Source: Saccharopolyspora sp. SCSIO 74807 (lineage in GTDB: Bacteria; Actinomycetota; Actinomycetes; Mycobacteriales; Pseudonocardiaceae). From it: a stretch of 64,000 bases of DNA. The stretch is taken from assembly GCF_037023755.1 (NCBI RefSeq), contig NZ_CP146100.1, positions 5,735,501 through 5,799,500 on the forward strand, given 5' to 3'. The notes under the pieces were generated by a model. It searched no databases. It had not been told where the DNA came from and saw nothing but the letters and a program-made list of their open reading frames with translations. A program made the position numbers and the translations under genes. Shown piece by piece: positions 1 to 64,000 of the stretch (its first letter is position 1; every line of letters begins with the position of its first letter).

Positions 1-52
1 GGCAAGTACTTCTTCAGCCACACCCGGTGCCACCGGGCGGTGAGGAGCCCTG

Positions 53-907
53 TTGGTCCGGCAGCGCAGCAGCGACACGCAGCAGCCCAACGTCGCCCGC
101 GTCTACGACTACTTCCTGGGCGGGGCGGCGAACTACGCGGTGGACCGCGAGTTCGGCAAGCGCGCGCTGCAGCGGTTCCCGTTCGTCGAATCGGTCGCGA
201 AGGCGAATCGGCTGTTCCTGCACCGGACGGTGCGCTACCTGCTGTCCCAAGGCGTCCGGCAGTTCATCGACATCGGCTCGGGCGTGCCGACGATGGGTGC
301 GACGCACCAGGTCGCCGCCGAGGCCGGTGGCGCACGCGTCGTCTACGTCGACAACGAGGACGTCGCGGTGGCGCAGTCGAAGCTGGAGCTGGAGCGCGAC
401 GGCGACCCGCGGCGGCACACCGTGGTGCGCGCCGACCTCCGCGAACCGGACGAGCTGTGGCAGGCCGTGGCCACCTCCGGAATCGTGACGCTGCGCGAAC
501 CGGTCGCGGTGCTGCTGCTGGTAGTGCTGCACGTCAAGCAGCTCGACGACGCCGGCCGCGATGTCGGCCCGGCCTCGGTCGCGCGGTTGCGCGAGCTGAT
601 CTCGCCCGGTTCCTACCTCGCGCTCTCGCACGGCACCGACGATCAGGTTCCCGACGGGCGCGCCACCAAGATGGCCGAGTTCGCGGCGATGTACGACCAC
701 ACCGCGACCCCGGTGATCTGGCGCTCGCAAGCCGAGATCGAGGCGCTGTTCGGGAACTTCGAGATGGTCGAGCCGGGCATGACCTGGACCCCGCTGTGGC
801 GCCCGGAGTACGGCGACTCCAGCGAGCCGGACCTCGGGTTCAGCGATCCTTCGGAGTCCATCGGCTGGGCGGGCGTCGCCCGCAAGCCACGGCCACAGGT
901 GTTCTGA
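53..907 (+). CDS. SAM-dependent methyltransferase, DUF574/Methyltransf_19 type, copy 1
   Basis: This 284-residue protein belongs to the actinobacterial family of putative SAM-dependent methyltransferases once called DUF574. Its signature pieces are visible: QPNVARVYDYFLGG and DREFGKRAL near the N terminus, and the nucleotide-binding loop FIDIGSGVPT at residues 71-80. An acidic YVDNED follows and would contact the SAM ribose. The start is TTG at 53, five bases after GAGGAG. A close paralogue lies 168 bases downstream on the same strand, so the pair looks like a tandem duplication. The family's substrate is unknown, and nothing here identifies it. Confidence 0.9.
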   Translation: MVRQRSSDTQQPNVARVYDYFLGGAANYAVDREFGKRALQRFPFVESVAKANRLFLHRTVRYLLSQGVRQFIDIGSGVPTMGATHQVAAEAGGARVVYVDNEDVAVAQSKLELERDGDPRRHTVVRADLREPDELWQAVATSGIVTLREPVAVLLLVVLHVKQLDDAGRDVGPASVARLRELISPGSYLALSHGTDDQVPDGRATKMAEFAAMYDHTATPVIWRSQAEIEALFGNFEMVEPGMTWTPLWRPEYGDSSEPDLGFSDPSESIGWAGVARKPRPQVF

Positions 908-1075
908 GTCCGGGACCCGGCGAGCCGGATGGACCGCCGGGCACCGCGGATTCCGGCCCCGCCGCGAGCACGATCCGCCAGTAGGCGGTCACCTGCCCTC
1001 CGGCCACGTGTGGTAACCATTGGCCTTCGCGTTCTTCGGTCGTGATCGGCGTGCTCGTTCGGTGAGGAGATCCCC

Positions 1076-1933
1076 GTGGTCCGGCAACGCAAGATCGATA
1101 CGCACCAGCCCAACGTCGCGCGCGTCTACGACTTCTACCTGGGCGGGCAGGCCAATTACGCGGTGGACCGCGAATTCGGCAGGCGCGCGCTGGAACGCTT
1201 CCCGTTCGTCGAATCCGTGGCGAAGGCCAACCGGCTGTTCCTGCACCGCGTGGTGCGCTACCTGCTGTCCCAAGGAATTCGGCAGTTCATCGACGTCGGC
1301 GCGGGCGTGCCCACGATGGGCGCCACCCACCAGATCGCCGCGGACGCCGGTGTCGAGGCCCGGGTGGTCTACGTGGACAACGAGGAGGTGGCCGTCGCGC
1401 ACTCCGAACTGGAGCTGGAGCGCAACGGTGACCCGCGGCGGCACGGCGTGCTCCGCGCCGACCTGTGCGAACCCGACGAGCTGTGGCAAGCCGTGGCGGG
1501 CACCGGAATCCTGAAGCTGCGCGAGCCCGTCGCGCTGCTGATGATCGCGGTGCTGCACGTGCAACAGCTCGACGATCAAGGCCAGGACATCGGCCCCGCC
1601 TGCGTCGAGCGGTTCCGCGAACTGCTCTCCCCCGGCTCCTACCTGGCGTTGTCGCACGGCACCGCGGACGACGTGCCGGACGGGCTGGCAACGGAAATGG
1701 CCGAGTGCGCGGCGATGTACGACCACACCGCCACTCCGGTGCTGTGGCGCTCGCACCGCGAGATCGAGGCGCTCTTCGGCGACTTCGAGGTCGCCGAGCC
1801 GGGAGCCACCTGGACCCCGCTGTGGCGCCCGGAGCACGGCGACGGGCAGACCGCGATCAGCTTCGACGACCCGTCGGAGTCCCTGGTCTGGGCGGGCGTC
1901 GCCCGGAAGCCGCGCCGCGCCGAACGGTCCTGA
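1076..1933 (+). CDS. SAM-dependent methyltransferase, DUF574/Methyltransf_19 type, copy 2
   Basis: This 285-residue protein is a close paralogue of the gene at 53-907. It is collinear from end to end, with the same QPNVARVYDFYLGG box, SAM loop FIDVGAGVPT (residues 71-80) and YVDNEE motif. Most differences are conservative, and one residue is inserted after AADAG. The start is GTG at 1076, preceded by GGTGAGGAG. It ends 27 bases before the stop of a convergent TetR gene, with a short hairpin between. Substrate and pathway are unknown. Confidence 0.92.
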   Translation: MVRQRKIDTHQPNVARVYDFYLGGQANYAVDREFGRRALERFPFVESVAKANRLFLHRVVRYLLSQGIRQFIDVGAGVPTMGATHQIAADAGVEARVVYVDNEEVAVAHSELELERNGDPRRHGVLRADLCEPDELWQAVAGTGILKLREPVALLMIAVLHVQQLDDQGQDIGPACVERFRELLSPGSYLALSHGTADDVPDGLATEMAECAAMYDHTATPVLWRSHREIEALFGDFEVAEPGATWTPLWRPEHGDGQTAISFDDPSESLVWAGVARKPRRAERS

Positions 1934-1939
1934 GCCGAA

Positions 1940-1958
1940 GTCCCGCTCCGGCCGGGAC
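1940..1958. terminator. Short bidirectional hairpin between convergent genes
   Basis: Arms GTCCCG and CGGGAC enclose a 7-base GC-rich loop in the 27-base gap between two convergent stop codons. There is no T-tract, so the terminator role rests on position. Confidence 0.45.
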
Positions 1959-1960
1959 GC

Positions 1961-2653
1961 TCACGGCAGCCGGTAGGTGTCGGCGAGCAGCCCGAGTTCG
2001 GCGTCCAGCAGCTCGCCCGGATCGTGCCCCATGCCGGCGAATTGGCCGTTGACTTCGAGCCCGACGATGCCGTGCAGGCGGGACAGCGCGGTGACCGCAC
2101 CGGCCAGCGCGGCTCCGGCCGCTGCGGGTTCGACGTGCGCACCGGTCCAGGCCGCCACGGCGGGATCTCGCTCGTTCCACCGTTGCAGCTGGTCGACGAG
2201 CGGCTGCTGATCGGGGCGCGCGGCGGCGAACACCCGCACCACCGGTTCCAGCGCCGCGCGCGCGTTGGCCACGGTGTCCGGCGGCGCTGCGTAGCCCGGC
2301 AGCGGTGACCCGAAGATCAGCAGGTAGCGGTGCGGTTGTTCGCGCGCCCACGCCCGGTACGCGCGTCCGAGCCGCAACAACCGGGCGCGCGGCGGCGAAT
2401 CCGGCTCGGCAGGGGCGGACACGGCCGCGGCCAAGTCGTCGTAGGCGTCCCGGACCAGCGCGCTGATCAGCTCGTCCCGCCCGGCGTAGTACCGGTAGAG
2501 CGCGGGCCCGGACAGGCCGAGTTCCTTGGCTATCCGGGTCAGCGCGATCGCGCCGATCCCGCCTTCGGACAGCTGCCGCAGGGCGATCGCCTTGATCTCG
2601 CCCCTGGTCTGCTCGCGGAACCGGTCCCGCGGTGTCGTCGCGCCCTCGGCCAC
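1961..2653 (-). CDS. TetR/AcrR family repressor (WHG-domain type)
   Basis: This 230-residue regulator has an N-terminal TetR helix-turn-helix at about residues 16-60. ALTRIAKELGLSGPALYRYYAGRDEL is the usual recognition-helix region, so the DNA-binding part looks intact. The C-terminal half is alpha-helical and contains AYRAWAREQPHRYLLIF, which is typical of the WHG-domain TetR subgroup. The gene is divergent from an NAD-dependent epimerase/dehydratase. The shared 88-base gap holds a near-perfect palindrome at 2695-2713, which suggests it represses itself and its neighbour. The inducer is unknown. Confidence 0.93.
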   Translation of the reverse strand: MAEGATTPRDRFREQTRGEIKAIALRQLSEGGIGAIALTRIAKELGLSGPALYRYYAGRDELISALVRDAYDDLAAAVSAPAEPDSPPRARLLRLGRAYRAWAREQPHRYLLIFGSPLPGYAAPPDTVANARAALEPVVRVFAAARPDQQPLVDQLQRWNERDPAVAAWTGAHVEPAAAGAALAGAVTALSRLHGIVGLEVNGQFAGMGHDPGELLDAELGLLADTYRLP

Positions 2654-2694
2654 AGATGTTCCTCCTTGCCACGTTCCGCGACCTAGTCTAGCTT

Positions 2695-2713
2695 TAGTTA
2701 CGGTCCATAACTA
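2695..2713. promoter_or_regulatory. Palindromic operator between TetR and SDR genes
   Basis: TAGTTACGGTCCATAACTA is an inverted repeat with 6-bp outer arms and inner GG/CC pairs, interrupted by a single mismatched pair. It is AT-rich in a very GC-rich region and lies 42 bases from the TetR start and 29 from the epimerase start. This spacing fits a TetR operator controlling both genes. Confidence 0.7.
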
Positions 2714-2741
2714 GTGCGACACGCCATAACAAGGAGCATCC

Positions 2742-3680
2742 ATGCCGCAGCAGCTGCACGTCGTGCTGGGAGCGGGTCCGGCCGGAACGGCGCTGGCCCG
2801 CGAACTCGCCCGCCGCGGTCACCGCGTCCGCCTGGTCAACCGCAGCGGCGCAGGCCCGGACGCCGAAGGGGTCGAGCGGGCGCGCGCGGACGTGCTCGAC
2901 GCCGCCGAGCTGCGGACCGCCGTGCACGGCGCGGACGTCGTGCACCACTGCGTCAACGTCGAATACCACCGGCAGGTCGAAGTGCTGCCGAAGGTCCAGG
3001 ACGCGGTGCTGGCGGCCGCGGCCGAAGCGGACGCGCGACTCGTCGTGCTGGACACGCTCTACCCGTACGGCGAAACGGACGGGGCGGTGATGACCGAGCG
3101 CACCCCGATGAACGCAACCACCCGCAAGGGCCGGATGCGCGCCGAACTGGACGAGAACTACCTCGCCGCGCACCGCTCGGGCCGGGTCCGGGTCGCGCTG
3201 GGCCGGTCAGCGGACTTCTTCGGCCCCGGCGTGTTCAACTCGACGCTCGGGGCGACCGCGTTCCCGCCCGCGCTCACCGGCGACCGGGTGCTGGGCTTCG
3301 GGGACCTCGACCTGCTGCACAGCTACACCTTCATCGACGACGTCGCCGCGGGCCTCGCCGTGCTCGGCGAGCGCCCGGAATCGGACGGGCAGGTCTGGCA
3401 CCTGCCCACCGCACCGGCGAGCACGACGCGGGAGGTGCACGAGATCATCGGCAAGCTCGCGGGCCGCCCGCTCGACGTCCACGTGCTGCGCGAGCCCGAA
3501 CCGTTCGGACCGTTCGACGAGGTCTTCATGGGCGAGTACGCCGAGCTGTTCTACCAGCACACCGAGCACCAGGTGATGGATTCGGGAGCGTTCGAGCGGA
3601 CCTTCGGCACGCGACCGACCCCGCTGGTGACCGCGCTGGAGACCACGCTCGACTGGTTCCGCACCGCGATTTCCCGCTGA
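2742..3680 (+). CDS. NAD(P)-dependent epimerase/dehydratase family protein
   Basis: This 312-residue extended short-chain dehydrogenase opens with an atypical Rossmann loop, VVLGAGPAGTALARELARRGH (residues 6-26), followed by NRSG. A DxxD-like ADVLDAAEL segment lies at about residue 50. The catalytic YxxxK is not obvious: YPYGE is present, but no clear YxxxK pair. The protein may therefore be an atypical SDR acting in NAD(P)H-dependent reduction, or a binding protein. It is divergent from TetR and shares its operator. The start is ATG at 2742, after AAGGAGC. Confidence 0.88.
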   Translation: MPQQLHVVLGAGPAGTALARELARRGHRVRLVNRSGAGPDAEGVERARADVLDAAELRTAVHGADVVHHCVNVEYHRQVEVLPKVQDAVLAAAAEADARLVVLDTLYPYGETDGAVMTERTPMNATTRKGRMRAELDENYLAAHRSGRVRVALGRSADFFGPGVFNSTLGATAFPPALTGDRVLGFGDLDLLHSYTFIDDVAAGLAVLGERPESDGQVWHLPTAPASTTREVHEIIGKLAGRPLDVHVLREPEPFGPFDEVFMGEYAELFYQHTEHQVMDSGAFERTFGTRPTPLVTALETTLDWFRTAISR

Positions 3681-3704
3681 CGGCGGCGATTTCCCGGCAC
3701 GCCC

Positions 3705-4820
3705 TCAGAGCCAGTCGCGCCGCTTGAACACCACGTACAGCAGCACGCAGACGACGATCATCAGCCCGACCGCCATCGGGTAACCGAAGCTCCAGTGCAG
3801 CTCGGGCATGGCGTCGAAGTTCATCCCGTAGACGGTGCCGACCAGCGTCGGCGCGAACAGGATCGCCGCCCACGAGGAGATGCTCTTGACTTGCTCGCTC
3901 TGCGCGTAGCTGGCCTCGGTGAGGCTCTTCATCTTCTCGTTCTGCTCCTGGGTGACCAGCGTGGCGTTGACCGACAGGATGTCGGAGATCATCTGCCGGA
4001 AGCCGCCGACCCGCTCGGCGACCGTGGTCGCGTGGTCGGTCACGTCCCGCAAGCGGCGGTGCAGTTCCGCGTCGGCGTCGCGCTCGGCGTAGTTCGCGCC
4101 GACTTCCTCCAGGATTCCCAGCAGCGGGCTGGTGGCCCGCTGCAGCTCGATGACTTCGCGGGAGAGCTGGTAGGTGCGCCGGGATGCGTTCGGGTCACCA
4201 CCGAACACCTGCGTTTCGATCTCGTCGATGTCGTGCTGCACGCCTTCCACCACCGGCGCGTAGTCGTCGACCACGGCGTCCAGCACGGCGTAGAGCACCG
4301 CGTGCGGCCCGCGGCGCAACAGCTCCGGCGCTGCTTCCATGCGGTCGCGCACCGCGGACAGGTCCGGGGAGCGGCCGTGCCGCACGGTCAGCACGAAGTC
4401 CGGGCCGATGAACAGGTGCAGCTCACCGAGTTCGACCTGCTCGGTCTCGTCCAGGTAGCGCGCGGGCCGCAGCACCACGAACAGCGTTTCGTCGTAGCGT
4501 TCCACCTTGGGCCGCTGGTGGGCCAGGATGGCGTCTTCGACGGCGAGTTCGTGCAGCCCGAACTCCTCGGCCGCGGCCTGCAGTTCCTCGGCGCTGGGGC
4601 GGTAGAGCCCGACCCAGGCCATCGCGCCGTCCTCGTCCGCCAGCGCGCGACTGGTCTCGGCCAGCGACTCCGGCGAGTGCGCGCGCCGGCCGTCGACGTA
4701 GATCGCGGTGCCGACCAGCCGTTCGTCCGGCGACGCCTGTTCGACGCGGGCGCCGTGCCCGGCCTGCTCGCCCGCTCCCCCGCTGCGCGCCCCCGGCAGC
4801 CGCGGGCCTTGCTGTGCCAT
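3705..4820 (-). CDS. corA: CorA-family magnesium/cobalt channel
   Basis: This 371-residue protein has the long cytoplasmic N-terminal domain of CorA, followed by two C-terminal membrane helices. The signature YGMNF sits at the end of TM1 (ILFAPTLVGTVYGMNF), as in Mg2+ channels of the 2-TM-GxN family. A short basic tail, FKRRDWL, ends the protein. I chose the ATG at 4820 because GGAGGG lies nine bases upstream; an in-frame ATG at 4850 has no such site. The gene is convergent with the upstream epimerase. Two copies of the nested inverted repeat described elsewhere lie in its upstream region. Confidence 0.93.
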   Translation of the reverse strand: MAQQGPRLPGARSGGAGEQAGHGARVEQASPDERLVGTAIYVDGRRAHSPESLAETSRALADEDGAMAWVGLYRPSAEELQAAAEEFGLHELAVEDAILAHQRPKVERYDETLFVVLRPARYLDETEQVELGELHLFIGPDFVLTVRHGRSPDLSAVRDRMEAAPELLRRGPHAVLYAVLDAVVDDYAPVVEGVQHDIDEIETQVFGGDPNASRRTYQLSREVIELQRATSPLLGILEEVGANYAERDADAELHRRLRDVTDHATTVAERVGGFRQMISDILSVNATLVTQEQNEKMKSLTEASYAQSEQVKSISSWAAILFAPTLVGTVYGMNFDAMPELHWSFGYPMAVGLMIVVCVLLYVVFKRRDWL

Positions 4821-4897
4821 CCGGTGATGCCCTCCCTGCGTGTCCGGCACGCCACCCTAACCGCGCCGGGTACGCGGTTTCCGAGCACGTTGCGCCC

Positions 4898-4950
4898 GGA
4901 GTGAACGGCCCGCTGGTCCCAATAGATTGGACGAACAGGCCGTTCACTCC
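4898..4950 (+). repeat. Nested inverted repeat, copy R1
   Basis: The 13-bp outer arms GGAGTGAACGGCC and GGCCGTTCACTCC are perfect. The inner palindrome CCAATAGATTGG carries a GTCC/GGAC extension. The copy lies 58 bases from R2, upstream of corA and downstream of the amine oxidase. Confidence 0.9.
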
Positions 4951-5008
4951 GCGATCAGGGGCACTCGGCCGACACACGCGGGCGCCGCTCGATCCGCGCA
5001 CTCATACC

Positions 5009-5061
5009 GGAGTGAACGGACCGTTGGTCCCAATAGATTGGGCGAACAGGCCGTTCGCTCC
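5009..5061 (+). repeat. Nested inverted repeat, copy R2
   Basis: The arms are GGAGTGAACGG and CCGTTCGCTCC, so one pair would be a G-U wobble in RNA. The core is CCAATAGATTGG. R2 starts 21 bases beyond the amine oxidase stop codon, which is a terminator position for that minus-strand gene. Confidence 0.9.
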
Positions 5062-5082
5062 AGGCTCGTGGCAGTGGGAGGG

Positions 5083-7056
5083 TCAGTGGCAGGGCGGTGC
5101 GGGAACGTCCAACGTGGGGTTCCGGTCGAAGAATCCGTTGGGCTTCAAGGTGAATCCGCAGGTGTCGATCGGCATCACCGGCCAGTCCTCGGTGCGCGGG
5201 AAGTGCGTCGTGCCGAAGGTGTGCCACAGCACCAGATCGGCACCGTCGATCGATTCGCCCGCGGCGACGTACTCGGGAACCCCGGCACCGCCCGCGTTCT
5301 GGTTGACGTGCTCACCCGCGGGCCAGCGCTGTCCGTCCCGGTACTGCGACACCCACAGGTGCTTGGTCGCGAACGCCGCCCGGCGCGCGTTCGGGGAGTC
5401 GTCATCGGCCAGCAACGTCGGCTGCCCCTGCGGATGCAGCACGTAGCCGACCGGTCGGCCGAGCCGGTTGGTGACTTCCGGGTTCGTCACCCGCCAGCTC
5501 CGCGCGACCGAATTGTCGGCCATCCGCCCGGATTCCGTCTCCAGCCGGGTCGAGGTGCGGGTGAATCCGTTGCCGTGCGGGTTCTCCGCGCTCATCGGCA
5601 CCCGCCGCACCTCGACCTCGTCGACGGCGTTGCGCAGCCCGTCCACCATCATGTCCAGCCGCGCGCCGAACAGGTGCTGGTGGAACGGCGCCCCGAGGCC
5701 CGGCGCGAGCTCGCTCGCCCACGGATACCCGCCGTCCGGGTACGCAGCCCCCGGGTACGCAGCCCCCGGGTCCGCAGCCCCCGGGTCCGCAGTCCCCGGG
5801 TAAGCGGAGGTGAACACGACACCGGTCGACTTGACCTCCAACTGGATCGTGCCGTCCAGGTAGAGGTACCAGTAGAAGCCGTAGTCGTAGTTGCCGATGG
5901 TGGCGAAGAAGGAGATGACCAGCCTGCGCTGCCGCCGCGCCTGCTTGGAACCGGTGAAGATGTCGGTGTGCTTCCACAGCAGCCCGGCGTCCTCCTCGTG
6001 CAGGCAGATCGCGTTGTCGACGGTCAGCGGTTCGCCGTGGTCGTCGGCGACGGTGACGTCGAAGTAGCGGATCTCGCCGAGGCAGTCGCAGCCGCGCCGC
6101 AGCGAGTTCACCTGCTTGCCGAGCAGGTACTCCCCGGCGTCGAAGTAGCTCTGCCAGAACCGCACCGGGCCCGGGTCGCCGTAGGGCACGACCATCTCGG
6201 CGATCGACGCGCGGTGCACGATCGGCCGCAGCCGGTCCCCGTCCCGGTAGTGGATCTGGTGCAGCACCAAGCCTTCGCGGGCGTCGAAGCCGATCCGGAA
6301 CCGCCAGTCGTGCCAGCTGACCGCATCGCCGGAGACGGTGAAGCTGGGTCCTTCCGGCTGGCTGATCTCGATCGGCCGCAGGTCGGTGCGGGCCGGCCCG
6401 GTCTGCTCCGGATCGTCGAAATTCCCCTCCTCGGCGGGGATCGGCACGAGCGCGTGGTCGATCACGTCGAGGACCTTGCGCTCGATCAGGTCCACGTAGG
6501 CGACCAGGCCGTCGATCGGGTGCGCCCACGGGTGATCCTCCGGGCGGTGCTGCAGGAAGCTGAGCACGCGCACCATCCGGCGGCCTTGCTCGCCGGGGAT
6601 GTCGAACACGCCCGCGGACAACGGGCAGGCGCGCACCTGCGCGGTGTCGGTGATGCCGCGCCGGGCCAGCGCGTAGGTCCACCGCTCGTCGGCGGCGACG
6701 ATCTCGCCGACACCTGCGAGGTCCTCGCCGAGGATCGGCGGCTGCCCTTCGGCGACCACGTCCACCTCGCGCAGCGATTCCACCGCGCGATCCGGCAGCG
6801 CCACCACGGCGTCGGTGACCCGGCCGGTGCCGGTATCCAGCAGCAGCGCCTTGACGCGGCGCGGTACCGGGTCGCCGTCCCGGAACGCCAGCACGTCGGC
6901 CTTCGGCGGTTCCTCCAGGCCGAGGTAGGCGAAGCGGGTCGATGCTCCGGCGGCTCCGGTTTCGCGCAGGACCTCGCGGGCGGTGCGGATTTCTGCCGGT
7001 TGCAGGCGGTCGAGCGGATGTGCCGGTGCTTGCTCGGCTGCTCGCGTCGTCATCAT
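5083..7056 (-). CDS. Copper-containing primary amine oxidase
   Basis: This 657-residue copper amine oxidase would oxidatively deaminate primary amines to aldehydes, releasing ammonia and H2O2. The TPQ cofactor precursor is the Tyr of IGNYDYGF (about residue 389). The HxH copper ligands are in FHQHLFGARLDM (about 456-458), and a third His is likely in GTTHFPRTEDWPVMP. The length is typical of the family. An insertion of about 20 residues made of PGAAD/PGAAY repeats lies between the TPQ and HxH motifs. GAGGAG precedes the paired ATGs at 7056 and 7053. No signal peptide is visible. Confidence 0.95.
   Translation of the reverse strand: MMTTRAAEQAPAHPLDRLQPAEIRTAREVLRETGAAGASTRFAYLGLEEPPKADVLAFRDGDPVPRRVKALLLDTGTGRVTDAVVALPDRAVESLREVDVVAEGQPPILGEDLAGVGEIVAADERWTYALARRGITDTAQVRACPLSAGVFDIPGEQGRRMVRVLSFLQHRPEDHPWAHPIDGLVAYVDLIERKVLDVIDHALVPIPAEEGNFDDPEQTGPARTDLRPIEISQPEGPSFTVSGDAVSWHDWRFRIGFDAREGLVLHQIHYRDGDRLRPIVHRASIAEMVVPYGDPGPVRFWQSYFDAGEYLLGKQVNSLRRGCDCLGEIRYFDVTVADDHGEPLTVDNAICLHEEDAGLLWKHTDIFTGSKQARRQRRLVISFFATIGNYDYGFYWYLYLDGTIQLEVKSTGVVFTSAYPGTADPGAADPGAAYPGAAYPDGGYPWASELAPGLGAPFHQHLFGARLDMMVDGLRNAVDEVEVRRVPMSAENPHGNGFTRTSTRLETESGRMADNSVARSWRVTNPEVTNRLGRPVGYVLHPQGQPTLLADDDSPNARRAAFATKHLWVSQYRDGQRWPAGEHVNQNAGGAGVPEYVAAGESIDGADLVLWHTFGTTHFPRTEDWPVMPIDTCGFTLKPNGFFDRNPTLDVPAPPCH
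5736..5795 (-). repeat. 4 x 15-bp in-frame tandem repeat in the amine oxidase gene
   Basis: Four consecutive 15-base units of the form CCGGGTMCGCAGCCC (plus strand) encode a PGAAD/PGAAY pentapeptide array at residues about 420-440. The first two units are identical, as are the first 12 bases of the last two. This suggests recent slippage expansion. Confidence 0.9.
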
Positions 7057-7170
7057 CGTGCTCCTCGTCGAGCCCGTGGTCGAGTGCCGCGGATCGGGTC
7101 GCGGGCGCCGACGGGATCACCGCGGAACGACAGACACCTGGACCGCCCCGTGGCCCAGTTCACGACGATT

Positions 7171-7200
7171 ACGCTACGGAGAAGCGCGCGGAGCTGGCAA
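7171..7200 (-). promoter_or_regulatory. Candidate promoter of the amine oxidase gene
   Basis: On the minus strand TTGCCA, an 18-base spacer and TAGCGT resemble a sigma-70-type promoter about 115 bases upstream of the amine oxidase start. The match is only moderate. Confidence 0.3.
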
Positions 7201-7239
7201 GGAGCGTCACCGGTACGCGCAGCACGGGTGCGCGGCTGC

Positions 7240-8247
7240 TCAGCGTGCGGCCGCGACCTCGGGTTCCGGCGCGCGCTGCGGCTCGGCGGCGCTGCCCTGC
7301 CGCTGCGCCAGCACCGCGCACACGATCAGCTGCGTCAGGTGGTAGAGCATCACCGGCAGCACGACCAGCCCGACCATGGTGCTGGGGAACAGCACGTTCG
7401 CGATGGGCAACCCGGTGGCGAGGCTCTTGACCGAGCCGCAGAACACGATCGCCTTCTCGTCGCCGCGGTCGAACCCGAGCACGCGGGCGGCTCCCCTGGT
7501 GATCAGCAGCACCGCGGTCAGCAGCACCGCGATCACCGCGAACAGCGCCGCGAGCTGGAGCACGCCGATCTGCTGCCAGATACCGCCCGCCATGCTCTTG
7601 CTGAACGCGACGTAGACGATCAGCAGGATGGAGCCGCGGTCGTAGTAGCTCAGCACCTTCTTGTGCCGCTCGATCCCGTCGCCGATCCAGCGCCGCGACA
7701 GGTGTCCCACCACGAACGGCAGCAGCAGCTGGAAGACCAGGCTCAGCACCGAGCTCGCGGAGATCCCGCCGCCGTCGCCACCCATCAGCAGTGCGACGAG
7801 CAACGGCGTGAGCGCGATACCGGCCATGTTGGACAGTGACGCCGAGCAGATCGCGGACGCCACGTTCCCGCCCGCTGTGGCGGTGAAAGCGATCGAAGAC
7901 TGCACAGTGGACGGAAGCGTGCACAGGAACAGCACACCGCTGTAGAGCGCGGGCGTGAGCACCACCGGAACCAGCAGGTTCGCGCCGAGCCCGAGCAGCG
8001 GGAACAGTGCGAAGGTGCACAGGAACACCACGACGTGCAGCCGCCAGTGCTTGAGTCCATCGAGGACGGCGCGGGATGAAAGCCGCGCGCCGTAGAGGAA
8101 GAACAGCCCGGCGATGGCCACGTCGGTGACGCCGTCGGCGACGGTCGCGCCCGCACCGCTGGCGGGCACCAGCGCGGCGACGCCGACGGTGGCCAGCAAG
8201 GCGAGGACGTAGGGATCGGGGCGCAGACGGCGCAGCAGCGTGCTCAT
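7240..8247 (-). CDS. Bile acid:sodium symporter-family (BASS/SBF-like) transporter
   Basis: This 335-residue integral membrane protein has about ten hydrophobic segments and lacks a large soluble domain. The FLYGARLS segment and the conserved core around TLPSTVQSSIAFTATAGGN and FCGSVKSLATGLP identify the SBF-like family, which exports or imports organic anions driven by Na+ or H+. The C terminus ends in a hydrophilic tail rich in Ala, Glu and Pro. The gene is divergent from a LysR gene across a 115-base gap with two palindromes, so LysR control is likely. The substrate is unknown. Confidence 0.92.
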   Translation of the reverse strand: MSTLLRRLRPDPYVLALLATVGVAALVPASGAGATVADGVTDVAIAGLFFLYGARLSSRAVLDGLKHWRLHVVVFLCTFALFPLLGLGANLLVPVVLTPALYSGVLFLCTLPSTVQSSIAFTATAGGNVASAICSASLSNMAGIALTPLLVALLMGGDGGGISASSVLSLVFQLLLPFVVGHLSRRWIGDGIERHKKVLSYYDRGSILLIVYVAFSKSMAGGIWQQIGVLQLAALFAVIAVLLTAVLLITRGAARVLGFDRGDEKAIVFCGSVKSLATGLPIANVLFPSTMVGLVVLPVMLYHLTQLIVCAVLAQRQGSAAEPQRAPEPEVAAAR

Positions 8248-8310
8248 GTGCCTTCCTCACCGGACGGGTTGACTCGCCGCGAGTCTCAGCCACCGCTCGG
8301 TTGGCTGTGA

Positions 8311-8327
8311 ACCACGATTTCCGTGGT
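8311..8327. promoter_or_regulatory. Palindrome upstream of the transporter gene
   Basis: Arms ACCACG and CGTGGT are separated by five AT-rich bases. It lies in the gap between the divergent LysR and transporter genes, 64 bases from the transporter start, and could be the activation half of a LysR site pair. Confidence 0.5.
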
Positions 8328-8331
8328 GACG

Positions 8332-8352
8332 GTTATCGCGAAGCGCGATAAC
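8332..8352. promoter_or_regulatory. Strong palindrome next to the LysR start, probable LysR box
   Basis: Perfect 9-bp arms GTTATCGCG and CGCGATAAC flank AAG and end 10 bases before the LysR start codon. TTATC and GATAA give the T-N11-A form expected of LysR recognition sites. Its position fits negative autoregulation. Confidence 0.72.
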
Positions 8353-8362
8353 GTGGCCGTCG

Positions 8363-9214
8363 ATGTTCCCTCCGGCCCTGCTCAGGACGTTCCTCGTGGT
8401 GGCGCAGACGCGGAGTTTCACCCAGGCCGCGCAGCGGCTCGGTGTGCGGCAATCCACAGTCAGCCAGCACGTCCGCAAGCTCGAGCAGGTCGCGTCCCGG
8501 CGGCTGTTCACCCGCAGCACGCACGCCGTCGCGCTCACCGCCGACGGCGAGGCGATGGTGGGTTTCGCGCGCAGCATCCTCGCGGCCAACGAGCGCGCGA
8601 CGAGCTACTTCGCCGGTTCCGAACTGCGCGGGCGGTTGCGCTTCGGCGCCTCGGAGGACTTCGTGCTGTCCAAGCTGCCGGAGATCCTGGCCGAGTTCCG
8701 GCGTTCGCACCGGCTGGTCGACCTGGAGCTGACCGTCGGGATGAGCGGCACGCTGCACGAGCAGCTGCACAACGACGAGCTCGACCTCGTCTTCGGCAAG
8801 CGCCGCCCCGGGCAGTCGGTTGGCAGGCTGGTGTGGCGGGAACCGCTGGTGTGGATCGGGCGCGAGGATCTGTCGCTGGATCCGGGCGAGCCGGTGCCGC
8901 TGATCCTGTACCCGCCGCCGAGCATCACCCGCGCGCAGGCGCTGGAAACGCTGGAACGGCAAGGGCTTTCGTGGCGGATCACGTGCACCAGCGGGAGCTT
9001 CAGCGGATTGCGCGCCGCGGCACTGGCCGGGCTGGGGGTCGCGGTGCACGCTCGCAGCCTGGTGCCGGAAGGATTGCGCCAGCTGCCCGCGCACGCCCGG
9101 CTTCCCGATCCGGGAGAGGTCGAATTCGTGCTGCTGGGTGGTGACGGCACGGACGAAGGGCCCGCCGCGGCGCTTTCCGCAGCCATCCTGGACAACAGCG
9201 ACCGGCTGCACTGA
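8363..9214 (+). CDS. LysR-family transcriptional regulator
   Basis: This 283-residue LysR protein has the N-terminal winged helix RSFTQAAQRLGVRQSTVSQHVRKLE (about residues 17-41). A linker helix and an alpha/beta co-inducer domain starting at about residue 86 (GRLRFGASEDFV) follow. It is a little shorter than the usual 290-310 residues. Transcription is divergent from the SBF-like transporter, and a perfect palindrome abuts its start, so it probably controls that transporter and itself. The ligand, probably the transported organic anion, is not deducible. Confidence 0.94.
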   Translation: MFPPALLRTFLVVAQTRSFTQAAQRLGVRQSTVSQHVRKLEQVASRRLFTRSTHAVALTADGEAMVGFARSILAANERATSYFAGSELRGRLRFGASEDFVLSKLPEILAEFRRSHRLVDLELTVGMSGTLHEQLHNDELDLVFGKRRPGQSVGRLVWREPLVWIGREDLSLDPGEPVPLILYPPPSITRAQALETLERQGLSWRITCTSGSFSGLRAAALAGLGVAVHARSLVPEGLRQLPAHARLPDPGEVEFVLLGGDGTDEGPAAALSAAILDNSDRLH

Positions 9215-9442
9215 ATCCGGCCGGTGCTCCGCAATACCTCGCCGCGCGAGGCACCAGCAGCGCCGTGCTCCGCACCCGACCGGGTCGCACGGACGGTCCA
9301 CATAGGACGTCGTCCTGTGCGGCAGATCTCATCCTTGCGCGAGCTCTGTTAACCGGCGCGTCACAGTTGGTTCAGCCACTCGGCCACTTCGGCTGTCTAA
9401 GTTCGGGATCGTCCGAAGTGCCCGACTCCAGCGAGGTGCGAC

Positions 9443-10066
9443 TTGCCGACCGTTTTCCGCGAAGTGAACCGCTCCCGACTCTACGAGCAGGTGCTGGCCC
9501 AACTGCGCGAGCACATCGCCGCGGAGGGGCTGCGCACGGGCGATCGCCTGCCACCGGAACGCAGGCTCGCCGAACTGCTGGGCGTGAGCCGCGCTTCGGT
9601 CAAACAAGCCGTCGTGGCACTGGAATCCGAGGGCGTCGTGCAGGTGTGCCACGGCAACGGCACCTACCTCCGGACCGACCTGGACGCGGCGGGCGCGCAA
9701 CCGCGCACGGGTCGGGACGCCGCGGAGACCGCGGTCGAGGCGCACCGGGCATTGGAGGTGAAGCTCGCCGAACTCGCCGCGCGGAATCGCGGTGACAGCG
9801 ATCTCGCGAGCCTTGACCCGGCAGCGACCGCGAACGGTCAAGGAATATTAGAACATTTTCATGAAACGGTGCGCGAGGCGGCGCACAACCCGCTGCTGGC
9901 CGATTTCGCGCGGGAAGCCGCGGAATACGCGGAAAGCCCGCCCTGCGAACCCCGCAGCGGGTCGGCCGCGGCCGAGCACGCACGCATCGCCGAAGCGATC
10001 GCAGCAGGTCACGCCCATACCGCAGGACTCGAAATGGCCAGGCACCTGAACGCTTCCGCGCACTGA
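9443..10066 (+). CDS. GntR-family regulator (FadR/FCD-like, short) with a TTA codon
   Basis: This 207-residue regulator has a GntR winged helix at residues 11-76 (YEQVLAQLREHI, LPPERRLAELLGVSRASVKQAV). A helical effector domain resembling FCD follows but is shortened. The start is TTG at 9443, after GCGAGG. A TTA leucine codon occurs at 9848-9850, directly after a rare ATA, in an AT-rich patch. I found no other in-frame TTA in the window's genes. In actinomycetes such codons can make translation depend on the bldA tRNA. The next gene is an amidase 263 bases downstream, a plausible target. Confidence 0.88.
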   Translation: MPTVFREVNRSRLYEQVLAQLREHIAAEGLRTGDRLPPERRLAELLGVSRASVKQAVVALESEGVVQVCHGNGTYLRTDLDAAGAQPRTGRDAAETAVEAHRALEVKLAELAARNRGDSDLASLDPAATANGQGILEHFHETVREAAHNPLLADFAREAAEYAESPPCEPRSGSAAAEHARIAEAIAAGHAHTAGLEMARHLNASAH

Positions 10067-10329
10067 TCCGAGCCGAATCCAGCCGGAAATCCAGTACTCT
10101 CCGCGGTGCACCCAATAGGGCGTGGTCGAAGTCACTCAATGCCGCGCGGAAGATTGTCCTCGCAGGTCGCGATACCGCACGATTGTCCGGCGGTGTCCTG
10201 ATTATGACGCTGTGCGCCCCCTGTTCAACTTTTCGCAAAATTTCGTCTTTAGCGTTGCTCACGTCGTCCGCTCCGACTCCAGCCCGCTCACCGCCGCGCG
10301 GGCCGTCGCCGGCTGCGCTGGAGGAAACA

Positions 10330-11766
10330 ATGACCCCCGTCCACTGGCAAACCGCGGGTGAACTCGCCGCCGCTGTGCGGTCCGGCGAGCTCAGCGCCCG
10401 CGAGGTGGTGCGAAGCCACCTCGACCAGGTAGAGCAACTCAACCCGCACGTGAACGCGATCGTCACCCTCGTCGCCGAGCAGGCGATGGAGCAGGCCCGC
10501 GCCGCCGACGATCAGCTCGCGTCGGGGGCCGAAGTGGGCCCGCTGCACGGAATTCCCATCGCGCACAAGGACACCCACGCCACCTCCGGGATCCGCACGA
10601 CATCCGGTTCGCCGATCCTGCGGGACCGCACCCCGAAGCGCGACGAGCTGATCGTCGAGCGGTTGCGGGCCGCGGGCGCGATCACCATCGGCAAGACCAA
10701 CGTCCCGGAGTTCTCCGCCGGGGCGCACACGTTCAACCCGTTGTTCGGACCGACCCGCAACCCCTACGACCTCACCCGCACGCCGGGTGGGAGCAGCGGC
10801 GGTGCCGCGGCCGCTCTCGCCGCCGGGATGCATCCCCTCGCCGACGGCAGCGACATGGGCGGTTCGCTGCGGTTCCCCGCGGCGTTCTGCAACGTCGTCG
10901 GGTTCCGGCCCTCCCCGGGACGGGTGCCGATCCGCGCGAAGTACGGCTGGGACCGGCTGACCGTGCACGGGCCGATGGCCCGCTCGGTGTCCGACGTGGC
11001 GCTTGCGATGTCCGTGATCGCCGGGCCGGACCAGCGCTGCCCGCAGTCGCTGAACGATCCGGGCGAGCAGTTCGCCGTGCCGCTGCAAAGCGATGTTCGC
11101 GGACTGCGCGTCGCCGTTTCCCCCGACTTCGGCGGGGAATTGGCGGTGGAGCCGGAGGCCGCCGAGCTGGTGCAGCGCCAGGCGGCCGTGTTCGAGGAAC
11201 TGGGCTGCCAGGTCGACGACACCTGCCCGGACTTCACCGGCGCCGACGAAGCGTTCCAGGTGCTGCGGTCCTGGAGCCTGGAAATGACCCTGGGCGAGCT
11301 GTTCGACAAGCACCGCGAGCACGTCAAGTCCAGCCTGGCGCGCAACATCGAGCACGGCCGCAGGCTCAGCGGGCCGGACATCGGCAGGGCCGCGATGCTG
11401 CACACCAAGCTGTTCCACACGATGCAGGCGTTCTTCGAGCACTACGACGTGCTGGCGCTGCCGGTGAGCCAGGTTCCGCCGTTCGACCTCGCGCAGGAAT
11501 TCCCGCAGCGCATCACGGGAATCCCGCAGGAGAGCTACCTCGACTGGATGCGCTCGTGCTCGTGGGTCTCGGTCACCGGCCTGCCCGCGCTGTCGGTACC
11601 GGCCGGTTTCACCGAAAGCGGGCTTCCGATGGGCGTGCAGCTGGTCGGCCCGCCGCAGCGCGATCTCGACCTGCTGCGGATCGGGTACGCCTTCGAGCAG
11701 GCGAGCGGGCACGGGCAGCGGCGGGCCCAGCTGGTCACCGACCGCGAAACCCCGGTCCCCGCCTGA
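10330..11766 (+). CDS. Amidase signature (AS) family amidase
   Basis: This 478-residue AS-family hydrolase would cleave carboxylic amides to acid plus ammonia or amine. The Ser-cisSer-Lys triad is visible: Lys80 in PIAHKDTH, the cis-Ser in TPGGSSGGAAAALAAG (about 155-156), and the nucleophile Ser179 in GSDMGGSLRFP. The start is ATG at 10330, six bases after GAGGAAA; the frame is open upstream, but no better start is seen. It lies downstream of a GntR gene and upstream of an acyl-CoA carboxylase set. One possibility is that it releases a carboxylic acid that is later activated as a CoA ester. Confidence 0.94.
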   Translation: MTPVHWQTAGELAAAVRSGELSAREVVRSHLDQVEQLNPHVNAIVTLVAEQAMEQARAADDQLASGAEVGPLHGIPIAHKDTHATSGIRTTSGSPILRDRTPKRDELIVERLRAAGAITIGKTNVPEFSAGAHTFNPLFGPTRNPYDLTRTPGGSSGGAAAALAAGMHPLADGSDMGGSLRFPAAFCNVVGFRPSPGRVPIRAKYGWDRLTVHGPMARSVSDVALAMSVIAGPDQRCPQSLNDPGEQFAVPLQSDVRGLRVAVSPDFGGELAVEPEAAELVQRQAAVFEELGCQVDDTCPDFTGADEAFQVLRSWSLEMTLGELFDKHREHVKSSLARNIEHGRRLSGPDIGRAAMLHTKLFHTMQAFFEHYDVLALPVSQVPPFDLAQEFPQRITGIPQESYLDWMRSCSWVSVTGLPALSVPAGFTESGLPMGVQLVGPPQRDLDLLRIGYAFEQASGHGQRRAQLVTDRETPVPA

Positions 11767-12033
11767 GATCGCGGCATCCGCGGGACCGCGGGTGCCGCAA
11801 CGACCGCGCAATGGGGCGCCTGGCGGAGGCTGACCACCTCGTTTCCCTCCGCCGCCGGAAAATCCGCGCCGCTCGGCGCCCGTCCCGGACGATGTCCGGT
11901 GCGGGTGCCGGACGGTGCAGCAAATCGATCGCATCGGTCCTCATCGGACGGTGTCGAGCCAACATGTCGGCCGCTCCTCGATCGGCCGCTCATCCATGAT
12001 CGCCCCTGCTTCCCTGATTGGCAGAGTTCTTCC

Positions 12034-13644
12034 ATGACCCGCGTCAACGACGCCCAGGACAGCACTCCGGCACCGCCGGAGACGTCCATCCCCCAGGACA
12101 TGCGTTCCCGAGTGGACCAGCTGCACGAAAAGCGCCGGACCGTCCACGACGGGCCTGGCGAGAAGGCCACCGAGCGCCAGCACGCCAAGGGCAAGCTCAC
12201 CGCCCGGGAACGGATCGAGGCCCTGCTCGATGCTGATTCGTTCGTCGAGGTCGAAGGACTGCGCAGGCACCGCGCCACCGGTTTCGGACTGGAACGCAAC
12301 CGCCCGCACACCGACGGCGTCATCACCGGTTGGGGCAAGATCGACGACCGCACGGTGTTCGTCTACGCGCACGACTTCCGCGTTTTCGGCGGCTCGCTCG
12401 GTGAATCGCACGCGCAGAAGATCCACAAGATCATGGACATGGCCGAGACGGCGGGTGCGCCGCTGATCAGCCTCAACGACGGCGCGGGCGCCCGGATCCA
12501 GGAGGGCGTCACGGCGCTGGCCGGCTACGGCGGCATCTTCAGCCGCAACGTCCGTGCTTCCGGGGTGATCCCGCAGATCAGCGTGATGCTCGGACCGTGC
12601 GCCGGTGGCGCGGCCTACTCCCCCGCGCTGACGGATTTCGTGTTCATCGTGCGGGACATCTCGCAGATGTTCATCACCGGTCCCGAGGTGGTGGAGGCCG
12701 TCACGGGCGAAGCGGTCACGCACGACGAGCTCGGCGGAGCCGACGTGCACTCCACCCGGTCCGGAGTGGCCGCGTTCGTGCACGACGACGAGCGCGAATG
12801 CCTCGAGGACGTGCGGTACCTGGTTTCGCTGCTGCCGTCCAACAACCAGGAAACGCCGCCGGTGAGCGACAGCGGCGACCCCGCCGACCGGCGCAACGAC
12901 TCGCTGACCGAGCTGGTGCCCGCCGAACCGAACCGCTCCTACGACATGCGCGCGGTGCTCGACGAGGTCGCCGACGACGGGGACTACCTCGAAGTGCACC
13001 AGCACTGGGCGAACAACGTGCTGTGCGCGTTCGCCCGCATCGACGGGCACCCCGTCGGGCTGATCGCCAACCAGCCGCAGACGCTGGCCGGGGCGCTGGA
13101 CATCAACGCGTCCGAGAAGGCCGCGCGGTTCGTGCACACCTGCGACGCGTTCGGCATTCCGCTGGTGACGCTCGTCGACGTGCCCGGCTTCCTTCCCGGC
13201 ACCGATCAGGAGCACCAGGGAATCATCCGGCATGGAGCCAAGTTGCTCTACGCCTACTGCTCCGCGAGCGTTCCGCGCGTGCAGGTCATCCTGCGCAAGG
13301 CGTACGGCGGCGCGTACATCGTGATGGACTCGCGCTCCATCGGCGCCGACGTGTCGTTCACCTGGCCCAGCAACGAAATCGCCGTGATGGGCGCGGACGG
13401 CGCCGCCAACATCGTGTTCCGCAAGGAGATCACCGCGGCCGAGGATCCGGAGCAAGCGCGCGCCGACCTCACCGAGCAATACCGCGAAGAACTCATGCAC
13501 CCCTACTACGCGGCCGAGCGCGGCCTGGTCGACGACGTGATCGATCCGGCCGAGACCAGGCACGTGCTGGCCCGCACGCTGGAAATGCTGCGCCGCAAGA
13601 AGGCGAGCCTGCCGCACCGCAGGCACGGCATCCCGCCGATGTGA
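12034..13644 (+). CDS. pccB: Acyl-CoA carboxylase beta subunit (carboxyltransferase)
   Basis: This 536-residue carboxyltransferase has the two crotonase-like halves of the PccB/AccD family. The N half includes SLNDGAGARIQEGV and GPCAGGAAYSPALTDF; the C half includes VDVPGFLPGTDQEHQGIIRHGAKLLYAY and RKAYGGAYIVM. It transfers carboxylate from biotin to acetyl-, propionyl- or a longer acyl-CoA. The start is ATG at 12034; the ribosome site is weak. The stop overlaps the GTG of the epsilon gene by 4 bp, and the alpha subunit follows, so the three form one operon. The acyl preference cannot be read safely from the sequence. Confidence 0.95.
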   Translation: MTRVNDAQDSTPAPPETSIPQDMRSRVDQLHEKRRTVHDGPGEKATERQHAKGKLTARERIEALLDADSFVEVEGLRRHRATGFGLERNRPHTDGVITGWGKIDDRTVFVYAHDFRVFGGSLGESHAQKIHKIMDMAETAGAPLISLNDGAGARIQEGVTALAGYGGIFSRNVRASGVIPQISVMLGPCAGGAAYSPALTDFVFIVRDISQMFITGPEVVEAVTGEAVTHDELGGADVHSTRSGVAAFVHDDERECLEDVRYLVSLLPSNNQETPPVSDSGDPADRRNDSLTELVPAEPNRSYDMRAVLDEVADDGDYLEVHQHWANNVLCAFARIDGHPVGLIANQPQTLAGALDINASEKAARFVHTCDAFGIPLVTLVDVPGFLPGTDQEHQGIIRHGAKLLYAYCSASVPRVQVILRKAYGGAYIVMDSRSIGADVSFTWPSNEIAVMGADGAANIVFRKEITAAEDPEQARADLTEQYREELMHPYYAAERGLVDDVIDPAETRHVLARTLEMLRRKKASLPHRRHGIPPM

Positions 13645-13859
13645 CCGAAGTGGACACCGACATGCACGACGAGCAGAACTTCCGGGTACTGCGCGGCAAT
13701 CCGGACGATCCCGAGCTCGCCGCGGCGCTGATCGCGCTGGGCGCGGCGGCCGGTTCCGCGCCGGAGCCCGCGAAACCACGACCCACGACCCCCGCGCGCT
13801 GGCAGGTGTTCGGCTACCAGCCGCCGAACGCCTGGTCGCCCTCACCCGCTTCCTGGTGA
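13641..13859 (+). CDS. accE: Acyl-CoA carboxylase epsilon subunit
   Basis: This 72-residue protein reads MTEVDTDMHDEQNFRVLRGN, followed by PDDPELAAALIAL and a Pro/Ala linker, and ends with PPNAWSPSPASW. The VLRGNPDDPELAALIAL-like opening and Trp-containing C terminus match actinobacterial AccE/PccE subunits, which stabilise alpha-beta carboxylase assembly. GTG at 13641 overlaps the beta-subunit stop as GTGA, implying translational coupling. An ATG at 13662 is the alternative start. Confidence 0.88.
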   Translation: MTEVDTDMHDEQNFRVLRGNPDDPELAAALIALGAAAGSAPEPAKPRPTTPARWQVFGYQPPNAWSPSPASW

Positions 13860-13873
13860 GGATGCACCGCGCG

Positions 13874-13965
13874 GACGCGCGCATCAAACACCGCGCGACG
13901 CGCACATCAAACACCGCGCCTCGCGCATTTCCGACACCGCGCAGCGGGAGTTTCCGACACCGAGC
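13874..13965. repeat. Four 23-bp imperfect tandem repeats in the carboxylase operon
   Basis: Four head-to-tail units of exactly 23 bases (13874, 13897, 13920, 13943) share the form GCGCATCAAACACCGCGC, drifting to GCGCATTTCCGACACCGC in the later two. They fill most of the 141-base gap between the epsilon and alpha genes. Units 1-2 are nearly identical, and units 3-4 form a second similar pair. Confidence 0.85.
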
Positions 13966-14000
13966 ACCGCTCGGCGACTACTTGCGGGAGCAGAACGAAC

Positions 14001-15797
14001 ATGCCTCACAGCGACCAGTCCAGCGCTGACCTGCCCAGCGCTGCGCTCAAGAAGGTGCTGATCGCCAACCGCGGCGAGATCGCGGTGCGCGTGGTCCGCG
14101 CCTGCCAGGACGAGGAGATCGCAAGCGTGGCCGTCTACGCCGAGCCGGACGCCGAAGCACCTTTCGTGCGGCTGGCCGACGAGGCGTTCGCCCTCGGCGG
14201 GCAGACCGCCGCGGACAGCTACCTGGACTTCGAGAAGGTCCTCGACGCCGCGCGGCGCTCCGGTGCCGATGCGGTGCACCCCGGTTACGGATTCCTGTCC
14301 GAGAACGCCGATTTCGCCCAAGCCGTGCTCGACGCCGGTCTGGTGTGGATCGGCCCCTCCCCGCAGGCGATCCGCGACCTCGGCGACAAGGTCACCGCGC
14401 GGCACATCGCCGACCGCGCGGGAGCGCCCCTGGTGCCGGGCACCAAGGACCCGGTGGCCGACGCCGACGAGGTCGTGCGGTTCGCCACCGAGCACGGTCT
14501 TCCGGTCGCCATCAAGGCCGCATCCGGCGGCGGTGGCCGCGGGCTGAAGGTCGCGCGCACGCTGGAAGAAATCCCCGAACTCTACGAGTCCGCGTTCCGC
14601 GAGGCCGCTTCTGCGTTCGGCCGCGGTGAGTGCTTCGTGGAGCGCTACCTGGACCGGCCGCGGCACGTGGAGGCCCAAGTGCTGGCCGACCAGCACGGCA
14701 ACGTGGTCGTGGTCGGCACCCGCGACTGCACCCTGCAGCGGCGGCACCAGAAGCTCGTCGAGGAGGCCCCGGCCCCGTTCCTCACCGGCGAGCAGCGCGA
14801 CCGGATTCACCAGGCGGCGCGGGCGATCTGCGCCGAAGCGCACTACTCCGGCGCGGGCACGGTGGAATTCCTCGTCGGCGAGGACGGCACGATCTCGTTC
14901 CTGGAGGTCAACACCCGGCTGCAGGTCGAGCACCCGGTCTCCGAGGAGACCACCGGATTGGACCTGGTGCGCGAGCAGTTCCGCATCGCCGAGGGCGAGC
15001 GGCTGCGGCACACCACCGATCCGGAGCCGGTCGGCCACTCCATCGAATTCCGCATAAACGGCGAGGATCCGGGACGCGACTTCATGCCCGCGCCCGGCAA
15101 GGTGACCCGCCTGCGCACCCCGTCCGGCCCGGGTGTCCGGGTGGACGGCGGCATCGACGAGGGCACCACGATCGGCGGGAACTTCGACTCGCTGCTCGCG
15201 AAGCTCATCGTCACCGGCGCGTCCCGCGCGCAGGCGCTGCAGCGGGCGCGCCGCGCTCTGGAGGAGGTGACGGTCGAAGGAATCCCCACGGTGCTGCCGT
15301 TTCACCGTGCCGTGGTGCGGGATCCCGCGTTCACCGCGGAATCCGGATTCGACGTGCACACCCGCTGGATCGAGACCGAGTTCGCCAACACGATCTCGCC
15401 GGCTCCCGCGCCGGAGGCTCCGGAGTCCACACAGGACGGTCGTGAGGTCGTCGTCGAGGTCGGCGGCCGGCGGCTGGAGGTCAAGCTGCCCGCGGATTTC
15501 GCGGCGACTCCGGCTCCCCCCGCCCAGCGCGCCAAACCGGCTCCGGCGCGCAAGCGGCGTGGTTCGGGCACCCAGCCCTCGGGCGACTCGGTCACCGCGC
15601 CGATGCAGGGCACCGTCGTCAAAATCGCCGCGGAGGACGGCCAGCAGGTGGAAACCGGTGATCTGCTGCTGGTGCTCGAGGCGATGAAGATGGAGAACTC
15701 CATCACCGCGCACAAGAGCGGAACGGTCAGCGGGCTGGAGGCCGCGGCCGGGGACTCCATCGCGCAAGGTGCCGCGCTGTGCCGGATCGCGGACTGA
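14001..15797 (+). CDS. accA: Acyl-CoA carboxylase alpha subunit (biotin carboxylase plus BCCP)
   Basis: This 598-residue fusion carries an N-terminal biotin carboxylase: [17 protein letters not shown] at residues 19-35, ATP-grasp glycine loop [11 protein letters not shown], and [15 protein letters not shown]. An Ala/Pro/Lys-rich linker follows, then a C-terminal biotinyl domain. The biotinylated Lys lies in LEAMKMENS about 40 residues from the end. It carboxylates its own biotin with ATP and bicarbonate for the beta subunit at 12034-13644. The domain order and size match actinobacterial AccA3/PccA. The start is ATG at 14001, after GCGGGAG. Confidence 0.96.
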
Positions 15798-16020
15798 GCC
15801 CTCGCAGGCTCGTGGTTGTCGTGATCGAAGATCGTGGGGCCGGGGTGGCCGGAACTCGGCCGCTCCGGCGTCCCGCGTCATCCCCTGGACATCGCCGCTG
15901 ACGGGCTGATCACGCGTCGCAGGCAGCCGAGTGATGCGCCTGACAGCCGGTGGCCTCCGCTGCCGCCGAGCAGCACCATGGGGGCGCAGCAGCTCGCGAT
16001 CCGGCAACCGAGGAGGTCCC

Positions 16021-16326
16021 GTGCACACCGAGGTGAACGACCAGCCCGACCGCACCCGTTACGAGCTCACCGCCGACGGCGCGGCCGCGGGGCACGTCGA
16101 ATACCACCTGCACCGGGACCTCATGGCGTTGCTGCACACCGAGATCGACCCGGCCTACTCCGGCCAAGGACTCGGCAGCAAACTGATCCGGGGCGCCCTG
16201 GACGATGCGCGGCAGCGGAACCTCAAGGTCCAGCCGTTCTGCGCTTTCGTGCGGGGGTTCATCGCCAAGCACCCGGACTACCTGGACCTCGTCGCGGCCG
16301 AGGACAGGGAGCGGTTCGCGCTCTGA
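16021..16326 (+). CDS. Small GNAT-like N-acetyltransferase (YjdJ/GCN5-14 type)
   Basis: This 101-residue protein has the minimal acetyl-CoA-binding core of the N-acetyltransferase_14 group. It contains ALLHTEIDPAYSGQGLGSKLI with the Q/R-x-x-G-x-G/A-like loop (SGQGLGS), then PFCAFVRGFIAKHPDYLDLV near the C terminus. The start is GTG at 16021, five bases after a full AGGAGG. It stands alone, convergent with an enoyl-CoA hydratase, and nested repeat R3 sits exactly midway between the two stop codons. The target is unknown. Confidence 0.92.
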   Translation: MHTEVNDQPDRTRYELTADGAAAGHVEYHLHRDLMALLHTEIDPAYSGQGLGSKLIRGALDDARQRNLKVQPFCAFVRGFIAKHPDYLDLVAAEDRERFAL

Positions 16327-16345
16327 GCAATCGTTGCGTCGTTCC

Positions 16346-16396
16346 GAGTGAACGGACTGCTCGCCCAATCTATTGGGACCAACGGTCCGTTCGCTC
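16346..16396 (-). repeat. Nested inverted repeat, copy R3
   Basis: This is an inverted-orientation copy: on the minus strand it reads GAGCGAACGGACC, core CCAATAGATTGG, then GTCCGTTCACTC. It lies 19 bases from each of the two convergent stop codons, an ideal bidirectional terminator position. Confidence 0.92.
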
Positions 16397-16415
16397 CATC
16401 GTCTCAGAAGAGGTC

Positions 16416-17177
16416 TCACCGACCCCTTGCGCGTCGGAATTCTTCGACCGCCGCGCGGTGTTCGCCGGAGCCGAACAGCAGCGCCGTCGCCTCGGTGGAT
16501 TCGGCGAAGCCGCCGACCGCGTCGCGGTTGATGAACGACTTCCCCACTTGGGCCGACAGCGGTGAGTTCGCCGCGATCTCGCCCGCCAGCCCCATCGCCT
16601 CGGCGAGCAGCGCCTCGTCGGAGTGGACCTCCTGCACCAGACCCGCCCGCACCGCACGTTGCGCGTCGATGGTCCTTCCGGACAGAGCCAGGTATCGCGT
16701 CCAATGCCGCCCCATCACTTCGGGCCCGCGCACGATCCCGTAACCCGGCATGAGTCCGACGTGCGGTTCTTTGAACGCGAACCGCGCGGATTCGCCGGCC
16801 AGCACGACATCGCAGGCCAGCGCCAGCTCCGTCCCGCCGCCGTAGGCCAGACCGTTTACCGCGGCGATCACCGGAACCGCGCACCGTTCCACCGAGTTGA
16901 ACGCTTCGTACACGAATTTCAGGTGCGGACGCACCTTTTCCACGTCGCCGGCGAGGTCGTGGAACATGTCGATGTCCCCGCCCGCGGAGAACGCCCGCCC
17001 GGATCCGGTGAGCACGATCGCGCGCACGTCGTCGCCCACCCCGGCCTCCTGCATGATCTCGCGCAGCTCGCGGAACCAGGTGCGGTCCATGGCGTTGAGC
17101 TTCTCGGGACGATCCATCGTCAACAGCAGGACGTTCCCGTTCTGGTTGCGGGTGAAGCGCAGCAGCTCGTCGGTCAT
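16416..17177 (-). CDS. Enoyl-CoA hydratase/isomerase (crotonase superfamily)
   Basis: This 253-residue crotonase-fold protein contains the oxyanion-hole segments FSAGGDIDMFHDL and AAVNGLAYGGGTELALACD. The second region has a Glu (GTELA) near the usual catalytic position, compatible with hydratase activity on an acyl-CoA. The start at 17177 is chosen because its ATG overlaps the TGA of the upstream acyl-CoA ligase (ATGA) and GGGAGAG lies just before. The two genes form an operon and could act in sequence: activate an acid, then hydrate its enoyl-CoA. The substrate is unknown. Confidence 0.93.
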   Translation of the reverse strand: MTDELLRFTRNQNGNVLLLTMDRPEKLNAMDRTWFRELREIMQEAGVGDDVRAIVLTGSGRAFSAGGDIDMFHDLAGDVEKVRPHLKFVYEAFNSVERCAVPVIAAVNGLAYGGGTELALACDVVLAGESARFAFKEPHVGLMPGYGIVRGPEVMGRHWTRYLALSGRTIDAQRAVRAGLVQEVHSDEALLAEAMGLAGEIAANSPLSAQVGKSFINRDAVGGFAESTEATALLFGSGEHRAAVEEFRRARGR

Positions 17178-18727
17178 GAGCTCTCCCGGTCCCACGTATC
17201 GGCGGTGACGCCCTGTTCGCGCAACTTGTACTTCTCCACCCGCTGGCTCGGTGTCATCGGCAGCTCGTCGAGCACGCGCACGTAGCGCGGAACCGCGAAA
17301 TCGGTCAGGCCGCTCGTGCAGTGCCGCAGCAACTCGGCCGGTTCAACCAGCTTCCCGTTGCGCACCACGATCGCGACCATCACGTCCTCTTCGGACAGTT
17401 CGGACGGCACGCCGTAGGCCGCGGCCTGAGCCACGGCGGGATGGTCGGCGACGACCCGCTCGACCTCCCAAGTCGAGATGTTCTCGCCACGCCGCCGGAT
17501 CGTGTCCTTGAGCCGGTCGAGGAACACCAAGAACCCGTCCTCGTCGAGGAAACCGCGATCGCCGGTGTGGAACCACAGGTTGCGCCAGCTTTTCGCGGTC
17601 GCCTCGGGCATGTCGTGGTAGCCGTCGAACATCCACCCCGGCTTCTTCGGCCGGGCCACGATTTCCCCTGCGGTGCCGGAAGAAACCGGTTCGTCGCGCT
17701 CATCGACGACCGCCACCTGGTAGTTCGCCGACTCCTTGCCGGCTGTGCCGATCTTGCGCCTGCCTGGTGGCATGTCGGTGACGATGGAAACCTCGGTGCT
17801 GCCGTAGATCTCGGTGAGCCGCAGCCCGAACCGGCGCTCGAAGTCCGCGAAGATCTCCGGCGGGCAGGGCGCGCCGAAGGCCAGCCGCACCGGATTGTCG
17901 GCGTCGTCCGGCCGCGGCGGCTGCTTGTGCAGGATGCTGAGCATCGCGCCCTGGTAGTTGAACGCCGTGATCCCGTGCTCCCGGCAGATGTCCCAGAACC
18001 CGCTCGCCGAGAACCGCCGGTCCAGCACCAGATCGGCGCCCGCCTCGATGGCGGCCATCACGCTGCAGTAGCGGGCATTGCTGTGGAACAGCGGGAAAAC
18101 GCTGTAGAGCCGGTCGGCCGCGGTGTAGCCGAGCAGCTCGACGGTGTGCCTGGCCAGGTTGATGTTCGCGCGGTGGCTCAGCACGACCCCTTTCGGCGGG
18201 CCGGTCGTGCCCGAGGTGTAGAGCACGACCGCCGGGTCGGTAGGCCGCACCGCGGGCAGCGGCCCGGCGGAGCGCGCGGCCAGGTCGGCGAGCCGCTGCC
18301 CGGTTTCGGGTTCGCCGTGCACGACGATGTGGACGATCTCGGGCGCCTCCGCCGCGCACTCCGCGACCAGGGGCTCGAACTCGGCGTCGCAGACCACGGC
18401 TTTGGCGCCGGCTTGCCGGAGGAAGTAGGTGAGCAGGTACCGGCCGCTGGAGACGTTCAGCGGCACCTCGACCAGACCCGCCTTCGCCGCGGCGAACCAC
18501 ACCTGCAACGCGGAGGTGCTGCTGCGCATCATCAGGCAGACGCGATCGCCCGGTCGCAAGCCGAGCTCGGCGAACCCGCCGGCCAGTCGCTCGGCCGCCG
18601 CGTCCAGCTCGCCGCAGCGGATGGTTTCACCGTTGACCAGCAGTGTCGCGCGGTCGCGCGCACGCCCGGCGGCGCCGGTGAGCCAGCCTCCGATGGTGGT
18701 GTCCTCGGCATTCCGCGAACCCGGCAT
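17174..18727 (-). CDS. Acyl-CoA synthetase (class I adenylate-forming ligase)
   Basis: This 517-residue ANL enzyme would activate a carboxylic acid to its CoA thioester through an acyl-AMP. The P-loop VLYTSGTTGPPKGVVLSH lies at about residues 166-183. The A5 motif EIYGSTEVS, the TGDRG loop, and the C-terminal hinge DRLKDTIRRRGENIS follow. The catalytic Lys is expected in PSQRVEKYKLRE near the end. Overall it resembles crotonobetaine/carnitine-CoA ligase-like members. It is the first gene of a two-gene unit with the hydratase (4-bp overlap). Confidence 0.94.
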   Translation of the reverse strand: MPGSRNAEDTTIGGWLTGAAGRARDRATLLVNGETIRCGELDAAAERLAGGFAELGLRPGDRVCLMMRSSTSALQVWFAAAKAGLVEVPLNVSSGRYLLTYFLRQAGAKAVVCDAEFEPLVAECAAEAPEIVHIVVHGEPETGQRLADLAARSAGPLPAVRPTDPAVVLYTSGTTGPPKGVVLSHRANINLARHTVELLGYTAADRLYSVFPLFHSNARYCSVMAAIEAGADLVLDRRFSASGFWDICREHGITAFNYQGAMLSILHKQPPRPDDADNPVRLAFGAPCPPEIFADFERRFGLRLTEIYGSTEVSIVTDMPPGRRKIGTAGKESANYQVAVVDERDEPVSSGTAGEIVARPKKPGWMFDGYHDMPEATAKSWRNLWFHTGDRGFLDEDGFLVFLDRLKDTIRRRGENISTWEVERVVADHPAVAQAAAYGVPSELSEEDVMVAIVVRNGKLVEPAELLRHCTSGLTDFAVPRYVRVLDELPMTPSQRVEKYKLREQGVTADTWDRESS

Positions 18728-18946
18728 GGAACCGAGAAAAGCATATAATCATTCGCAGGTAAAGGCCGTGTGCTGGCACGCCGTGCCGGGCCGTTCCGCG
18801 CGGCGCCGCTCCCCGGACGACCAGCGCCGCGCGGACATTAGCGTCCGCGGACGGCCCATCGGGCGCCCACTGTGGACGGTCGTCGTCGAGCCACCGGCAC
18901 TCGAAGATCGGCAGCGACCGACACCGCGAGCGATCACAGCGCGTCA

Positions 18947-18975
18947 TTGACCACCGAAACTCGGGTCGCTAATCT
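18947..18975 (+). promoter_or_regulatory. Promoter of the hyi-glxR-gcl operon
   Basis: TTGACC, a 17-base spacer and TAATCT form a good sigma-70-type promoter. Transcription would start near 18982, giving a leader of about 110 bases before hyi. Confidence 0.6.
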
Positions 18976-18992
18976 ATCGACACACGAAAGTA

Positions 18993-19012
18993 TATTTCCG
19001 TATTGTGAAATA
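18993..19012. promoter_or_regulatory. Palindromic operator just downstream of the hyi promoter
   Basis: Arms TATTTC and GAAATA are separated by 8 bases. The site would cover roughly +11 to +31 of the transcript, a typical repressor roadblock position. No regulator gene is adjacent, so the binder is unknown; IclR-type glyoxylate regulators are one possibility. Confidence 0.5.
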
Positions 19013-19090
19013 GACTGCGATTCCGCTCCGCGGAGTCCGCGGACGCCGGATCGTGGAACCCGCTCCCGACATGATGAAGGCAGGTGGCCG

Positions 19091-19909
19091 ATGGACCCCA
19101 GCCGCTACACCGTCAACCTCTCGATCCTGTTCACTGAACTCGACCTGCTCGAACGCCCCGCGGCAGCCAAGGCCGCCGGGTTCGACGCGGTCGAGTTCTG
19201 GTGGCCGTTCCCGGAACCGGTGCCCTCCGACCACCAGGTGGACCGGTTCGCGCGCGCGATCGAACAGGCCGGGGTGTCGCTGACCGGGTTGAACTTCTTC
19301 GCCGGTGACATGCCGGGCGGCGAGCGCGGCGTGCTCTCGCACCCCGCCCGCTCCGGCGAGTTCGCCGACAACGTCGAAGTGGCCGTCGGCATCGCCGAAC
19401 GCCTCGGTTGCGGCGCCTTCAACGCGCTGTACGGAAACCGCCTCGACGAGGCGAAACCCGCCGAGCAGGACGAAGTCGCGACCGAGAACCTGGTGCGGGC
19501 GGCGCGGGCGGCCGAGCGCATCGGCGCGACCGTGCTGATCGAGCCGGTCAGCGGAACACCCGCTTACCCGCTCAAGACCGCGGCCGACGCGCTGGCGGTG
19601 ATCGACCGCGTGCACCGGGCCGGTCCGGTGGGCAATCTGCGGTTGTTGCTCGACCTGTACCACCTCGTGGTCAACGGCGACGACGCGACCGCGGTGATCG
19701 AGCGCAGCGGTGACTCGATCGGGCACGTGCAGATCGCGGACGCCCCGGGACGCAACGAACCCGGCACCGGTGAGATCGATTTCGCGCACTACTTCCGCGC
19801 GCTGTCCCGAACCGGCTACCGAGGCCACATCGGACTGGAGTACAAACCCAGCGGCGCCAGCGCCGCGAGCTTCGACTGGATCAACGAGCTGAACGGAGGC
19901 AACGCATGA
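19091..19909 (+). CDS. hyi: Hydroxypyruvate isomerase
   Basis: This 272-residue TIM-barrel protein of the xylose-isomerase-like superfamily interconverts hydroxypyruvate and tartronate semialdehyde. The strands carry FDAVEFWWPF, LTGLNFFAGDMPGGERG, VLIEPVS and LLLDLYHLVVNGD. GHVQIADAPGRNEPGTGEIDF and GLEYKPSG then supply the acidic and metal ligands typical of Hyi. The start is ATG at 19091, with AAGGCAGG upstream. Its TGA overlaps the ATG of the reductase gene. The order hyi-glxR-gcl is a classical glyoxylate-to-glycerate module. Confidence 0.94.
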   Translation: MDPSRYTVNLSILFTELDLLERPAAAKAAGFDAVEFWWPFPEPVPSDHQVDRFARAIEQAGVSLTGLNFFAGDMPGGERGVLSHPARSGEFADNVEVAVGIAERLGCGAFNALYGNRLDEAKPAEQDEVATENLVRAARAAERIGATVLIEPVSGTPAYPLKTAADALAVIDRVHRAGPVGNLRLLLDLYHLVVNGDDATAVIERSGDSIGHVQIADAPGRNEPGTGEIDFAHYFRALSRTGYRGHIGLEYKPSGASAASFDWINELNGGNA

Positions 19910-20781
19910 GGATCGGTTTCGTCGGACTGGGCATCATGGGCGGCCCGATGGCGGCCAACCTCGCCGCGGCCGGGCACGAAGTGATCGGCCACAACCGCAG
20001 CAAGTCCAAAGTGGACCATTTGGTCGAGCGGGGCGGCAAGGCGGCCGCGTCGGTGGCCGAAGCCGTGCAGGACGCCGATGTCGTGGCCACGATGCTGCCG
20101 GACTCCCCGGACGTCGAAGCGGTCGTGCTCGGCGCGGACGGCGTTCTCGCGCACGCCCGCGAAGGCGCGCTGCTGATCGATTTCAGCACCATTCGCCCCG
20201 ACGTGTCCCGGCAGGTGGCCGAGTCCGCCGCGGAACGCGGAATCCGGGCGCTGGACGCCCCGGTAAGCGGCGGTGAACAGGGCGCGATCGACGGTGCGCT
20301 GTCCATCATGGCCGGAGGGTCGGCCGAGGACTTCGCGGCCGCACGGGAAGTCCTCGACATCGTCGGCAAAACGATCGTCCACGTCGGACCGGCAGGTTCC
20401 GGGCAGACCGTCAAGGCCGCCAACCAGCTGATCGTCGCGGGCAACCTGAGCCTGATCGCCGAAGCGTTGACGTTCCTGGAAGCCCACGACGTCGACACCG
20501 AATCGGCGTTCCGCGTGCTCGGCGGCGGACTGGCGGGCAGCAAAGCGCTGGAGGCCAAGAACGCGAAGATGCGCGACCGCGAGTTCGGGCCGGGATTCCG
20601 GGTCGAACTGCACCACAAGGACCTCGGCATCGCGCAGAGCGCGGCACGGGAACGCGGCGTGGTCACCCCGATGACCGCCGTCGCCGCGCAGCTGATGGCA
20701 GCGGCGTTGGCGCAAGGCGACGGCGCGCTCGACCACTCCGCGCTGCAGCGCCAGATCGCCCGCCTCAGCGGACGGGAGTGA
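19906..20781 (+). CDS. glxR: 2-hydroxy-3-oxopropionate (tartronate semialdehyde) reductase
   Basis: This 291-residue beta-hydroxyacid dehydrogenase reduces tartronate semialdehyde to D-glycerate with NAD(P)H. The Rossmann loop IGFVGLGIMGGPMAANLA is at residues 3-20. The substrate motif DAPVSGGEQGAIDGALSIM follows, and the catalytic Lys lies in GSGQTVKAANQL. The length is typical of the family. Its ATG overlaps the hyi stop by 4 bp, so the two are co-translated. It directly uses the product expected from the gcl gene downstream. Confidence 0.95.
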   Translation: MRIGFVGLGIMGGPMAANLAAAGHEVIGHNRSKSKVDHLVERGGKAAASVAEAVQDADVVATMLPDSPDVEAVVLGADGVLAHAREGALLIDFSTIRPDVSRQVAESAAERGIRALDAPVSGGEQGAIDGALSIMAGGSAEDFAAAREVLDIVGKTIVHVGPAGSGQTVKAANQLIVAGNLSLIAEALTFLEAHDVDTESAFRVLGGGLAGSKALEAKNAKMRDREFGPGFRVELHHKDLGIAQSAARERGVVTPMTAVAAQLMAAALAQGDGALDHSALQRQIARLSGRE

Positions 20782-20917
20782 TGCGCCGATCCAGCCGCGA
20801 GTGGGCGGTCCAGCGCCGCCAAGCATCCGAACCGCCCCACCCGCTCCGAGCACCGATGCACCCGCACCCGCACCCGGCCTGGGTGCGCGGACCGCACCCG
20901 AGAGGGGTTTCTACACC

Positions 20918-22609
20918 ATGCCGAAAGTCCCTGTCATGCAGGCCGTCGCCGACGTGCTGGAGTCCGAGGGCGTGGACACCGTCTTCGGCTGTCCAGGGGC
21001 GGCCATCCTGCCGCTGTACCAGGCGCTGCAGCACCGCGACATTAACCACCTGATCGTGCGGCACGAAGAGGGCGCCACGCACATGGCCGACGGCTGGGCG
21101 CGCACCAACGGCCGCGTCGGCACCGCCATCGGCACGTCCGGCCCGGCGGGCACCAACATGATCACCGGGCTGTACACCGCGCAGGCCGACTCCATCCCGA
21201 TGGTCTGCATAACCGGGCAGGCGGTGTCGTCGAAGCTGCACCAGGAGGCGTTCCAAGCCGTCGACATCGTCTCGGTCGCCGAACCCGTCACGAAGTGGTC
21301 GGTGCAGGTCAAAGAGGCCGCGCAGGCGCCGTGGATCTTCCGCGAGGCGTTCCGCACGGCCCGCTGCGGTCGACCGGGCCCGGTGCTGATCGACCTGCCG
21401 CTGGACGTCCAGCGCCAGGAGATCGAGTGGGATTCGGCGCTGGACGCACCGCTTCCCGCGCATCCCGTCGAGCCGCACCAGCCGCGGGTGGAACGCGCCT
21501 TGGACATGCTGCTGGCGGCGCAGCGTCCGCTGCTGCTGGCCGGCGGCGGAGTGGTGCTGGCCGACGCGCACGAGCAGCTTCGCGAACTCAGCGACCTGCT
21601 CGGGATTCCGGTGCAGGTCACGCTGATGGGAAAGGGCTCGTTCCCGGAGGATCACGAGCGCTTCGCCGGGATGACCGGGATCCAGACCAGCCAGCGCTAC
21701 GGCAACCAGTCGTTCCTGGAATCCGACCTGGTGCTGGCGCTGGGTGCGCGGTTCGGCGATCGGCACACCGGCGCGCTGGAGGTCTACCGCGGGCAGCGGG
21801 AGTTCATCCACGTGGACATCGACCCGACGCAGATCGGGAAGGTGTTCGGCCCGGACCTCGGCGTCGTGTCGGACACCGAGCTGTTCCTGCGAGCGTTGAT
21901 CTCCGCGGCACGGCGGCGAAAAGCGCAGCCGGACTACTCGCGGTGGCTGGGCCGGATCGGTGAGTTGAAGAAGACCCTGACCCGGCCGGAGGATTACGAC
22001 ACCACCCCGATCAAGGCTCCGCGGGTGTTCAAGGAGATCAACGAGATCTTCGGTCCGGAGACCTACTTCGTCACCGCGATCGGGCTCTACCAGATCTGGT
22101 CCGGGCAGTTCCAACGCACCCACCGGCCACGGCACTACCAGGTGTGCGGGCAGGCCGGCCCGCTCGGCTGGGAGATCCCGGCCGCGATCGGGGTGAAATC
22201 CGCCGAGCCGGATGCCGAGGTCGTGGCGGTCGTCGGGGACTACTCGTTCCAGTTCCTGGTGGAGGAACTCGCCGTCGCCGCCCAGTACCGGCTGCCGTTC
22301 GTGCTCATCATGCTCAACAACGAGTACCTGGGCCTGATCCGGATGGCCGAGGAAGGCTACGGCATGAACACCGAAGTGGACATCCACTACGACGAGCGCG
22401 GCACGGACAACGTCAAGGTGATGGAAGCCTACGGCTGCTCGGGCCGCCGGGTCGACGAGCCGGGCGAGCTGGCCGAGGCGATCGAGTGGGCGCGCGCGGA
22501 GGCCGCGGCCACCAGCAGGCCGGTGCTGGTCGAAGTGATGATCGAACGAGAGGGCAACACCGCCAACGGCGTTCGCATCGACGCCCTGACCGAACCCGAG
22601 CCGGTGTAG
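20918..22609 (+). CDS. gcl: Glyoxylate carboligase-like ThDP enzyme, with Glu at the usual Val position
   Basis: This 563-residue ThDP enzyme would condense two glyoxylates to tartronate semialdehyde and CO2. Residues 18-40 resemble Gcl (FGCPGAAILPLYQAL). GTSGPAGTNMITGLYTAQADSIP, HPGAA-type loops and the ThDP motif GDYSFQFLVEELAVAAQ...NNEYLG are present. Known Gcl has Val51 in place of the ThDP-activating Glu (RHVEG); this protein reads RHEEG, putting Glu50 there. It may be a divergent Gcl or a related carboligase; the hyi-glxR context favours Gcl. ATG at 20918 is chosen for GAGAGGGG upstream and family start position. Confidence 0.87.
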   Translation: MPKVPVMQAVADVLESEGVDTVFGCPGAAILPLYQALQHRDINHLIVRHEEGATHMADGWARTNGRVGTAIGTSGPAGTNMITGLYTAQADSIPMVCITGQAVSSKLHQEAFQAVDIVSVAEPVTKWSVQVKEAAQAPWIFREAFRTARCGRPGPVLIDLPLDVQRQEIEWDSALDAPLPAHPVEPHQPRVERALDMLLAAQRPLLLAGGGVVLADAHEQLRELSDLLGIPVQVTLMGKGSFPEDHERFAGMTGIQTSQRYGNQSFLESDLVLALGARFGDRHTGALEVYRGQREFIHVDIDPTQIGKVFGPDLGVVSDTELFLRALISAARRRKAQPDYSRWLGRIGELKKTLTRPEDYDTTPIKAPRVFKEINEIFGPETYFVTAIGLYQIWSGQFQRTHRPRHYQVCGQAGPLGWEIPAAIGVKSAEPDAEVVAVVGDYSFQFLVEELAVAAQYRLPFVLIMLNNEYLGLIRMAEEGYGMNTEVDIHYDERGTDNVKVMEAYGCSGRRVDEPGELAEAIEWARAEAAATSRPVLVEVMIEREGNTANGVRIDALTEPEPV

Positions 22610-22617
22610 GAATCGCA

Positions 22618-22650
22618 GCGGGTGCGGCGTCCCGCCTGCGCCGCACCCGC
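22618..22650. terminator. Bidirectional terminator hairpin after gcl
   Basis: Perfect 12-bp arms GCGGGTGCGGCG and CGCCGCACCCGC enclose a 9-base loop, between the convergent gcl and enoyl-CoA hydratase stops. There is no T-tract, as is common in GC-rich actinomycetes. Confidence 0.75.
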
Positions 22651-22657
22651 CGTGCGC

Positions 22658-23449
22658 TCAGCGGCCGCGGAACTCCGCCGGCCTGCGCTCCACAAAGGAC
22701 TTGATGCCTTCGCCGAAATCTTCGGTGTCGAAGACCTGCCCGCGGATGCGGGGGATTTCGGCGATGGCGGCTTCTTCGGCGGTGTCGATGAAGGTGCGCG
22801 CCGCCTGCTTCGTCGCGCGGATTCCGATCGGCGCGTTCTCGCAGATCTTGGCGGCGAGTTCCAAGGCCCGCTCGACGTGCCGCCCGTACGGCACGACCTC
22901 CTGGACGAACCCGATCTCCCGCGCGCGCTGCGCGTCGAACTCCTCGCAGAGCATCAGGTGGTACATCGCGTTGCCCCATCCGGTGCGGGTGGGGTAGCGG
23001 AAGTGCGCACCGCCCAGCGGTGCGATGCCGCGGCGGGATTCGAGCTGCTGGAACCGCGCGGTGTCGGCGGCCACCACGATGTCGGCAGCCAGCATCATCT
23101 CGATGCCGACGGTGTAGGTGATGCCCTGCACGACGGCGATGACGGGTTTGCGGCAGCGCCGCTCGCCGAGTCCGAACGGGTCGACCATGTCGTCGCGCTG
23201 CGGTTTCGCCGTCGCGTCCGGGCCGAAGAACTTCGGCATGTCCAGCCCGGCCGTGGTGTGCTCACCGGCCGAGCAGAACACCGCCGCCCACAGCTCGTCG
23301 TCCTCGTCGAAGGCGGTCAGGTGCGCGCTGAGCTGCTCGATCATCTCCGGCGTGTAGGAGTTCTTCTTCGCCTCGTTCTCAACGGTGATCACCGCGATGC
23401 GGCCCTCGGTCCGCATCGTCACGGTGCCGGGCTCGTCCTGGTCGGGCAC
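22658..23449 (-). CDS. Enoyl-CoA hydratase/isomerase family protein
   Basis: This 263-residue crotonase-fold protein has oxyanion-hole motifs HTTAGLDMPKFF and VVQGITYTVGIEMMLAADI. The first is less canonical than in true hydratases: Ser/Ala replaced by Thr-Ala, with no clear catalytic Glu pair. It may therefore isomerise, hydrolyse or decarboxylate rather than hydrate. A MARGxV-like tail (EGIKSFVERRPAEFRGR) closes the protein, as usual. It is divergent from a TetR gene whose upstream region has two adjacent palindromes, so it is a likely TetR target. Confidence 0.9.
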   Translation of the reverse strand: MPDQDEPGTVTMRTEGRIAVITVENEAKKNSYTPEMIEQLSAHLTAFDEDDELWAAVFCSAGEHTTAGLDMPKFFGPDATAKPQRDDMVDPFGLGERRCRKPVIAVVQGITYTVGIEMMLAADIVVAADTARFQQLESRRGIAPLGGAHFRYPTRTGWGNAMYHLMLCEEFDAQRAREIGFVQEVVPYGRHVERALELAAKICENAPIGIRATKQAARTFIDTAEEAAIAEIPRIRGQVFDTEDFGEGIKSFVERRPAEFRGR

Positions 23450-23530
23450 TGCCGCTCCTGTGTTTCGGGGTTTCGCGGCCGGGCGCGGAACTGCCTGCTG
23501 CCCGGCGGGTTCGAGCGATCGGAAGCGGCG

Positions 23531-23559
23531 CTAGACTAAATCGTCTAGACGGAACCGTC
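23531..23559. promoter_or_regulatory. Two abutting palindromes between TetR and hydratase genes
   Basis: CTAGAC-6-GTCTAG spans 23531-23548 and GACGG-AA-CCGTC spans 23548-23559. An 8-bp palindrome GTCTAGAC overlaps both. The block lies 51 bases before the TetR start and 82 bases from the hydratase start, fitting cooperative TetR binding. Confidence 0.65.
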
Positions 23560-23609
23560 AACAGATAGGATCCGAGCAGGCTCGCTTCCCCAGGAACAGG
23601 ACTGACCGG

Positions 23610-24212
23610 ATGAACACGACGCGCACGGCGGGGATGTCGCACAAGGAGCGACTGCTGCGCCAGGGCATGAAGATGCTCTACGCCAACGGTTTCCACGGCA
23701 CCAGCGTGGACGCGTTGCTGGCGGAGTCCGGCGTGCCGAAGGGCTCCTTCTACCACCACTTCGGTTCCAAGGACGCCTTCGCGCAGGCCGTGCTGGACCG
23801 CTACGGGCGGTTCCAGGCCGAGCTGCTGGAGCGCTGGTCCGCCCGCGACGAGCTGCGTACCGCTGAGCGGATCACCGGCTACTTCGGCGAGATGGCGGAG
23901 CTGTTCGTCGAATCCGGCCACCAGCGCGCCTGCCTCGCCGGAAAGCTGTCCACCGAGGTCGCCGCGGCGTCGGAGCCGTTCCGCGCCCGGCTCGGCGAGC
24001 AGCTGCTGCAGTGGAAGCAGCAGCTGGTCGACCTGCTCGAAGGCGGCCGCGAACGCGGCGACGTGCGCACCGACAGCAGCACCGGCGACTTGGCCGACAG
24101 CATCCTCGCGCTGATCCAGGGCGCGTTCGTGATCGCACTGTCCACACGGGACACGCACGCGCTGGACGCGGTCGCCACGTCGATCTCCAGCCTGATCGAA
24201 CCGGCTACCTAG
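23610..24212 (+). CDS. TetR/AcrR family regulator
   Basis: This 200-residue repressor has a standard TetR helix-turn-helix (FHGTSVDALLAESGVPKGSFYHHFGSKDAF, about residues 29-58). The C-terminal ligand domain contains HQRACLAGKLSTEVA, which resembles the AcuR/NemR-like group with a conserved Cys (about residue 108). It is divergent from a crotonase-fold gene and preceded by two palindromes. Its last bases overlap the 3' end of the minus-strand gene at 24205. A ligand such as an electrophile or acrylyl derivative is only a guess. Confidence 0.92.
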   Translation: MNTTRTAGMSHKERLLRQGMKMLYANGFHGTSVDALLAESGVPKGSFYHHFGSKDAFAQAVLDRYGRFQAELLERWSARDELRTAERITGYFGEMAELFVESGHQRACLAGKLSTEVAAASEPFRARLGEQLLQWKQQLVDLLEGGRERGDVRTDSSTGDLADSILALIQGAFVIALSTRDTHALDAVATSISSLIEPAT

Positions 24213-25215
24213 CTCGTGGCCGGCGCAGCGTCGCGCGCGCCTGCTCCGGCGGCCACACCACGACCCGCTCGCCGTCCTGCCACTGCACCGTCAGCACGCG
24301 GTGCCCGACTTGCCGCCCGCTCGCAGGATCGAGCCGGAAGCGGCCGAACAGCGTCGTGCGGTCGAGCCTTCGCGCCGCCGCCAGCAACCCGGAACGGTCC
24401 GGTACACCGGCCTCGCGCAAGCAGCGGGCGGCGATGATTCCCGAAGCGAACGCTTGCGCCGCGGGGTAAGGCGGCTCGGTGCCGGTCGAATTCCGGTACG
24501 CGGCAACGAATTCCGCCGCTGTCGGCCCCTCGTCGGGTTCGGGCGCGGCGGACGGCAGCCACTGCGCGGGGCCGAGAAGTCCTTCCCGGCGATCTCCCAG
24601 TTCCGCGAGGACTTCATCGACTCCGGCACCGACGAAAGCCGCCCATCTCCCCCGCCGAAGCCGGCGCGCAACGGCGAGTTCTTCCTCGAACCGGCCGGCT
24701 ACCAGCAGCACGTCGGCGTCGGGCGGTTCGACGGGCAGGGCAACGCGCTCGACGGCAAGACCGAGCCGTTCCGCGGTCTTCTCGGCACCCCGGCCGACAC
24801 CGCGACCGAAGCCGGTTTCGCCGTGCAGCACCGAAACACGGCGAATCCCGGGATCTTCCCGCTGCAGCGCTTCCAACGCCCCGCGGAAGTAGCTCGCCGC
24901 GGGTGCGAGAACGTTCACCACGTGCTCCCGCGGTTCCAACCGTGCGCCGCCGTGGTTGAACACCGGCAGTTCGGTCGCCGCCGCGACCTTCGCCATCGGG
25001 CCGCTGCCGTACGGACCGAACAGCAGGTCCGGCTCGTGCTGTTCGGCCTCCCGCACGGCTGCCCGCGGATCGGGGTGCGCATCGATGACTGCGAGGCGCA
25101 CCGGCCCGGGATCGGCGAACCGATCGGCCCACAACCGCAGTCCCGCGGCGCCGGCCCGGCCGTATTCCGCCAGCGCTCCGGACAACGGCGTCACCAGCAC
25201 CGCACGCACAGCCAT
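24205..25215 (-). CDS. Leucine-type periplasmic-binding-fold protein without signal peptide
   Basis: This 336-residue protein has the type-1 periplasmic binding fold of branched-chain amino acid receptors (Peripla_BP_6). The start is AVLVTPLSGALAEYGRAGAAGLRLW; PDLLFGPYGSGPMAKVAAATELPVFNHGG and SVLHGETGFGRGVGRGAEKTAERLG follow. I see no signal peptide or lipobox and no ABC transporter genes nearby, so it may be cytoplasmic. ATG at 25215 is chosen because the upstream in-frame candidate at 25278 sits inside an inverted repeat. No strong ribosome site is visible. It overlaps the convergent TetR gene by 8 bases. Confidence 0.8.
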   Translation of the reverse strand: MAVRAVLVTPLSGALAEYGRAGAAGLRLWADRFADPGPVRLAVIDAHPDPRAAVREAEQHEPDLLFGPYGSGPMAKVAAATELPVFNHGGARLEPREHVVNVLAPAASYFRGALEALQREDPGIRRVSVLHGETGFGRGVGRGAEKTAERLGLAVERVALPVEPPDADVLLVAGRFEEELAVARRLRRGRWAAFVGAGVDEVLAELGDRREGLLGPAQWLPSAAPEPDEGPTAAEFVAAYRNSTGTEPPYPAAQAFASGIIAARCLREAGVPDRSGLLAAARRLDRTTLFGRFRLDPASGRQVGHRVLTVQWQDGERVVVWPPEQARATLRRPRAR

Positions 25216-25238
25216 GGGCACACACCCGATCAGCGACG

Positions 25239-25279
25239 AGTGAGCGGACCTCGCGCTCCGGGGCGGCGGTCCGCTCACT
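25239..25279. repeat. Inverted repeat R9 (arms-only relative of R1-R8)
   Basis: Perfect 12-bp arms AGTGAGCGGACC and GGTCCGCTCACT match the outer arms of the nested repeat family, but the CCAATAGATTGG core is replaced by GC-rich sequence. It lies 3' of the PPOX gene at 25369 and probably terminates it. Confidence 0.8.
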
Positions 25280-25368
25280 TCTTGGTCTTGCTCTTGTCAG
25301 CGGCGGAGCCGCTGAGCAGCGATCACCCGAGCAACCGGCGTCGCTGCGCAAGCCCTGTCAACGGACTC

Positions 25369-25791
25369 CTAGTGGTGCGCGACGTCCTTGTTCTCCATCG
25401 AGCCCCAGCCGTGCCACCGGTCGACTTCGATCCACGCGCTGATCCGGTTGCGGTCCCGCACGTGGTACTGGTTCCCGGTGTAGTGCCGGGCGATCCGGTC
25501 GATGTCCGACAGGTCGGGATCGTCCACCAGCTCGACGACCCGGCCCTGCAGGCTGATGTGGGTGTACCAGTCGTCGGAGTCGAGCGCCGTCAGCGTCGTG
25601 CGGGGCTCGCTGCGCAGGTAGTCCAGCCGCTTGCGGCCTTCGTCCATGTTGACCAGCACGCGGCCGTCGACCCACAGGTACCAGGTGGCCACCGAGACGG
25701 GCTGGCCGTCCGGGCGCACGCTGGTGATGACCGCGGGGTTCGGCTTCTCCAGAAGTTCTTTCACCGCTTGGGGAACCGGAGGCTTCGCCAC
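25369..25791 (-). CDS. PPOX-class F420-dependent enzyme
   Basis: This 140-residue split-barrel protein is of the pyridoxamine-phosphate-oxidase-like family common in actinobacteria. Features include PAVITSVRPDGQPVSVATWYLWVDG (about residues 19-43), NMDEGRKRLDYLRSEPRTTLTALDSDDWYTHISLQGRVV and the closing RISAWIEVDRWHGWGSM. The R-K-x-x-x-L-R run is typical of F420-binding members, and binding of F420 rather than FMN is inferred. The gene is single, with inverted repeat R9 downstream. Its substrate is unknown. Confidence 0.9.
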   Translation of the reverse strand: MAKPPVPQAVKELLEKPNPAVITSVRPDGQPVSVATWYLWVDGRVLVNMDEGRKRLDYLRSEPRTTLTALDSDDWYTHISLQGRVVELVDDPDLSDIDRIARHYTGNQYHVRDRNRISAWIEVDRWHGWGSMENKDVAHH

Positions 25792-25928
25792 AGCTGCCCC
25801 TCCTCGATCGCATCGTGTGAACTGACCGTTCGCAGGCTATTACGATCAACTCGCGCGGGCCGCGCGGAGCATCGTGTCCACGGTGGCCGGTGTTGGCGGT
25901 GCCGCGGCCGCCAGGGTACAACGGCGGC

Positions 25929-26918
25929 ATGGCAACCCATCGCGCTCTGGTCTCGCACGGCGACGGTCCGGCCCGGTTCGAAGAACTCTCCGAGACCGAC
26001 CTGCCGGACGGTGACGTCACGGTCGACGTGCGGTACTCCTCGCTGAACTACAAGGACGGGCTCGCCGTCACCGGCAAGGGCAAGATCGCCCGCCGGTTCC
26101 CGATGGTCTGCGGGATCGACCTGGCCGGAACCGTGTCCGCATCGGACTCCCCGCAGTTCGAGCCCGGCGACGAGGTCGTGCTGACCGGCTGCGGCCTGTC
26201 CGAAACCCACCCCGGCGGGTACACCGAGCGCCAGCGGGTGCGTTCGGACTGGCTGGTGCGCAAACCGGAGGCCCTGACGCAGCTGCGCACGATGGCGATC
26301 GGCACGGCCGGGCTGACCGCGATGCTGTGCGTGCTGGAGCTCGAAGAAGCCGGCCTGTCCCCCGACCTCGACGGCGAAGTGCTCGTCACCGGCGCGGCAG
26401 GCGGTGTCGGCAGCGTCGCCGTCGCGATCCTGGCGAACCTGGGTCACCGCGTCACGGCCGCCACCGGCCGCCCGGAGGCGCACGACTACCTGCGCCGACT
26501 GGGCGCGAGCGCCTTCGTGGACCGTGAGGAACTGGCCGAGGGTTCCGGTCGGCCGCTGGACAAGCAGCGCTGGCTGGCGGCGGTGGACACCGTCGGCGGC
26601 AGCACGCTGGCCAACGTTCTCGCGCAGACCTCCTACCGCGGGTCGGTCGCGGCGTGCGGGATGGCGGGCGGCACCGACCTGCCCGCCAGCGTCATGCCGT
26701 TCATCCTGCGCGGCATCGGACTGCACGGCGTCGACTCGGTGCAGTGCCCCACCGCGGTGCGCACCAAGGCGTGGCAGCGGCTGGAGCGGGACCTGCCGCT
26801 GGAGCAGCTGGACGAGTCGACCACGGTCCACTCGTTCGACGACGTGCCGCGGCTGGCCGGCGAGATCTTGCAGGGCGGCACCCGGGGCCGGGTCGTCGTC
26901 GACATCGCAGGGAGCTGA
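25929..26918 (+). CDS. acuI: Zinc-free MDR oxidoreductase, YhdH/AcuI (acrylyl-CoA reductase) family
   Basis: This 329-residue medium-chain reductase begins MATHRALVSHGDGPARFEELSE. It contains the family markers SSLNYKDGLAVTGKGKIARRFPMVCGIDLAGTV, the NADPH loop VLVTGAAGGVGSVAVAILANLGH and CGMAGGTDLPASVMPFILRGIGLHGVDSV. It lacks the zinc-ligand cysteines of alcohol dehydrogenases. AcuI enzymes reduce acrylyl-CoA to propionyl-CoA with NADPH. That would protect against acrylyl-CoA and feed a propionyl-CoA carboxylase such as the one at 12-16 kb, an inference from family only. ATG at 25929 is chosen by homology; no strong ribosome site precedes it. Confidence 0.9.
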   Translation: MATHRALVSHGDGPARFEELSETDLPDGDVTVDVRYSSLNYKDGLAVTGKGKIARRFPMVCGIDLAGTVSASDSPQFEPGDEVVLTGCGLSETHPGGYTERQRVRSDWLVRKPEALTQLRTMAIGTAGLTAMLCVLELEEAGLSPDLDGEVLVTGAAGGVGSVAVAILANLGHRVTAATGRPEAHDYLRRLGASAFVDREELAEGSGRPLDKQRWLAAVDTVGGSTLANVLAQTSYRGSVAACGMAGGTDLPASVMPFILRGIGLHGVDSVQCPTAVRTKAWQRLERDLPLEQLDESTTVHSFDDVPRLAGEILQGGTRGRVVVDIAGS

Positions 26919-26930
26919 GCGGTCGGCGTT

Positions 26931-27758
26931 CTAGCCGGTCGTCCTGCTTGTCGAGGGCTGGCTTGCCGACGGCTGGCTTGTCGGCGACCGGCCGGTCGGC
27001 GGCCGACCGGTTGAGGACTGCTCGGTCGACGGCTGCTGCGAACGCGCGGCGGTGATCTGCTGCGTCGGGGTGTCCGGCGTCGCCAAGCTGGCGCTGACGG
27101 TGCGCTGCAAGTGCCGATGCGCGTTGCCGAGCTCCTTGCGCAAGCCGTTGACCTGGTCGGTGAGCTTGTCCCCCTCGGCCAGCGACCCGGTTTCGATCGC
27201 GCGCAGGAGCACTCCGAGGTGGCCGTGCAACCGCTGGTGCACCGTGCTGAAGGTGATCACTTGCTGCTGCAGCTCCAGGTCCGGCCCGGTGCGCGCCACC
27301 GCCTTCACCATCGTTTCCTGCCACCGCTGGGCGGACTGGTGGTAGTGCCGGTCCGCGGCGAGCCGGTAGTGCGGCGCCACCCCGGAGTCCAGCGCGACGC
27401 GGACCAGCTCATTGCTGGTGTCGAGCAGTTCGCGGGCGCTCATGGTCACCGCGTAGGCCCATTCCCACTGCTCGGCCTGCGTGCTGGCGCGGCGTTCCTG
27501 GCGCGCCTCTTCGAGCTGGCTGCGGGCGTGCTTGACCTGCTCCCAGGCCCGTTCCGCCTGGGTGTGGGAGTTGCGGGCCGCCTCGGCGGCCTTCTCGGCG
27601 TTGCTCTCGGAAGCCGCGGCCATGCGGCGGATCGACTCCGAGCGCTGCATCGCCTGCCGGGCCTCCCGGCGGGCCAGCCACAGCTGCCAGCCGGCGACGC
27701 CCACGGCGATGATCGCCAGTCCGGCAGCGATCGACGTGACCACCTGCTCCACTCGCAT
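26931..27758 (-). CDS. Hypothetical single-pass membrane protein with coiled coil
   Basis: This 275-residue protein of unknown function has one N-terminal membrane helix (VTSIAAGLAIIAVGVAGWQLWLA, about residues 6-28). A long charged coiled-coil follows (residues about 30-95, rich in Ala, Glu, Arg and Gln), then a helical middle. The C-terminal tail is low-complexity Ser/Thr/Pro (STGRPPTGRSPTSQPSASQP) built of short repeats. The coiled coil probably projects into the cytoplasm. The start could also be GTG at 27776. The gene is convergent with acuI, 12 bases apart. I recognise no family. Confidence 0.75.
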   Translation of the reverse strand: MRVEQVVTSIAAGLAIIAVGVAGWQLWLARREARQAMQRSESIRRMAAASESNAEKAAEAARNSHTQAERAWEQVKHARSQLEEARQERRASTQAEQWEWAYAVTMSARELLDTSNELVRVALDSGVAPHYRLAADRHYHQSAQRWQETMVKAVARTGPDLELQQQVITFSTVHQRLHGHLGVLLRAIETGSLAEGDKLTDQVNGLRKELGNAHRHLQRTVSASLATPDTPTQQITAARSQQPSTEQSSTGRPPTGRSPTSQPSASQPSTSRTTG

Positions 27759-27860
27759 GGGGCCACACCCTGACACGGCGATCGCGGCTATCCGGCATCG
27801 GTGCGCGGAATCTCACGGAATTTCATATGAGTGGCCGCTTGTGCGCACCGCGCACCGGGA

Positions 27861-29111
27861 CTAGGGAGTGTCCGCGCGGGCGCGCAGGGTGAGCAGCACG
27901 ACGGCGGTCGCGGCTAGTGCGGCCACGAAAGTGGCGAAGGTGATGCCGGACGGGATCAGCCCGAACGCTTCGGACGCGGCGCCCTCGCCGATCACCGGGA
28001 TGGCGATGCCGACGTAGAGCAGCACGAAGAAGCTCGAGGTGATCTCGCCGCGCCGCGCGGCGGGACCGGCCGCGGTGACCGATCCCAGTCCGGCGCGGAA
28101 GCTGAGCCCCTGCCCCAGCCCGGCGATGACGGCGCCGGTGAGCAGCAGGCCGAGCGAGCGCGCAGGCAGGCTCGAACCGACCAGGACCATCCCGGCGATG
28201 AGCCCGCCGCAGCCGGTGATCAAGGCGCGCTGCCCGCCCAGCCGCGGTGACAGCGTTTGCCCCGCGGTGGACGCGAGGAACAGCACGAACACCACACCGC
28301 CGATCAACGCGCGGTTGTGCTCCCCCAGCAGTTCGCCCAGGAACGAGGGGGAAACCGCGGTGAACAGCCCCAGCACCGCGAACCCGGCGAATCCCGCGAT
28401 GCCCGCGCGGATGAACACGCCGCGCATCTCGGCGGGCACTTGGACGCGCTGCGGCCGCAACTGCGGACGGTCGACCGGGCGCACCGGCTCCGGCACGAAT
28501 ACGAGTGCGAGCAGTGCGAGCAAGACCAACGCCGCTTGCATGACGAACGGCATCACCAGCGGCAGCGGCAAGTACTGCGACACCGCGCCCGCCAGCAGCG
28601 GCCCGGCGCCCAACCCGCCCATGTTGACCGCCGCCGCGACCAGTCCGGCCCGTTTCGGATCCGGCGCGAGGTCGACGATCGTCGCCGTCGCGGTACCGGT
28701 GAAGATCCCGGCCGACAACCCGGAGATCACCCGCCCCACCAGCAGCCAGCCCACGGCCGGGTGCAGCACGAACACCAGGGCCGAGACCGCCGAGAGCACC
28801 AGTCCGGCAGCCAGCATCCGGCGCCGCCCCACCTGGTCCGACCAGTGCCCGAACAGCAGCAGGCCCGCTATGACCCCGGCGGCGTAGACCGCGAACACCA
28901 CGGTCGTCATCAGCCCGCCGAACCCGAACAGCTGCTCGTACAACGGGTACAGCGGCGTCGGCAGCGTCGTGCCGAGCATCGCGACCCCGAACGCCACGGC
29001 CACCAGCGCGACCGCGGGCCATCCCGTCACCTGCCCGCGGGCGCGGTCCGGACGCGTCCCAGCCGCGTCAGCTCGGAAGCCGTCCGACGGGGTGCCGGAA
29101 GCGCGTGCCAT
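27861..29111 (-). CDS. MFS transporter, drug-efflux type
   Basis: This 416-residue major facilitator protein has twelve predicted membrane segments. The loop 2-3 signature GHWSDQVGRRRMLAAGLVLS is typical of MFS. GLSAGIFTGTATATIVDLAPDPKRAGLVAA after TM4 is reminiscent of bacterial drug/H+ antiporters. The start is ATG at 29111, with GAGGAGG six bases before; the frame is open further upstream but in sequence without helices. No regulator is adjacent. The substrate is unknown. Confidence 0.92.
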   Translation of the reverse strand: MARASGTPSDGFRADAAGTRPDRARGQVTGWPAVALVAVAFGVAMLGTTLPTPLYPLYEQLFGFGGLMTTVVFAVYAAGVIAGLLLFGHWSDQVGRRRMLAAGLVLSAVSALVFVLHPAVGWLLVGRVISGLSAGIFTGTATATIVDLAPDPKRAGLVAAAVNMGGLGAGPLLAGAVSQYLPLPLVMPFVMQAALVLLALLALVFVPEPVRPVDRPQLRPQRVQVPAEMRGVFIRAGIAGFAGFAVLGLFTAVSPSFLGELLGEHNRALIGGVVFVLFLASTAGQTLSPRLGGQRALITGCGGLIAGMVLVGSSLPARSLGLLLTGAVIAGLGQGLSFRAGLGSVTAAGPAARRGEITSSFFVLLYVGIAIPVIGEGAASEAFGLIPSGITFATFVAALAATAVVLLTLRARADTP

Positions 29112-29347
29112 TCGGGCCTCCTCGTTGTTGCCGGTCCACACCGGGCGCCAACCACGAGCGGGCCGCCGGGATTCCGAGCGACTGTTCGGCCGCGAACCGC
29201 GCGAGCGCCGGTTCCACCGTGCCGCCCCCGCCGGGAGATCGCGCGGCACGCCGGGAATGCCGGTTGCAGGTGCGCCGAGAAATCCCGGCCGAGTGACGAC
29301 CACCATGCCCGGCCCGTGATCGGAGAAGGCATTGTTAGGCTGGCGTC

Positions 29348-29797
29348 ATGCGGAAAGGGATCAGGTTTTCCCAGCGGCGGTTCGCCCCGCTGGTACTGTT
29401 CGCCCTTTCAGCTTTCCTGATGTGCGCATTGCCGCCGCACGCACCGCACGCCGAAGCGAGTCCGGTGGCGAACGCGGCCGCCGTTTCCGCTTCCGCGCCG
29501 GCGGCGGCGGACGACTCCGGTTCCACACATTCACCAGGCGCCGCGCACGGGCACGACGACCACTCCGGCACCGGCCCGGTGTGCCACGCCGTCGGTGGTT
29601 CGCACGTTGCCGTCCCGCTGCCACCGTCCCAGTCTTCGCAGCTAGAGCTGCTGGGATTGCTCGCTCTGGCGCTGATCGTCGCGGCGGGCCTGCTGCGCCC
29701 CGGCTCATCGCGGCCGGTGTCGTCCTGGTCGACCGGACCGCGACGGCCGCTGGCCGGCTTCCCCCTGTTGATCTCCCTCGGCGTGTCGCGCACCTGA
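29348..29797 (+). CDS. Small His-rich secreted or membrane protein
   Basis: This 149-residue protein has a positively charged N terminus and a hydrophobic helix (LVLFALSAFLMCALPPHAPHAEA, about residues 15-37) that may be a signal or anchor. A linker rich in Ala/Ser/His follows (HSPGAAHGHDDHSG), then a single Cys in GPVCHAVGG and a second hydrophobic segment (LLGLLALALIVAAGLLR, about 101-117). The His cluster suggests metal binding, perhaps copper, by analogy with small actinobacterial Cys/His membrane proteins; this is inference. It precedes an SbnA-like gene. Confidence 0.7.
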   Translation: MRKGIRFSQRRFAPLVLFALSAFLMCALPPHAPHAEASPVANAAAVSASAPAAADDSGSTHSPGAAHGHDDHSGTGPVCHAVGGSHVAVPLPPSQSSQLELLGLLALALIVAAGLLRPGSSRPVSSWSTGPRRPLAGFPLLISLGVSRT

Positions 29798-29887
29798 TTC
29801 GCGCCCCGGCGCTGCGCTGTTCGCTGAATTCCAGCTGAGAATTCCCTGAGCGGTCGCGGCGCTTTTCTCATTTCACCGGTGATGATC

Positions 29888-29912
29888 CGTGCGGCGCCTT
29901 CGCCGCCGCACG
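29888..29912. terminator. Terminator hairpin downstream of the His-rich gene
   Basis: Perfect 9-bp arms CGTGCGGCG and CGCCGCACG have a 7-base loop including CTTCG. It sits 91 bases after the stop and before the next operon. Confidence 0.6.
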
Positions 29913-30021
29913 GCCGCGTCCCGCATTTCTCCGTTCGTGCACCGCCCCCGCGTGTGGGCGGCGGTGTTTCCCGTGAATTCGGCCGCGCGGCCGGAACCTG
30001 CGCGGCCGGGAGGGTGTCGCA

Positions 30022-30996
30022 GTGGAATTCGACTCCGTTCTGGACTGCGTCGGCGCCACCCCGCTGGTGCGCCTGCGCCGATGCTTCCCGGGCCGAGACG
30101 TGCTCGCCAAGCTGGAAATGCTCAACCCGTGCGGAAGCATGAAGGACCGCCCGGCCCGCTACATCGTCGAGCAGGGCCTGCGCGAGGGAACCCTGGTGCC
30201 GGGGATGCGGCTGGTGGAGAGCACCTCCGGCAACCTCGGCATCGCGCTCGCCGTGGCCGCCCGGACGCACGGGCTCTCGTTCACCGCCGTGGTCGACCCC
30301 AACACCTCGACGACGAACCTCCGCTTGCTGGAGCTGTTCGGCGCCGACGTCGACATGGTCACCGAGCCGGACGACGCGGGCGGCTACCTGCACACCCGCG
30401 TGCGCCGCGCGCGGGCGCACGCGCAGGCGGACCCCGGCGTCGTCTGGATCAACCAGTACGCGAACCAGCGCAACTGGCGCGCCTACTACGAATCGGTGGG
30501 AGCTGAGATCCTCAGCGCCGTCAGCGGGCCGATCGACTGCCTCGTGGCCCCCGTCTCGACGACGGGATCGTTGCAGGGCACCGCACGCCGCCTGCGGGAG
30601 GTCCATCCAGCGATGCGGGTCGTGGCGGTGGACGCCGTCGGATCGGTGATCTTCGGGGCGGAGCCCGGCACCCGCCGCATCCCCGGCTTCGGCGCGAGCC
30701 GGGTCCCGGAGATCCTCAACGCCGCGGAGGTCGACGAGGTCCTGCACGTCGGCGACGCCGCCAGCACCACCGGATGCCGGCGGCTGGTCCGGACCGAAGG
30801 CGTCCTGGGCGGCGGTTCCTCCGGCGCGGTGATCTCCGCCTTGGACCGGCTGCTGCCCCGCCTGCCGGAGTCGGCGCGGGTGGTCGCGCTGCTGCCCGAC
30901 CGGGGCGAGCGCTACCTGGACACCGTCTACGACGACGCGTGGGCCGAACAAGTGCTGCGCGACGACGTCGGCAGCGACCTGGCGGAGGCGCCGTGA
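30022..30996 (+). CDS. SbnA-like PLP-dependent cysteine-synthase-family enzyme
   Basis: This 324-residue fold-type II PLP enzyme has the Lys in NPCGSMKDRPARYI (about residue 41) that forms the Schiff base. It also has the substrate loop ESTSGNLGIALA and the phosphate-binding GGGSSGAV. The CGSMKDRPA run, rather than the NPxxSVKDR of O-acetylserine sulfhydrylases, resembles SbnA. SbnA makes N-(1-amino-1-carboxyethyl)-glutamate from phosphoserine and glutamate on the way to diaminopropionate. The start is GTG at 30022. The next gene, an MFS exporter, overlaps it by 4 bp. No SbnB-like dehydrogenase is nearby, so a cysteine synthase role remains possible. Confidence 0.84.
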   Translation: MEFDSVLDCVGATPLVRLRRCFPGRDVLAKLEMLNPCGSMKDRPARYIVEQGLREGTLVPGMRLVESTSGNLGIALAVAARTHGLSFTAVVDPNTSTTNLRLLELFGADVDMVTEPDDAGGYLHTRVRRARAHAQADPGVVWINQYANQRNWRAYYESVGAEILSAVSGPIDCLVAPVSTTGSLQGTARRLREVHPAMRVVAVDAVGSVIFGAEPGTRRIPGFGASRVPEILNAAEVDEVLHVGDAASTTGCRRLVRTEGVLGGGSSGAVISALDRLLPRLPESARVVALLPDRGERYLDTVYDDAWAEQVLRDDVGSDLAEAP

Positions 30997-32315
30997 GCAC
31001 CGCCGAGCACCGCCATCGGCGCAACATCGCGCTGCTGTGGGCAGGGCAGTTCACCAACACCGCCGGTTTGATGATGCTGGTGCCGATCATGCCGTTCTAC
31101 ATCGAGGGAATGGGCGTGACCGGCACGGCGCAGGTGCAGACCTGGGCCGGAGTCGCCATCGCGGCCCCGGCGCTGGCGCTGACCGCGGCCACCCCGCTGT
31201 GGGGCAGGCTCGGCGACCGGATCGGGCGGCACTGGATGGTGGTTCGCGCCCTGGCGGGCCTGGCGCTGTCGATGGTGGTCATGGCCCTGGCCGCGAACCC
31301 GGTGGTGCTCGTCGCCGGGCGACTGCTGCAAGGGAGCCTGGGTGGCGTCGTGGAAGCGGCCCAGGCGTTCGCAGGCTCGGCCGCGCCGGGCGGCAAGCGG
31401 GGAGCCGCGCTGGGGAAGTCGTTCAGCGCTACCGCCGCGGGATCGCTGATCGGTCCGCTGGCCGGGGGTTTCCTCGTCGGCGCCGGCGGGCTCAGCGGGC
31501 TCATGCTCGCGGTCGGGGCCATTGCGGGATTGCTCGCGGTGGCGTGCGCCGCGGGCCTGCGCGAACCGCGCTCGGCCGAACCCGCCGTTCGCGGCACCGG
31601 GCACGCGTCGCGCGGCGGGTTCCGTCGGCTACCCGGTGCTCTGCCGCTCGCGGTGGCGGCGGTGGCGGCCTACTTCGGCGTGTACGGCTTGATCCCGGTT
31701 TTCGCCGAGCACGTCCAGCGGAGCTATCCGGCGGACGGCGCCGGGATGTGGGTCGGCGTGTTCCAGTCGTTGACCTGGGGCGCGACGCTGCTCGGGTCGT
31801 TCTGGTGGGGCCGCCACAACGACCTGGCGCAGCGGCCGGTGCGCGCGCTGACCATCGCCTCCGGTGTCTGCGCGGTGAGCATCGCGGCGCAGGCGCTTCC
31901 GCTCGGCGCGGTGGGACTGGCCCTGCTGCGGCTCGTGCAGGGAGCCGCGTTCGCCGGGTTGGCCCAGTCGTTGTTCTTCCACGTCAGCAGGCACGCGCCC
32001 GCGGATCGCCGCAGCGGTCTGATCGGCACGGCCAACAGCTTCCTGCTCGCCGGGCAGTCCGCAGGGCCGCTGCTGGCCGGTCCCATGGCGGCGGTCTTCC
32101 CGCCGGCGCTGTCGATCGTCCTGATGGGCTCGGCAGGTGCGCTCGCCTTCGCCTGCTGTCTGCCGGTGGCCCGGGCGGAGCGCGCTCGCGGCACCGATGC
32201 TGCTTCGACGTTGCCGGTGAAGCGGCGGATGAGCGGCGAGCTGGACCTCCCGGCCGAGCGGACGATCCCGATCGCCGTGGGCGGGAACTCCGGCGGTTCG
32301 CGGCTCGAACGGTGA
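30993..32315 (+). CDS. MFS exporter overlapping the SbnA-like gene
   Basis: This 440-residue MFS protein has about twelve membrane helices. It contains the motif WGRLGDRIGRHWMVVRA after TM2 and GRLLQGSLGGVVEAAQAFAG after TM4. The N-terminal GQFTNTAGLMMLVPIMPFYIEGMGV is typical of bacterial multidrug or siderophore exporters of the SbnD-like type. The GTG start overlaps the upstream TGA (GTGA), indicating a shared role, for example export of a small metabolite made by that pathway. The cargo is not deducible. Confidence 0.9.
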   Translation: MSTAEHRHRRNIALLWAGQFTNTAGLMMLVPIMPFYIEGMGVTGTAQVQTWAGVAIAAPALALTAATPLWGRLGDRIGRHWMVVRALAGLALSMVVMALAANPVVLVAGRLLQGSLGGVVEAAQAFAGSAAPGGKRGAALGKSFSATAAGSLIGPLAGGFLVGAGGLSGLMLAVGAIAGLLAVACAAGLREPRSAEPAVRGTGHASRGGFRRLPGALPLAVAAVAAYFGVYGLIPVFAEHVQRSYPADGAGMWVGVFQSLTWGATLLGSFWWGRHNDLAQRPVRALTIASGVCAVSIAAQALPLGAVGLALLRLVQGAAFAGLAQSLFFHVSRHAPADRRSGLIGTANSFLLAGQSAGPLLAGPMAAVFPPALSIVLMGSAGALAFACCLPVARAERARGTDAASTLPVKRRMSGELDLPAERTIPIAVGGNSGGSRLER

Positions 32316-32363
32316 ACCGCCGGGTGTGGTCTGCGCGGGTCGCAGTGCGGTGTACTGCCGCGC

Positions 32364-32861
32364 ATGGCTGTGGGCGAGAACGACCTCGAGCGGATGGATC
32401 AGGCCCGGCTGGACATGGCCGCGCGCCGGGAATTGTTCGAGGCAGCGCGGGAATGCACCTTCCTGTTCCTGGACGCGGAGGGCTGGCCGGGCGGCGTGAC
32501 GATGAGCCACCTCTTCCACGACGAGGTCTTCTGGCTCACCGCGGTGTCCGGCCGCGCGCACGTCGTGGGCGCCGAGTCCGACCCGCGGGTGGGCCTGGTG
32601 ATCAGCAGTCTCGGCACGGATCTGCCCGGCCGCCGGATGGTCCGCGTGCGGGGACGCGCCGCGGTGCACCGCGACCGCGAGACGCTCGACGCGGTGCTCC
32701 CCCTGTTCAGCGCCCGCCTCCAACCGGCCGCGCCGGATCGGATGCATCGGCTGCTCAACAGCGCGAACCGGGTGCTGATCAGAGTCGAACCGCTCTCCTA
32801 TCCGCAGACCCACGACTCCCGCAAGATCAGCGGAGACGGGCGCGGCGGATCCGCGGGCTAG
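32364..32861 (+). CDS. PPOX-fold (pyridoxamine phosphate oxidase-like) protein
   Basis: This 165-residue split-barrel protein contains ARECTFLFLDAEGWPGGVTMSHLFHDEVFWLTAVSGRAHVVGAESDPRVGLVIS. That is the conserved flavin or F420 pocket of small actinobacterial PPOX-like proteins. The closing LLNSANRVLIRVEPLSY fits the family. It stands alone after the MFS gene, separated by 48 bases. Cofactor and substrate are unknown. Confidence 0.86.
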   Translation: MAVGENDLERMDQARLDMAARRELFEAARECTFLFLDAEGWPGGVTMSHLFHDEVFWLTAVSGRAHVVGAESDPRVGLVISSLGTDLPGRRMVRVRGRAAVHRDRETLDAVLPLFSARLQPAAPDRMHRLLNSANRVLIRVEPLSYPQTHDSRKISGDGRGGSAG

Positions 32862-32876
32862 GGGCTGCGGGCGCTG

Positions 32877-33269
32877 TCAGGCCGGACCGAGCAGGTCCCA
32901 CCGGTTGCCCGCGATGTCCAGAAAGACGGCGACGCGGCCGTAGGATTCGGCGCGCGGGGCGGTGACGAACTCGACGCCTGCCGCGGTCATCCGGTCGTGA
33001 GCGGCGTCGAAGTCGTCCACGCGCAGGAACAGGCCGACTCGGCCCGCGAATTGGTGCCCGACGGCGGCGGCCTGCTCGTGGCCGTCGGCGCGAGCGAGCA
33101 GGACGCCGGTTTCCGCTCCCGGCGGCCGGACGACGACCCACCGCTTCGGGCGACCGTCGTTGGTCAGCGACGGCTTGTCCTCGATGAGCTCGAACCCGAG
33201 GGCGTCGACGAAGAACTCGATGGCGCGGTCGTAGTCGTCGACGACCAGCGCGGTCAGGTCGATGCGCAT
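32877..33269 (-). CDS. Glyoxalase/VOC-fold protein
   Basis: This 130-residue vicinal-oxygen-chelate protein has two beta-alpha-beta modules. The first starts VDDYDRAIEFFVDALGFELIEDK. The second, VDDFDAAHDRMTAAGVEFVTAPR, carries DIAGNRWDLLGPA at its end. A metal-binding His near the N terminus is not evident in the usual place (DLTALVVDD), so the fold may bind a ligand rather than metal. Glyoxalase, dioxygenase or resistance roles are all possible. Confidence 0.88.
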   Translation of the reverse strand: MRIDLTALVVDDYDRAIEFFVDALGFELIEDKPSLTNDGRPKRWVVVRPPGAETGVLLARADGHEQAAAVGHQFAGRVGLFLRVDDFDAAHDRMTAAGVEFVTAPRAESYGRVAVFLDIAGNRWDLLGPA

Positions 33270-33341
33270 TCGTGGGATCGTACGTAGCCGCGACGTTCCG
33301 CCTGCTTTGTCGGCCGGTGCGGCATCGGTGAGGATGCACCC

Positions 33342-33848
33342 ATGACGCTTCGACTGCGCGCGCTGGAGCGCGAGGATCTGCCGTTCGTGCACGGGTTGAC
33401 GAACAACTCGCAGATCATGACCTACTGGTTCGAGGAACCGTACGAAGCGCTGGTCGAGCTGCAGGACATCTACGCCCGGCACATCCACGACACGCGGGAG
33501 CGGCGGTTCGTGATCGAGGTGGACGGCGCGCGGGGCGGTCTGGTGGAACTGGTGGAGATCGACTACATCCACCGCAACGCGGAGTTCCAGATCATCGTCG
33601 CGCCGGATCACCAGGGGCGCGGGCTGGCCACCGAAGCGACTCGCAGAGCGCTGGACTACGCCTTCTCGGTGCTGAACATGCACAAGATCTACCTGCTGGT
33701 GAGCACCGAGAACCGCAAGGCGATCCGCGTCTACGAAAAGCTCGGATTCGTCGTGGAAGGCGAGCTGAAGGAGGAGTTCTTCTCCGCGGGCCGCTACCAC
33801 AACGCGCTGCGGATGGGCGTTTTCCAGGAGACCCACTTGGGCCGATGA
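33342..33848 (+). CDS. speG: Spermidine/spermine-type GNAT acetyltransferase (SpeG-like)
   Basis: This 168-residue GNAT begins MTLRLRALEREDLPFVHGLTNN. It carries the acetyl-CoA loop APDHQGRGLATEATRRALDYAFSVLNMHKIYLLVSTENRKAIRVYEKLGFVVEGEL. Its organisation matches SpeG polyamine acetyltransferases. It is convergent with ahcY; copy R4 of the nested repeat lies between, 99 bases after this stop. The upstream gap holds no clear operator. Confidence 0.88.
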   Translation: MTLRLRALEREDLPFVHGLTNNSQIMTYWFEEPYEALVELQDIYARHIHDTRERRFVIEVDGARGGLVELVEIDYIHRNAEFQIIVAPDHQGRGLATEATRRALDYAFSVLNMHKIYLLVSTENRKAIRVYEKLGFVVEGELKEEFFSAGRYHNALRMGVFQETHLGR

Positions 33849-33947
33849 CGGCGCCCCGCCGGCCGCCGCCTCCTCGACCGGCGTTGCTGGGGTTTCCGGC
33901 CCGCCACCGCCCGGGCGCTGCGGCTCCGGGCGGTGGCCGACCGTGCC

Positions 33948-33998
33948 GAGTGAACGGACCGTGTGACCGATCTAGTGGGACGAACAGTCCGTTCACTC
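33948..33998 (+). repeat. Nested inverted repeat, copy R4 (degenerate core)
   Basis: The arms GAGTGAACGGACC and CAGTCCGTTCACTC are intact, but the core is altered to GACCGATCTAGTGGGAC. It ends 4 bases before the ahcY stop. Confidence 0.85.
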
Positions 33999-34002
33999 GG
34001 GA

Positions 34003-35460
34003 TCAGTAGCGGTAGTGTTCGGGTTTGTAGGGCCCGTTGACGTCGACGCCGATGTACTCGGCCTGGGCCTTGGTCATGCGGGTGAGGTTGACCCCGAGCG
34101 CGTCCAGGTGCAGCCGGGCGACCTTCTCGTCCAGCAGCTTCGGCAGCACGTACACGTCCTTGCCGTACTCACCCGGCTTGGTCCACAACTCGATCTGCGC
34201 CAGCGTCTGGTTCGTGAACGAGTTCGACATCACGAAACTCGGGTGCCCGGTCGCGTTACCCAGGTTCAACAACCGGCCCTCGGACAACACCAGGATCGAG
34301 TGCCCATCGGTGAACGTGAACTCGTGCACCTGCGGCTTGATCTCGACCTTCCGCACACCCGGAGTCTTCTCCAACCCCGCCATGTCGATCTCGTTGTCGA
34401 AATGCCCGATATTGCCCACGATCGCCTGATGCTTCATCCGGCTCATGTGCTCAGCGGTGATGATGTCGAAGTTCCCGGTGGTGGTGATGAAGATGTCCGC
34501 GAACTCAACGACCTCGTCCAAGGTCTTGACCTCGTAGCCCTCCATCGCCGCCTGCAACGCGCAGATCGGGTCGATCTCGGTGACGATCACCCGAGCACCC
34601 TGGCCCCGCAGCGACTCCGCCGAGCCCTTACCGACATCGCCGAACCCGGCGATCACCGCGACCTTGCCACCAATGAGCACGTCGGTGGCGCGGTTGATGC
34701 CATCGACCAGCGAGTGCCGGCAGCCGTACTTGTTGTCGAACTTCGACTTCGTCACCGAGTCGTTCACATTGATCGCCGGGAACAACAGCTCCTCCGACTT
34801 GACCAACTCGACCAGCTTGTGCACACCGGTCGTGGTCTCCTCGGTAACGCCCTTGATCTCCTTCGCCAGCGTCGTGAACCGCTGGGCATCCTGCTCCAGG
34901 CTCTTACGCAGCGTCGACAGCACGACCTTGAACTCGTCCGGGTCGTCCTCAGTCGGCTGCGGCACCGCACCCGCGGCCTCGAACTCGACACCCTTGTGCA
35001 CCAGCAGCGTCGCGTCACCACCATCGTCCAGGATCATGTTCGCGAGCTTGCCGCCGCCGAACTCCCAGAGCTGGTTGGTGCACCACCAGTAATCCTCGAG
35101 CGTCTCACCCTTCCACGCGAACACCGGCACACCAGCAGGCTTGTCCGCAGTACCGCCACCGACCACGACCGCCGCCGCGGCCTCGTCCTGGGTCGAGAAA
35201 ATGTTGCACGACACCCACCGCACATCCGCGCCCAGCTCAACCAGCGTCTCGATGAGCACCGCCGTCTGCACCGTCATGTGCAACGAACCTGCGATCCGCG
35301 CGCCCTTCAGCGGCTTCGAGTCCGCATACTCCCGGCGAGTCGCCATCAAACCCGGCATCTCATGCTCCGCCAGCCGGATCTGGTGCCGACCGGACTCGGC
35401 CAGTCCCAGATCAGCGACGGCGAAATCGAGGCCATTGACCTTCTGCAAATTAACGCTCAT
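34003..35460 (-). CDS. ahcY: S-adenosylhomocysteinase
   Basis: This 485-residue NAD-dependent SAH hydrolase splits S-adenosylhomocysteine into adenosine and homocysteine, relieving product inhibition of methyltransferases. It has the N-terminal [23 protein letters not shown] and [16 protein letters not shown]. The NAD loop [31 protein letters not shown], and the conserved C terminus ending [10 protein letters not shown], complete it. An insertion after [13 protein letters not shown] is typical of longer actinobacterial versions. Its leader carries a SAH riboswitch and attenuator. The start is ATG at 35460, after GAGGAACGGAGC. Confidence 0.97.
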
Positions 35461-35499
35461 GATTCTTCAGCTCCGTTCCTCGGCGAGTTCGCCACGGCG

Positions 35500-35520
35500 C
35501 GTGGTGCCGCACACACCACG
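35500..35520 (-). other. Hairpin in the ahcY leader, near the ribosome site
   Basis: Perfect 7-bp arms CGTGGTG and CACCACG with a 7-base loop lie about 40 bases upstream of the start codon. An alternative stem CCACG/CGTGG (35492-35504) overlaps it, so the two are mutually exclusive. Confidence 0.45.
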
Positions 35521-35620
35521 AGCGCATGGCTTGAAAGACTTCCGCGCCGTGCGCGGGAAAGCGAACGAGTGCTCGCAGAAGCGACCCTGCTTCCGCGGCA
35601 ACACCGGTCGGCCGAAATGC

Positions 35621-35652
35621 GAAAAGGGCGCCTCCTCTCGGAGGCGCCCTTC
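35621..35652 (-). terminator. Attenuator terminator of the SAH riboswitch
   Basis: On the minus strand GAAGGGCGCCTCC, loop GAGA, then GGAGGCGCCCTTTTC forms a 13-bp perfect stem ending in a short U-run. Its 5' arm contains GCGCCT, the 3' strand of the aptamer pseudoknot. Terminator and ligand-bound aptamer are therefore mutually exclusive. Confidence 0.92.
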
Positions 35653-35718
35653 ACCGTCCTTCCGGCTGCACCGGTGGTCGAGCGTGGCGGACTTGGTCCG
35701 TTGCAGCGCCTCTCGACC
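35641..35718 (-). promoter_or_regulatory. S-adenosylhomocysteine riboswitch aptamer
   Basis: Read on the minus strand, P1 is GGTCGAG (35718-35712) with CTCGACC (35682-35676). Inside it is the conserved GGCGCTGCAA, then P2 CGGAC/GTCCG and CCACG. After P1 comes P4, CACCG (35676-35672) with CGGTG (35656-35652). The final strand GCGCCT (35646-35641) pairs back with AGGCGC of the core as a pseudoknot. This order and the CGCTGCAA core match the SAH riboswitch fold. It lies upstream of ahcY, the expected target. Binding SAH should prevent the attenuator forming and switch ahcY on. Confidence 0.9.
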
Positions 35719-35788
35719 ATCGGCCGACACCACGACCTGGCTGGGTCGCAGGGTGGCTCGATTGCAGCCCGAGATCGATTTGGCATCA

Positions 35789-35818
35789 AGTGTGGCAGGC
35801 TCCGCAGCGACGCGTCAA
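35789..35818 (-). promoter_or_regulatory. Promoter of ahcY
   Basis: On the minus strand TTGACG, an 18-base spacer and CACACT fit a sigma-70-type promoter. The predicted start is about 35782, some 65 bases before the aptamer. Confidence 0.55.
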
Positions 35819-35847
35819 CGCCGCTCCCGAGCCCCGTGCGGGCGTGC

Positions 35848-37509
35848 TCAGGAATCCGCGGGGAGCACGCGCTGCCGCCCGTGCGCGGCGAACTCGGCTT
35901 CGAGCGCGGACTTGTCCTCGTCGCTCATCAAGCTGTAGTCCGGGCCGCCCCGGCCGGTCCACCAGTACACCCGGTCCGCGCACCGCCAGGCCCGCTCGCG
36001 CAGCACGTTCTTGCGCAGCTTGTCCGATCCCGTGGTCGGGAGTCCGGTCGAGACGCGGAGGAACCGCGGCACCGCCTTGATTCCCAAATCCGGTTGCGCG
36101 CTGAGGAAACCGGCGAATTCCACCGGGTCGAACTCGGCACCGCCGCGCAGTTCGACGGCCGCCATGGCCCGGTCGCCGGTGCGCGGATCGGGAACCGCGA
36201 ACGCCGCGGCCAGCACCACGTCCGGGTGCCGCCGCAGCACCCGTTCCACCAGCAGCGCGGAGAAGTTCTCGCCGTCGACCCGGATCCAGTCGCCCTGCCT
36301 GCCCGCGAAGTACAGGAAACCGCGCTCGTCGAGGTAGCCGAGATCACCGGTCCAGTACCAGCCGTTGCGGACCCGCTGCGCATCGGCCGTTTCGTTCTTG
36401 TAGTAGCCCTCGAACCGGGCGGCGGCCGCCTTGTCGACGATCTCCCCGATCGCCTCGCCCGGGTTGCGCAGCCGCCCGTACTCGTCCAGCCGGGCGGGCG
36501 GGCAGGTGCCCAACGTGTCCGGATCGACCACGGCCACCGCTTCGCTGGACGGCTTGCCCAGGGAATCCGGCGGCGCGTCCGGATCGTTGCGGACGTGCCC
36601 GGAGCCCTCGCTGGAGCCGTAGCCCTCCTGGAGCACGCAGTCGAAGCGGCGGGCGAACTCGGCCTGGTCCTCCGGGGACGCTTCGGTGCCGAAGGCGTGG
36701 GTGAGCGTGTTGTCGCCGTCGTCGTCGCGTTCGGGTGTCGCGAGCAGGTAGGCGATGGACTTTCCGACGTAGGTGAAGTACGTGATGCCGAAGTACCGGA
36801 CGTCGTCGATGAACCGGGAAGCGGAGAACTTCGGCGTCAAGCACACGGTGCAACCCGCCGCCAGCGCCGGAGCCCACAGCGCCATCAGCGCGTTGCCGTG
36901 GAACAGCGGCATGCAGCAGTAGCAGACGTCGTCGGCCGTGACGCCGTACTTCTCGCCGGTGGCGTAGCCGAGGCGGGTGAGCCGTCCTTGCGTGCACCGC
37001 GCGGCTTTCGAGGTCCCGGTGGTGCCGGAGGTGAACAGCAGCAGGAACAGCGCGGACTCGTCGACGCCGTCGTGGGCATGCGGCGGTTCGGCGTGCGCGG
37101 TGACGAGTTCGCCGTACCCGGGCTCGTCGACCAGCAGGAACCGCTCCGGCGGGACGCCGATGTCGAGCCCGGCCAGCCGGTCCCAACCGGTCCGGTCGGT
37201 GATGATCAGCTGGCAGTCGACATGCCGGACCTGAGCTTCCAGGTCCGCACCTCGGTGCGTCGGGTTGATCCCGGCGATGGTCGCTCCGGCCAGTGCGGCA
37301 CCGCCGAGCCAGAAGATGTGCTCCGGCACGTTCTCCAGCAGCACGCCGATGTGGAACGGGCCGTCGGCGCGGAACTCGCGGGCGATGGCCGCCCGGGCCG
37401 CGCTCTCCTGTACGACCTCGTCCCAGCTCCAGGTGCGCTCTCTGGTGCGCAGCCCCGCCTTGCGGTCGCCCTGCCGCGCCAACAGCTGGTCGGCGATCGT
37501 CCGTTCCAT
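35848..37509 (-). CDS. Acyl-CoA synthetase (FadD-type)
   Basis: This 553-residue adenylate-forming ligase has the P-loop LLLFTSGTTGTSKAARCTQG (about residues 156-175), EGYGSSEG and TGDLGYLDERGFLYFAGRQGD. A typical C-terminal hinge follows, with the Lys in GSDKLRKNVLRE. The overall pattern resembles mycobacterial FadD17-type ligases acting on steroid side chains or other hydrophobic acids. Its start lies 7 bases after the stop of an old yellow enzyme gene, so it is the last gene of the TetR-SDR-OYE-ligase run. The substrate is inferred to be lipophilic. Confidence 0.92.
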   Translation of the reverse strand: MERTIADQLLARQGDRKAGLRTRERTWSWDEVVQESAARAAIAREFRADGPFHIGVLLENVPEHIFWLGGAALAGATIAGINPTHRGADLEAQVRHVDCQLIITDRTGWDRLAGLDIGVPPERFLLVDEPGYGELVTAHAEPPHAHDGVDESALFLLLFTSGTTGTSKAARCTQGRLTRLGYATGEKYGVTADDVCYCCMPLFHGNALMALWAPALAAGCTVCLTPKFSASRFIDDVRYFGITYFTYVGKSIAYLLATPERDDDGDNTLTHAFGTEASPEDQAEFARRFDCVLQEGYGSSEGSGHVRNDPDAPPDSLGKPSSEAVAVVDPDTLGTCPPARLDEYGRLRNPGEAIGEIVDKAAAARFEGYYKNETADAQRVRNGWYWTGDLGYLDERGFLYFAGRQGDWIRVDGENFSALLVERVLRRHPDVVLAAAFAVPDPRTGDRAMAAVELRGGAEFDPVEFAGFLSAQPDLGIKAVPRFLRVSTGLPTTGSDKLRKNVLRERAWRCADRVYWWTGRGGPDYSLMSDEDKSALEAEFAAHGRQRVLPADS

Positions 37510-37516
37510 CGGCCGC

Positions 37517-38701
37517 TCACCCCTCGGGCACGAGCACGCAGCGGGTCCGCCGGTAGATCGTCGGCATGCATTTGTTGCAGTGGATGCACAACGACTTGTC
37601 GCGTTCGCCCGCCTGAATTCGGTTGATCAGGTCCGGCTCGCGCAGCAGCGCGCGGGCCATCGCCACGAACTGGAAGCCCTCGGACATCGCCAGGTCCATG
37701 GTTTCCTTACTGGTGATGCCGCCGAGCAGCACCAGCGGCAGCCGGACGGCAGCGCGGATCTGGCGGGCCTGTTCCAGCAAGAACGCATCTTCGTACGGGT
37801 AGCTGCGGATGAGGGCCTTGCCGACCAGTTGCACGCCGAGCTTGACGGGCTGCTTCATCGCACCGGCGAACTCCTGCAGCGGCGCGTCGCCGCGGAACAG
37901 GTACATCGGGTTGCGCAACGAACTGCCCGCGGTGAGCTCGATCGCGTCGACGCTGCCGTCGGCTTCCAGCCAGCGCGCGACCTGCGCGGCCTCATCGACC
38001 CAGAACCCGCCGGGCGCCCCGTCGTCCATGTTCAGCTTCGCCAGCACCGCGATCCGGTCCCCGACCGCGTCCCGCACCGCGCGGGCGGTCTGCAACGCCG
38101 GACGGGCCCGGTTGCGCAGTTCGCCGCCGTAGGAATCCTTGCGGCGGTTGAGGTTCGGGCTCAGGAACGAGCTGATGAAGTAGTTGTGCCCGAAATGCAG
38201 TTCCACCGCGTCGAAGCCGCACTCGATCGCCTGCTCGGCCGCCTCGGCGTGCTGCCTGGCGATCCGGTCGATGTCGGCGGCGGAGGCGGCCTTGGTCAGG
38301 CTCATGCTCGCGGCGTGCAGCCGGCGGGACGCCGACAGCGCCGGAGATCCGAGCTCCAACGCCGGTGCGACCGGACCGGCGTGCCCGAGCTGGGCCGACA
38401 CCGCGGCCCCTTCGTCGTGCACCGCGTCGGTGAGGCGGCGCAGCCCCGGCAGCGCCTCGGGACGCCAGTACAGCTGGTGCTTGGCCGAGCGCCCGTCCGG
38501 CGACACCGCGCAGTAGGCGACCGTGGTCATCCCGGCGCCCCCGGCCGCGACCTGGCGGTGGAACTCGATCAGGTCGTCGGACACCAGCGATTTCGGCGTC
38601 CTGCCTTCGAAAGTGGCTGCCTTGAGCACCCGGTTCCGCAGCGTCACCGGGCCGAGCCGGGCGGGTTGCAGCGGGTCGGGTGCGGACTGCGGCTCGCTCA
38701 C
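37517..38701 (-). CDS. NADH:flavin oxidoreductase / old yellow enzyme family
   Basis: This 394-residue TIM-barrel flavoprotein has the FMN and active-site signature GHAGPV and ELHFGHNYFISSFLSPNLNRRKDSYGGELRNRAR (residues about 170-204). Near the end it has four cysteines (CIHCNKCMPTIYRRTRC), spaced for a possible Fe-S cluster as in 2,4-dienoyl-CoA reductases. It lacks the extra FAD/NADPH domain of those enzymes. It probably reduces an activated alkene. It is co-oriented with the ligase (7-base gap) and 124 bases from the upstream SDR. Confidence 0.9.
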   Translation of the reverse strand: MSEPQSAPDPLQPARLGPVTLRNRVLKAATFEGRTPKSLVSDDLIEFHRQVAAGGAGMTTVAYCAVSPDGRSAKHQLYWRPEALPGLRRLTDAVHDEGAAVSAQLGHAGPVAPALELGSPALSASRRLHAASMSLTKAASAADIDRIARQHAEAAEQAIECGFDAVELHFGHNYFISSFLSPNLNRRKDSYGGELRNRARPALQTARAVRDAVGDRIAVLAKLNMDDGAPGGFWVDEAAQVARWLEADGSVDAIELTAGSSLRNPMYLFRGDAPLQEFAGAMKQPVKLGVQLVGKALIRSYPYEDAFLLEQARQIRAAVRLPLVLLGGITSKETMDLAMSEGFQFVAMARALLREPDLINRIQAGERDKSLCIHCNKCMPTIYRRTRCVLVPEG

Positions 38702-38825
38702 TCGGGAACCTCCGTTCGGTTGCGCGGACGCCGCGCCAAGCTAGCCCGCAGCGCCGCCGGGTCCGGGTCGCGATCCTGCTGACCGGGAGTGCGGACTGCG
38801 GTTTGAACTTCGTCTAGGCAGGCGC

Positions 38826-39581
38826 TCAGAAATCCGCCTGGCCGCCGTCGAGGGGGATGGTGGCTCCGGTCAGGTACCGAGCTTGCGGGCCGACGAGCAT
38901 CGCCACTGCCTCGCCGATGTCCTGTTCGCAGTCGCCGACGTACCGCAGCGGGATCGTCTTGCGGAATTCCGCCGCCTCGGCCGGTCTCGCCTCGGCCCAC
39001 GCCTCCAGACTCGGCGACAGCGCGTGCGGGGCGATGCAGTTGACCCGGATCCCGTCCGGTCCCCACTCCGCGGCGGCGGTGCGGGTCAGCGAGCGGATCG
39101 CCTGCTTGGCCGCCGCGTAGGCGCCGTAGTTCGACGGATCCCAGCGCACCATCGCGGAGGTCACCAGGTTGATGATGTTCCCGCCGCGTTCGGCCAGGTG
39201 CGGATGGCACGCCTTCATGAACGCGAAGGTGGCGAACGGTCCACTTCGGAATCCTCGCTGGAAGTCGTTGTCCTTCATGGACAGCAGCGGTCCGAAGTGG
39301 CCGGAGTAAGCGTTGTTCACCAGGATGTCCACGCCGCCCATGGCCGAAACGACGTCCGCGACGAGCCCCGGGATCGCGTCCAGATCGGTGACGTCGCAGC
39401 CGAACGGCGCCGCGTTCGCACCGCGTTCGCGCACCAGTTCGCAGGTCCGCGCCAGCTTCGATTCCGTGCGGCCCAGCACGGCCACGGACGCACCGGCGCC
39501 GGCCAGCGCCAACGCGATCCCCTGGCCCACGCCCTGGCCCGCGCCGGTCACGATCGCGACCTTGCCGTCGAGATCTCCCAT
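38826..39581 (-). CDS. Short-chain dehydrogenase/reductase
   Basis: This 251-residue classical SDR has TGAGQGVGQGIALALAGAG (residues 12-30), NNAYSGHFGPL (an NNAG variant), LVTSAMV and the catalytic YAAAK in YGAYAAAKQAIRS. PDGIRVNCIAPHALSPS follows the catalytic Lys. It would oxidise or reduce a hydroxy/keto group with NAD(P). It lies 30 bases downstream of a TetR gene, probably in one operon, ahead of the old yellow enzyme. Confidence 0.93.
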   Translation of the reverse strand: MGDLDGKVAIVTGAGQGVGQGIALALAGAGASVAVLGRTESKLARTCELVRERGANAAPFGCDVTDLDAIPGLVADVVSAMGGVDILVNNAYSGHFGPLLSMKDNDFQRGFRSGPFATFAFMKACHPHLAERGGNIINLVTSAMVRWDPSNYGAYAAAKQAIRSLTRTAAAEWGPDGIRVNCIAPHALSPSLEAWAEARPAEAAEFRKTIPLRYVGDCEQDIGEAVAMLVGPQARYLTGATIPLDGGQADF

Positions 39582-39611
39582 CGTGGCCTCCTGTCTCGCC
39601 TCCGCGGGCGG

Positions 39612-40235
39612 TCAGTTCCGGTCGCATGAGTTCGAGCGCGGCGCCAGCAGCAGCTCGGCGCCCATCCGGATGTCAGACTCCGAGTCCACAATGGACACTC
39701 GCGCGTTGAGGCTGGCCTGCAGTACGCCGTACCAGAGCTGCAGCAGCAACCGCACCAGCGCCATGTCCTGCGCGGTGGGCGTCCGGATGCCCAGCACCCG
39801 CAGGATCAGGTCGCGGAAGGTCCGGTCGATCCGGCCGACGTCGGGCACCGTCGCGGCGTTCGCGGTGTTCGACGACTGCAGCATGGCCACCGCGAGCGTT
39901 GGCTTGCGCAGCAGCTCCCGGCTGGCGCTGACCAGGACTTGCGCGACCGCTTCCGCCGGTTCGGCAGCCGGGTCGGGACCGGACCGGGTGCGCTCGTCGA
40001 AGCGCTCGACCCGGTCGGCCATCACCGCGGTGAACAGGTGGGTCTTGGACGGGAAGTAGCGGTAGAGCGTTCCGATGGCGACCCCGGCGTCCTTCGCCAC
40101 CTCGTGCATCTGCACCCGCTCGAGGCCCTTCTCCGCGCCGATGTGCGCGGCGGCGCGCAGGATGCGCTCGCGCCGCTCGACCTGGCCGGGTGAGCTGGGC
40201 TCCGCAGCCGTCCTCGCCTCGGCGATGCGCGGCAC
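39612..40235 (-). CDS. TetR-family regulator, KstR-like
   Basis: This 207-residue TetR regulator has RRERILRAAAHIGAEKGLERVQMHEVAKDAGVAIGTLYRYFPSKTHLF, close in style to the KstR steroid-degradation repressors. Its ligand domain ends LLLQLWYGVLQASLNAR. The start is GTG at 40235, five bases after GGAGGGG. It is the first gene of the run TetR-SDR-OYE-ligase and divergent from a secreted lipase, so it probably controls both sides. I did not find a KstR-like TnnAACnnGTTnnA site nearby. Confidence 0.9.
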   Translation of the reverse strand: MPRIAEARTAAEPSSPGQVERRERILRAAAHIGAEKGLERVQMHEVAKDAGVAIGTLYRYFPSKTHLFTAVMADRVERFDERTRSGPDPAAEPAEAVAQVLVSASRELLRKPTLAVAMLQSSNTANAATVPDVGRIDRTFRDLILRVLGIRTPTAQDMALVRLLLQLWYGVLQASLNARVSIVDSESDIRMGAELLLAPRSNSCDRN

Positions 40236-40386
40236 TGGCACCCCTCCGTTCGCCTCGTCCGGCCCATGTGTATCCGACTCGGACCGGCGCCGGCCGGGCC
40301 GGTACCGGTGAGTGGGACCGGACCGCCGCCGGGACGCCGCGGCGCGGTTTTCTTCGGCGGCAGCGAATCCGGCCCGGGAGGACCGC

Positions 40387-41568
40387 ATGCTCCGGTCTGT
40401 CGCGAACCACGTGCTCACCGCGCTGCTCGCGGTCGGCTTGACCGCCTCCGGCTGCTCCTCCGGAGGTGTCCGGCAGGAGCCGGAGCTCGCCCCGACGCGG
40501 GGAAGCCTGTCGAGCGCGGTCGAGCTCGACCACCGAAGGCTGCCCAGCGCGCGCAGTGAAGCGCTGATCACCTACGGCTCCGCGAACGCGCGGGACGAGC
40601 CGATCACCGTGACGGGAACGGTCTCGGTTCCCGCCGCGCCACCACCACCGCGCGGCTGGCCGGTGATCAGCTGGGCGCACGGGACCACCGGCACCGCGGA
40701 TGCCTGCGCCCCGTCCGCGGACCGCCCTGGCGGACCGGCGCACTCCTACGTCGGACTCGTCGACCAGGTTCTGGACCGCTGGGTCGCGGCCGGTTACGCG
40801 GTGGTGCAGACCGATTACGAGGGTCTCGGTACCCCCGGCGAGCACCCCTACCTCAACGGCGTGAGCGAGGCGAACACGGTCGTCGACATCGTGCGCGCCG
40901 CGCGGCGGGCGAACCCCGGCATCGGCGCGGACTGGTTCGCGATGGGGCACAGCCAAGGCGGCCAGGCGGCGCTGTTCGCGGCCGCCGAACGGGTTCGTTC
41001 GGAGGTGCCGCTGCGTGCCGCAGTGGCGATCGCGCCCGGCGGTTTCCAGGTGGACCGGACCGCGGAGTTCTTCCGCGCCCGGGCCGGAACTCCGGAGGTG
41101 ACCGCCGCGCTGCCGTTCCTGTCCCCGCTGCTGCTCGGCGCGGTCGCGGCCGACCCCGGCATCGCCGCGGACGAGCTGGTCGCCGACGAGATCCGCCCGC
41201 TGCTCGAGGTCGGTCGCACCGGCTGCCAGGACGACGTCCGGGAGGCCGCGGCGCGGATGCGGCCCCAGCGGGTGTTCCGGGACGACGCCGAGCTCGGTCC
41301 GCTCACCGCGTACCTGCGCAGCCAGGATCCGAGCCGGTTGGCCCTCGGCGTACCGACGCTGGTCCTGCAGGGCACCGACGACGCGCTGGTCGGCAAGCCG
41401 GGGACGGATCAGCTCGTCGGAATGTTGTGCCGCCGTTCTGCGCAGGTCAGCTACCGGGTCTACGACGGTGCCGAGCACCGGCAGGTGCTGGCCGAGTCCC
41501 TGCCGGACGCCGAGCGGTTCGTGGACGCGGTCCGCGCCGGGCGGCCGCCTGCGGGCACGTGCACCTGA
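40387..41568 (+). CDS. Secreted lipoprotein lipase/esterase (LIP family)
   Basis: This 393-residue hydrolase has a lipoprotein signal peptide (LLAVGLTASGCSSG, lipobox Cys about residue 23), so it is anchored outside the membrane. The nucleophile elbow FAMGHSQGGQAALF carries the catalytic Ser. An oxyanion-type VISWAHGTTGTADAC precedes it. TLVLQGTDDALV and a late His (DGAEHRQV) supply the Asp and His. It resembles actinobacterial secreted triacylglycerol lipases. ATG at 40387 follows GGAGG. Confidence 0.92.
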   Translation: MLRSVANHVLTALLAVGLTASGCSSGGVRQEPELAPTRGSLSSAVELDHRRLPSARSEALITYGSANARDEPITVTGTVSVPAAPPPPRGWPVISWAHGTTGTADACAPSADRPGGPAHSYVGLVDQVLDRWVAAGYAVVQTDYEGLGTPGEHPYLNGVSEANTVVDIVRAARRANPGIGADWFAMGHSQGGQAALFAAAERVRSEVPLRAAVAIAPGGFQVDRTAEFFRARAGTPEVTAALPFLSPLLLGAVAADPGIAADELVADEIRPLLEVGRTGCQDDVREAAARMRPQRVFRDDAELGPLTAYLRSQDPSRLALGVPTLVLQGTDDALVGKPGTDQLVGMLCRRSAQVSYRVYDGAEHRQVLAESLPDAERFVDAVRAGRPPAGTCT

Positions 41569-41679
41569 GCACCGGTCCCGGCCAGCGAGATCGCGTCGGT
41601 GGCGGCGAGCGCGCGCACTTATGTTCCGCAACCGGAAAGAGCACGGCCGCACACCGGAAGCAGGCGAAAGGCGCAAGCA

Positions 41680-42465
41680 ATGGACCGCTCGACCTACGGC
41701 CCGTGGGCCGTCATCGCCGGAGGTTCGGAAGGCGTCGGCGAATCGTTCGCGCGGCGACTGGCCGATGCCGGCATCAACAGCGTGCTCATCGCCCGCAAAC
41801 CGGAACCGCTGCGAGCCACGGCCGAAGCGGTGCGCGCCGCCGGAGCCGAGGCCCGCACGCTCGAACTCGACCTGCTCGACCCGGCCGCGCTGGACGAGAT
41901 CCGCGCCGCGACCGATGACCTCGAAGTCGGCCTGCTGATCTTCAACGCGGGCGCGAACACCTACGGGCACGAGTTCGTCACCGGCGATCCGGACCGCACG
42001 CGCGAGGTCATCGACCTGAACATCACCGCGCAGCTCGCGCTGGCGCGGCACTTCGGCGAGGCGATGAAGAACCGGCGGCGCGGCGGAATCCTGCTGGTCG
42101 GGTCGATGGCCGGGTTCATGGGCCAGGCCGAGATCAGCGTCTACTCCGCGGTGAAGGCGTTCGGCCGGGTCTTCGCCGAAGGACTCTGGCTGGAGCTGCG
42201 CGAGTTCGACGTGCACGTGCTGGAGCTGGTGCTCGGCGTCACGAGGACACCGGCGATGCAGCGCGCCGGGTTGCGCTTGGACCTGCCCGGACTCGACGTC
42301 GCCGAACCCGATGACGTGGCGCGGGAGGGTCTCGAGCACCTCGCGGACGGTCCGGTGCGGATCGCGGGTGGCAACGAGCAGGCGGCGCGCAAACGCAACG
42401 AATTCCCCCGCGCGGACCGGATCCTCGCCGCGCACGAGGCGACCCGGCGCCTGATCGGCGGCTGA
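41680..42465 (+). CDS. Short-chain dehydrogenase/reductase
   Basis: This 261-residue SDR has the cofactor loop IAGGSEGVGESFARRLADAG (residues 12-31), NAGANTYGH, LVGSMAGFMG and YSAVKAFGRVFAEGLWLEL with the YxxxK pair. The C terminus is charged (ARKRNEFPRADRI). It follows the lipase by 111 bases on the same strand and is convergent with an HsaA-like gene, with repeat R5 between. Confidence 0.91.
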   Translation: MDRSTYGPWAVIAGGSEGVGESFARRLADAGINSVLIARKPEPLRATAEAVRAAGAEARTLELDLLDPAALDEIRAATDDLEVGLLIFNAGANTYGHEFVTGDPDRTREVIDLNITAQLALARHFGEAMKNRRRGGILLVGSMAGFMGQAEISVYSAVKAFGRVFAEGLWLELREFDVHVLELVLGVTRTPAMQRAGLRLDLPGLDVAEPDDVAREGLEHLADGPVRIAGGNEQAARKRNEFPRADRILAAHEATRRLIGG

Positions 42466-42481
42466 GCGGCGTCTTCCACCT

Positions 42482-42533
42482 GGAGTGAACGGACCGTTCG
42501 TCCCAATAGATTGGACGAGCAGGCCGTTCACTC
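42482..42533 (+). repeat. Nested inverted repeat, copy R5
   Basis: Arms are GGAGTGAACGGACC and AGGCCGTTCACTC with core CCAATAGATTGG. It lies 16 bases after the SDR stop and 9 before the convergent HsaA-like stop. Confidence 0.92.
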
Positions 42534-42542
42534 GGTCCGCAG

Positions 42543-43727
42543 TCAGATCATGTTGCGCAACGGGCCCGGAGGCGGTTGCAGCCCCAGCTGCCCCAATGCC
42601 GAGGCGTGCAGCACCGCTCCGGGCGCGTGGATCGCGTGCGCCAGGCCCATGTGCGCGTCGCGCCAGAAGCGCTGCATCGGGTTGTCCGACCGCATCGCGT
42701 TCCCACCGGACCGCGCGACGATCTCGTCGACCGCCCGCACCGCGCGCCATGCCGCCTGCACCTGCTCGCGGCGCCCGATCGCGCGCCGCTCGAAAGTGAC
42801 TTCGTGCCCAGCGGCGACCAGGTCGTACATCCGGGAAGCGTTGTCCAGCACGGCGGTCCGGGACGCGGAGATCTCCGCGGCGGCTTCGCCGATGGCGGTC
42901 AGCGCGTACGGATCGTCCTTGATCCTGGTCCCGGTGATCTGGGTGCGGCCGCGCTGGTAGGCGAGGTGGTGTTCGAGCGCGCCCTCCGCGATGCCGACGA
43001 CCGCCGCGGTGATGCCGAGCGGGAACGCGCAGGAGAACGGCACGTGGTAGGTGGGGTTCGCCAGTCCGGCCTCCCTCGCGGCGGTGCCATCGACGAGCTT
43101 GCGGAAGGGGATAACGCGCTGCGCCGGGACGAACGCGTCCGCGACGACGATGTCCTTGCTGCCGGTGCCGCGCAGCCCCACCACGTCCCACGAGTCCTCG
43201 ACGATCTCGTAGTCCGCACGCGGCAGGACGAGGTGCAGGTGTTCCGGCGCTTCGGGCAGCGTGCCGTCCGGTTCCGCAACGCGGCCGCCGAGGAAGATCC
43301 AGTCGCAGTGGTCGGTCCCGGAGGAGAACTGCCAGCGCCCGTTGAAGACGTAACCGCCGTCGACGGGCCGTGCCACGCCCATCGGCGCGTACGGCGAGGC
43401 GATCCAGGTGTCCTGGTCGGCGCCCCAGATGGCCTGCTGCAGAGCCGGATCGGCCAGCGCCATCTCCCACGGGTGCACGCCGACGATTCCGGCGACCCAC
43501 CCGGTCGAACCGTCCAGCGCGGCGATGGCCAGCACCGCTTCGGCGAACTCGCGCGGGTGCGCTTCCATGCCGCCGTGCTCGCGCGGCTGCAGCATCCGGA
43601 TCACGCCGCACTCGCGCAACGCGGCCGTGGCTTCGCCGGTCAGCTTGCCAGCGGCCTCGTTGCGCGGAGCCTGTTCGCGGATCCGGTCCGCTGCAGCCGA
43701 GACGGCCTCGACCACCTGATTGCCCAT
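42543..43727 (-). CDS. hsaA: HsaA-like flavin-dependent monooxygenase (acyl-CoA dehydrogenase fold)
   Basis: This 394-residue protein has the acyl-CoA dehydrogenase fold. It matches HsaA, the oxygenase that 4-hydroxylates 3-HSA in bacterial steroid catabolism, in motif order: DGSTGWVAGIVGVHPWEMAL, SSGTDHCDWIFLGG, VGLRGTGSKDIVV and FWRDAHMGLAHAI. The C terminus ends GLQPPPGPLRNMI, also like HsaA. FADH2 from a partner reductase would be needed; no HsaB is nearby. A related phenol or indole monooxygenase is possible. GGGAGG lies before the ATG at 43727. Confidence 0.85.
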   Translation of the reverse strand: MGNQVVEAVSAAADRIREQAPRNEAAGKLTGEATAALRECGVIRMLQPREHGGMEAHPREFAEAVLAIAALDGSTGWVAGIVGVHPWEMALADPALQQAIWGADQDTWIASPYAPMGVARPVDGGYVFNGRWQFSSGTDHCDWIFLGGRVAEPDGTLPEAPEHLHLVLPRADYEIVEDSWDVVGLRGTGSKDIVVADAFVPAQRVIPFRKLVDGTAAREAGLANPTYHVPFSCAFPLGITAAVVGIAEGALEHHLAYQRGRTQITGTRIKDDPYALTAIGEAAAEISASRTAVLDNASRMYDLVAAGHEVTFERRAIGRREQVQAAWRAVRAVDEIVARSGGNAMRSDNPMQRFWRDAHMGLAHAIHAPGAVLHASALGQLGLQPPPGPLRNMI

Positions 43728-43887
43728 GTCCTCCCACTTCCGGCCTTCTATTCACATAGGACCGTCATGTCACGCGTCGTGGCACCGCCGGAAACCGCGC
43801 TACGGCGCGATATCGCCGATGCACGCCGGTGGCGGTGCCGCGCGGAATCAGGGCACGACCCCGTCCGTCCACAACGGACTGACGCCT

Positions 43888-44739
43888 TCAGTCCTCCCGG
43901 CCCAAGAAGGCCAGCACGGCGCTTTCGAACGCCTCCTGCTGCTCGATCATCACCCAGTGCCCGCAGTCCGGGAACACGTGCAGCTCGGCGGCCGGAATGG
44001 TGCGCATCGGCACCAGGGCCATGTCCAGCGGGCTGACCCGATCGTCCCGGCCCCACGTCAGCAACGTCCTGGCGCGCACCTTGTGCAGCTGCGACCAGTA
44101 CGGCGGCGCGTCCGAAGCGGCCATCGCCTCGGCCTGCCGGGCCAGCGCCTTGCTGCTGTACATCCGGCGGGCCGCGGCGAGCGTGTCCGGATCGGTGGCC
44201 TGCGCCCAGCGCTGCTCGACGAGTTCCTCGGTGACCAGCGACTGGTCGTGCACCATCGAACGCAGCCAGCGGACCAGCTTCTCCCTGGTCGGCTCGTCGG
44301 TGAACTCCGCGAGCAGCTTGATCCCCTCGCCCGGCCCGGGACTGAGCAGTTGCGCGCCGACGCCGCCGATGGTCACCAGCCTGCGGACGCGCTCCGGAGC
44401 CGCGATGGCGACCCGGGTGGCGACGAGCCCGCCCATGGAGTTGCCGATCACGTCGACCTGATCGAGCCCGAGCCCGTCCAGGAACCGCAGCACCGCGTCC
44501 CCGGCCGCGAGCATCGGGTGCTGATCGGTCGGGTCGCTGACGCCGAAACCTGGGAATTCCAGCACCAGGCAGCGGAATCGCTCCGCGAAACGCGGGAGGT
44601 TGCCGCGGAAGTTCCGCCAGCCGGTCACGCCCGGACCGGAACCGTGCAGCAACAGCAGCGGCGGGCCCTCGCCCGCCTCGTGGTAGCGCAGCACTCCCTG
44701 ATCCGTCGCCAGTTCCCGCGCCGTCGACTCGTGATCCAT
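43888..44739 (-). CDS. hsaD: HsaD/MhpC-type alpha/beta hydrolase (meta-cleavage product hydrolase)
   Basis: This 283-residue alpha/beta hydrolase has LLLLHGSGPGVTGW (oxyanion Gly), the nucleophile elbow VIGNSMGGLVA and the acid in LLTWGRDDRVSPLD. The His lies in FPDCGHWVMIEQQ near the end. These features match the C-C bond hydrolases of meta-cleavage pathways, HsaD in particular. It is 160 bases upstream of the HsaA-like gene on the same strand. The extradiol dioxygenase (HsaC) that should act between them is absent from the window. Confidence 0.87.
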   Translation of the reverse strand: MDHESTARELATDQGVLRYHEAGEGPPLLLLHGSGPGVTGWRNFRGNLPRFAERFRCLVLEFPGFGVSDPTDQHPMLAAGDAVLRFLDGLGLDQVDVIGNSMGGLVATRVAIAAPERVRRLVTIGGVGAQLLSPGPGEGIKLLAEFTDEPTREKLVRWLRSMVHDQSLVTEELVEQRWAQATDPDTLAAARRMYSSKALARQAEAMAASDAPPYWSQLHKVRARTLLTWGRDDRVSPLDMALVPMRTIPAAELHVFPDCGHWVMIEQQEAFESAVLAFLGRED

Positions 44740-44833
44740 GTCCCGTCCTCAGCCCATCGCGCCTGCCGGTGGACGGTATTGCCGCGCCCGCGTGCGGCGG
44801 AGCCGCAGTCCCGATCAGCGGGAGCGCCCCCGG

Positions 44834-45676
44834 TCAGCCCGAGCCGCCCGGCTCGCGGGCGGCGATCAGCCGGTCCGCGGGCTGCGGGACACCGGCCGGC
44901 CGCTGGTTCGGCGGTTCCGGGGCCAGGTTCAGCGAAACGCGGCGGGCCGCGCTCAGCACCAGCGGGCCGAGCGCCTCGAGCGGCGCGGCCGGACCGCCGA
45001 CGACCGACAACGCCGCGAGCGAACCGTCGGGGCCGTGCACGGTGGCCGCGACGCAGGCGATGCCGGGAGCGCATTCCCCGCGTTCGTAGGCGAGTCCGCG
45101 GCGTTGCCGGATCCGGCTCAACTCCGCGTGCAGCCCTGCCGCGTCACCGATGGTGCTGCTGGTCAACCGGGTCATCCGGCCTGCCACGCGGGAATCGACC
45201 TGTTCCGGTTCCAGCACCGCCAGCATCGCCTTGCCCAGCGCCGTCGAGTGCGCAGGCGCGCGGCCGCCGACCCGCGAAGGCACCGCGGCCGCGGCCGGAC
45301 CGCCGACCTTGTCCAGGTAGCACACCTCCGGCCCGGCGAGCACCGCCAAGTGCACCACCATGCCGGTGCGGGTCTGCAGTTCGTGCAGCACCGACGCGGC
45401 GGCTTCGCGGATCGCACCGTGCTCGCCATCCGGCCCCGCGAGGTCGAGCACCCGCCTGCCGAGCCGGTATCCGGACGACGTGTGCTCCAGCCATCCCAGC
45501 CCGGCGAGCTGGTTGAGGATCCGGTGCGTCGTCGACCGGGGCAGCCCGCTGAACCGCGCGATGTCCTCCAGGCTCCGGTGGTGGTTGCGTCCGTCGAAGG
45601 TGTCCATGATCAGCGTCATCCGCTCGACCATCGAGTGCGGCGGACCGGCCGCGGTCGGGGAACTGCCAGCGGTCAT
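44834..45676 (-). CDS. IclR-family transcriptional regulator
   Basis: This 280-residue IclR regulator has the winged helix LEDIARFSGLPRSTTHRILNQLAGLGWLEHTSSGYRLG (about residues 34-71). The IclR effector domain includes HSTALGKAMLAVLE. The C terminus is extended with a Pro-rich tail. ATG at 45676 follows GGGAGG. It is divergent from an LLM-class oxidoreductase and upstream, co-directionally, of the HsaD- and HsaA-like genes, so it could control both. A palindrome lies 20 bases before its start. Confidence 0.92.
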   Translation of the reverse strand: MTAGSSPTAAGPPHSMVERMTLIMDTFDGRNHHRSLEDIARFSGLPRSTTHRILNQLAGLGWLEHTSSGYRLGRRVLDLAGPDGEHGAIREAAASVLHELQTRTGMVVHLAVLAGPEVCYLDKVGGPAAAAVPSRVGGRAPAHSTALGKAMLAVLEPEQVDSRVAGRMTRLTSSTIGDAAGLHAELSRIRQRRGLAYERGECAPGIACVAATVHGPDGSLAALSVVGGPAAPLEALGPLVLSAARRVSLNLAPEPPNQRPAGVPQPADRLIAAREPGGSG

Positions 45677-45695
45677 CGTCGACCTCCCGAGCCAA

Positions 45696-45717
45696 CCGGA
45701 ATTGAAACGAATTCTGG
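45696..45717. promoter_or_regulatory. Palindrome upstream of IclR gene
   Basis: Arms CCGGAATT and AATTCTGG (7 of 8 complementary) flank 6 bases. It is a plausible IclR autoregulatory site. Confidence 0.55.
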
Positions 45718-45841
45718 TAGCCAACCTAACAGCGCGCCGCGAGCGGAGGAAGGCGTCACCGGCGCCGAGAAAGCCCGCACAGCGCGGGCAACTCCCGCTG
45801 AACGGGACATCGCGAAGCGCCGGAACGTGCACCGTTGTAGA

Positions 45842-45862
45842 AACACGTTCTCCATGCGTGTT
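45842..45862. promoter_or_regulatory. Palindrome upstream of the LLM oxidoreductase
   Basis: Arms AACACG and CGTGTT are separated by 9 bases. It ends two bases before the GGGAGG ribosome site, so a bound protein would block initiation. Confidence 0.5.
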
Positions 45863-45876
45863 CAGGGAGGTCGGCA

Positions 45877-46770
45877 GTGCGGATCGGGATCGTCACGCCG
45901 GTCGTGGTGCAACTGCCCGGCTCGCACGACGAGTGGGAGCGCGAGGCGGGCATCGACCAGCTCGCCCTGATCGCGGCGACCGCCGATCGCCTCGGCTTCC
46001 ACCACCTCACCTGCAGCGAGCACGTCGCGGTTCCCGCCGAGGACGCCGCGCAGCGCGGCGGCACCTACTGGGACCCGCTGGCGACCTTCGGCAACCTCGC
46101 CGCGCACACCGGCCGCATCCGGCTGGCGACTCAGGTCGTGGTGCTCGGCTACCACCATCCGCTCGCCATCGCGAAGCGCTACGGCACGCTGGATCGCCTC
46201 AGCGGCGGCAGGCTCGTGCTCGGCGTCGGAGTCGGCAGCCTGCGGGCGGAATTCGACCTGCTCGGTGCACCGTTCGACGACCGCGGCGCGCGGGCCGACG
46301 AGGCGATGCGGGCGCTGCGCGCCTGCCTTTCGGCCCGCGAGGTGGCGTTCCACGGCGAGTTCTACGACTTCGACGACGTGGTGGTCGAACCGCACGCGGT
46401 GCAGGACGAAGTCCCGATGTGGGTCGGCGGGCGCACCCGCCGCTCGTTGCGGCGCGCGCTCACCCACGGCAACGGGTGGGTGCCGTTCGGCCTGCCGCTA
46501 GCGGAGATTTCGGCGCTGCTGGCGCGGGCCGACCTTCCTGCCGGGTTCGACGTCGTGCTCGGCCCGAACCGCGCGCTGGATCCGATCGGCGCCGCAGCAT
46601 CGGCCGCCCGCGCACTGGATCGGCTGCGCGAAGCCGGCGCGACCGTCGCCGGTGTGCGGATCACCGCGGCTTCCGCGGAGCACTACTGCGAACAGCTGGC
46701 CGCGTTGCGCGAAATCGGCCGGGAACGCGGAATCCCGTTCGACGACGCGAGATCGGACGGAACACGATGA
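45877..46770 (+). CDS. LLM-class F420-dependent oxidoreductase
   Basis: This 297-residue TIM-barrel protein of the luciferase-like monooxygenase family has TCSEHVAVP, TGRIRLATQVVVLGYHHPLAIAKRYGTLDRLSGGRLVLGVGVG and VPMWVGGRTRRSLRRAL. Such proteins use reduced flavin or F420; the F420 type is favoured by actinobacterial context. The start is GTG at 45877. Its TGA overlaps the ATG of a SnoaL-like gene, so the two are coupled. It is divergent from IclR and probably controlled by it. The substrate is unknown. Confidence 0.9.
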   Translation: MRIGIVTPVVVQLPGSHDEWEREAGIDQLALIAATADRLGFHHLTCSEHVAVPAEDAAQRGGTYWDPLATFGNLAAHTGRIRLATQVVVLGYHHPLAIAKRYGTLDRLSGGRLVLGVGVGSLRAEFDLLGAPFDDRGARADEAMRALRACLSAREVAFHGEFYDFDDVVVEPHAVQDEVPMWVGGRTRRSLRRALTHGNGWVPFGLPLAEISALLARADLPAGFDVVLGPNRALDPIGAAASAARALDRLREAGATVAGVRITAASAEHYCEQLAALREIGRERGIPFDDARSDGTR

Positions 46771-47252
46771 CCGATGTGCAACGGCTCGAACTGCTGGAGC
46801 GCAGGTTGCGCGCGCTGGAGGACGAAGCGGCGATCACCCGGCTGATCGCCGCCTACGGCCCGCTCGTGGACAGCGGTAGCGCCGAAGCCGTGGCCGGGCT
46901 GTGGGAAGCCGACGGTGACTACGACGTCGACACCGGCGGAATGCACGGGCACGCCCAGCTTTCCGCGATGGTTCGCTCCGGAGCGCACCAACGGCTGATC
47001 ACCGACGGCTGCGCGCATTTCGCCGGACTGCCGCACGTCGTGCTCGACGGCGATCACGCGGTCGCGACCTGCCACTCGCAGCTGATCACCAAGCACGGCG
47101 CGGCGTTCCGGGTCTTGCGCGCCACCGCGAACCGCTGGGAACTGCGCCGCGGCCCGGAAGGCTGGCGCGTGGTGCGCCGCACCAGCCGGCTCCTCGACGG
47201 CCGGGCCGAAGCGCGCCAACTGCTCGCGGATGCAGGCGTGCTAACCCGGTGA
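46767..47252 (+). CDS. SnoaL/NTF2-like protein
   Basis: This 161-residue protein has the cone-shaped NTF2 fold of SnoaL/ring-hydroxylating-subunit-like proteins: EDEAAITRLIAAYGPLVDSGSAEAVAGLWEADGDYDVDT and later VVLDGDHAVATCHSQLITKH. A His/Asp pair in the cavity is compatible with an isomerase, hydratase or dehydratase. It is translated with the LLM enzyme (ATGA overlap), so the two probably work on the same ligand. Confidence 0.86.
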   Translation: MTDVQRLELLERRLRALEDEAAITRLIAAYGPLVDSGSAEAVAGLWEADGDYDVDTGGMHGHAQLSAMVRSGAHQRLITDGCAHFAGLPHVVLDGDHAVATCHSQLITKHGAAFRVLRATANRWELRRGPEGWRVVRRTSRLLDGRAEARQLLADAGVLTR

Positions 47253-47277
47253 GCACGCTGCGCCGGCGTTGCTGATC

Positions 47278-47313
47278 GTGCTTCGGACAGGCGGCCGCGT
47301 CTCCGCGAAGCAC
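47278..47313. terminator. Hairpin between convergent SnoaL-like and P450 genes
   Basis: Arms GTGCTTCG and CGAAGCAC (8 bp) flank a GC-rich 20-base loop between the two stop codons. Modest terminator candidate. Confidence 0.5.
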
Positions 47314-47337
47314 CAGCCGCACGCCCGGGAAAACGCC

Positions 47338-48546
47338 CTAGTGCTCGTCCCACGTGACCGGCATGTGCGCCGGACCGCGGGTGGACAACCCGTTCTTCCA
47401 CTCGATTCCGTCCTCGGAACCGGCGAACCGCAGTCCGGGCAGCCGCCGCAGCAGCGTGTCCAGCGCGACCTGCAACTCCATCCGAGCCAACGGCGCGCCG
47501 AGGCAGTGGTGCGGCCCGTGCCCGAAACCGACGTGGCTGGCTTGCGCCTCCCGCTCCAGGTCGAGCCGTTCGGGGTCGGTGTAGACCGACTCGTCGCGGT
47601 TGGCCGAAGTCGTGGTCGGCAGCACCGGCTCACCCGCGTGCACCGTCACGCCACCGAGTTCGACGTCTTCGAGGGCATAGCGCGGAGTGCCCGCACCAAC
47701 CCCGAGCGGGACGAAGCGCATCAATTCCTCCACGGCGCGCGGTACCGCGGTCAGGTCGGCGCGCAGCTGCGCGAGCTGGTCGGGATGCCGCAGCAGCACG
47801 TAAACGAAGTTCGGGATCTGCGATGCAGTGGTCTCGTGCCCCGCGACCAGCAGCGACTCCGCCAGCGAGAGCATCTCGTCCTCGGAGAGCCGGTCGTCCT
47901 CGTCGCGCGCGGCGACCAGCGCGCTGAGCAGATCGTCCCGGCCTTCCTCGCGGCGCTCGGCGATCAGGCCGGTCATGTACTCGCGCAACAGGTCCACGCA
48001 CTCCCGCACCTGCTCGGGCGTGAACTTCGTGGTGGACAAGAAGGCATCGGACCACACGCGGAAATCGGCGCGGTCCTCGAACGGCACGCCAAGCAGCTCG
48101 CAGATGACGGTGATCGGCAGCGGCAGCGCGAAGTCCTCCACCAGGTCGGCGGGAGTTCCGGCCGCGACCATCCGATCGACCAGACCGTCGGCGATCTCCT
48201 GCGCCCGCGGGCGCAACCGCTCCACCCTGCGCTGGGTGAACGCCTTCATCACCAGCCTGCGCAGCCGGCTGTGCTCCGGCGGGTCCTTGCTCAGGATGTT
48301 GCCGGTGGCGCCGAGGTGCGGCCGCATCCGCGGTTCGTCCCGGCCCACCCCGGCCGCTCTGGAGAACCGCGGATCGCCGAGCACCAGCTTGACGTCGTCG
48401 TAGCGGGTCGCCAGCCACGCGGGCTCGCCGTAGGGCAACCGGACGCGGATCAGCGGCTGCTGCGCGCGCAACGCCGCGAACAACGGCTCGGGATCGAGCC
48501 GTTCGGGTTCGCTGAACGGGTAGCGCTTGGGTTCCACTGAGGTCAT
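47338..48546 (-). CDS. Cytochrome P450
   Basis: This 402-residue soluble P450 has the I-helix oxygen-binding LLVAGHETTASQI and an ExxR-containing K-helix. The heme-Cys loop is FGHGPHHCLGAPLARME (about residues 342-358). The length and absence of a membrane anchor are typical of actinobacterial hydroxylases, which draw electrons from a ferredoxin. No ferredoxin gene is adjacent. An operator-like palindrome lies 68 bases upstream of the start. Confidence 0.95.
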   Translation of the reverse strand: MTSVEPKRYPFSEPERLDPEPLFAALRAQQPLIRVRLPYGEPAWLATRYDDVKLVLGDPRFSRAAGVGRDEPRMRPHLGATGNILSKDPPEHSRLRRLVMKAFTQRRVERLRPRAQEIADGLVDRMVAAGTPADLVEDFALPLPITVICELLGVPFEDRADFRVWSDAFLSTTKFTPEQVRECVDLLREYMTGLIAERREEGRDDLLSALVAARDEDDRLSEDEMLSLAESLLVAGHETTASQIPNFVYVLLRHPDQLAQLRADLTAVPRAVEELMRFVPLGVGAGTPRYALEDVELGGVTVHAGEPVLPTTTSANRDESVYTDPERLDLEREAQASHVGFGHGPHHCLGAPLARMELQVALDTLLRRLPGLRFAGSEDGIEWKNGLSTRGPAHMPVTWDEH

Positions 48547-48613
48547 CGGCCGCCCCTCGCTGAATTCGTCGCACCGGCCCGCCGTTCGCGGACCCGCGTT
48601 CGGCGCCTGCCAT

Positions 48614-48635
48614 TTAGTTGCACCGTAGCATCTAA
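48614..48635. promoter_or_regulatory. Palindrome upstream of P450 gene
   Basis: Arms TTAGTTGC and GCATCTAA (7 of 8 pairs) are separated by 6 bases, in an AT-rich patch. It looks like a TetR- or MarR-type operator; the cognate regulator is not adjacent. Confidence 0.5.
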
Positions 48636-48731
48636 TTCAGCTGATTTAAACCGCTTCGAGCCCGCCCGCGGCGTGGCTCGTCGCGGGCGCGACACGTGCG
48701 ACAGCTGCGCCGAATCCGCGGCGGCGGGCGA

Positions 48732-49676
48732 CTATCCGGCGAACGCGGCCCGCTGCTGCGCGCAGATCTCGGCCAGGGCTTGCGGGGCCGATCGGCACAG
48801 GCGCGGGAACGACAGGTAGCCGTGCGGCATCCCCACGTACTCGGTCAGCCGGGTGGGCACTCCGGCCTCCTGCAACGCCGCGGCGTAACGCGCGCCGTCG
48901 TCGCGGATCGGATCGTGCTCGGCGATCTGCACGAGCGCGGGCGGCAGCCCGGAAAGGTCCGCGAACAGCGGCGAAGCATAAGGGTGCCGCGGGTCCTGAC
49001 CGCCGAGGTAGTGATCGCGGAACACGGTGGTGTCGGCCTTGCTCAGGATCGGGGCGTCGGCGTTCTCATCGATCGACGGGCTGCTGCGGGTCAGGTCGAC
49101 CCCCGGGTAGATCAGCGCCTGATGCGAGATCCGCGGCCCGGAGCGGTCCCGGGCCATCAAGCTGACCACCGCGGAGAGGTTCCCGCCCGCGCTGTCGCCC
49201 ATCACCGCGACGCGCTCGGGATCCGCGCCGAACTCGGCGGCCCGGTCCACCAGGTCGACCAGTGCGGCGTAGCAGTCCTCCGGAGCCGCGGGCCAGCGGT
49301 TCTTGGGCGCGAGCCGGTAGTCGACCGAGACGACCACCGCGCCGGTGGCGGCGCACACCTGGCTGCACAACCAGTCCGACTGGCTCAGCGAACCCAGCGT
49401 CCAGCCGCCGCCGTGGTAGTTCACCACCAGCGGCAGTGCGCCCGTGGCACCGCGCGGCCGGTAGCTGCGGACCGCGATTCGGCCGGTCTCGCCCTCGGCG
49501 GTGCCATCGGTCAGCACCACGCCGTTGGCGACTCCGCCGAAAAGCAGGTCGGTTGCGGCGTTTCGCGGAACCGTCTTCTGCTGGAGTTCGAGCAGGCGGG
49601 CCTCGTCGAGGTCCGTCACCGGCCGCAGCTTCATCAGCCGGCCGAGCAGCCGCACGCGCAGATCGAGCTTCGCCAT
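48732..49676 (-). CDS. HSL-family alpha/beta hydrolase (esterase)
   Basis: This 314-residue hormone-sensitive-lipase-type esterase has the oxyanion HGGG (VVNYHGGGWTLGS) and the nucleophile elbow GDSAGGN. The acid (AEHDPIRDDG) and His (GMPHGYLSFP) follow. No signal peptide is seen, so it acts in the cytoplasm on small acyl esters. It lies upstream of the P450 gene, same strand, with a 185-base gap. Confidence 0.93.
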   Translation of the reverse strand: MAKLDLRVRLLGRLMKLRPVTDLDEARLLELQQKTVPRNAATDLLFGGVANGVVLTDGTAEGETGRIAVRSYRPRGATGALPLVVNYHGGGWTLGSLSQSDWLCSQVCAATGAVVVSVDYRLAPKNRWPAAPEDCYAALVDLVDRAAEFGADPERVAVMGDSAGGNLSAVVSLMARDRSGPRISHQALIYPGVDLTRSSPSIDENADAPILSKADTTVFRDHYLGGQDPRHPYASPLFADLSGLPPALVQIAEHDPIRDDGARYAAALQEAGVPTRLTEYVGMPHGYLSFPRLCRSAPQALAEICAQQRAAFAG

Positions 49677-49786
49677 CGTGTCCTCCCGTCGCCGTTGCCG
49701 GTGGCCACGCTACCGACGGCCGCCAGTGCGGCGATGATCGGGAAGCTCGGCGCCGTGGTCCACTATGGACTCGCGGCACCGAGGAA

Positions 49787-50440
49787 CTAGAAGCTGCGCA
49801 ACACCGAAACGACCACGCCGAGGACCACGGCCTCGTCACCGTCGATGACGTCGTAGTCCGCGTTGCGCGGCTCCAGGAAGACGTGCCCGTTGCGGCGGCG
49901 GTACACCTTCACCGTCGCCTCCTCGTCGAGCATGGCGGCGACGATCTGGCCCGAATGCGCCTCGGGCTGCTGGCGCACCACGACCATGTCCCCGTCGCAG
50001 ATCGCCGCGTCGACCATCGAGTCACCGCGCACGCGCAGCGCGAACACGGTGCCGCGCCCGGCGAGTTCGCGAGGCAGCGCCAGCACGTCGTCGGTGTGCT
50101 CGTCCGCCGCGATGGGCGCGCCCGCGGCGATGTCGCCCACCACCGGCACGGTCACCGAGTCGTCGGCCGGTTCCGCCGCGCGCGGCTCGTGCAGGAAAGC
50201 GCGCACGTCCATCGGCCGGGACACCGAGGTGCCGCGGCGCAGGAAACCCTTCTCCTCCAGGCTCGCCAGGTGCTTCGAGACCGACGACGAGGAGCGCAGA
50301 CCGACCGCGTCACCGATCTCGCGGGTGCTCGGCGAATATCCGTAGCGCACCACCCAGTCCCGGATCGCGACCAGGATCCGCTGCTGGCGCGGCGGCAACG
50401 TGGAGGTGTCCAGGTGCTCGAGATCATCGAATGCGGTCAT
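49787..50440 (-). CDS. lexA: LexA-family repressor
   Basis: This 217-residue LexA has an N-terminal winged helix, YGYSPSTREIGDAVGLRSSSSVSKHL. The autocleavage bond is Ala106-Gly107 in VVGDIAAGAP. Catalytic Ser141 (RGDSMVDA) and Lys178 (EATVKVY) are present, so self-cleavage under RecA* is expected. The start at 50440 is chosen from the family N terminus; an in-frame upstream start adds 15 residues. No classical actinobacterial SOS box was seen upstream. It may be a LexA paralogue with its own operator. Confidence 0.9.
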   Translation of the reverse strand: MTAFDDLEHLDTSTLPPRQQRILVAIRDWVVRYGYSPSTREIGDAVGLRSSSSVSKHLASLEEKGFLRRGTSVSRPMDVRAFLHEPRAAEPADDSVTVPVVGDIAAGAPIAADEHTDDVLALPRELAGRGTVFALRVRGDSMVDAAICDGDMVVVRQQPEAHSGQIVAAMLDEEATVKVYRRRNGHVFLEPRNADYDVIDGDEAVVLGVVVSVLRSF

Positions 50441-50889
50441 CCGCCGGATTTTAAATCCCGGCACCGGAAAACGAGCCACCGGCACGGGTTCGGCGAGGCG
50501 CGCGGCTCGCCGGTCGCTGCATCGTCCGGCCCGTGACTGCCTCGCCCCGGCCCGCCACTGCGGCCCGCGTCAGCGACCGCGCGTGGTGACCGGCACCGAG
50601 CCGCCTTCGCGCGCACCTGCTGACCACTCCGATCCATCCGATTGAACCGTTACACATCAACTCAGCACATGCCCGCGGGGCCATCGAGCCGCAACCCACC
50701 CACAGCGGCCAAGCAGCCCGCGGTGACATCGATCTTACCGGCATATAACGGGAGTTTCACCGCTGAGCAGAACGGGGTCTTGTCGGCGGCAACGCCTGCC
50801 CCTATGGTGGGCCGCAATTTAAAACGATTCACCCACCGTGCAGCACCACCCGGCGCCTGCGACATCAAGGCCGATGGACAGGAGGACCA
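50441..50889. other. 449-base divergent region between lexA and the rhamnose operon
   Basis: Holds the LexA-proximal palindrome (50443-50462) and a TATAAC at 50744-50749, which could be a -10 for the rhamnose operon. The GTGACA upstream is spaced only 15 bases, so it is weak. A second AT-rich ATTTAAAA patch lies near 50817. No real ORF is seen. Confidence 0.6.
50443..50462. promoter_or_regulatory. Palindrome directly before the lexA start
   Basis: GCCGGATTT and AAATCCCGGC form a near-perfect inverted repeat around one T with a single extra C. It ends two bases before the ATG, suggesting negative autoregulation. Confidence 0.55.
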
Positions 50890-52188
50890 ATGGGGGTCCG
50901 ATCAGGCAGCAAGCGCACGACGGGCTGGCGGGCCACCATCGCCGTCGCCATGTCGAACTACATCGAAGCGGGCTCGATCATCGCCATCGCCACCAGCCTG
51001 AGCCTGTGGCAGGACCGGTTCGGCCTGAACGACCTCGCGGTCGGGCTGCTGGCCTCGCTCAGCGCCAACGCCTTCGGCGCCGCGGTCGGCGCGGCCATCG
51101 GCGGACCGCTCTGCGACCGCTACGGCAGGAAGTTCATCTACACCTACGACCTGCTGCTGTACATGCTTGGCGTGCTGCTGGCGGTGTTCGCCGTCTCCTA
51201 CGGGATGCTGCTGACCGCGTTCGTGCTCACCGGCATCGCGGTCGGTGCGGGCGTGACCGCGTCGTGGACCTACATCGCCGAGGAGGCCCCCGACCACCAG
51301 CGGGCCGCGCACGTCGGTACCGCACAGCTGGCGTGGTCGATCGGGCCGATGATCGGCTACCTGCTGGCCGTGCTCGTAGGCCCGCTCGGACTGCTCGGCA
51401 GCCGGTTGATCTTCGCGCACCTGTTCGTGGTCGCGGCCGTGACCTGGTGGGTGCGCCGCGGGCTGGCGGAGTCCGAGATCTGGCGCAGCCGCAACGAGGA
51501 ACCGGGCGCGCAGATGTCCTTCCTGGGCAGCCTGCGCGGCCTGTTCAGCAAGAAGGCGAACCTGACGGCGCTGCTGTTCCTGTTCGGCGTCTATGCACTG
51601 TGGAACGCCGTCGCAGGGCAGGCCGGGATCTTCCAGCCGCGCGTGTACGACGCCGCAGGCGTCACCTCGGAGACCGAGCAATACCTGCTGCAAGTCCTGC
51701 TGTGGGGCTGCACCAGCGCGGCCACCTACCTCGGGTTCATGCTGCTCGCCGACCGGGTCAGCCGCCGATGGCTGTATTGCGGCGGCGCCGCGCTCGGCAT
51801 CCTCGCCTGGGCCGCGCTGATCTACGCGCCCGCGAACACCTTCACGTTGCTGTTCTTCGCCATCGGCTGGGGCGTGTCCGCCGGGGTCGGCGCGCAGGCG
51901 TTCTACGGGCTGTGGACCAGCGAACTGTTCGCGACCCGGTATCGCGCCAGCGCGCAGGGAGTGCTGTTCCTGGCCGCGCGGGTGCTGGTCGGGCTGCTGA
52001 GCGTGTGGTTCCCGGTGCTGCTGACGCGGATCGGTCTGGACGGGCTCGGACTGCTCATCCTCGCGCTGCTGACCGCATCGCTGCTCATCGGTACATTGTG
52101 GACTCCGCGCACGCGGGGCAAGAGCCTGCGCCAGATCGAGCAGGAGCGCTACGGAACAGCGCCCACATCGGACTCGGTGGTGGCCTGA
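50890..52188 (+). CDS. MFS sugar transporter of the rhamnose operon
   Basis: This 432-residue MFS protein has twelve membrane helices, the GGPLCDRYGRKFIYTYDLLLYM signature after TM2, and WGVSAGVGAQAFYGLWTSELFATRYRASAQG near the C-terminal half. That is a sugar-porter/PP-loop-like motif. The start is ATG at 50890, with GGAGGA upstream. Its TGA overlaps the ATG of rhaM (TGATG). This context makes L-rhamnose the likely substrate. Confidence 0.9.
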   Translation: MGVRSGSKRTTGWRATIAVAMSNYIEAGSIIAIATSLSLWQDRFGLNDLAVGLLASLSANAFGAAVGAAIGGPLCDRYGRKFIYTYDLLLYMLGVLLAVFAVSYGMLLTAFVLTGIAVGAGVTASWTYIAEEAPDHQRAAHVGTAQLAWSIGPMIGYLLAVLVGPLGLLGSRLIFAHLFVVAAVTWWVRRGLAESEIWRSRNEEPGAQMSFLGSLRGLFSKKANLTALLFLFGVYALWNAVAGQAGIFQPRVYDAAGVTSETEQYLLQVLLWGCTSAATYLGFMLLADRVSRRWLYCGGAALGILAWAALIYAPANTFTLLFFAIGWGVSAGVGAQAFYGLWTSELFATRYRASAQGVLFLAARVLVGLLSVWFPVLLTRIGLDGLGLLILALLTASLLIGTLWTPRTRGKSLRQIEQERYGTAPTSDSVVA

Positions 52189-52547
52189 TGCCCCGAGTCT
52201 GCTTCCAGTTGCGAGTCGATCCGGACCGCCTCGACGAGTACCGGCGCAGGCACGCGGCCGTCTGGCCGGAGATGCTGCGTGCCATCGAAGCGTCCGGACG
52301 GCGCAACTACTCGCTGTTCCTGCGACCCGACGGCCTGCTGATCGGCTACTACGAAACCGACTCCGCGGACCGCTCGGACGCCCGCCTCGCGGCGTCGCAG
52401 GTCGCCGCGGTCTGGGAGGAACACATGGCCGAGCTGTTCATCGGCGGGCGCGCCGACCGGTCGGCCACGATCCTCGAAGAGGTCTTCCACCTCGAAGACC
52501 AACTCGCGTCCAATGTGCACGACCCGAGCGAAGGAGACCGAGAATGA
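52188..52547 (+). CDS. rhaM: L-rhamnose mutarotase
   Basis: This 119-residue protein has the RhaM signature: MPRVCFQLRVDPDRLDEYRRRHAAVWPEMLRAIEASGRRNYSLFL, then GYYETDSADRSDARLAAS and the Trp-containing AVWEEHMAELF. It interconverts rhamnose anomers to supply the isomerase. It overlaps the transporter stop by 1 bp and the isomerase start by 4 bp. Confidence 0.94.
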   Translation: MPRVCFQLRVDPDRLDEYRRRHAAVWPEMLRAIEASGRRNYSLFLRPDGLLIGYYETDSADRSDARLAASQVAAVWEEHMAELFIGGRADRSATILEEVFHLEDQLASNVHDPSEGDRE

Positions 52548-53719
52548 CCACCCCGGCTGGTTTCGGCGAGATCACCGACACCCTCGCTCGCCAGTCCATC
52601 GAGCTGCCCAGCTGGGCGTTCGGCAACTCCGGCACCAGGTTCAAGGTGTTCGGCACGCCCGGCACGCCGCGCACGCCGCAGGAGAAGATCGCCGACGCCG
52701 CGAAGGTGCACGAACTCACCGGACTGGCACCGCAGGTGGCGCTGCACATCCCGTGGGACGACGTGGACGACTTCGCCGCGCTCAAGGCGCATGCGGAAGG
52801 ACTCGGCATCGCGCTGGGCACGGTCAACTCCAACACGTTCCAGGACGAGGCCTACAAGTTCGGCAGCCTCACGCACTCCGATCCCGCGGTGCGGCGCAAG
52901 GCGATCGACCACCACTTCCGGTGCATCGACATCATGCACGCCACGGGTTCGACCGATCTGAAGATCTGGCTCGCCGACGGCACCAACTACCCGGGCCAGG
53001 ACTCGCTGCGCGCGCGGCAGGACCGGCTCGCCGAGTCGCTGGCCGAGATCTACGGGCGGCTCGGTGCGCAGCAGCGGCTCGTGCTGGAGTACAAGTTCTT
53101 CGAGCCGGCCTTCTACCACACCGACGTGCCCGACTGGGGAACGTCGTTCGTGCAGGTCAGCGCGCTCGGCGAGCGGGCGTTCACGTGCTTGGACACCGGG
53201 CACCACGCGCCGGGCACGAACATCGAGTTCATCGTGATGCAGTTGCTGCGGCTGGGGAAGCTCGGTTCCTTCGACTTCAACTCGCGCTTCTACGCCGACG
53301 ACGACCTGATCGTCGGCGCTGCCGATCCGTTCCAGCTGTTCCGGATCCTGCACGAGGTCGTCGCGGGCGGCGGGCTCGACGAGGACTCGCCGGTGCGTTT
53401 CATGCTCGACCAGTGCCACAACATCGAGGAGAAGATCCCCGGGCAGATCCGCTCGGTGCTCAACGTGCAGGAGATGACCGCGCGCGCGTTGCTGGTCGAC
53501 CGCGCGGCGCTGGCCGAAGCGCAGGCACAGCACGATGTTCTGGGTGCGAACGAGGTGCTGATGGACGCCTTCCAGACCGATGTGCGACCGGCCCTCGCGC
53601 AATGGCGCGCCTCGCGCGGGCTGCCCGCCGAGCCGCTGCGCGCCTACGCCGAATCCGGACACCAGCAGCACTTGGCCGAGCAACGCGCCGACGGCGCGCA
53701 GGCCGGGTGGGGTGCTTGA
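52544..53719 (+). CDS. rhaI: L-rhamnose isomerase
   Basis: This 391-residue TIM-barrel isomerase is of the actinobacterial/Pseudomonas-type RhaI group. Metal and substrate residues lie in LHIPWDDVDDF, LGTVNSNTFQDEAYKFGSLTHSDPAVRRKAIDH, KIWLADGTNYPGQ, LEYKFFEPAFYHTDVPDW and CLDTGHHAPGTNIEF. It converts L-rhamnose to L-rhamnulose. Its ATG overlaps rhaM (ATGA), and its TGA overlaps the aldolase fusion (TGATG). The tight chain of overlaps shows one translational unit. Confidence 0.95.
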   Translation: MTTPAGFGEITDTLARQSIELPSWAFGNSGTRFKVFGTPGTPRTPQEKIADAAKVHELTGLAPQVALHIPWDDVDDFAALKAHAEGLGIALGTVNSNTFQDEAYKFGSLTHSDPAVRRKAIDHHFRCIDIMHATGSTDLKIWLADGTNYPGQDSLRARQDRLAESLAEIYGRLGAQQRLVLEYKFFEPAFYHTDVPDWGTSFVQVSALGERAFTCLDTGHHAPGTNIEFIVMQLLRLGKLGSFDFNSRFYADDDLIVGAADPFQLFRILHEVVAGGGLDEDSPVRFMLDQCHNIEEKIPGQIRSVLNVQEMTARALLVDRAALAEAQAQHDVLGANEVLMDAFQTDVRPALAQWRASRGLPAEPLRAYAESGHQQHLAEQRADGAQAGWGA

Positions 53720-55791
53720 TGAACGACCGAGCAGGAAAGGACGACGACCGCGTGGATTCCAGGGCAGTCAAGGAAGAACTGATCGCCCGCAGCAACCGGC
53801 TGGGGGCCGACCCGAAGAACACCAACTACGCGGGCGGCAACACTTCGGCCAAGGGACGGGACATCGACCCGGTCACCGCGGCGCCGGTCGATCTGCTGTG
53901 GGTGAAGGGTTCCGGCGGTGATCTCGGGACGTTGACCGAGAACGGCCTCGCGGCGCTGCGACTGGACCGGCTGCGCGCACTGTCCGATGTGTACCCGGGC
54001 GTGGACCGCGAGGACGAGATGGTCGCGGCCTTCGACCACACCCTGCACGGCAAGGGCGGAGCCGCGCCGTCCATCGACACCGCGATGCACGGGCTGGTGG
54101 AGGCCGACCACGTCGACCACCTGCACCCGGACAGCGGGATCGCCATCGCGACCGCCGCCGACGGGCCGGAACTCACCCGCGAGATCTTCGGCGAGAAGGT
54201 GGTGTGGATTCCGTGGCGCCGCCCCGGATGGCAGCTCGGCGAGGACATCGCCGAGATCAAGCGGCGGAACCCGGCCGCGATCGGCACCGTCCTGGGCGGA
54301 CACGGGATCACCGCGTGGGGCGGCACCAGCGAGGAATGCGAACGCAATTCGCTGTGGATCATCGACACCGCGGCCGAATACATCGCCGAGCACGGCAAGC
54401 CGGAGCCGTTCGGCCCGGTGCTCGACGGCTACGAGCCGCTGCCGGAAGCCGAACGGCGCAAGAAAGCCGCCGCGCTGGCACCCGTGCTGCGCGGCCTGGT
54501 CAGCACCGACAAGCGCCAGGTCGGGCATTTCACCGACAGTCCGGAAGTGCTCGAATTCCTGGCTCGCTCCGAGCATCCCCGGCTGGCCGAGCTGGGCACC
54601 AGCTGCCCGGACCACTTCCTGCGCACCAAGGTGAAACCGCTGGTGCTGGACGTGCCCCCGAACGCTTCGATCGAGGAATCGGCCGAGCGGCTCAGGCAGC
54701 TGCACGAGCGATACCGCGCCGACTACGCGGCCTACTACCAGCGGCACGCCACTGTGGACTCACCGCCGATGCGGGGCGCGGACCCGGCGATCGTGCTGAT
54801 TCCCGGCGTGGGCATGTTCAGCCACGGCGCGGACAAGCAAACCGCCCGCGTGGCCGGGGAATTCTACGTCAACGCGATCAACGTGATGCGCGGAGCGGAA
54901 GCGCTGTCGCACTACTCCCCCATCGACGAGCGCGAGAAGTTCCGCATCGAGTACTGGGCCCTGGAAGAGGCGAAGCTCCAGCGGCGCCCGGCGCCGAAGC
55001 CGCTCGCGACCAAGGTCGCGCTGGTCACCGGTGCCGCCTCCGGCATCGGCAAGGCCACCGCCGCACGACTCGCCCGCGACGGCGCCAACGTCGTGCTCGC
55101 CGACGTCGACCGAGCCAAGGCACGGGAGGCAGCGGCCGAACTCGGTTCGGCGGACGTGGCCGTGGGCGTGGCCGCCGACGTGACCGACGAGGACGCCGTC
55201 GCGGCCGCGGTCGAGGCGGCCGTGCTGGCTTTCGGCGGACTCGACGTGGTGGTCAACAACGCGGGGCTGTCGCTGTCGAAACCGCTGCTGGAGACGACCG
55301 CGGCCGACTGGGACCTGCAACACGACGTGATGGCGAAGGGCTCGTTCCTGGTCAGCAGGGCGGCCGCGAAAGTCCTCGTCGAACAGGAACTCGGCGGCGA
55401 CATCGTCTACATCGTCTCGAAGAACGGCGTTTTCGCCGGGCCGAACAACATCGCCTACTCGGCCACCAAGGCCGACCAGGCACACCAGGTCCGGCTGCTG
55501 GCCGCCGAACTCGGCGCGCACTCGATCCGGGTCAACGGGGTCAATCCCGACGGCGTGGTGCGCGGCAGCGGGATCTTCGCCGGTGGCTGGGGTGCGCAGC
55601 GGGCGAAGGTGTACGGGGTTCCGGAAGACGAGCTGGGCGCCTTCTACGCGCAGCGCACGCTGCTCAAGCGGGAGGTGCTGCCGGAAAACGTCGCGAACGC
55701 GGTTTTCGCCCTGCTGGGCGGGGATCTCAGCCATACGACCGGTTTGCACGTGCCCGTCGACGCAGGTGTCGCGGCAGCGTTCCTGCGTTGA
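53719..55791 (+). CDS. rhaEW: Bifunctional rhamnulose-1-phosphate aldolase/short-chain dehydrogenase
   Basis: This 690-residue fusion has an N-terminal class II aldolase domain (residues about 1-430), with DHVDHLHPDSGIAIATAADG among the metal/active-site region. The C-terminal short-chain dehydrogenase (about 432-690) carries VTGAASGIGKA, NNAGLSLS and YSATK. The aldolase cleaves rhamnulose-1-phosphate to DHAP and lactaldehyde; the SDR oxidises lactaldehyde to lactate. The fusion is known in bacteria with the RhaI-type pathway. It overlaps rhaI by one base and precedes rhaB. Confidence 0.93.
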   Translation: MNDRAGKDDDRVDSRAVKEELIARSNRLGADPKNTNYAGGNTSAKGRDIDPVTAAPVDLLWVKGSGGDLGTLTENGLAALRLDRLRALSDVYPGVDREDEMVAAFDHTLHGKGGAAPSIDTAMHGLVEADHVDHLHPDSGIAIATAADGPELTREIFGEKVVWIPWRRPGWQLGEDIAEIKRRNPAAIGTVLGGHGITAWGGTSEECERNSLWIIDTAAEYIAEHGKPEPFGPVLDGYEPLPEAERRKKAAALAPVLRGLVSTDKRQVGHFTDSPEVLEFLARSEHPRLAELGTSCPDHFLRTKVKPLVLDVPPNASIEESAERLRQLHERYRADYAAYYQRHATVDSPPMRGADPAIVLIPGVGMFSHGADKQTARVAGEFYVNAINVMRGAEALSHYSPIDEREKFRIEYWALEEAKLQRRPAPKPLATKVALVTGAASGIGKATAARLARDGANVVLADVDRAKAREAAAELGSADVAVGVAADVTDEDAVAAAVEAAVLAFGGLDVVVNNAGLSLSKPLLETTAADWDLQHDVMAKGSFLVSRAAAKVLVEQELGGDIVYIVSKNGVFAGPNNIAYSATKADQAHQVRLLAAELGAHSIRVNGVNPDGVVRGSGIFAGGWGAQRAKVYGVPEDELGAFYAQRTLLKREVLPENVANAVFALLGGDLSHTTGLHVPVDAGVAAAFLR

Positions 55792-55803
55792 TGAGGAGGC
55801 GGC

Positions 55804-57234
55804 ATGAGTGATGCGGTGGCCGCGGTCGACCTCGGCGCCACCAGCGGCCGGGTGATGCTCGCCCACGTCGGCCCGGACGAGTTGCGGATGCGCACCGTCT
55901 CCCGGTTCCCGAACCGGCCGGTGCGCACCCGCGACGGGCTGCACTGGAACGTCCTGGAGCTGTACCGCGACATGTGCGACGGGCTAGCGACAGCGTTGCG
56001 GGAAGCGAGTTTGGCCGGTCTGGCCATCGATTCCTGGGCAGTGGACTACGCGTTGCTGCGCGGCGGCCGCGTGCTCGGCCAGCCGCACCACTACCGGGAC
56101 GACCGCAATGCCGCGGCGGTCGATGCCGTGCACGAGTTGGTTTCTCCGCAGGAGTTGTACGAGCTGAACGGCTTGCAGCACTTGCCGTTCAACACCACGT
56201 TCCAGCTCGCCGCGGACCGGCGTTCGGGTTTCCTGGCGCTGGCGGATCGGATGCTGCTGATCCCGGACCTGCTCGCCTACTGGCTCACCGGGGAGCAGGT
56301 CGCCGAACGCACGAACGCTTCCACGACGGGTTTGCTCGACGTGCGCACCGGCGACTGGTCGCGGCAGCTGACCGACCGGCTCGGAGTCGAGCACGGCCTG
56401 CTGCCGCCGCTGGTCTCGCCGGGAGACCGGATCGGCGAGGTCTCGCCGGAGATTTCGGCGCAGCTGGGCACCGATCGGCCGCTGCCGGTCACCGCGGTGG
56501 GTTCGCACGACACCGCCTCGGCGGTCGTGGCAGTGCCCGCCGAAGGCGAGGATTTCGCCTACATCTCGTGCGGTACCTGGTCGCTGGTCGGTGTGGAGGT
56601 GGACCGGCCGGTGCTGTCCGAAGCGGGCCGTGCCGCGAAGTTCACCAATGAGCGCGGTGTCGACGACCGGATCCGCTACCTGCACAACGTGATGGGGCTG
56701 TGGCTGCTGAGCGAGTCCGTCGCGCAGTGGCGCAGGACCGACCCGTCGGTCGAGCTGGAGCCACTGCTGGCCGAGGCGGCCGAGGTGCCGCCTGGAACCG
56801 TCCCCGTCTTCGACACCGACGACGCGCGGTTCCTGCCGCCGGGCGACATGCCTTCGCGCATCGCGGCGTGGCTGGCCGAGCACGACCTGCCGATTCCGGG
56901 AACCCGCGGCGAATTCGTGCGCTGCATCCTGGAAAGCCTCGCGGCGGCCTACGCGCACTCCATCGACCAGGTCGAACGACTCACCGGCCGTTGTGTGTCC
57001 ACAGTGCACATCGTCGGCGGCGGCTCGCAGAACGCGTTGCTGTGCCGGCTCACCGCCGATCGGACCGGCCGAACGGTGATCGCAGGCCCGGTCGAGGCCA
57101 CCGCCCTCGGCAACATCCTCGTGCAGGCCCGCACCGCCGGCGCGATCACCGGAAGTTTGGAATCGCTGCGGAACCTCGTACGTCGGAGGTGCGAACTCCA
57201 GATCTACCAACCAGGTTCCACACGCATCGGGTGA
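55804..57234 (+). CDS. rhaB: L-rhamnulokinase
   Basis: This 476-residue FGGY kinase begins AVDLGATSGRVMLAHVG, the phosphate-1 loop. AIDSWAVDYALL, CGTWSLVGVEVDRP and a late IVGGGSQNALLCRLTADRTGR with the adenosine motif follow. It phosphorylates L-rhamnulose with ATP. It lies 12 bases after the aldolase fusion and ends the operon. GAGGAGGCGGC precedes the start. Confidence 0.95.
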   Translation: MSDAVAAVDLGATSGRVMLAHVGPDELRMRTVSRFPNRPVRTRDGLHWNVLELYRDMCDGLATALREASLAGLAIDSWAVDYALLRGGRVLGQPHHYRDDRNAAAVDAVHELVSPQELYELNGLQHLPFNTTFQLAADRRSGFLALADRMLLIPDLLAYWLTGEQVAERTNASTTGLLDVRTGDWSRQLTDRLGVEHGLLPPLVSPGDRIGEVSPEISAQLGTDRPLPVTAVGSHDTASAVVAVPAEGEDFAYISCGTWSLVGVEVDRPVLSEAGRAAKFTNERGVDDRIRYLHNVMGLWLLSESVAQWRRTDPSVELEPLLAEAAEVPPGTVPVFDTDDARFLPPGDMPSRIAAWLAEHDLPIPGTRGEFVRCILESLAAAYAHSIDQVERLTGRCVSTVHIVGGGSQNALLCRLTADRTGRTVIAGPVEATALGNILVQARTAGAITGSLESLRNLVRRRCELQIYQPGSTRIG

Positions 57235-57276
57235 AACTGAGCGAGGCTGCTGAGCGGGGTGCACAGCACAGCACCG

Positions 57277-57299
57277 CTTCGACACACGAACCGTCGAAG
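57277..57299. terminator. Terminator hairpin after rhaB
   Basis: Arms CTTCGAC and GTCGAAG (7 bp) enclose a 9-base loop. It lies between the convergent rhaB and the minus-strand gene at 57311. A looser stem overlaps at 57253-57278. Confidence 0.55.
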
Positions 57300-57310
57300 A
57301 TTGGCGGACC

Positions 57311-58003
57311 TCAGGTAGCACGCCGCGCCAACAGGACAGCGGCCTCGGCCACAGAGTCGAGGACCTGATCGGGAACATCACCCGAAGCCGATTCGGCTTC
57401 CGCCACGAACACCGCGCTGCGATCCCGCGCAGAGTCGTAATGCTCCCCGGTGAACTGCACATCGGGCAGAAACGGCTCGACGTCTCCACTGCCGTGTTCG
57501 TCGATCAGCCGTCGGAACTGCCGGGCTTGCGTGGCGTTGCGCATCTGCACCCGGGACACCAGAACGGATGCCGAACCGCCGTCGTAGCTGACGGGGAACT
57601 GCACGCGGTGCAACCCCCTGCACGGGTTCCGGGTAAAGAAGTCTTGCACACGCCCGTACGAGAAGACCGCACATTCAGCTGCCTCGCGCGTCTTGCTGGT
57701 TCCTTTCCGGAGACCGAGTCGACGCCATGCCTGTACGGGTTTGCCACGCTGAACGTCTTTTCGGACCTTGGAAAGGTTCTTGCTGATGTTGCGCACGACC
57801 GCCGACTCAGCAGCCGACATCGCCGACGCCGCTGTGCCACCGCCTCCGCCGACACCTGCACCGATACCACCGGCACCGCTGCTGGCGGCCCAAATGGCCA
57901 ACGCTGCACCGCCCGCGACAACTGTTGCGGCGCCACCTCCGCCGCCTCCGCCACCTATAGGGTATTTCGAGCCATCCGGACGACTTCGGAATCTTGGTGC
58001 CAC
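57311..58003 (-). CDS. Hypothetical glycine-rich membrane protein
   Basis: This 230-residue protein has an N-terminal Gly run, a hydrophobic Ala/Gly segment (TVVAGGAALAIWAASSGAGGIGAGVGGGGG) that may be a membrane helix, and a soluble domain. The soluble part contains a Cys pair region (EAAECAVFSYGRVQDFFTRNPCRGLHRVQFPVSYDGGSASVLVSRVQM). GTG at 58003 follows AGAGGAG. Codons here are less GC-biased than in the neighbouring genes (TTC, AAA, ATA, TTT occur), a possible sign of transfer. I recognise no family. Confidence 0.72.
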   Translation of the reverse strand: MAPRFRSRPDGSKYPIGGGGGGGGAATVVAGGAALAIWAASSGAGGIGAGVGGGGGTAASAMSAAESAVVRNISKNLSKVRKDVQRGKPVQAWRRLGLRKGTSKTREAAECAVFSYGRVQDFFTRNPCRGLHRVQFPVSYDGGSASVLVSRVQMRNATQARQFRRLIDEHGSGDVEPFLPDVQFTGEHYDSARDRSAVFVAEAESASGDVPDQVLDSVAEAAVLLARRAT

Positions 58004-58099
58004 TGTGCTCCTCTCTGCACTGGTGGCACTCTGCGGTAGACGGCGCGTTCCGCGTGGAACAATTGAGCTACATCACCCGATCAGCGCACGCTCCATCCA

Positions 58100-58152
58100 G
58101 GAGTAACTCGACCGTTCGTCCAATCCAGCCGGTCCAACAGTCCGCTCACTCC
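58100..58152 (+). repeat. Nested inverted repeat, copy R6 (degenerate)
   Basis: The ends GGAGTAACTCG and CAGTCCGCTCACTCC are recognisable, but the core is reduced to CCAATCCAGCCGG. A second right-arm CCGTTCACTCC follows at 58166-58176, and the purB-family stop codon is built into it. Confidence 0.75.
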
Positions 58153-58169
58153 GAGCTGCGGTGCTCCGT

Positions 58170-59519
58170 TCACTCCGATCGGCCGACGACGTCGAAGGTC
58201 ATGGCGCGGGCGCTGCCGAGGTAGTTGGCCGGGTCGCAGAGCTCGTCGATGCGGTTCTCTCCGAGCTGCTCGACGAGTTCGGGATGGTGGCGCAGCTCGC
58301 GGGCGAGGTCGTCGCCCCGCTCGATCGCGTTGCGGCAAGCGTCGTAGACCACTTCGTGCGCGCGTTGCCGCCCGAGCACGGGCGCGACGGCCATCATGAC
58401 GGCCTCGGCCACGATGAGGCCGCCGGTGCGCGAAGTGTTGGCGCGCATCCGGTCGACGTCCACTTCGAGCCCGCCGAGCATGAATTCGGCCTGGTGCAAC
58501 GAAGAAGCCGCGAGTTGGAAGGCCTCCGGCACGGCGGCCCATTCGAGGTGCCACGGGCCGGTGGCCCGCTCGAAGTCCTGCATCATCGCGTCGAGCATCG
58601 AAGAAGCCTTGTCCCGCAGCAGTTTCGCGGTGGCGACCAGCAGTTCGCTGGAGATCGGGTTGCGCTTCTGCGGCATGGTCGAGCTGGCGCCGCGGCCGGG
58701 CACGAACGGCTCGGCGAGTTCGCCGAACTCCGAGGAGCACATCATCATCACGTCCCACCCGATCTTGCCGAGCGAGCCGCCGATCGCGGCCAGCAGCGAG
58801 ACGATCTCGTTGAGCCCGTCGCGCGCGACGTGCCAGGTGATCCCGGGGTCGCGCAGCCCGAGCTCGGTCGCGAGCGCGGACCGCACTGCGAGTCCTTCGG
58901 GGCCGTCGCCCAACGATGCGAGGGTTCCGGCAGCGCCGCCGAACTGCACCATGAGATCCCGTTCGCGTGCTTGCGCGAGCCGTTCGCGGTGCCGGTCCAG
59001 CGCCGAAACCCAGACGGCGGCCCGGAATCCGAACGTCACCGGCAGCGCGTGCTGCAGATGCGTGCGGCCGGCCGCGACGGTGTCCGCGTGCTCGGCGGCC
59101 AGTCGGCGCAGCGCAGCGCGCACCCGGTCCAAGGCCGCCGCGACCAGGTCGAGCCCGTCGCGGCATTGCAGCATCGTGGCGGTGTCCATGATGTCCTGAG
59201 TGGTCGCTCCCCAGTGCAGGTAGCCGCCGGCCTCGCCGCACTGCTCGGCGAGCTGGGTGACCAGCGGCAGCACCGGGTAACCGACGTTCCCGGTCTCGAC
59301 GCGCAGCCGCTCGTGGTCGAGCGAATCCGGAAGGACCGAGTCGGTGATGGTCTGCGCGGCCTCGTGCGGCACGACACCGGTCTTCGCCTGCGCTCGAGCG
59401 AGCGCGGCCTCCGTTTCGGTCATGCGCGCGACGAACGCGGTGTCGCTGAAGACCTCGCGCATCTGGGCGGTGGAGAACATGTCGCGGTAGAGGAAGGAAT
59501 CGAAGACTGAGCTGTTCAC
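58170..59519 (-). CDS. Fumarase/adenylosuccinate lyase superfamily lyase
   Basis: This 449-residue member of the aspartase/fumarase superfamily has the catalytic signature GASSTMPQKRNPISSEL (about residues 272-288). The upstream THLQHALPVTFG and HWGATTQDIMDTATMLQ motifs are also present, so it eliminates a C4-dicarboxylate (fumarate) or opens a ring. It resembles both PcaB-type cycloisomerases and adenylosuccinate lyases. Its GTG overlaps the stop of a dicarboxylate transporter. A role in releasing fumarate from an imported succinyl or similar compound is plausible. The stop codon lies in a repeat arm. Confidence 0.87.
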   Translation of the reverse strand: MNSSVFDSFLYRDMFSTAQMREVFSDTAFVARMTETEAALARAQAKTGVVPHEAAQTITDSVLPDSLDHERLRVETGNVGYPVLPLVTQLAEQCGEAGGYLHWGATTQDIMDTATMLQCRDGLDLVAAALDRVRAALRRLAAEHADTVAAGRTHLQHALPVTFGFRAAVWVSALDRHRERLAQARERDLMVQFGGAAGTLASLGDGPEGLAVRSALATELGLRDPGITWHVARDGLNEIVSLLAAIGGSLGKIGWDVMMMCSSEFGELAEPFVPGRGASSTMPQKRNPISSELLVATAKLLRDKASSMLDAMMQDFERATGPWHLEWAAVPEAFQLAASSLHQAEFMLGGLEVDVDRMRANTSRTGGLIVAEAVMMAVAPVLGRQRAHEVVYDACRNAIERGDDLARELRHHPELVEQLGENRIDELCDPANYLGSARAMTFDVVGRSE

Positions 59520-60877
59520 TGTGGACTCCCAGAGGTCGCGGCTGTGGTGCGCGCGGACGGTTCGGCGGGGTCGGACTCGTCGGCTTCGCGGTCGAGCACG
59601 GCGGGATCGGCGAGGACTTCGCGCAGCCGCGCGCGGTCGAGGTCGCCGTTGAACCGCGCGATGACCACGGTGGCGACGACGTTGCCGAACGTGTTGCAGG
59701 CCGAAATGGCCATCGACATCACCCGGTAGACGCCGAACAGGATCGCGACCCCGTCCACCGGCAGGTATCCGGTGGCGGCCACGGTCGAGGCGAAGACGAC
59801 GAACGTGCCGCCGGATACCGTGGCCGCGCCCTTCGAGGTCAGCAGCATGATCAGCAGCAGCCCGAGCTGCTGTTCCACACCCATCGGCACGCCGTAGGCG
59901 TTGGCCAGGAACAGCGTGCACAGCGCCAGGTAGATCGAGGTGCCGTCCAGGTTGAACGCATATCCGGTCGGCATCACCAAGCCGACCGTCTGCCGGGACA
60001 GGCCCATCCGCGGGAGTTTCTTGAGCAGCCCAGGCAGTCCGGCTTCGGACGAGGCGGTGCCGAGCACCAGGGTCAGCTCGGTGCGCACCGCCCGCAGCAG
60101 CCGCAGCACGCTAACCCCCGCCGCGAGGCAGATCCCGCCGAGCACGAACAGGACGAACAGGATCACCACGATCCAGTACTCCGCCACCAGCTCGGCCAGC
60201 GCCAGCAGCATCGCCGAACCGTTGGTGCCCACCGAGTACGCGATCGCACCGAAGGTCCCGATCGGCGCGAGCCGCATGATCACGTTGATGAGCGCGAAAA
60301 ACCCTTCCGAGACCGTTTCCAGACCCGCGGTGAACCGCGCCTGCACCGGCGGCGCGAGCGTCAGCACCCCGATACCGAGCAACACCGCGATCACGACGAC
60401 CTGCAGCAGATGGCCGGAGCTGAACGCGCCGACGAAGTTGTCCGGCACGACCGTGGCGAGGAACCCTTCGTCGCCGCCTTCGCCGGAGGGGACCTCCTCG
60501 GCCGCGCCCGCTCCCTGGAGCGCCCCGGCACCGATGCCGACGCCGGAGAGGTTGCCCGCCAGCAGCCCGAGCAGCAGGGCGACGGTGGAAACGACCTCGA
60601 AGTAGATCAGTGCGAGCAGCCCGGTCCGGCTCGCCTTCTTCAGATCGCCCGCCGCGGTGATGCCCATGACGACGGTGAGGAACACCAGCGGCGCGACCCC
60701 GATCTTGATCAGATCCAGGAAGGTGTCCCCGACGACCTTCAGGTTCGCCGAGAACTGCGGAAACGCCGCGCCGACGGCGATCCCCAGCACGATCGAGATC
60801 AGCACCTGGTTGCCGATTCCCGCGTACCAGCGGCGTTTCGGGCGGCGGTCCGGCGGCGGCTGCTCCGCTGATCCCAT
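59516..60877 (-). CDS. dctA: Dicarboxylate:cation symporter (DctA/GltP family)
   Basis: This 453-residue symporter of the DAACS family has eight membrane helices and hairpins. SSEAGLPGLLKKLPRMGLSRQTVGLVMPTGYAFNLDGTSIYLALCTLFLANAYGVPM and LLTSKGAATVSGGTFVV are clear family motifs. SSEAGLP replaces the usual SSESALP. ATG at 60877 is preferred over 60904 because of AGAGGGG at a spacing of 8. It lies downstream of a GntR gene and upstream of the lyase (4-bp overlap). Two TGTCTAGACA sites lie just before its start. Confidence 0.93.
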   Translation of the reverse strand: MGSAEQPPPDRRPKRRWYAGIGNQVLISIVLGIAVGAAFPQFSANLKVVGDTFLDLIKIGVAPLVFLTVVMGITAAGDLKKASRTGLLALIYFEVVSTVALLLGLLAGNLSGVGIGAGALQGAGAAEEVPSGEGGDEGFLATVVPDNFVGAFSSGHLLQVVVIAVLLGIGVLTLAPPVQARFTAGLETVSEGFFALINVIMRLAPIGTFGAIAYSVGTNGSAMLLALAELVAEYWIVVILFVLFVLGGICLAAGVSVLRLLRAVRTELTLVLGTASSEAGLPGLLKKLPRMGLSRQTVGLVMPTGYAFNLDGTSIYLALCTLFLANAYGVPMGVEQQLGLLLIMLLTSKGAATVSGGTFVVFASTVAATGYLPVDGVAILFGVYRVMSMAISACNTFGNVVATVVIARFNGDLDRARLREVLADPAVLDREADESDPAEPSARTTAATSGSPQ

Positions 60878-60891
60878 GCTCGACACCCCTC

Positions 60892-60922
60892 TGTGTCTAG
60901 ACACATTTTCTGTCTAGACACA
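60892..60922. promoter_or_regulatory. Double TGTCTAGACA operator upstream of dctA
   Basis: TGTGTCTAGACACA (60892-60905) is followed after TTTTC by TGTCTAGACACA (60911-60922). Two 10-bp perfect palindromes sit 17 bases apart. It lies between the GntR stop and the dctA start, in the style of UTRA-type GntR operators, and could be bound by the neighbouring GntR. Confidence 0.75.
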
Positions 60923-60964
60923 TTGCGGTGCGGTCGGGCCGGTTGTCAACCGACGGACCGCGAG

Positions 60965-61720
60965 TTACGCGGAGGGGCCGGACCGCACGAGCGTGGTCCG
61001 GTAGCTGAACGTCTCCGCGGGGTGCACGCCCACGGTCGCCTCGAACAGCTCGCCGTCCGGGTCGTAGTAGCAGCGCACGAACTCCAGGCCGGGGCTGCCC
61101 GGTTCCAGGTCGAGCGCGTCGGCAGGCTCGTGCGGCAGCGCGACGGCGCGAACCTGCTGCACGACTCGGTGGGTGGATCGCCCGGTGCGTTCCTGCACGA
61201 GATCGCTGATCAGCCGAGCGCTGCTGCCGAGGTCGTCGGCGATGGCCGCGGCGTCGTCCGGCGAGAGGTAGACCTGCGACCAGGAAACGGCCGAACCGTC
61301 CGGCGCCCGCCGCAGCGTGGTCAGCCGCGTGCGGACGGCACCGGCAGCGAGCCCGGTCACCGCGGCCAGTTCGTTGTCCACGGTGATCCGCTGCGTGGCG
61401 GTGATCTCCCGGACCGCGTCCCGTCCGTACTGGGTCAGTTCCTCCAGGCTGCCCAGCGAGGTGTCGAACCGCTGCGCCGGGGCGGACCGTTCGACGCGGG
61501 TTCCGTCCCCCTTGCGCCGCGAGACCAGGCCGCGCGACTCCAGCTCGCGCAGCGCGTTGCGCAGGGTCTCGCGGGAGACCTGGTACGACGACGCCAGCTC
61601 CGGCTCGGGCGGCATCCGCTCCCCGACCGCCCAGCGCTGGTGAGCGATCTCGCCCGCCAGGCCGCGGGCGATCTGCAAGTAGCGCGGCTCCTTCGCCCCG
61701 TTCACAGCACGCGCGTCCAT
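60965..61720 (-). CDS. GntR-family regulator (HutC/UTRA type)
   Basis: This 251-residue regulator has a GntR winged helix (LPPEPELASSYQVSRETLRNALRELESRGLVSRRKG-like, about residues 34-70). A UTRA effector domain ends FSYRTTLVR. UTRA regulators sense sugar-like or organic-acid ligands. ATG at 61720 or 61732 is possible; the ribosome site is weak. It is first in the GntR-dctA-lyase run, and the paired TGTCTAGACA operator lies just downstream, so it probably controls the transporter and lyase. Confidence 0.88.
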   Translation of the reverse strand: MDARAVNGAKEPRYLQIARGLAGEIAHQRWAVGERMPPEPELASSYQVSRETLRNALRELESRGLVSRRKGDGTRVERSAPAQRFDTSLGSLEELTQYGRDAVREITATQRITVDNELAAVTGLAAGAVRTRLTTLRRAPDGSAVSWSQVYLSPDDAAAIADDLGSSARLISDLVQERTGRSTHRVVQQVRAVALPHEPADALDLEPGSPGLEFVRCYYDPDGELFEATVGVHPAETFSYRTTLVRSGPSA

Positions 61721-61908
61721 ATCGCACAGCATCCCACGTCGCGCGCAGGTTGATACGCCGCGACATACGACCGGTTGATCACTCGGCCCACGAACTCCCG
61801 CCGAAAACCGCAAAACGCACTCGCCCGGATTTGCCCGGCGTTACGGTTGGCGCGGTCGAATGGCCGCGGATCCAGCGTCCTCGCGGGTCCGCTGCCCGAG
61901 GGGGAATC

Positions 61909-63162
61909 ATGAGATCTTCCGCGTCAGACCCGTTCGATGGACCGGCGAGCAGCACCGATCCGATCGTGATCGATCCGTTGGTGCGCGATCTCGACGGCGA
62001 GACCCGCGCGCTGCGCGCGGCCGGTCCGCTGGTGCGCGTCGAGCTGCTCGGCGTACCCGCGTGGTCGGTCACCCGCCACGCCGAAGCCAGGCGGTTGCTC
62101 ACCGATCCGCGGCTGGTCAAAGACATCGGGCGGTGGAAGCTGTGGCGCACCGGTGCGGTCACCCGTGCTTGGCCGCTGATCGGCATGATCGACCCCGGGC
62201 GCTCGATGTTCACAGTGGACGGAGCGGAACACCGGCGACTGCGCGCGAAGACGGCGCAGGCGATGACGCCGCGGCGGCTGGAGAACATCCGGCCGTTGAT
62301 CGCCGGCACCGTCCGGGAGCTGCTCGACGAACTCGCCGCACAGGGCGAGCACGGCCCGGTCGATCTCAAAGAGCTGTTCGCGCAGCCGTTGCCGATGGCG
62401 GTGATCAGCGCGCTGATGGGCGTTCCGGCCGACCTGCGCGCTCGGCTGCACACGCTTTACAAGGCGTTCTTCTCGATGCTGACGCCGCAGGACGAGCGGC
62501 TGGCGGTCTTCGCCGAACTCGACGACATCTTCCTGGAGTTGGTGCGGGCGCGTGCCGCCGAACCCGCCGACGACCTCACCAGTGCGCTGATCACGGCCGA
62601 GGAAGGCGGCGAACCGCTCACCGAGCAGGAAGTGCTCGGCAACCTCAAAGCGATGGTGGGCGCGGGGCATGAGACGACGGTCAGCCTGATCCTCAACGCC
62701 GTGCGGGCGCTGCTCGACCACCCCGATCAGCTGCGCATGGTGCTGGCCGGCGAAATCGGCTGGGATGCGGTGATCGAGGAGGCGCTGCGCTGGGACACGC
62801 CGACCACGCACCTGCTGATGCGGTTCGCCACCGCGGACATCGAAGTCGGTGGCGAGGTGATCCGCGAAGGCGATGGAGTCGTGCTGTCGTATCGCGCGAT
62901 CGGCCGGGACACCGGGCATCACGGGCCGGACGCGGACGAGTTCCGCATCGACCGCGCCGATGCGGCCAGGCACATGACCTTCGGTCACGGCCCGCACGTC
63001 TGCCCAGGAGCGGGACTGTCCAGAATGGAGGCCGGTATCGCACTTCCCGCGCTGTTCGAGCGGTTTCCCCGGCTGCGCGCGGCAGTGCCCGCGGTGCAGA
63101 ACCAGCCCGTGCTCACGCAGAACGACCTGCAGGAGTTCCCGGTCTTGCTGCACGGTGGTTGA
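61909..63162 (+). CDS. Cytochrome P450
   Basis: This 417-residue P450 has the I-helix AMVGAGHETTVSLI, EEALRWDTPTTHLLMR (ExxR) and the heme loop FGHGPHVCPGAGLSRME. Pro instead of Leu after the Cys (C-P-G) is unusual but tolerated. ATG at 61909 follows GAGGGGG; the upstream in-frame sequence does not look coding. It lies beyond a promoterless gap divergent from GntR. Its substrate is unknown. Confidence 0.93.
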   Translation: MRSSASDPFDGPASSTDPIVIDPLVRDLDGETRALRAAGPLVRVELLGVPAWSVTRHAEARRLLTDPRLVKDIGRWKLWRTGAVTRAWPLIGMIDPGRSMFTVDGAEHRRLRAKTAQAMTPRRLENIRPLIAGTVRELLDELAAQGEHGPVDLKELFAQPLPMAVISALMGVPADLRARLHTLYKAFFSMLTPQDERLAVFAELDDIFLELVRARAAEPADDLTSALITAEEGGEPLTEQEVLGNLKAMVGAGHETTVSLILNAVRALLDHPDQLRMVLAGEIGWDAVIEEALRWDTPTTHLLMRFATADIEVGGEVIREGDGVVLSYRAIGRDTGHHGPDADEFRIDRADAARHMTFGHGPHVCPGAGLSRMEAGIALPALFERFPRLRAAVPAVQNQPVLTQNDLQEFPVLLHGG

Positions 63163-63204
63163 TCCGGCGCGGGCGCGGCGGCCCGGATCGGGTCCGGCTA
63201 CGCC

Positions 63205-63471
63205 GTGATCGCCTCTTACCTCGGCACGGTCGGCGAGTCGGGGATCACCGCTCCCGCCGCGGAAACCGCCGAAGGCGTCCTGGCGAAGTCCACTCCGGAC
63301 AGAGCGCTCTTCCCGGCCGCACCGCTGAGCGAGGCGTTCTCGCACCACTCGCTCGAAGCCCGCGCCGGAATCCCGCCGGAAACGGGCTACTTCCCCCTCG
63401 CAGCAGCCGACCTCGACGGCATCGACGCGATCGCGTTCATCACCGACGCTTCCGAACCTCGCACCACGTGA
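63205..63471 (+). CDS. Small hypothetical ORF in the reading frame of the P450 stop
   Basis: An 88-residue frame from GTG at 63205, or a longer one continuing in frame directly from the P450 TGA at 63160-63162. It reads GYAVIASYLGTVGESG, then PAAETAEGVLAKS, GIPPETGYFPL and IDAIAFITDASEP. It has coding-like GC bias but no recognisable motif. It may be a small gene, or a remnant of an extended or neighbouring gene. The nested repeat R7 begins 2 bases after its stop. Confidence 0.4.
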   Translation: MIASYLGTVGESGITAPAAETAEGVLAKSTPDRALFPAAPLSEAFSHHSLEARAGIPPETGYFPLAAADLDGIDAIAFITDASEPRTT

Positions 63472-63473
63472 CC

Positions 63474-63525
63474 GGAGTGAGCGGACCGTCGGTCCCACTA
63501 GATTGGACCAACAGTCCGTTCACTC
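63474..63525 (+). repeat. Nested inverted repeat, copy R7
   Basis: Arms GGAGTGAGCGGAC and GTCCGTTCACTC (one G-U pair) flank core TCCCACTAGATTGGACC. It starts 2 bases after the small ORF stop. Confidence 0.88.
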
Positions 63526-63547
63526 GGTAAGTCCGGCGGGTGCGTTC

Positions 63548-63599
63548 GGAGTGAGCGGAACTTTGGTCCCACTAGATTGGTCAAACGGTCCGTTCGCTC
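63548..63599 (+). repeat. Nested inverted repeat, copy R8
   Basis: Arms GGAGTGAGCGGAA and CGGTCCGTTCGCTC are more diverged; core GGTCCCACTAGATTGG. It is tandem to R7, 22 bases away. Confidence 0.85.
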
Positions 63600-63610
63600 G
63601 GTTTGGGAGG

Positions 63611-63649
63611 GGCCGGGCAGCGGTGGGAGTGGGAGTCCGCTGCCCGGCC
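63611..63649. terminator. Perfect 13-bp hairpin
   Basis: Arms GGCCGGGCAGCGG and CCGCTGCCCGGCC enclose a 13-base G-rich loop (TGGGAGTGGGAGT). Probably a strong terminator following R8; no T-run follows. Confidence 0.65.
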
Positions 63650-63692
63650 GACCGGCGACCGCGGGGAGGGGTGCGGGCGCCGGGGATTGGGT

Positions 63693-63741
63693 GCCTCGCC
63701 GGGGCGCTCGCCTACGGGGGTGCGAGCGAGACCGGCGAGGC
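63693..63741. other. Long nested hairpin near the window end
   Basis: Outer arms GCCTCGCCGG and CCGGCGAGGC, 10 bp, contain an inner stem CGCTCGC/GCGAGCG around a 10-base loop. It is followed by GGTCG-CGACC and TTTT near 63775. Function unknown; a cruciform, leader or terminator are possible. Confidence 0.55.
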
Positions 63742-63829
63742 GCGGGCCGCCGGTCGGGGGCAGCGGCGACCCGATTTTGTGACACCTCCTCTTGGTCGTT
63801 ACTTCATCATTGAAAGGATCGGCACTCAG

Positions 63830-63847
63830 CGTGTCAGGGTGGACACG
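63830..63847. promoter_or_regulatory. Palindrome upstream of the truncated last gene
   Basis: Arms CGTGTC and GACACG are separated by 6 bases; TACAGT at 63848 could be a -10. A direct 11-base repeat TTGCACAGATC occurs twice in tandem at 63878-63899. These lie in the promoter area of the next gene. Confidence 0.45.
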
Positions 63848-63972
63848 TACAGTATGCATCGCTGCGATCAACCGGAGTTGCACAGATCTTGCACAGATCA
63901 GCGCCTTGCCCTCCCGACCCGGGCTCGCCACGCTGATCCTGAGCGCACCGCACCACTACGAGGGAGCCGCGC

Positions 63973-64000
63973 ATGGAGGCCACGACACCGCACGCCGGGA
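63973..64000 (+). CDS. 5' end of a gene truncated by the window
   Basis: ATG at 63973 follows GAGGGAG and opens MEATTPHAG. Only nine codons are in the window, so the product is unknown. Confidence 0.55.

Follow-up and report, generated by a model that had tools for sequence, protein, structure and literature searches.

Extragenic palindromes are usually treated as terminators, mRNA stabilisers or relics of transposons, and experiments are needed to distinguish between these roles. Other short palindromes, the domain-organising sites of the matS/MatP or SlmA type, are unevenly spread along the chromosome. The closest described counterparts of the family studied here are the REP and BIME elements of enterobacteria, Pseudomonas and others, high-copy extragenic palindromes that lie by gene 3' ends, range from singles to clusters and bind gyrase, IHF or Pol I. 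REPs measure 20-40 bp and are placed at the 3' ends of genes (PMC3733652), they cluster, in BIMEs they alternate in orientation (PMC2817692), they are known as targets of insertion sequences (PMC1525189), and the BIME-2 elements of E. coli are gyrase sites (PMC6379681). The main text of a recent broad REP survey mentions neither Saccharopolyspora nor Pseudonocardia (PMC12306157), and no report of the present family or of helically phased extragenic palindromes was found in the literature searched, most of it outside subscription papers. The family belongs to Saccharopolyspora, a genus of Pseudonocardiaceae, and resembles REP and BIME elements in copy number, extragenic location by gene 3' ends and occurrence as singles or clusters. 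It differs from them in unit length (about 53 bp) and in a 53-bp consensus that, genome by genome, ends without a GTAG or CGTC tag. REP-type placement and clustering are already known; what is new here is the helically phased array.

The window, that is, the whole 64,000-nt stretch analysed, spans positions 5,735,501-5,799,500 of a genome of 6,688,468 bases in one contig (G000) and is 98.7% identical to Saccharopolyspora sp. HNM0986 over 8,016 bases. A preliminary description had listed eight copies of a nested inverted repeat in this window, and all eight were found at the positions it gave. R1 (4898-4951, + strand, 80.1 bits) has R2 on one side and, on the other, the start of a CorA-like gene (3705-4850, -), and R2 (5009-5062, +, 77.6 bits), at 111 bp from R1 centre to centre, lies about 20 nt past the stop of a copper amine oxidase gene (5083-7056, -). 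Three copies do lie between convergent genes, as had been claimed, according to our own gene calls: R3 (16344-16397, -, 79.4 bits) between a GNAT gene (16021-16326, +) and an enoyl-CoA hydratase gene (16416-17195, -), R4 (33946-33999, -, 71.9 bits) between another GNAT gene (33342-33848, +) and an S-adenosylhomocysteine hydrolase gene (34003-35460, -), and R5 (42482-42535, +, 79.2 bits) between genes for a short-chain dehydrogenase (41680-42465, +) and an acyl-CoA dehydrogenase (42543-43727, -). R6 (58099-58152, -, 59.1 bits), the most degenerate of the eight, lies about 17 nt past the stop of a lyase gene (58170-59519, -). R7 (63474-63527, +, 78.4 bits) begins 3 nt past the end of a short open reading frame with weak support (63205-63471, +), and R8 (63548-63601, +, 71.6 bits) follows at 74 bp centre to centre. 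The stops next to R2 and R6 are on the minus strand; R4 is 4 nt from the minus-strand stop but not close to the other, and R1 lies beyond R2.

A covariance model built from these eight copies recovers, by construction, the same eight places in the window. The core CCAATAGATTGG has 11 matches there at up to two mismatches (several sites being scored on both strands) against 0.87 expected from 100 shuffles, of which the largest gave 4. An arms-only relative had also been proposed at 25239-25279, with arms AGTGAGCGGACC/GGTCCGCTCACT and another loop; the hairpin can be seen by eye, but it is absent among the covariance-model and nhmmer matches listed, and its membership is doubtful. Elsewhere in the window, positions 53-1933 hold two neighbouring similar genes about 1.02 kb apart, with blocks 80-86% identical.

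The element is a near-perfect palindrome of about 53 bp, with a variable 13-bp core between two arms based on the dyad GAACGGWCCGTTC. Each arm is itself a dyad, and 315 of the 317 exact occurrences of GAACGGWCCGTTC in the scanned loci fall within elements. Of 330 copies, 326 have an odd-length palindrome; the four even-length ones were dropped before counting. The mean consensus frequency of the arms is 0.84 in G000 and 0.91-0.94 in the congeners, and the favoured cores differ from genome to genome, giving species-specific core dialects.

The family is present far beyond the window. At least 150 covariance-model matches, at apparently distinct places, were obtained in G000, and at least 141 in each of the five genomes formed by G000 and four congeners (G001 to G004), where both strands of one copy can count twice. 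With an E value of up to 0.001, matches occurred in 10 of 41 genomes: these five, G017 (62 matches) and G009 (13), which represent other genera of the same family, and G008, G011 and G021 (2-3 each). An exact pattern gave forward/reverse counts of 43/38 in G000, 156/138 in G001, 102/101 in G002, 123/141 in G003 and 74/75 in G004, or 75-156 places per congener, and the same pattern read backwards matched nowhere. Among 249 Pseudonocardiaceae genomes, it matched 15, namely six Saccharopolyspora, G009 and eight with 1-3 places per strand. The reversed-sequence control produced no match of at least 15 bits, against 343 real ones; nhmmer matches below 20 bits, and copies in the part of locus L009 that overlaps the window, were dropped before counting. 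Stretches taken at even intervals had densities of 20 (G000), 45 (G001), 35 (G003) and 5 (G004) per Mb; densities within the chosen loci are unrepresentative because most loci were picked for holding matches. The palindromes of G009 share identical arms with the family but have a different core. Those of G017 are related and share its layout, its gene-end position and, in part, its arrays, but differ in core or arms and were missed by the exact pattern, and some are exact 30-bp tandems. At loci L154, L155 and L166 of G017, such tandems of the cousin palindrome have small dyads in alternation.

Gene positions were taken from our own codon-usage gene calls. We found that 324 of 330 copies lay outside called genes. 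Two outcomes that would have counted against the preliminary description, a family confined to the window and copies as common in coding DNA as chance would place them, did not arise. Among gaps of at least 60 bp, there were 52 sites for 258 convergent, 65 for 759 codirectional and 18 for 344 divergent gaps. In codirectional gaps, the first copy lay at a median of 20 nt past the upstream stop. Most sites of G000 (47 of 57) hold single copies, and in the congeners copies are often in arrays of up to six. The picture is one of dispersed extragenic palindromes, genome-wide and in relatives, that favour the 3' ends of genes and the gaps between convergent ones, and to this extent the preliminary description was right.

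In these arrays, the distances between neighbours are periodic. Of 184 neighbour pairs less than 150 bp apart, 154 had non-redundant spacers and were analysed, pairs at 150 bp or more and redundant spacers being excluded. Their centre-to-centre distances peak at 64.3, 75.1, 86.1, 96.7, 107.8, 118.6 and 129.8 bp. The best free period was 11.09 bp (bootstrap 10.84-11.35; 154 pairs), with a Rayleigh p of about 3e-14 at 11.09, and at each of the three bandwidths tried the observed series was stronger than all 3,000 smoothed resamples. The period was significant separately in G001 (65 pairs), G003 (34) and G004 (37), it was seen in both same- and opposite-orientation pairs, and when a single random spacing was drawn from each of 97 arrays the median power reached 24.4, whereas the strongest of 3,000 null draws gave 9.8. 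Bacterial DNA in vivo has been reported to have a helical repeat close to 11 bp (PMC8501960). A zero-phase fit gave 10.79 bp, with a bootstrap interval reaching up to 11.99, and for the G003 pairs at zero phase 11.85 fitted better than 10.75. A control set of 164 stop-to-centre distances also showed a weak peak, with a raw power of 5.2 at 11.5 and 2.4 at 11.1. Coherence was weak between second neighbours (power 2.65, 87 distances) and absent between third neighbours at 10.75 bp (37 distances), a loss that an independent jitter of about 2 bp per step would predict. The arrays are not rigid overall: phasing fades past the nearest neighbour.

The phasing rests mostly on the relatives, the window genome supplying 7 of the 154 non-redundant pairs, and the R1-R2 distance misses the closest peak by about 3 bp. 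Unlike BIMEs, which alternate (PMC2817692), neighbouring elements are mostly in the same orientation (120 of 154 pairs), and a spacing phased at about 11 bp, for which no precedent was found in the literature searched, also sets them apart from REP and BIME elements. Among the opposite-orientation neighbours of the same set, minus-plus pairs numbered 26 and plus-minus pairs 8. The 12 spacings of G017 (mean cosine 0.53, P 0.004) give only a hint of phasing, because they were hand-picked after repeats within arrays had been collapsed and three of them (69, 69 and 30) misfit.

The sites of the family are persistent. Between the window genome and a same-species genome, all eight copies compared were common across about 27 kb, in stretches chosen for holding copies. 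Of 211 gene junctions in a copy-rich region of G003, 110 had counterparts in both G004 and G001, those without adjacent orthologues in both other species being dropped; 99 of them were empty in all three species, 9 were occupied in all three and 2 in a subset. Thus, 9 of 11 occupied orthologous junctions were common to the three species, and 27 of the 66 copies in the G003 region lie at these 11. The nine include two divergent gaps (2/2/2 and 3/2/4 copies). The number of copies per orthologous junction varies (e.g., 2/4/4, 3/1/6 and 5/0/6). In eight arrays compared, copies were 90% alike by best match; the best spacer matches averaged 0.745 against 0.689 for random pairs (95th percentile 0.812), with 2 of the 16 listed values above that percentile and most spacers at chance similarity. 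At junction 174403 of the joined G003 region there are 5 copies in G003, 6 in G001, 3 in G002 and none in G004, where the gap is 108 bp and is a candidate lost or empty site.

These data bear on the explanation that the element is a selfish repeat of REP or MITE type, spread by a transposase that is extinct or acts in trans, and surviving where it does least harm, after genes, with the phase as a by-product of insertion beside a protein-bound copy. The copies are dispersed, extragenic and few in divergent gaps relative to convergent ones, as in REPs, which elsewhere also lie less than 20 bp from 3' ends (PMC3733652), and the core dialects and the variable array size at orthologous sites are likewise REP-like. 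However, no target-site duplication was detected, no k exceeding the shuffled maximum (329 copies, k = 2-10, offsets 0-7, 20 shuffles), 8 of 8 copies compared over about 27 kb are common to the same-species genomes, and sites are common across species though most spacers are at chance similarity. Moreover, the family searched for as Y1/RAYT (PF01797) had no match in G001 to G004, genomes full of copies, which is a further difference from REP and BIME systems and leaves a RAYT link unsupported in the congeners. We consider a selfish origin possible but on balance rather unlikely. G000 has two PF01797 matches, neither typed as RAYT or IS200; a copy at L017:7673-7722 and a Y1_Tnp (PF01797) gene at about 7842-9468 of the same locus (G000 2.4477-2.4495 Mb) are about 120 bp apart.

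Another explanation is that the copies act as RNA hairpins, either as bidirectional intrinsic terminators without a T-tract or as stabilisers of RNA 3' ends. The predicted + strand hairpins of seven of the eight window copies are very stable (-23.0 to -34.3 kcal/mol; R6, -13.5), and a strong hairpin past stop codons is what intrinsic (Rho-independent) terminators have; the median of 20 nt past the upstream stop, and placement near stops generally, also suit an RNA role. Hairpin clusters without a U-trail have been reported as terminators (PMC8355165). Canonical terminators were found in 1 of 114 gaps with elements and in 23 of 914 gaps without, a somewhat lower share that would fit replacement of terminators by elements, though the numbers are small; at least one gap (L075) contains both an array and a canonical terminator. 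Unlike intrinsic terminators, the elements lack a T-tract (at least five T in the 8 nt past the stem in 1 of 329 copies, with both flanks examined), and they have a conserved primary sequence, form arrays and occur in divergent gaps, where some arrays are conserved. At L034:8725-8785 in G001, an array is immediately preceded by a terminator-like hairpin with TTTT behind it, a hairpin that the strict scan left uncounted. An Rfam scan of the window at the gathering score returned no match. The mobilised, MITE-like terminator envisaged in the preliminary description loses ground on three sides, with no signal of target-site duplication, no T-tract, and sites common to strains and species.

Variation in the arms had been taken as compensation that keeps RNA pairing, a view that holds only in part. 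In G000, a median of 15 of 19 arm pairs is Watson-Crick. Across the five genomes, 74 two-sided departures keep the pair but 534 one-sided departures break it, and the fraction of paired positions exceeds that of within-genome shuffles by little. In the presumed transcripts of 156 codirectional copies, G·U pairs (137) were not in excess over A·C pairs (151), and with A·C pairs as common as G·U pairs nothing points to pairing selection specific to RNA. Compensatory change was rejected as proof of RNA structure, given the small excess over shuffles and the negative wobble test. With the helical phasing also against it, a role as RNA hairpins appears unlikely.

In G001, G003 and G004, a syntenic region of 200-240 kb, about 3% of each genome, holds 35-66% of the pattern copies (57+54 of 156+138 in G001, 43+53 of 123+141 in G003 and 49+46 of 74+75 in G004), synteny being defined by runs of reciprocal best hits. 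The region lies about 0.9-1.3 Mb from dnaA. G000 has no such single enriched region among its at least 150 model matches, and the window's distance from dnaA is about 2.6 Mb. Of the ten proteins next to conserved arrays that were scanned, most have ordinary accessory functions (methyltransferase, TetR, GNAT, metal ATPase, PucR, penicillin amidase, helicase, BioY and others). High expression was rejected as the cause of enrichment, as these proteins are mostly accessory and a peptide-motif scan across the called proteins gave one doubtful match. The elements resemble matS- or SlmA-type sites in being palindromic and unevenly spread, but differ in their compound 53-bp unit, their arrays and their sequence. 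It is conceivable, though quite improbable in our estimation, that the phased arrays are the cis part of a chromosome-organising system, in which a putative protein along one face of the DNA would condense or mark a domain of about 0.2 Mb some 1 Mb from oriC in the congeners.

Of the options raised at the outset, a DNA-structure or protein-binding site fits best. Our tentative preference, at a little short of an even chance, is that these REP-like palindromes act as double-stranded DNA sites, each bound by a putative protein, with phased neighbours in contact. Such a site fits better than an RNA device because the dyads are conserved and mismatches are tolerated symmetrically, because neighbours lie on one helical face, and because sites outlast the turnover of spacers. 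The copies form a genus-level family persisting at particular gene junctions, mostly just past stops, and in the congeners they have multiplied into short arrays. A candidate dyad-symmetric DNA-binding protein (or gyrase or nucleoid machinery, as with the BIMEs of E. coli) may bind each copy; bound neighbours would touch because a near-whole number of helical turns separates them, and the contacts may organise or insulate DNA at gene ends. E. coli BIME-2 is the nearest working model. We infer the binding protein, its cooperative binding and the chromosome effect, and also selection, not the mechanism of array birth, as the cause of the phase, although phasing could come from array birth.

Neighbours hold a phasing of about 11 bp while the sequence and length of their spacers turn over between species, and in this the sequences point to the double helix. 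If this reading of the phasing holds, the element would be a lure for the bound protein and would allow a phase-shift test, and the finding may bear on REP and BIME arrays generally.
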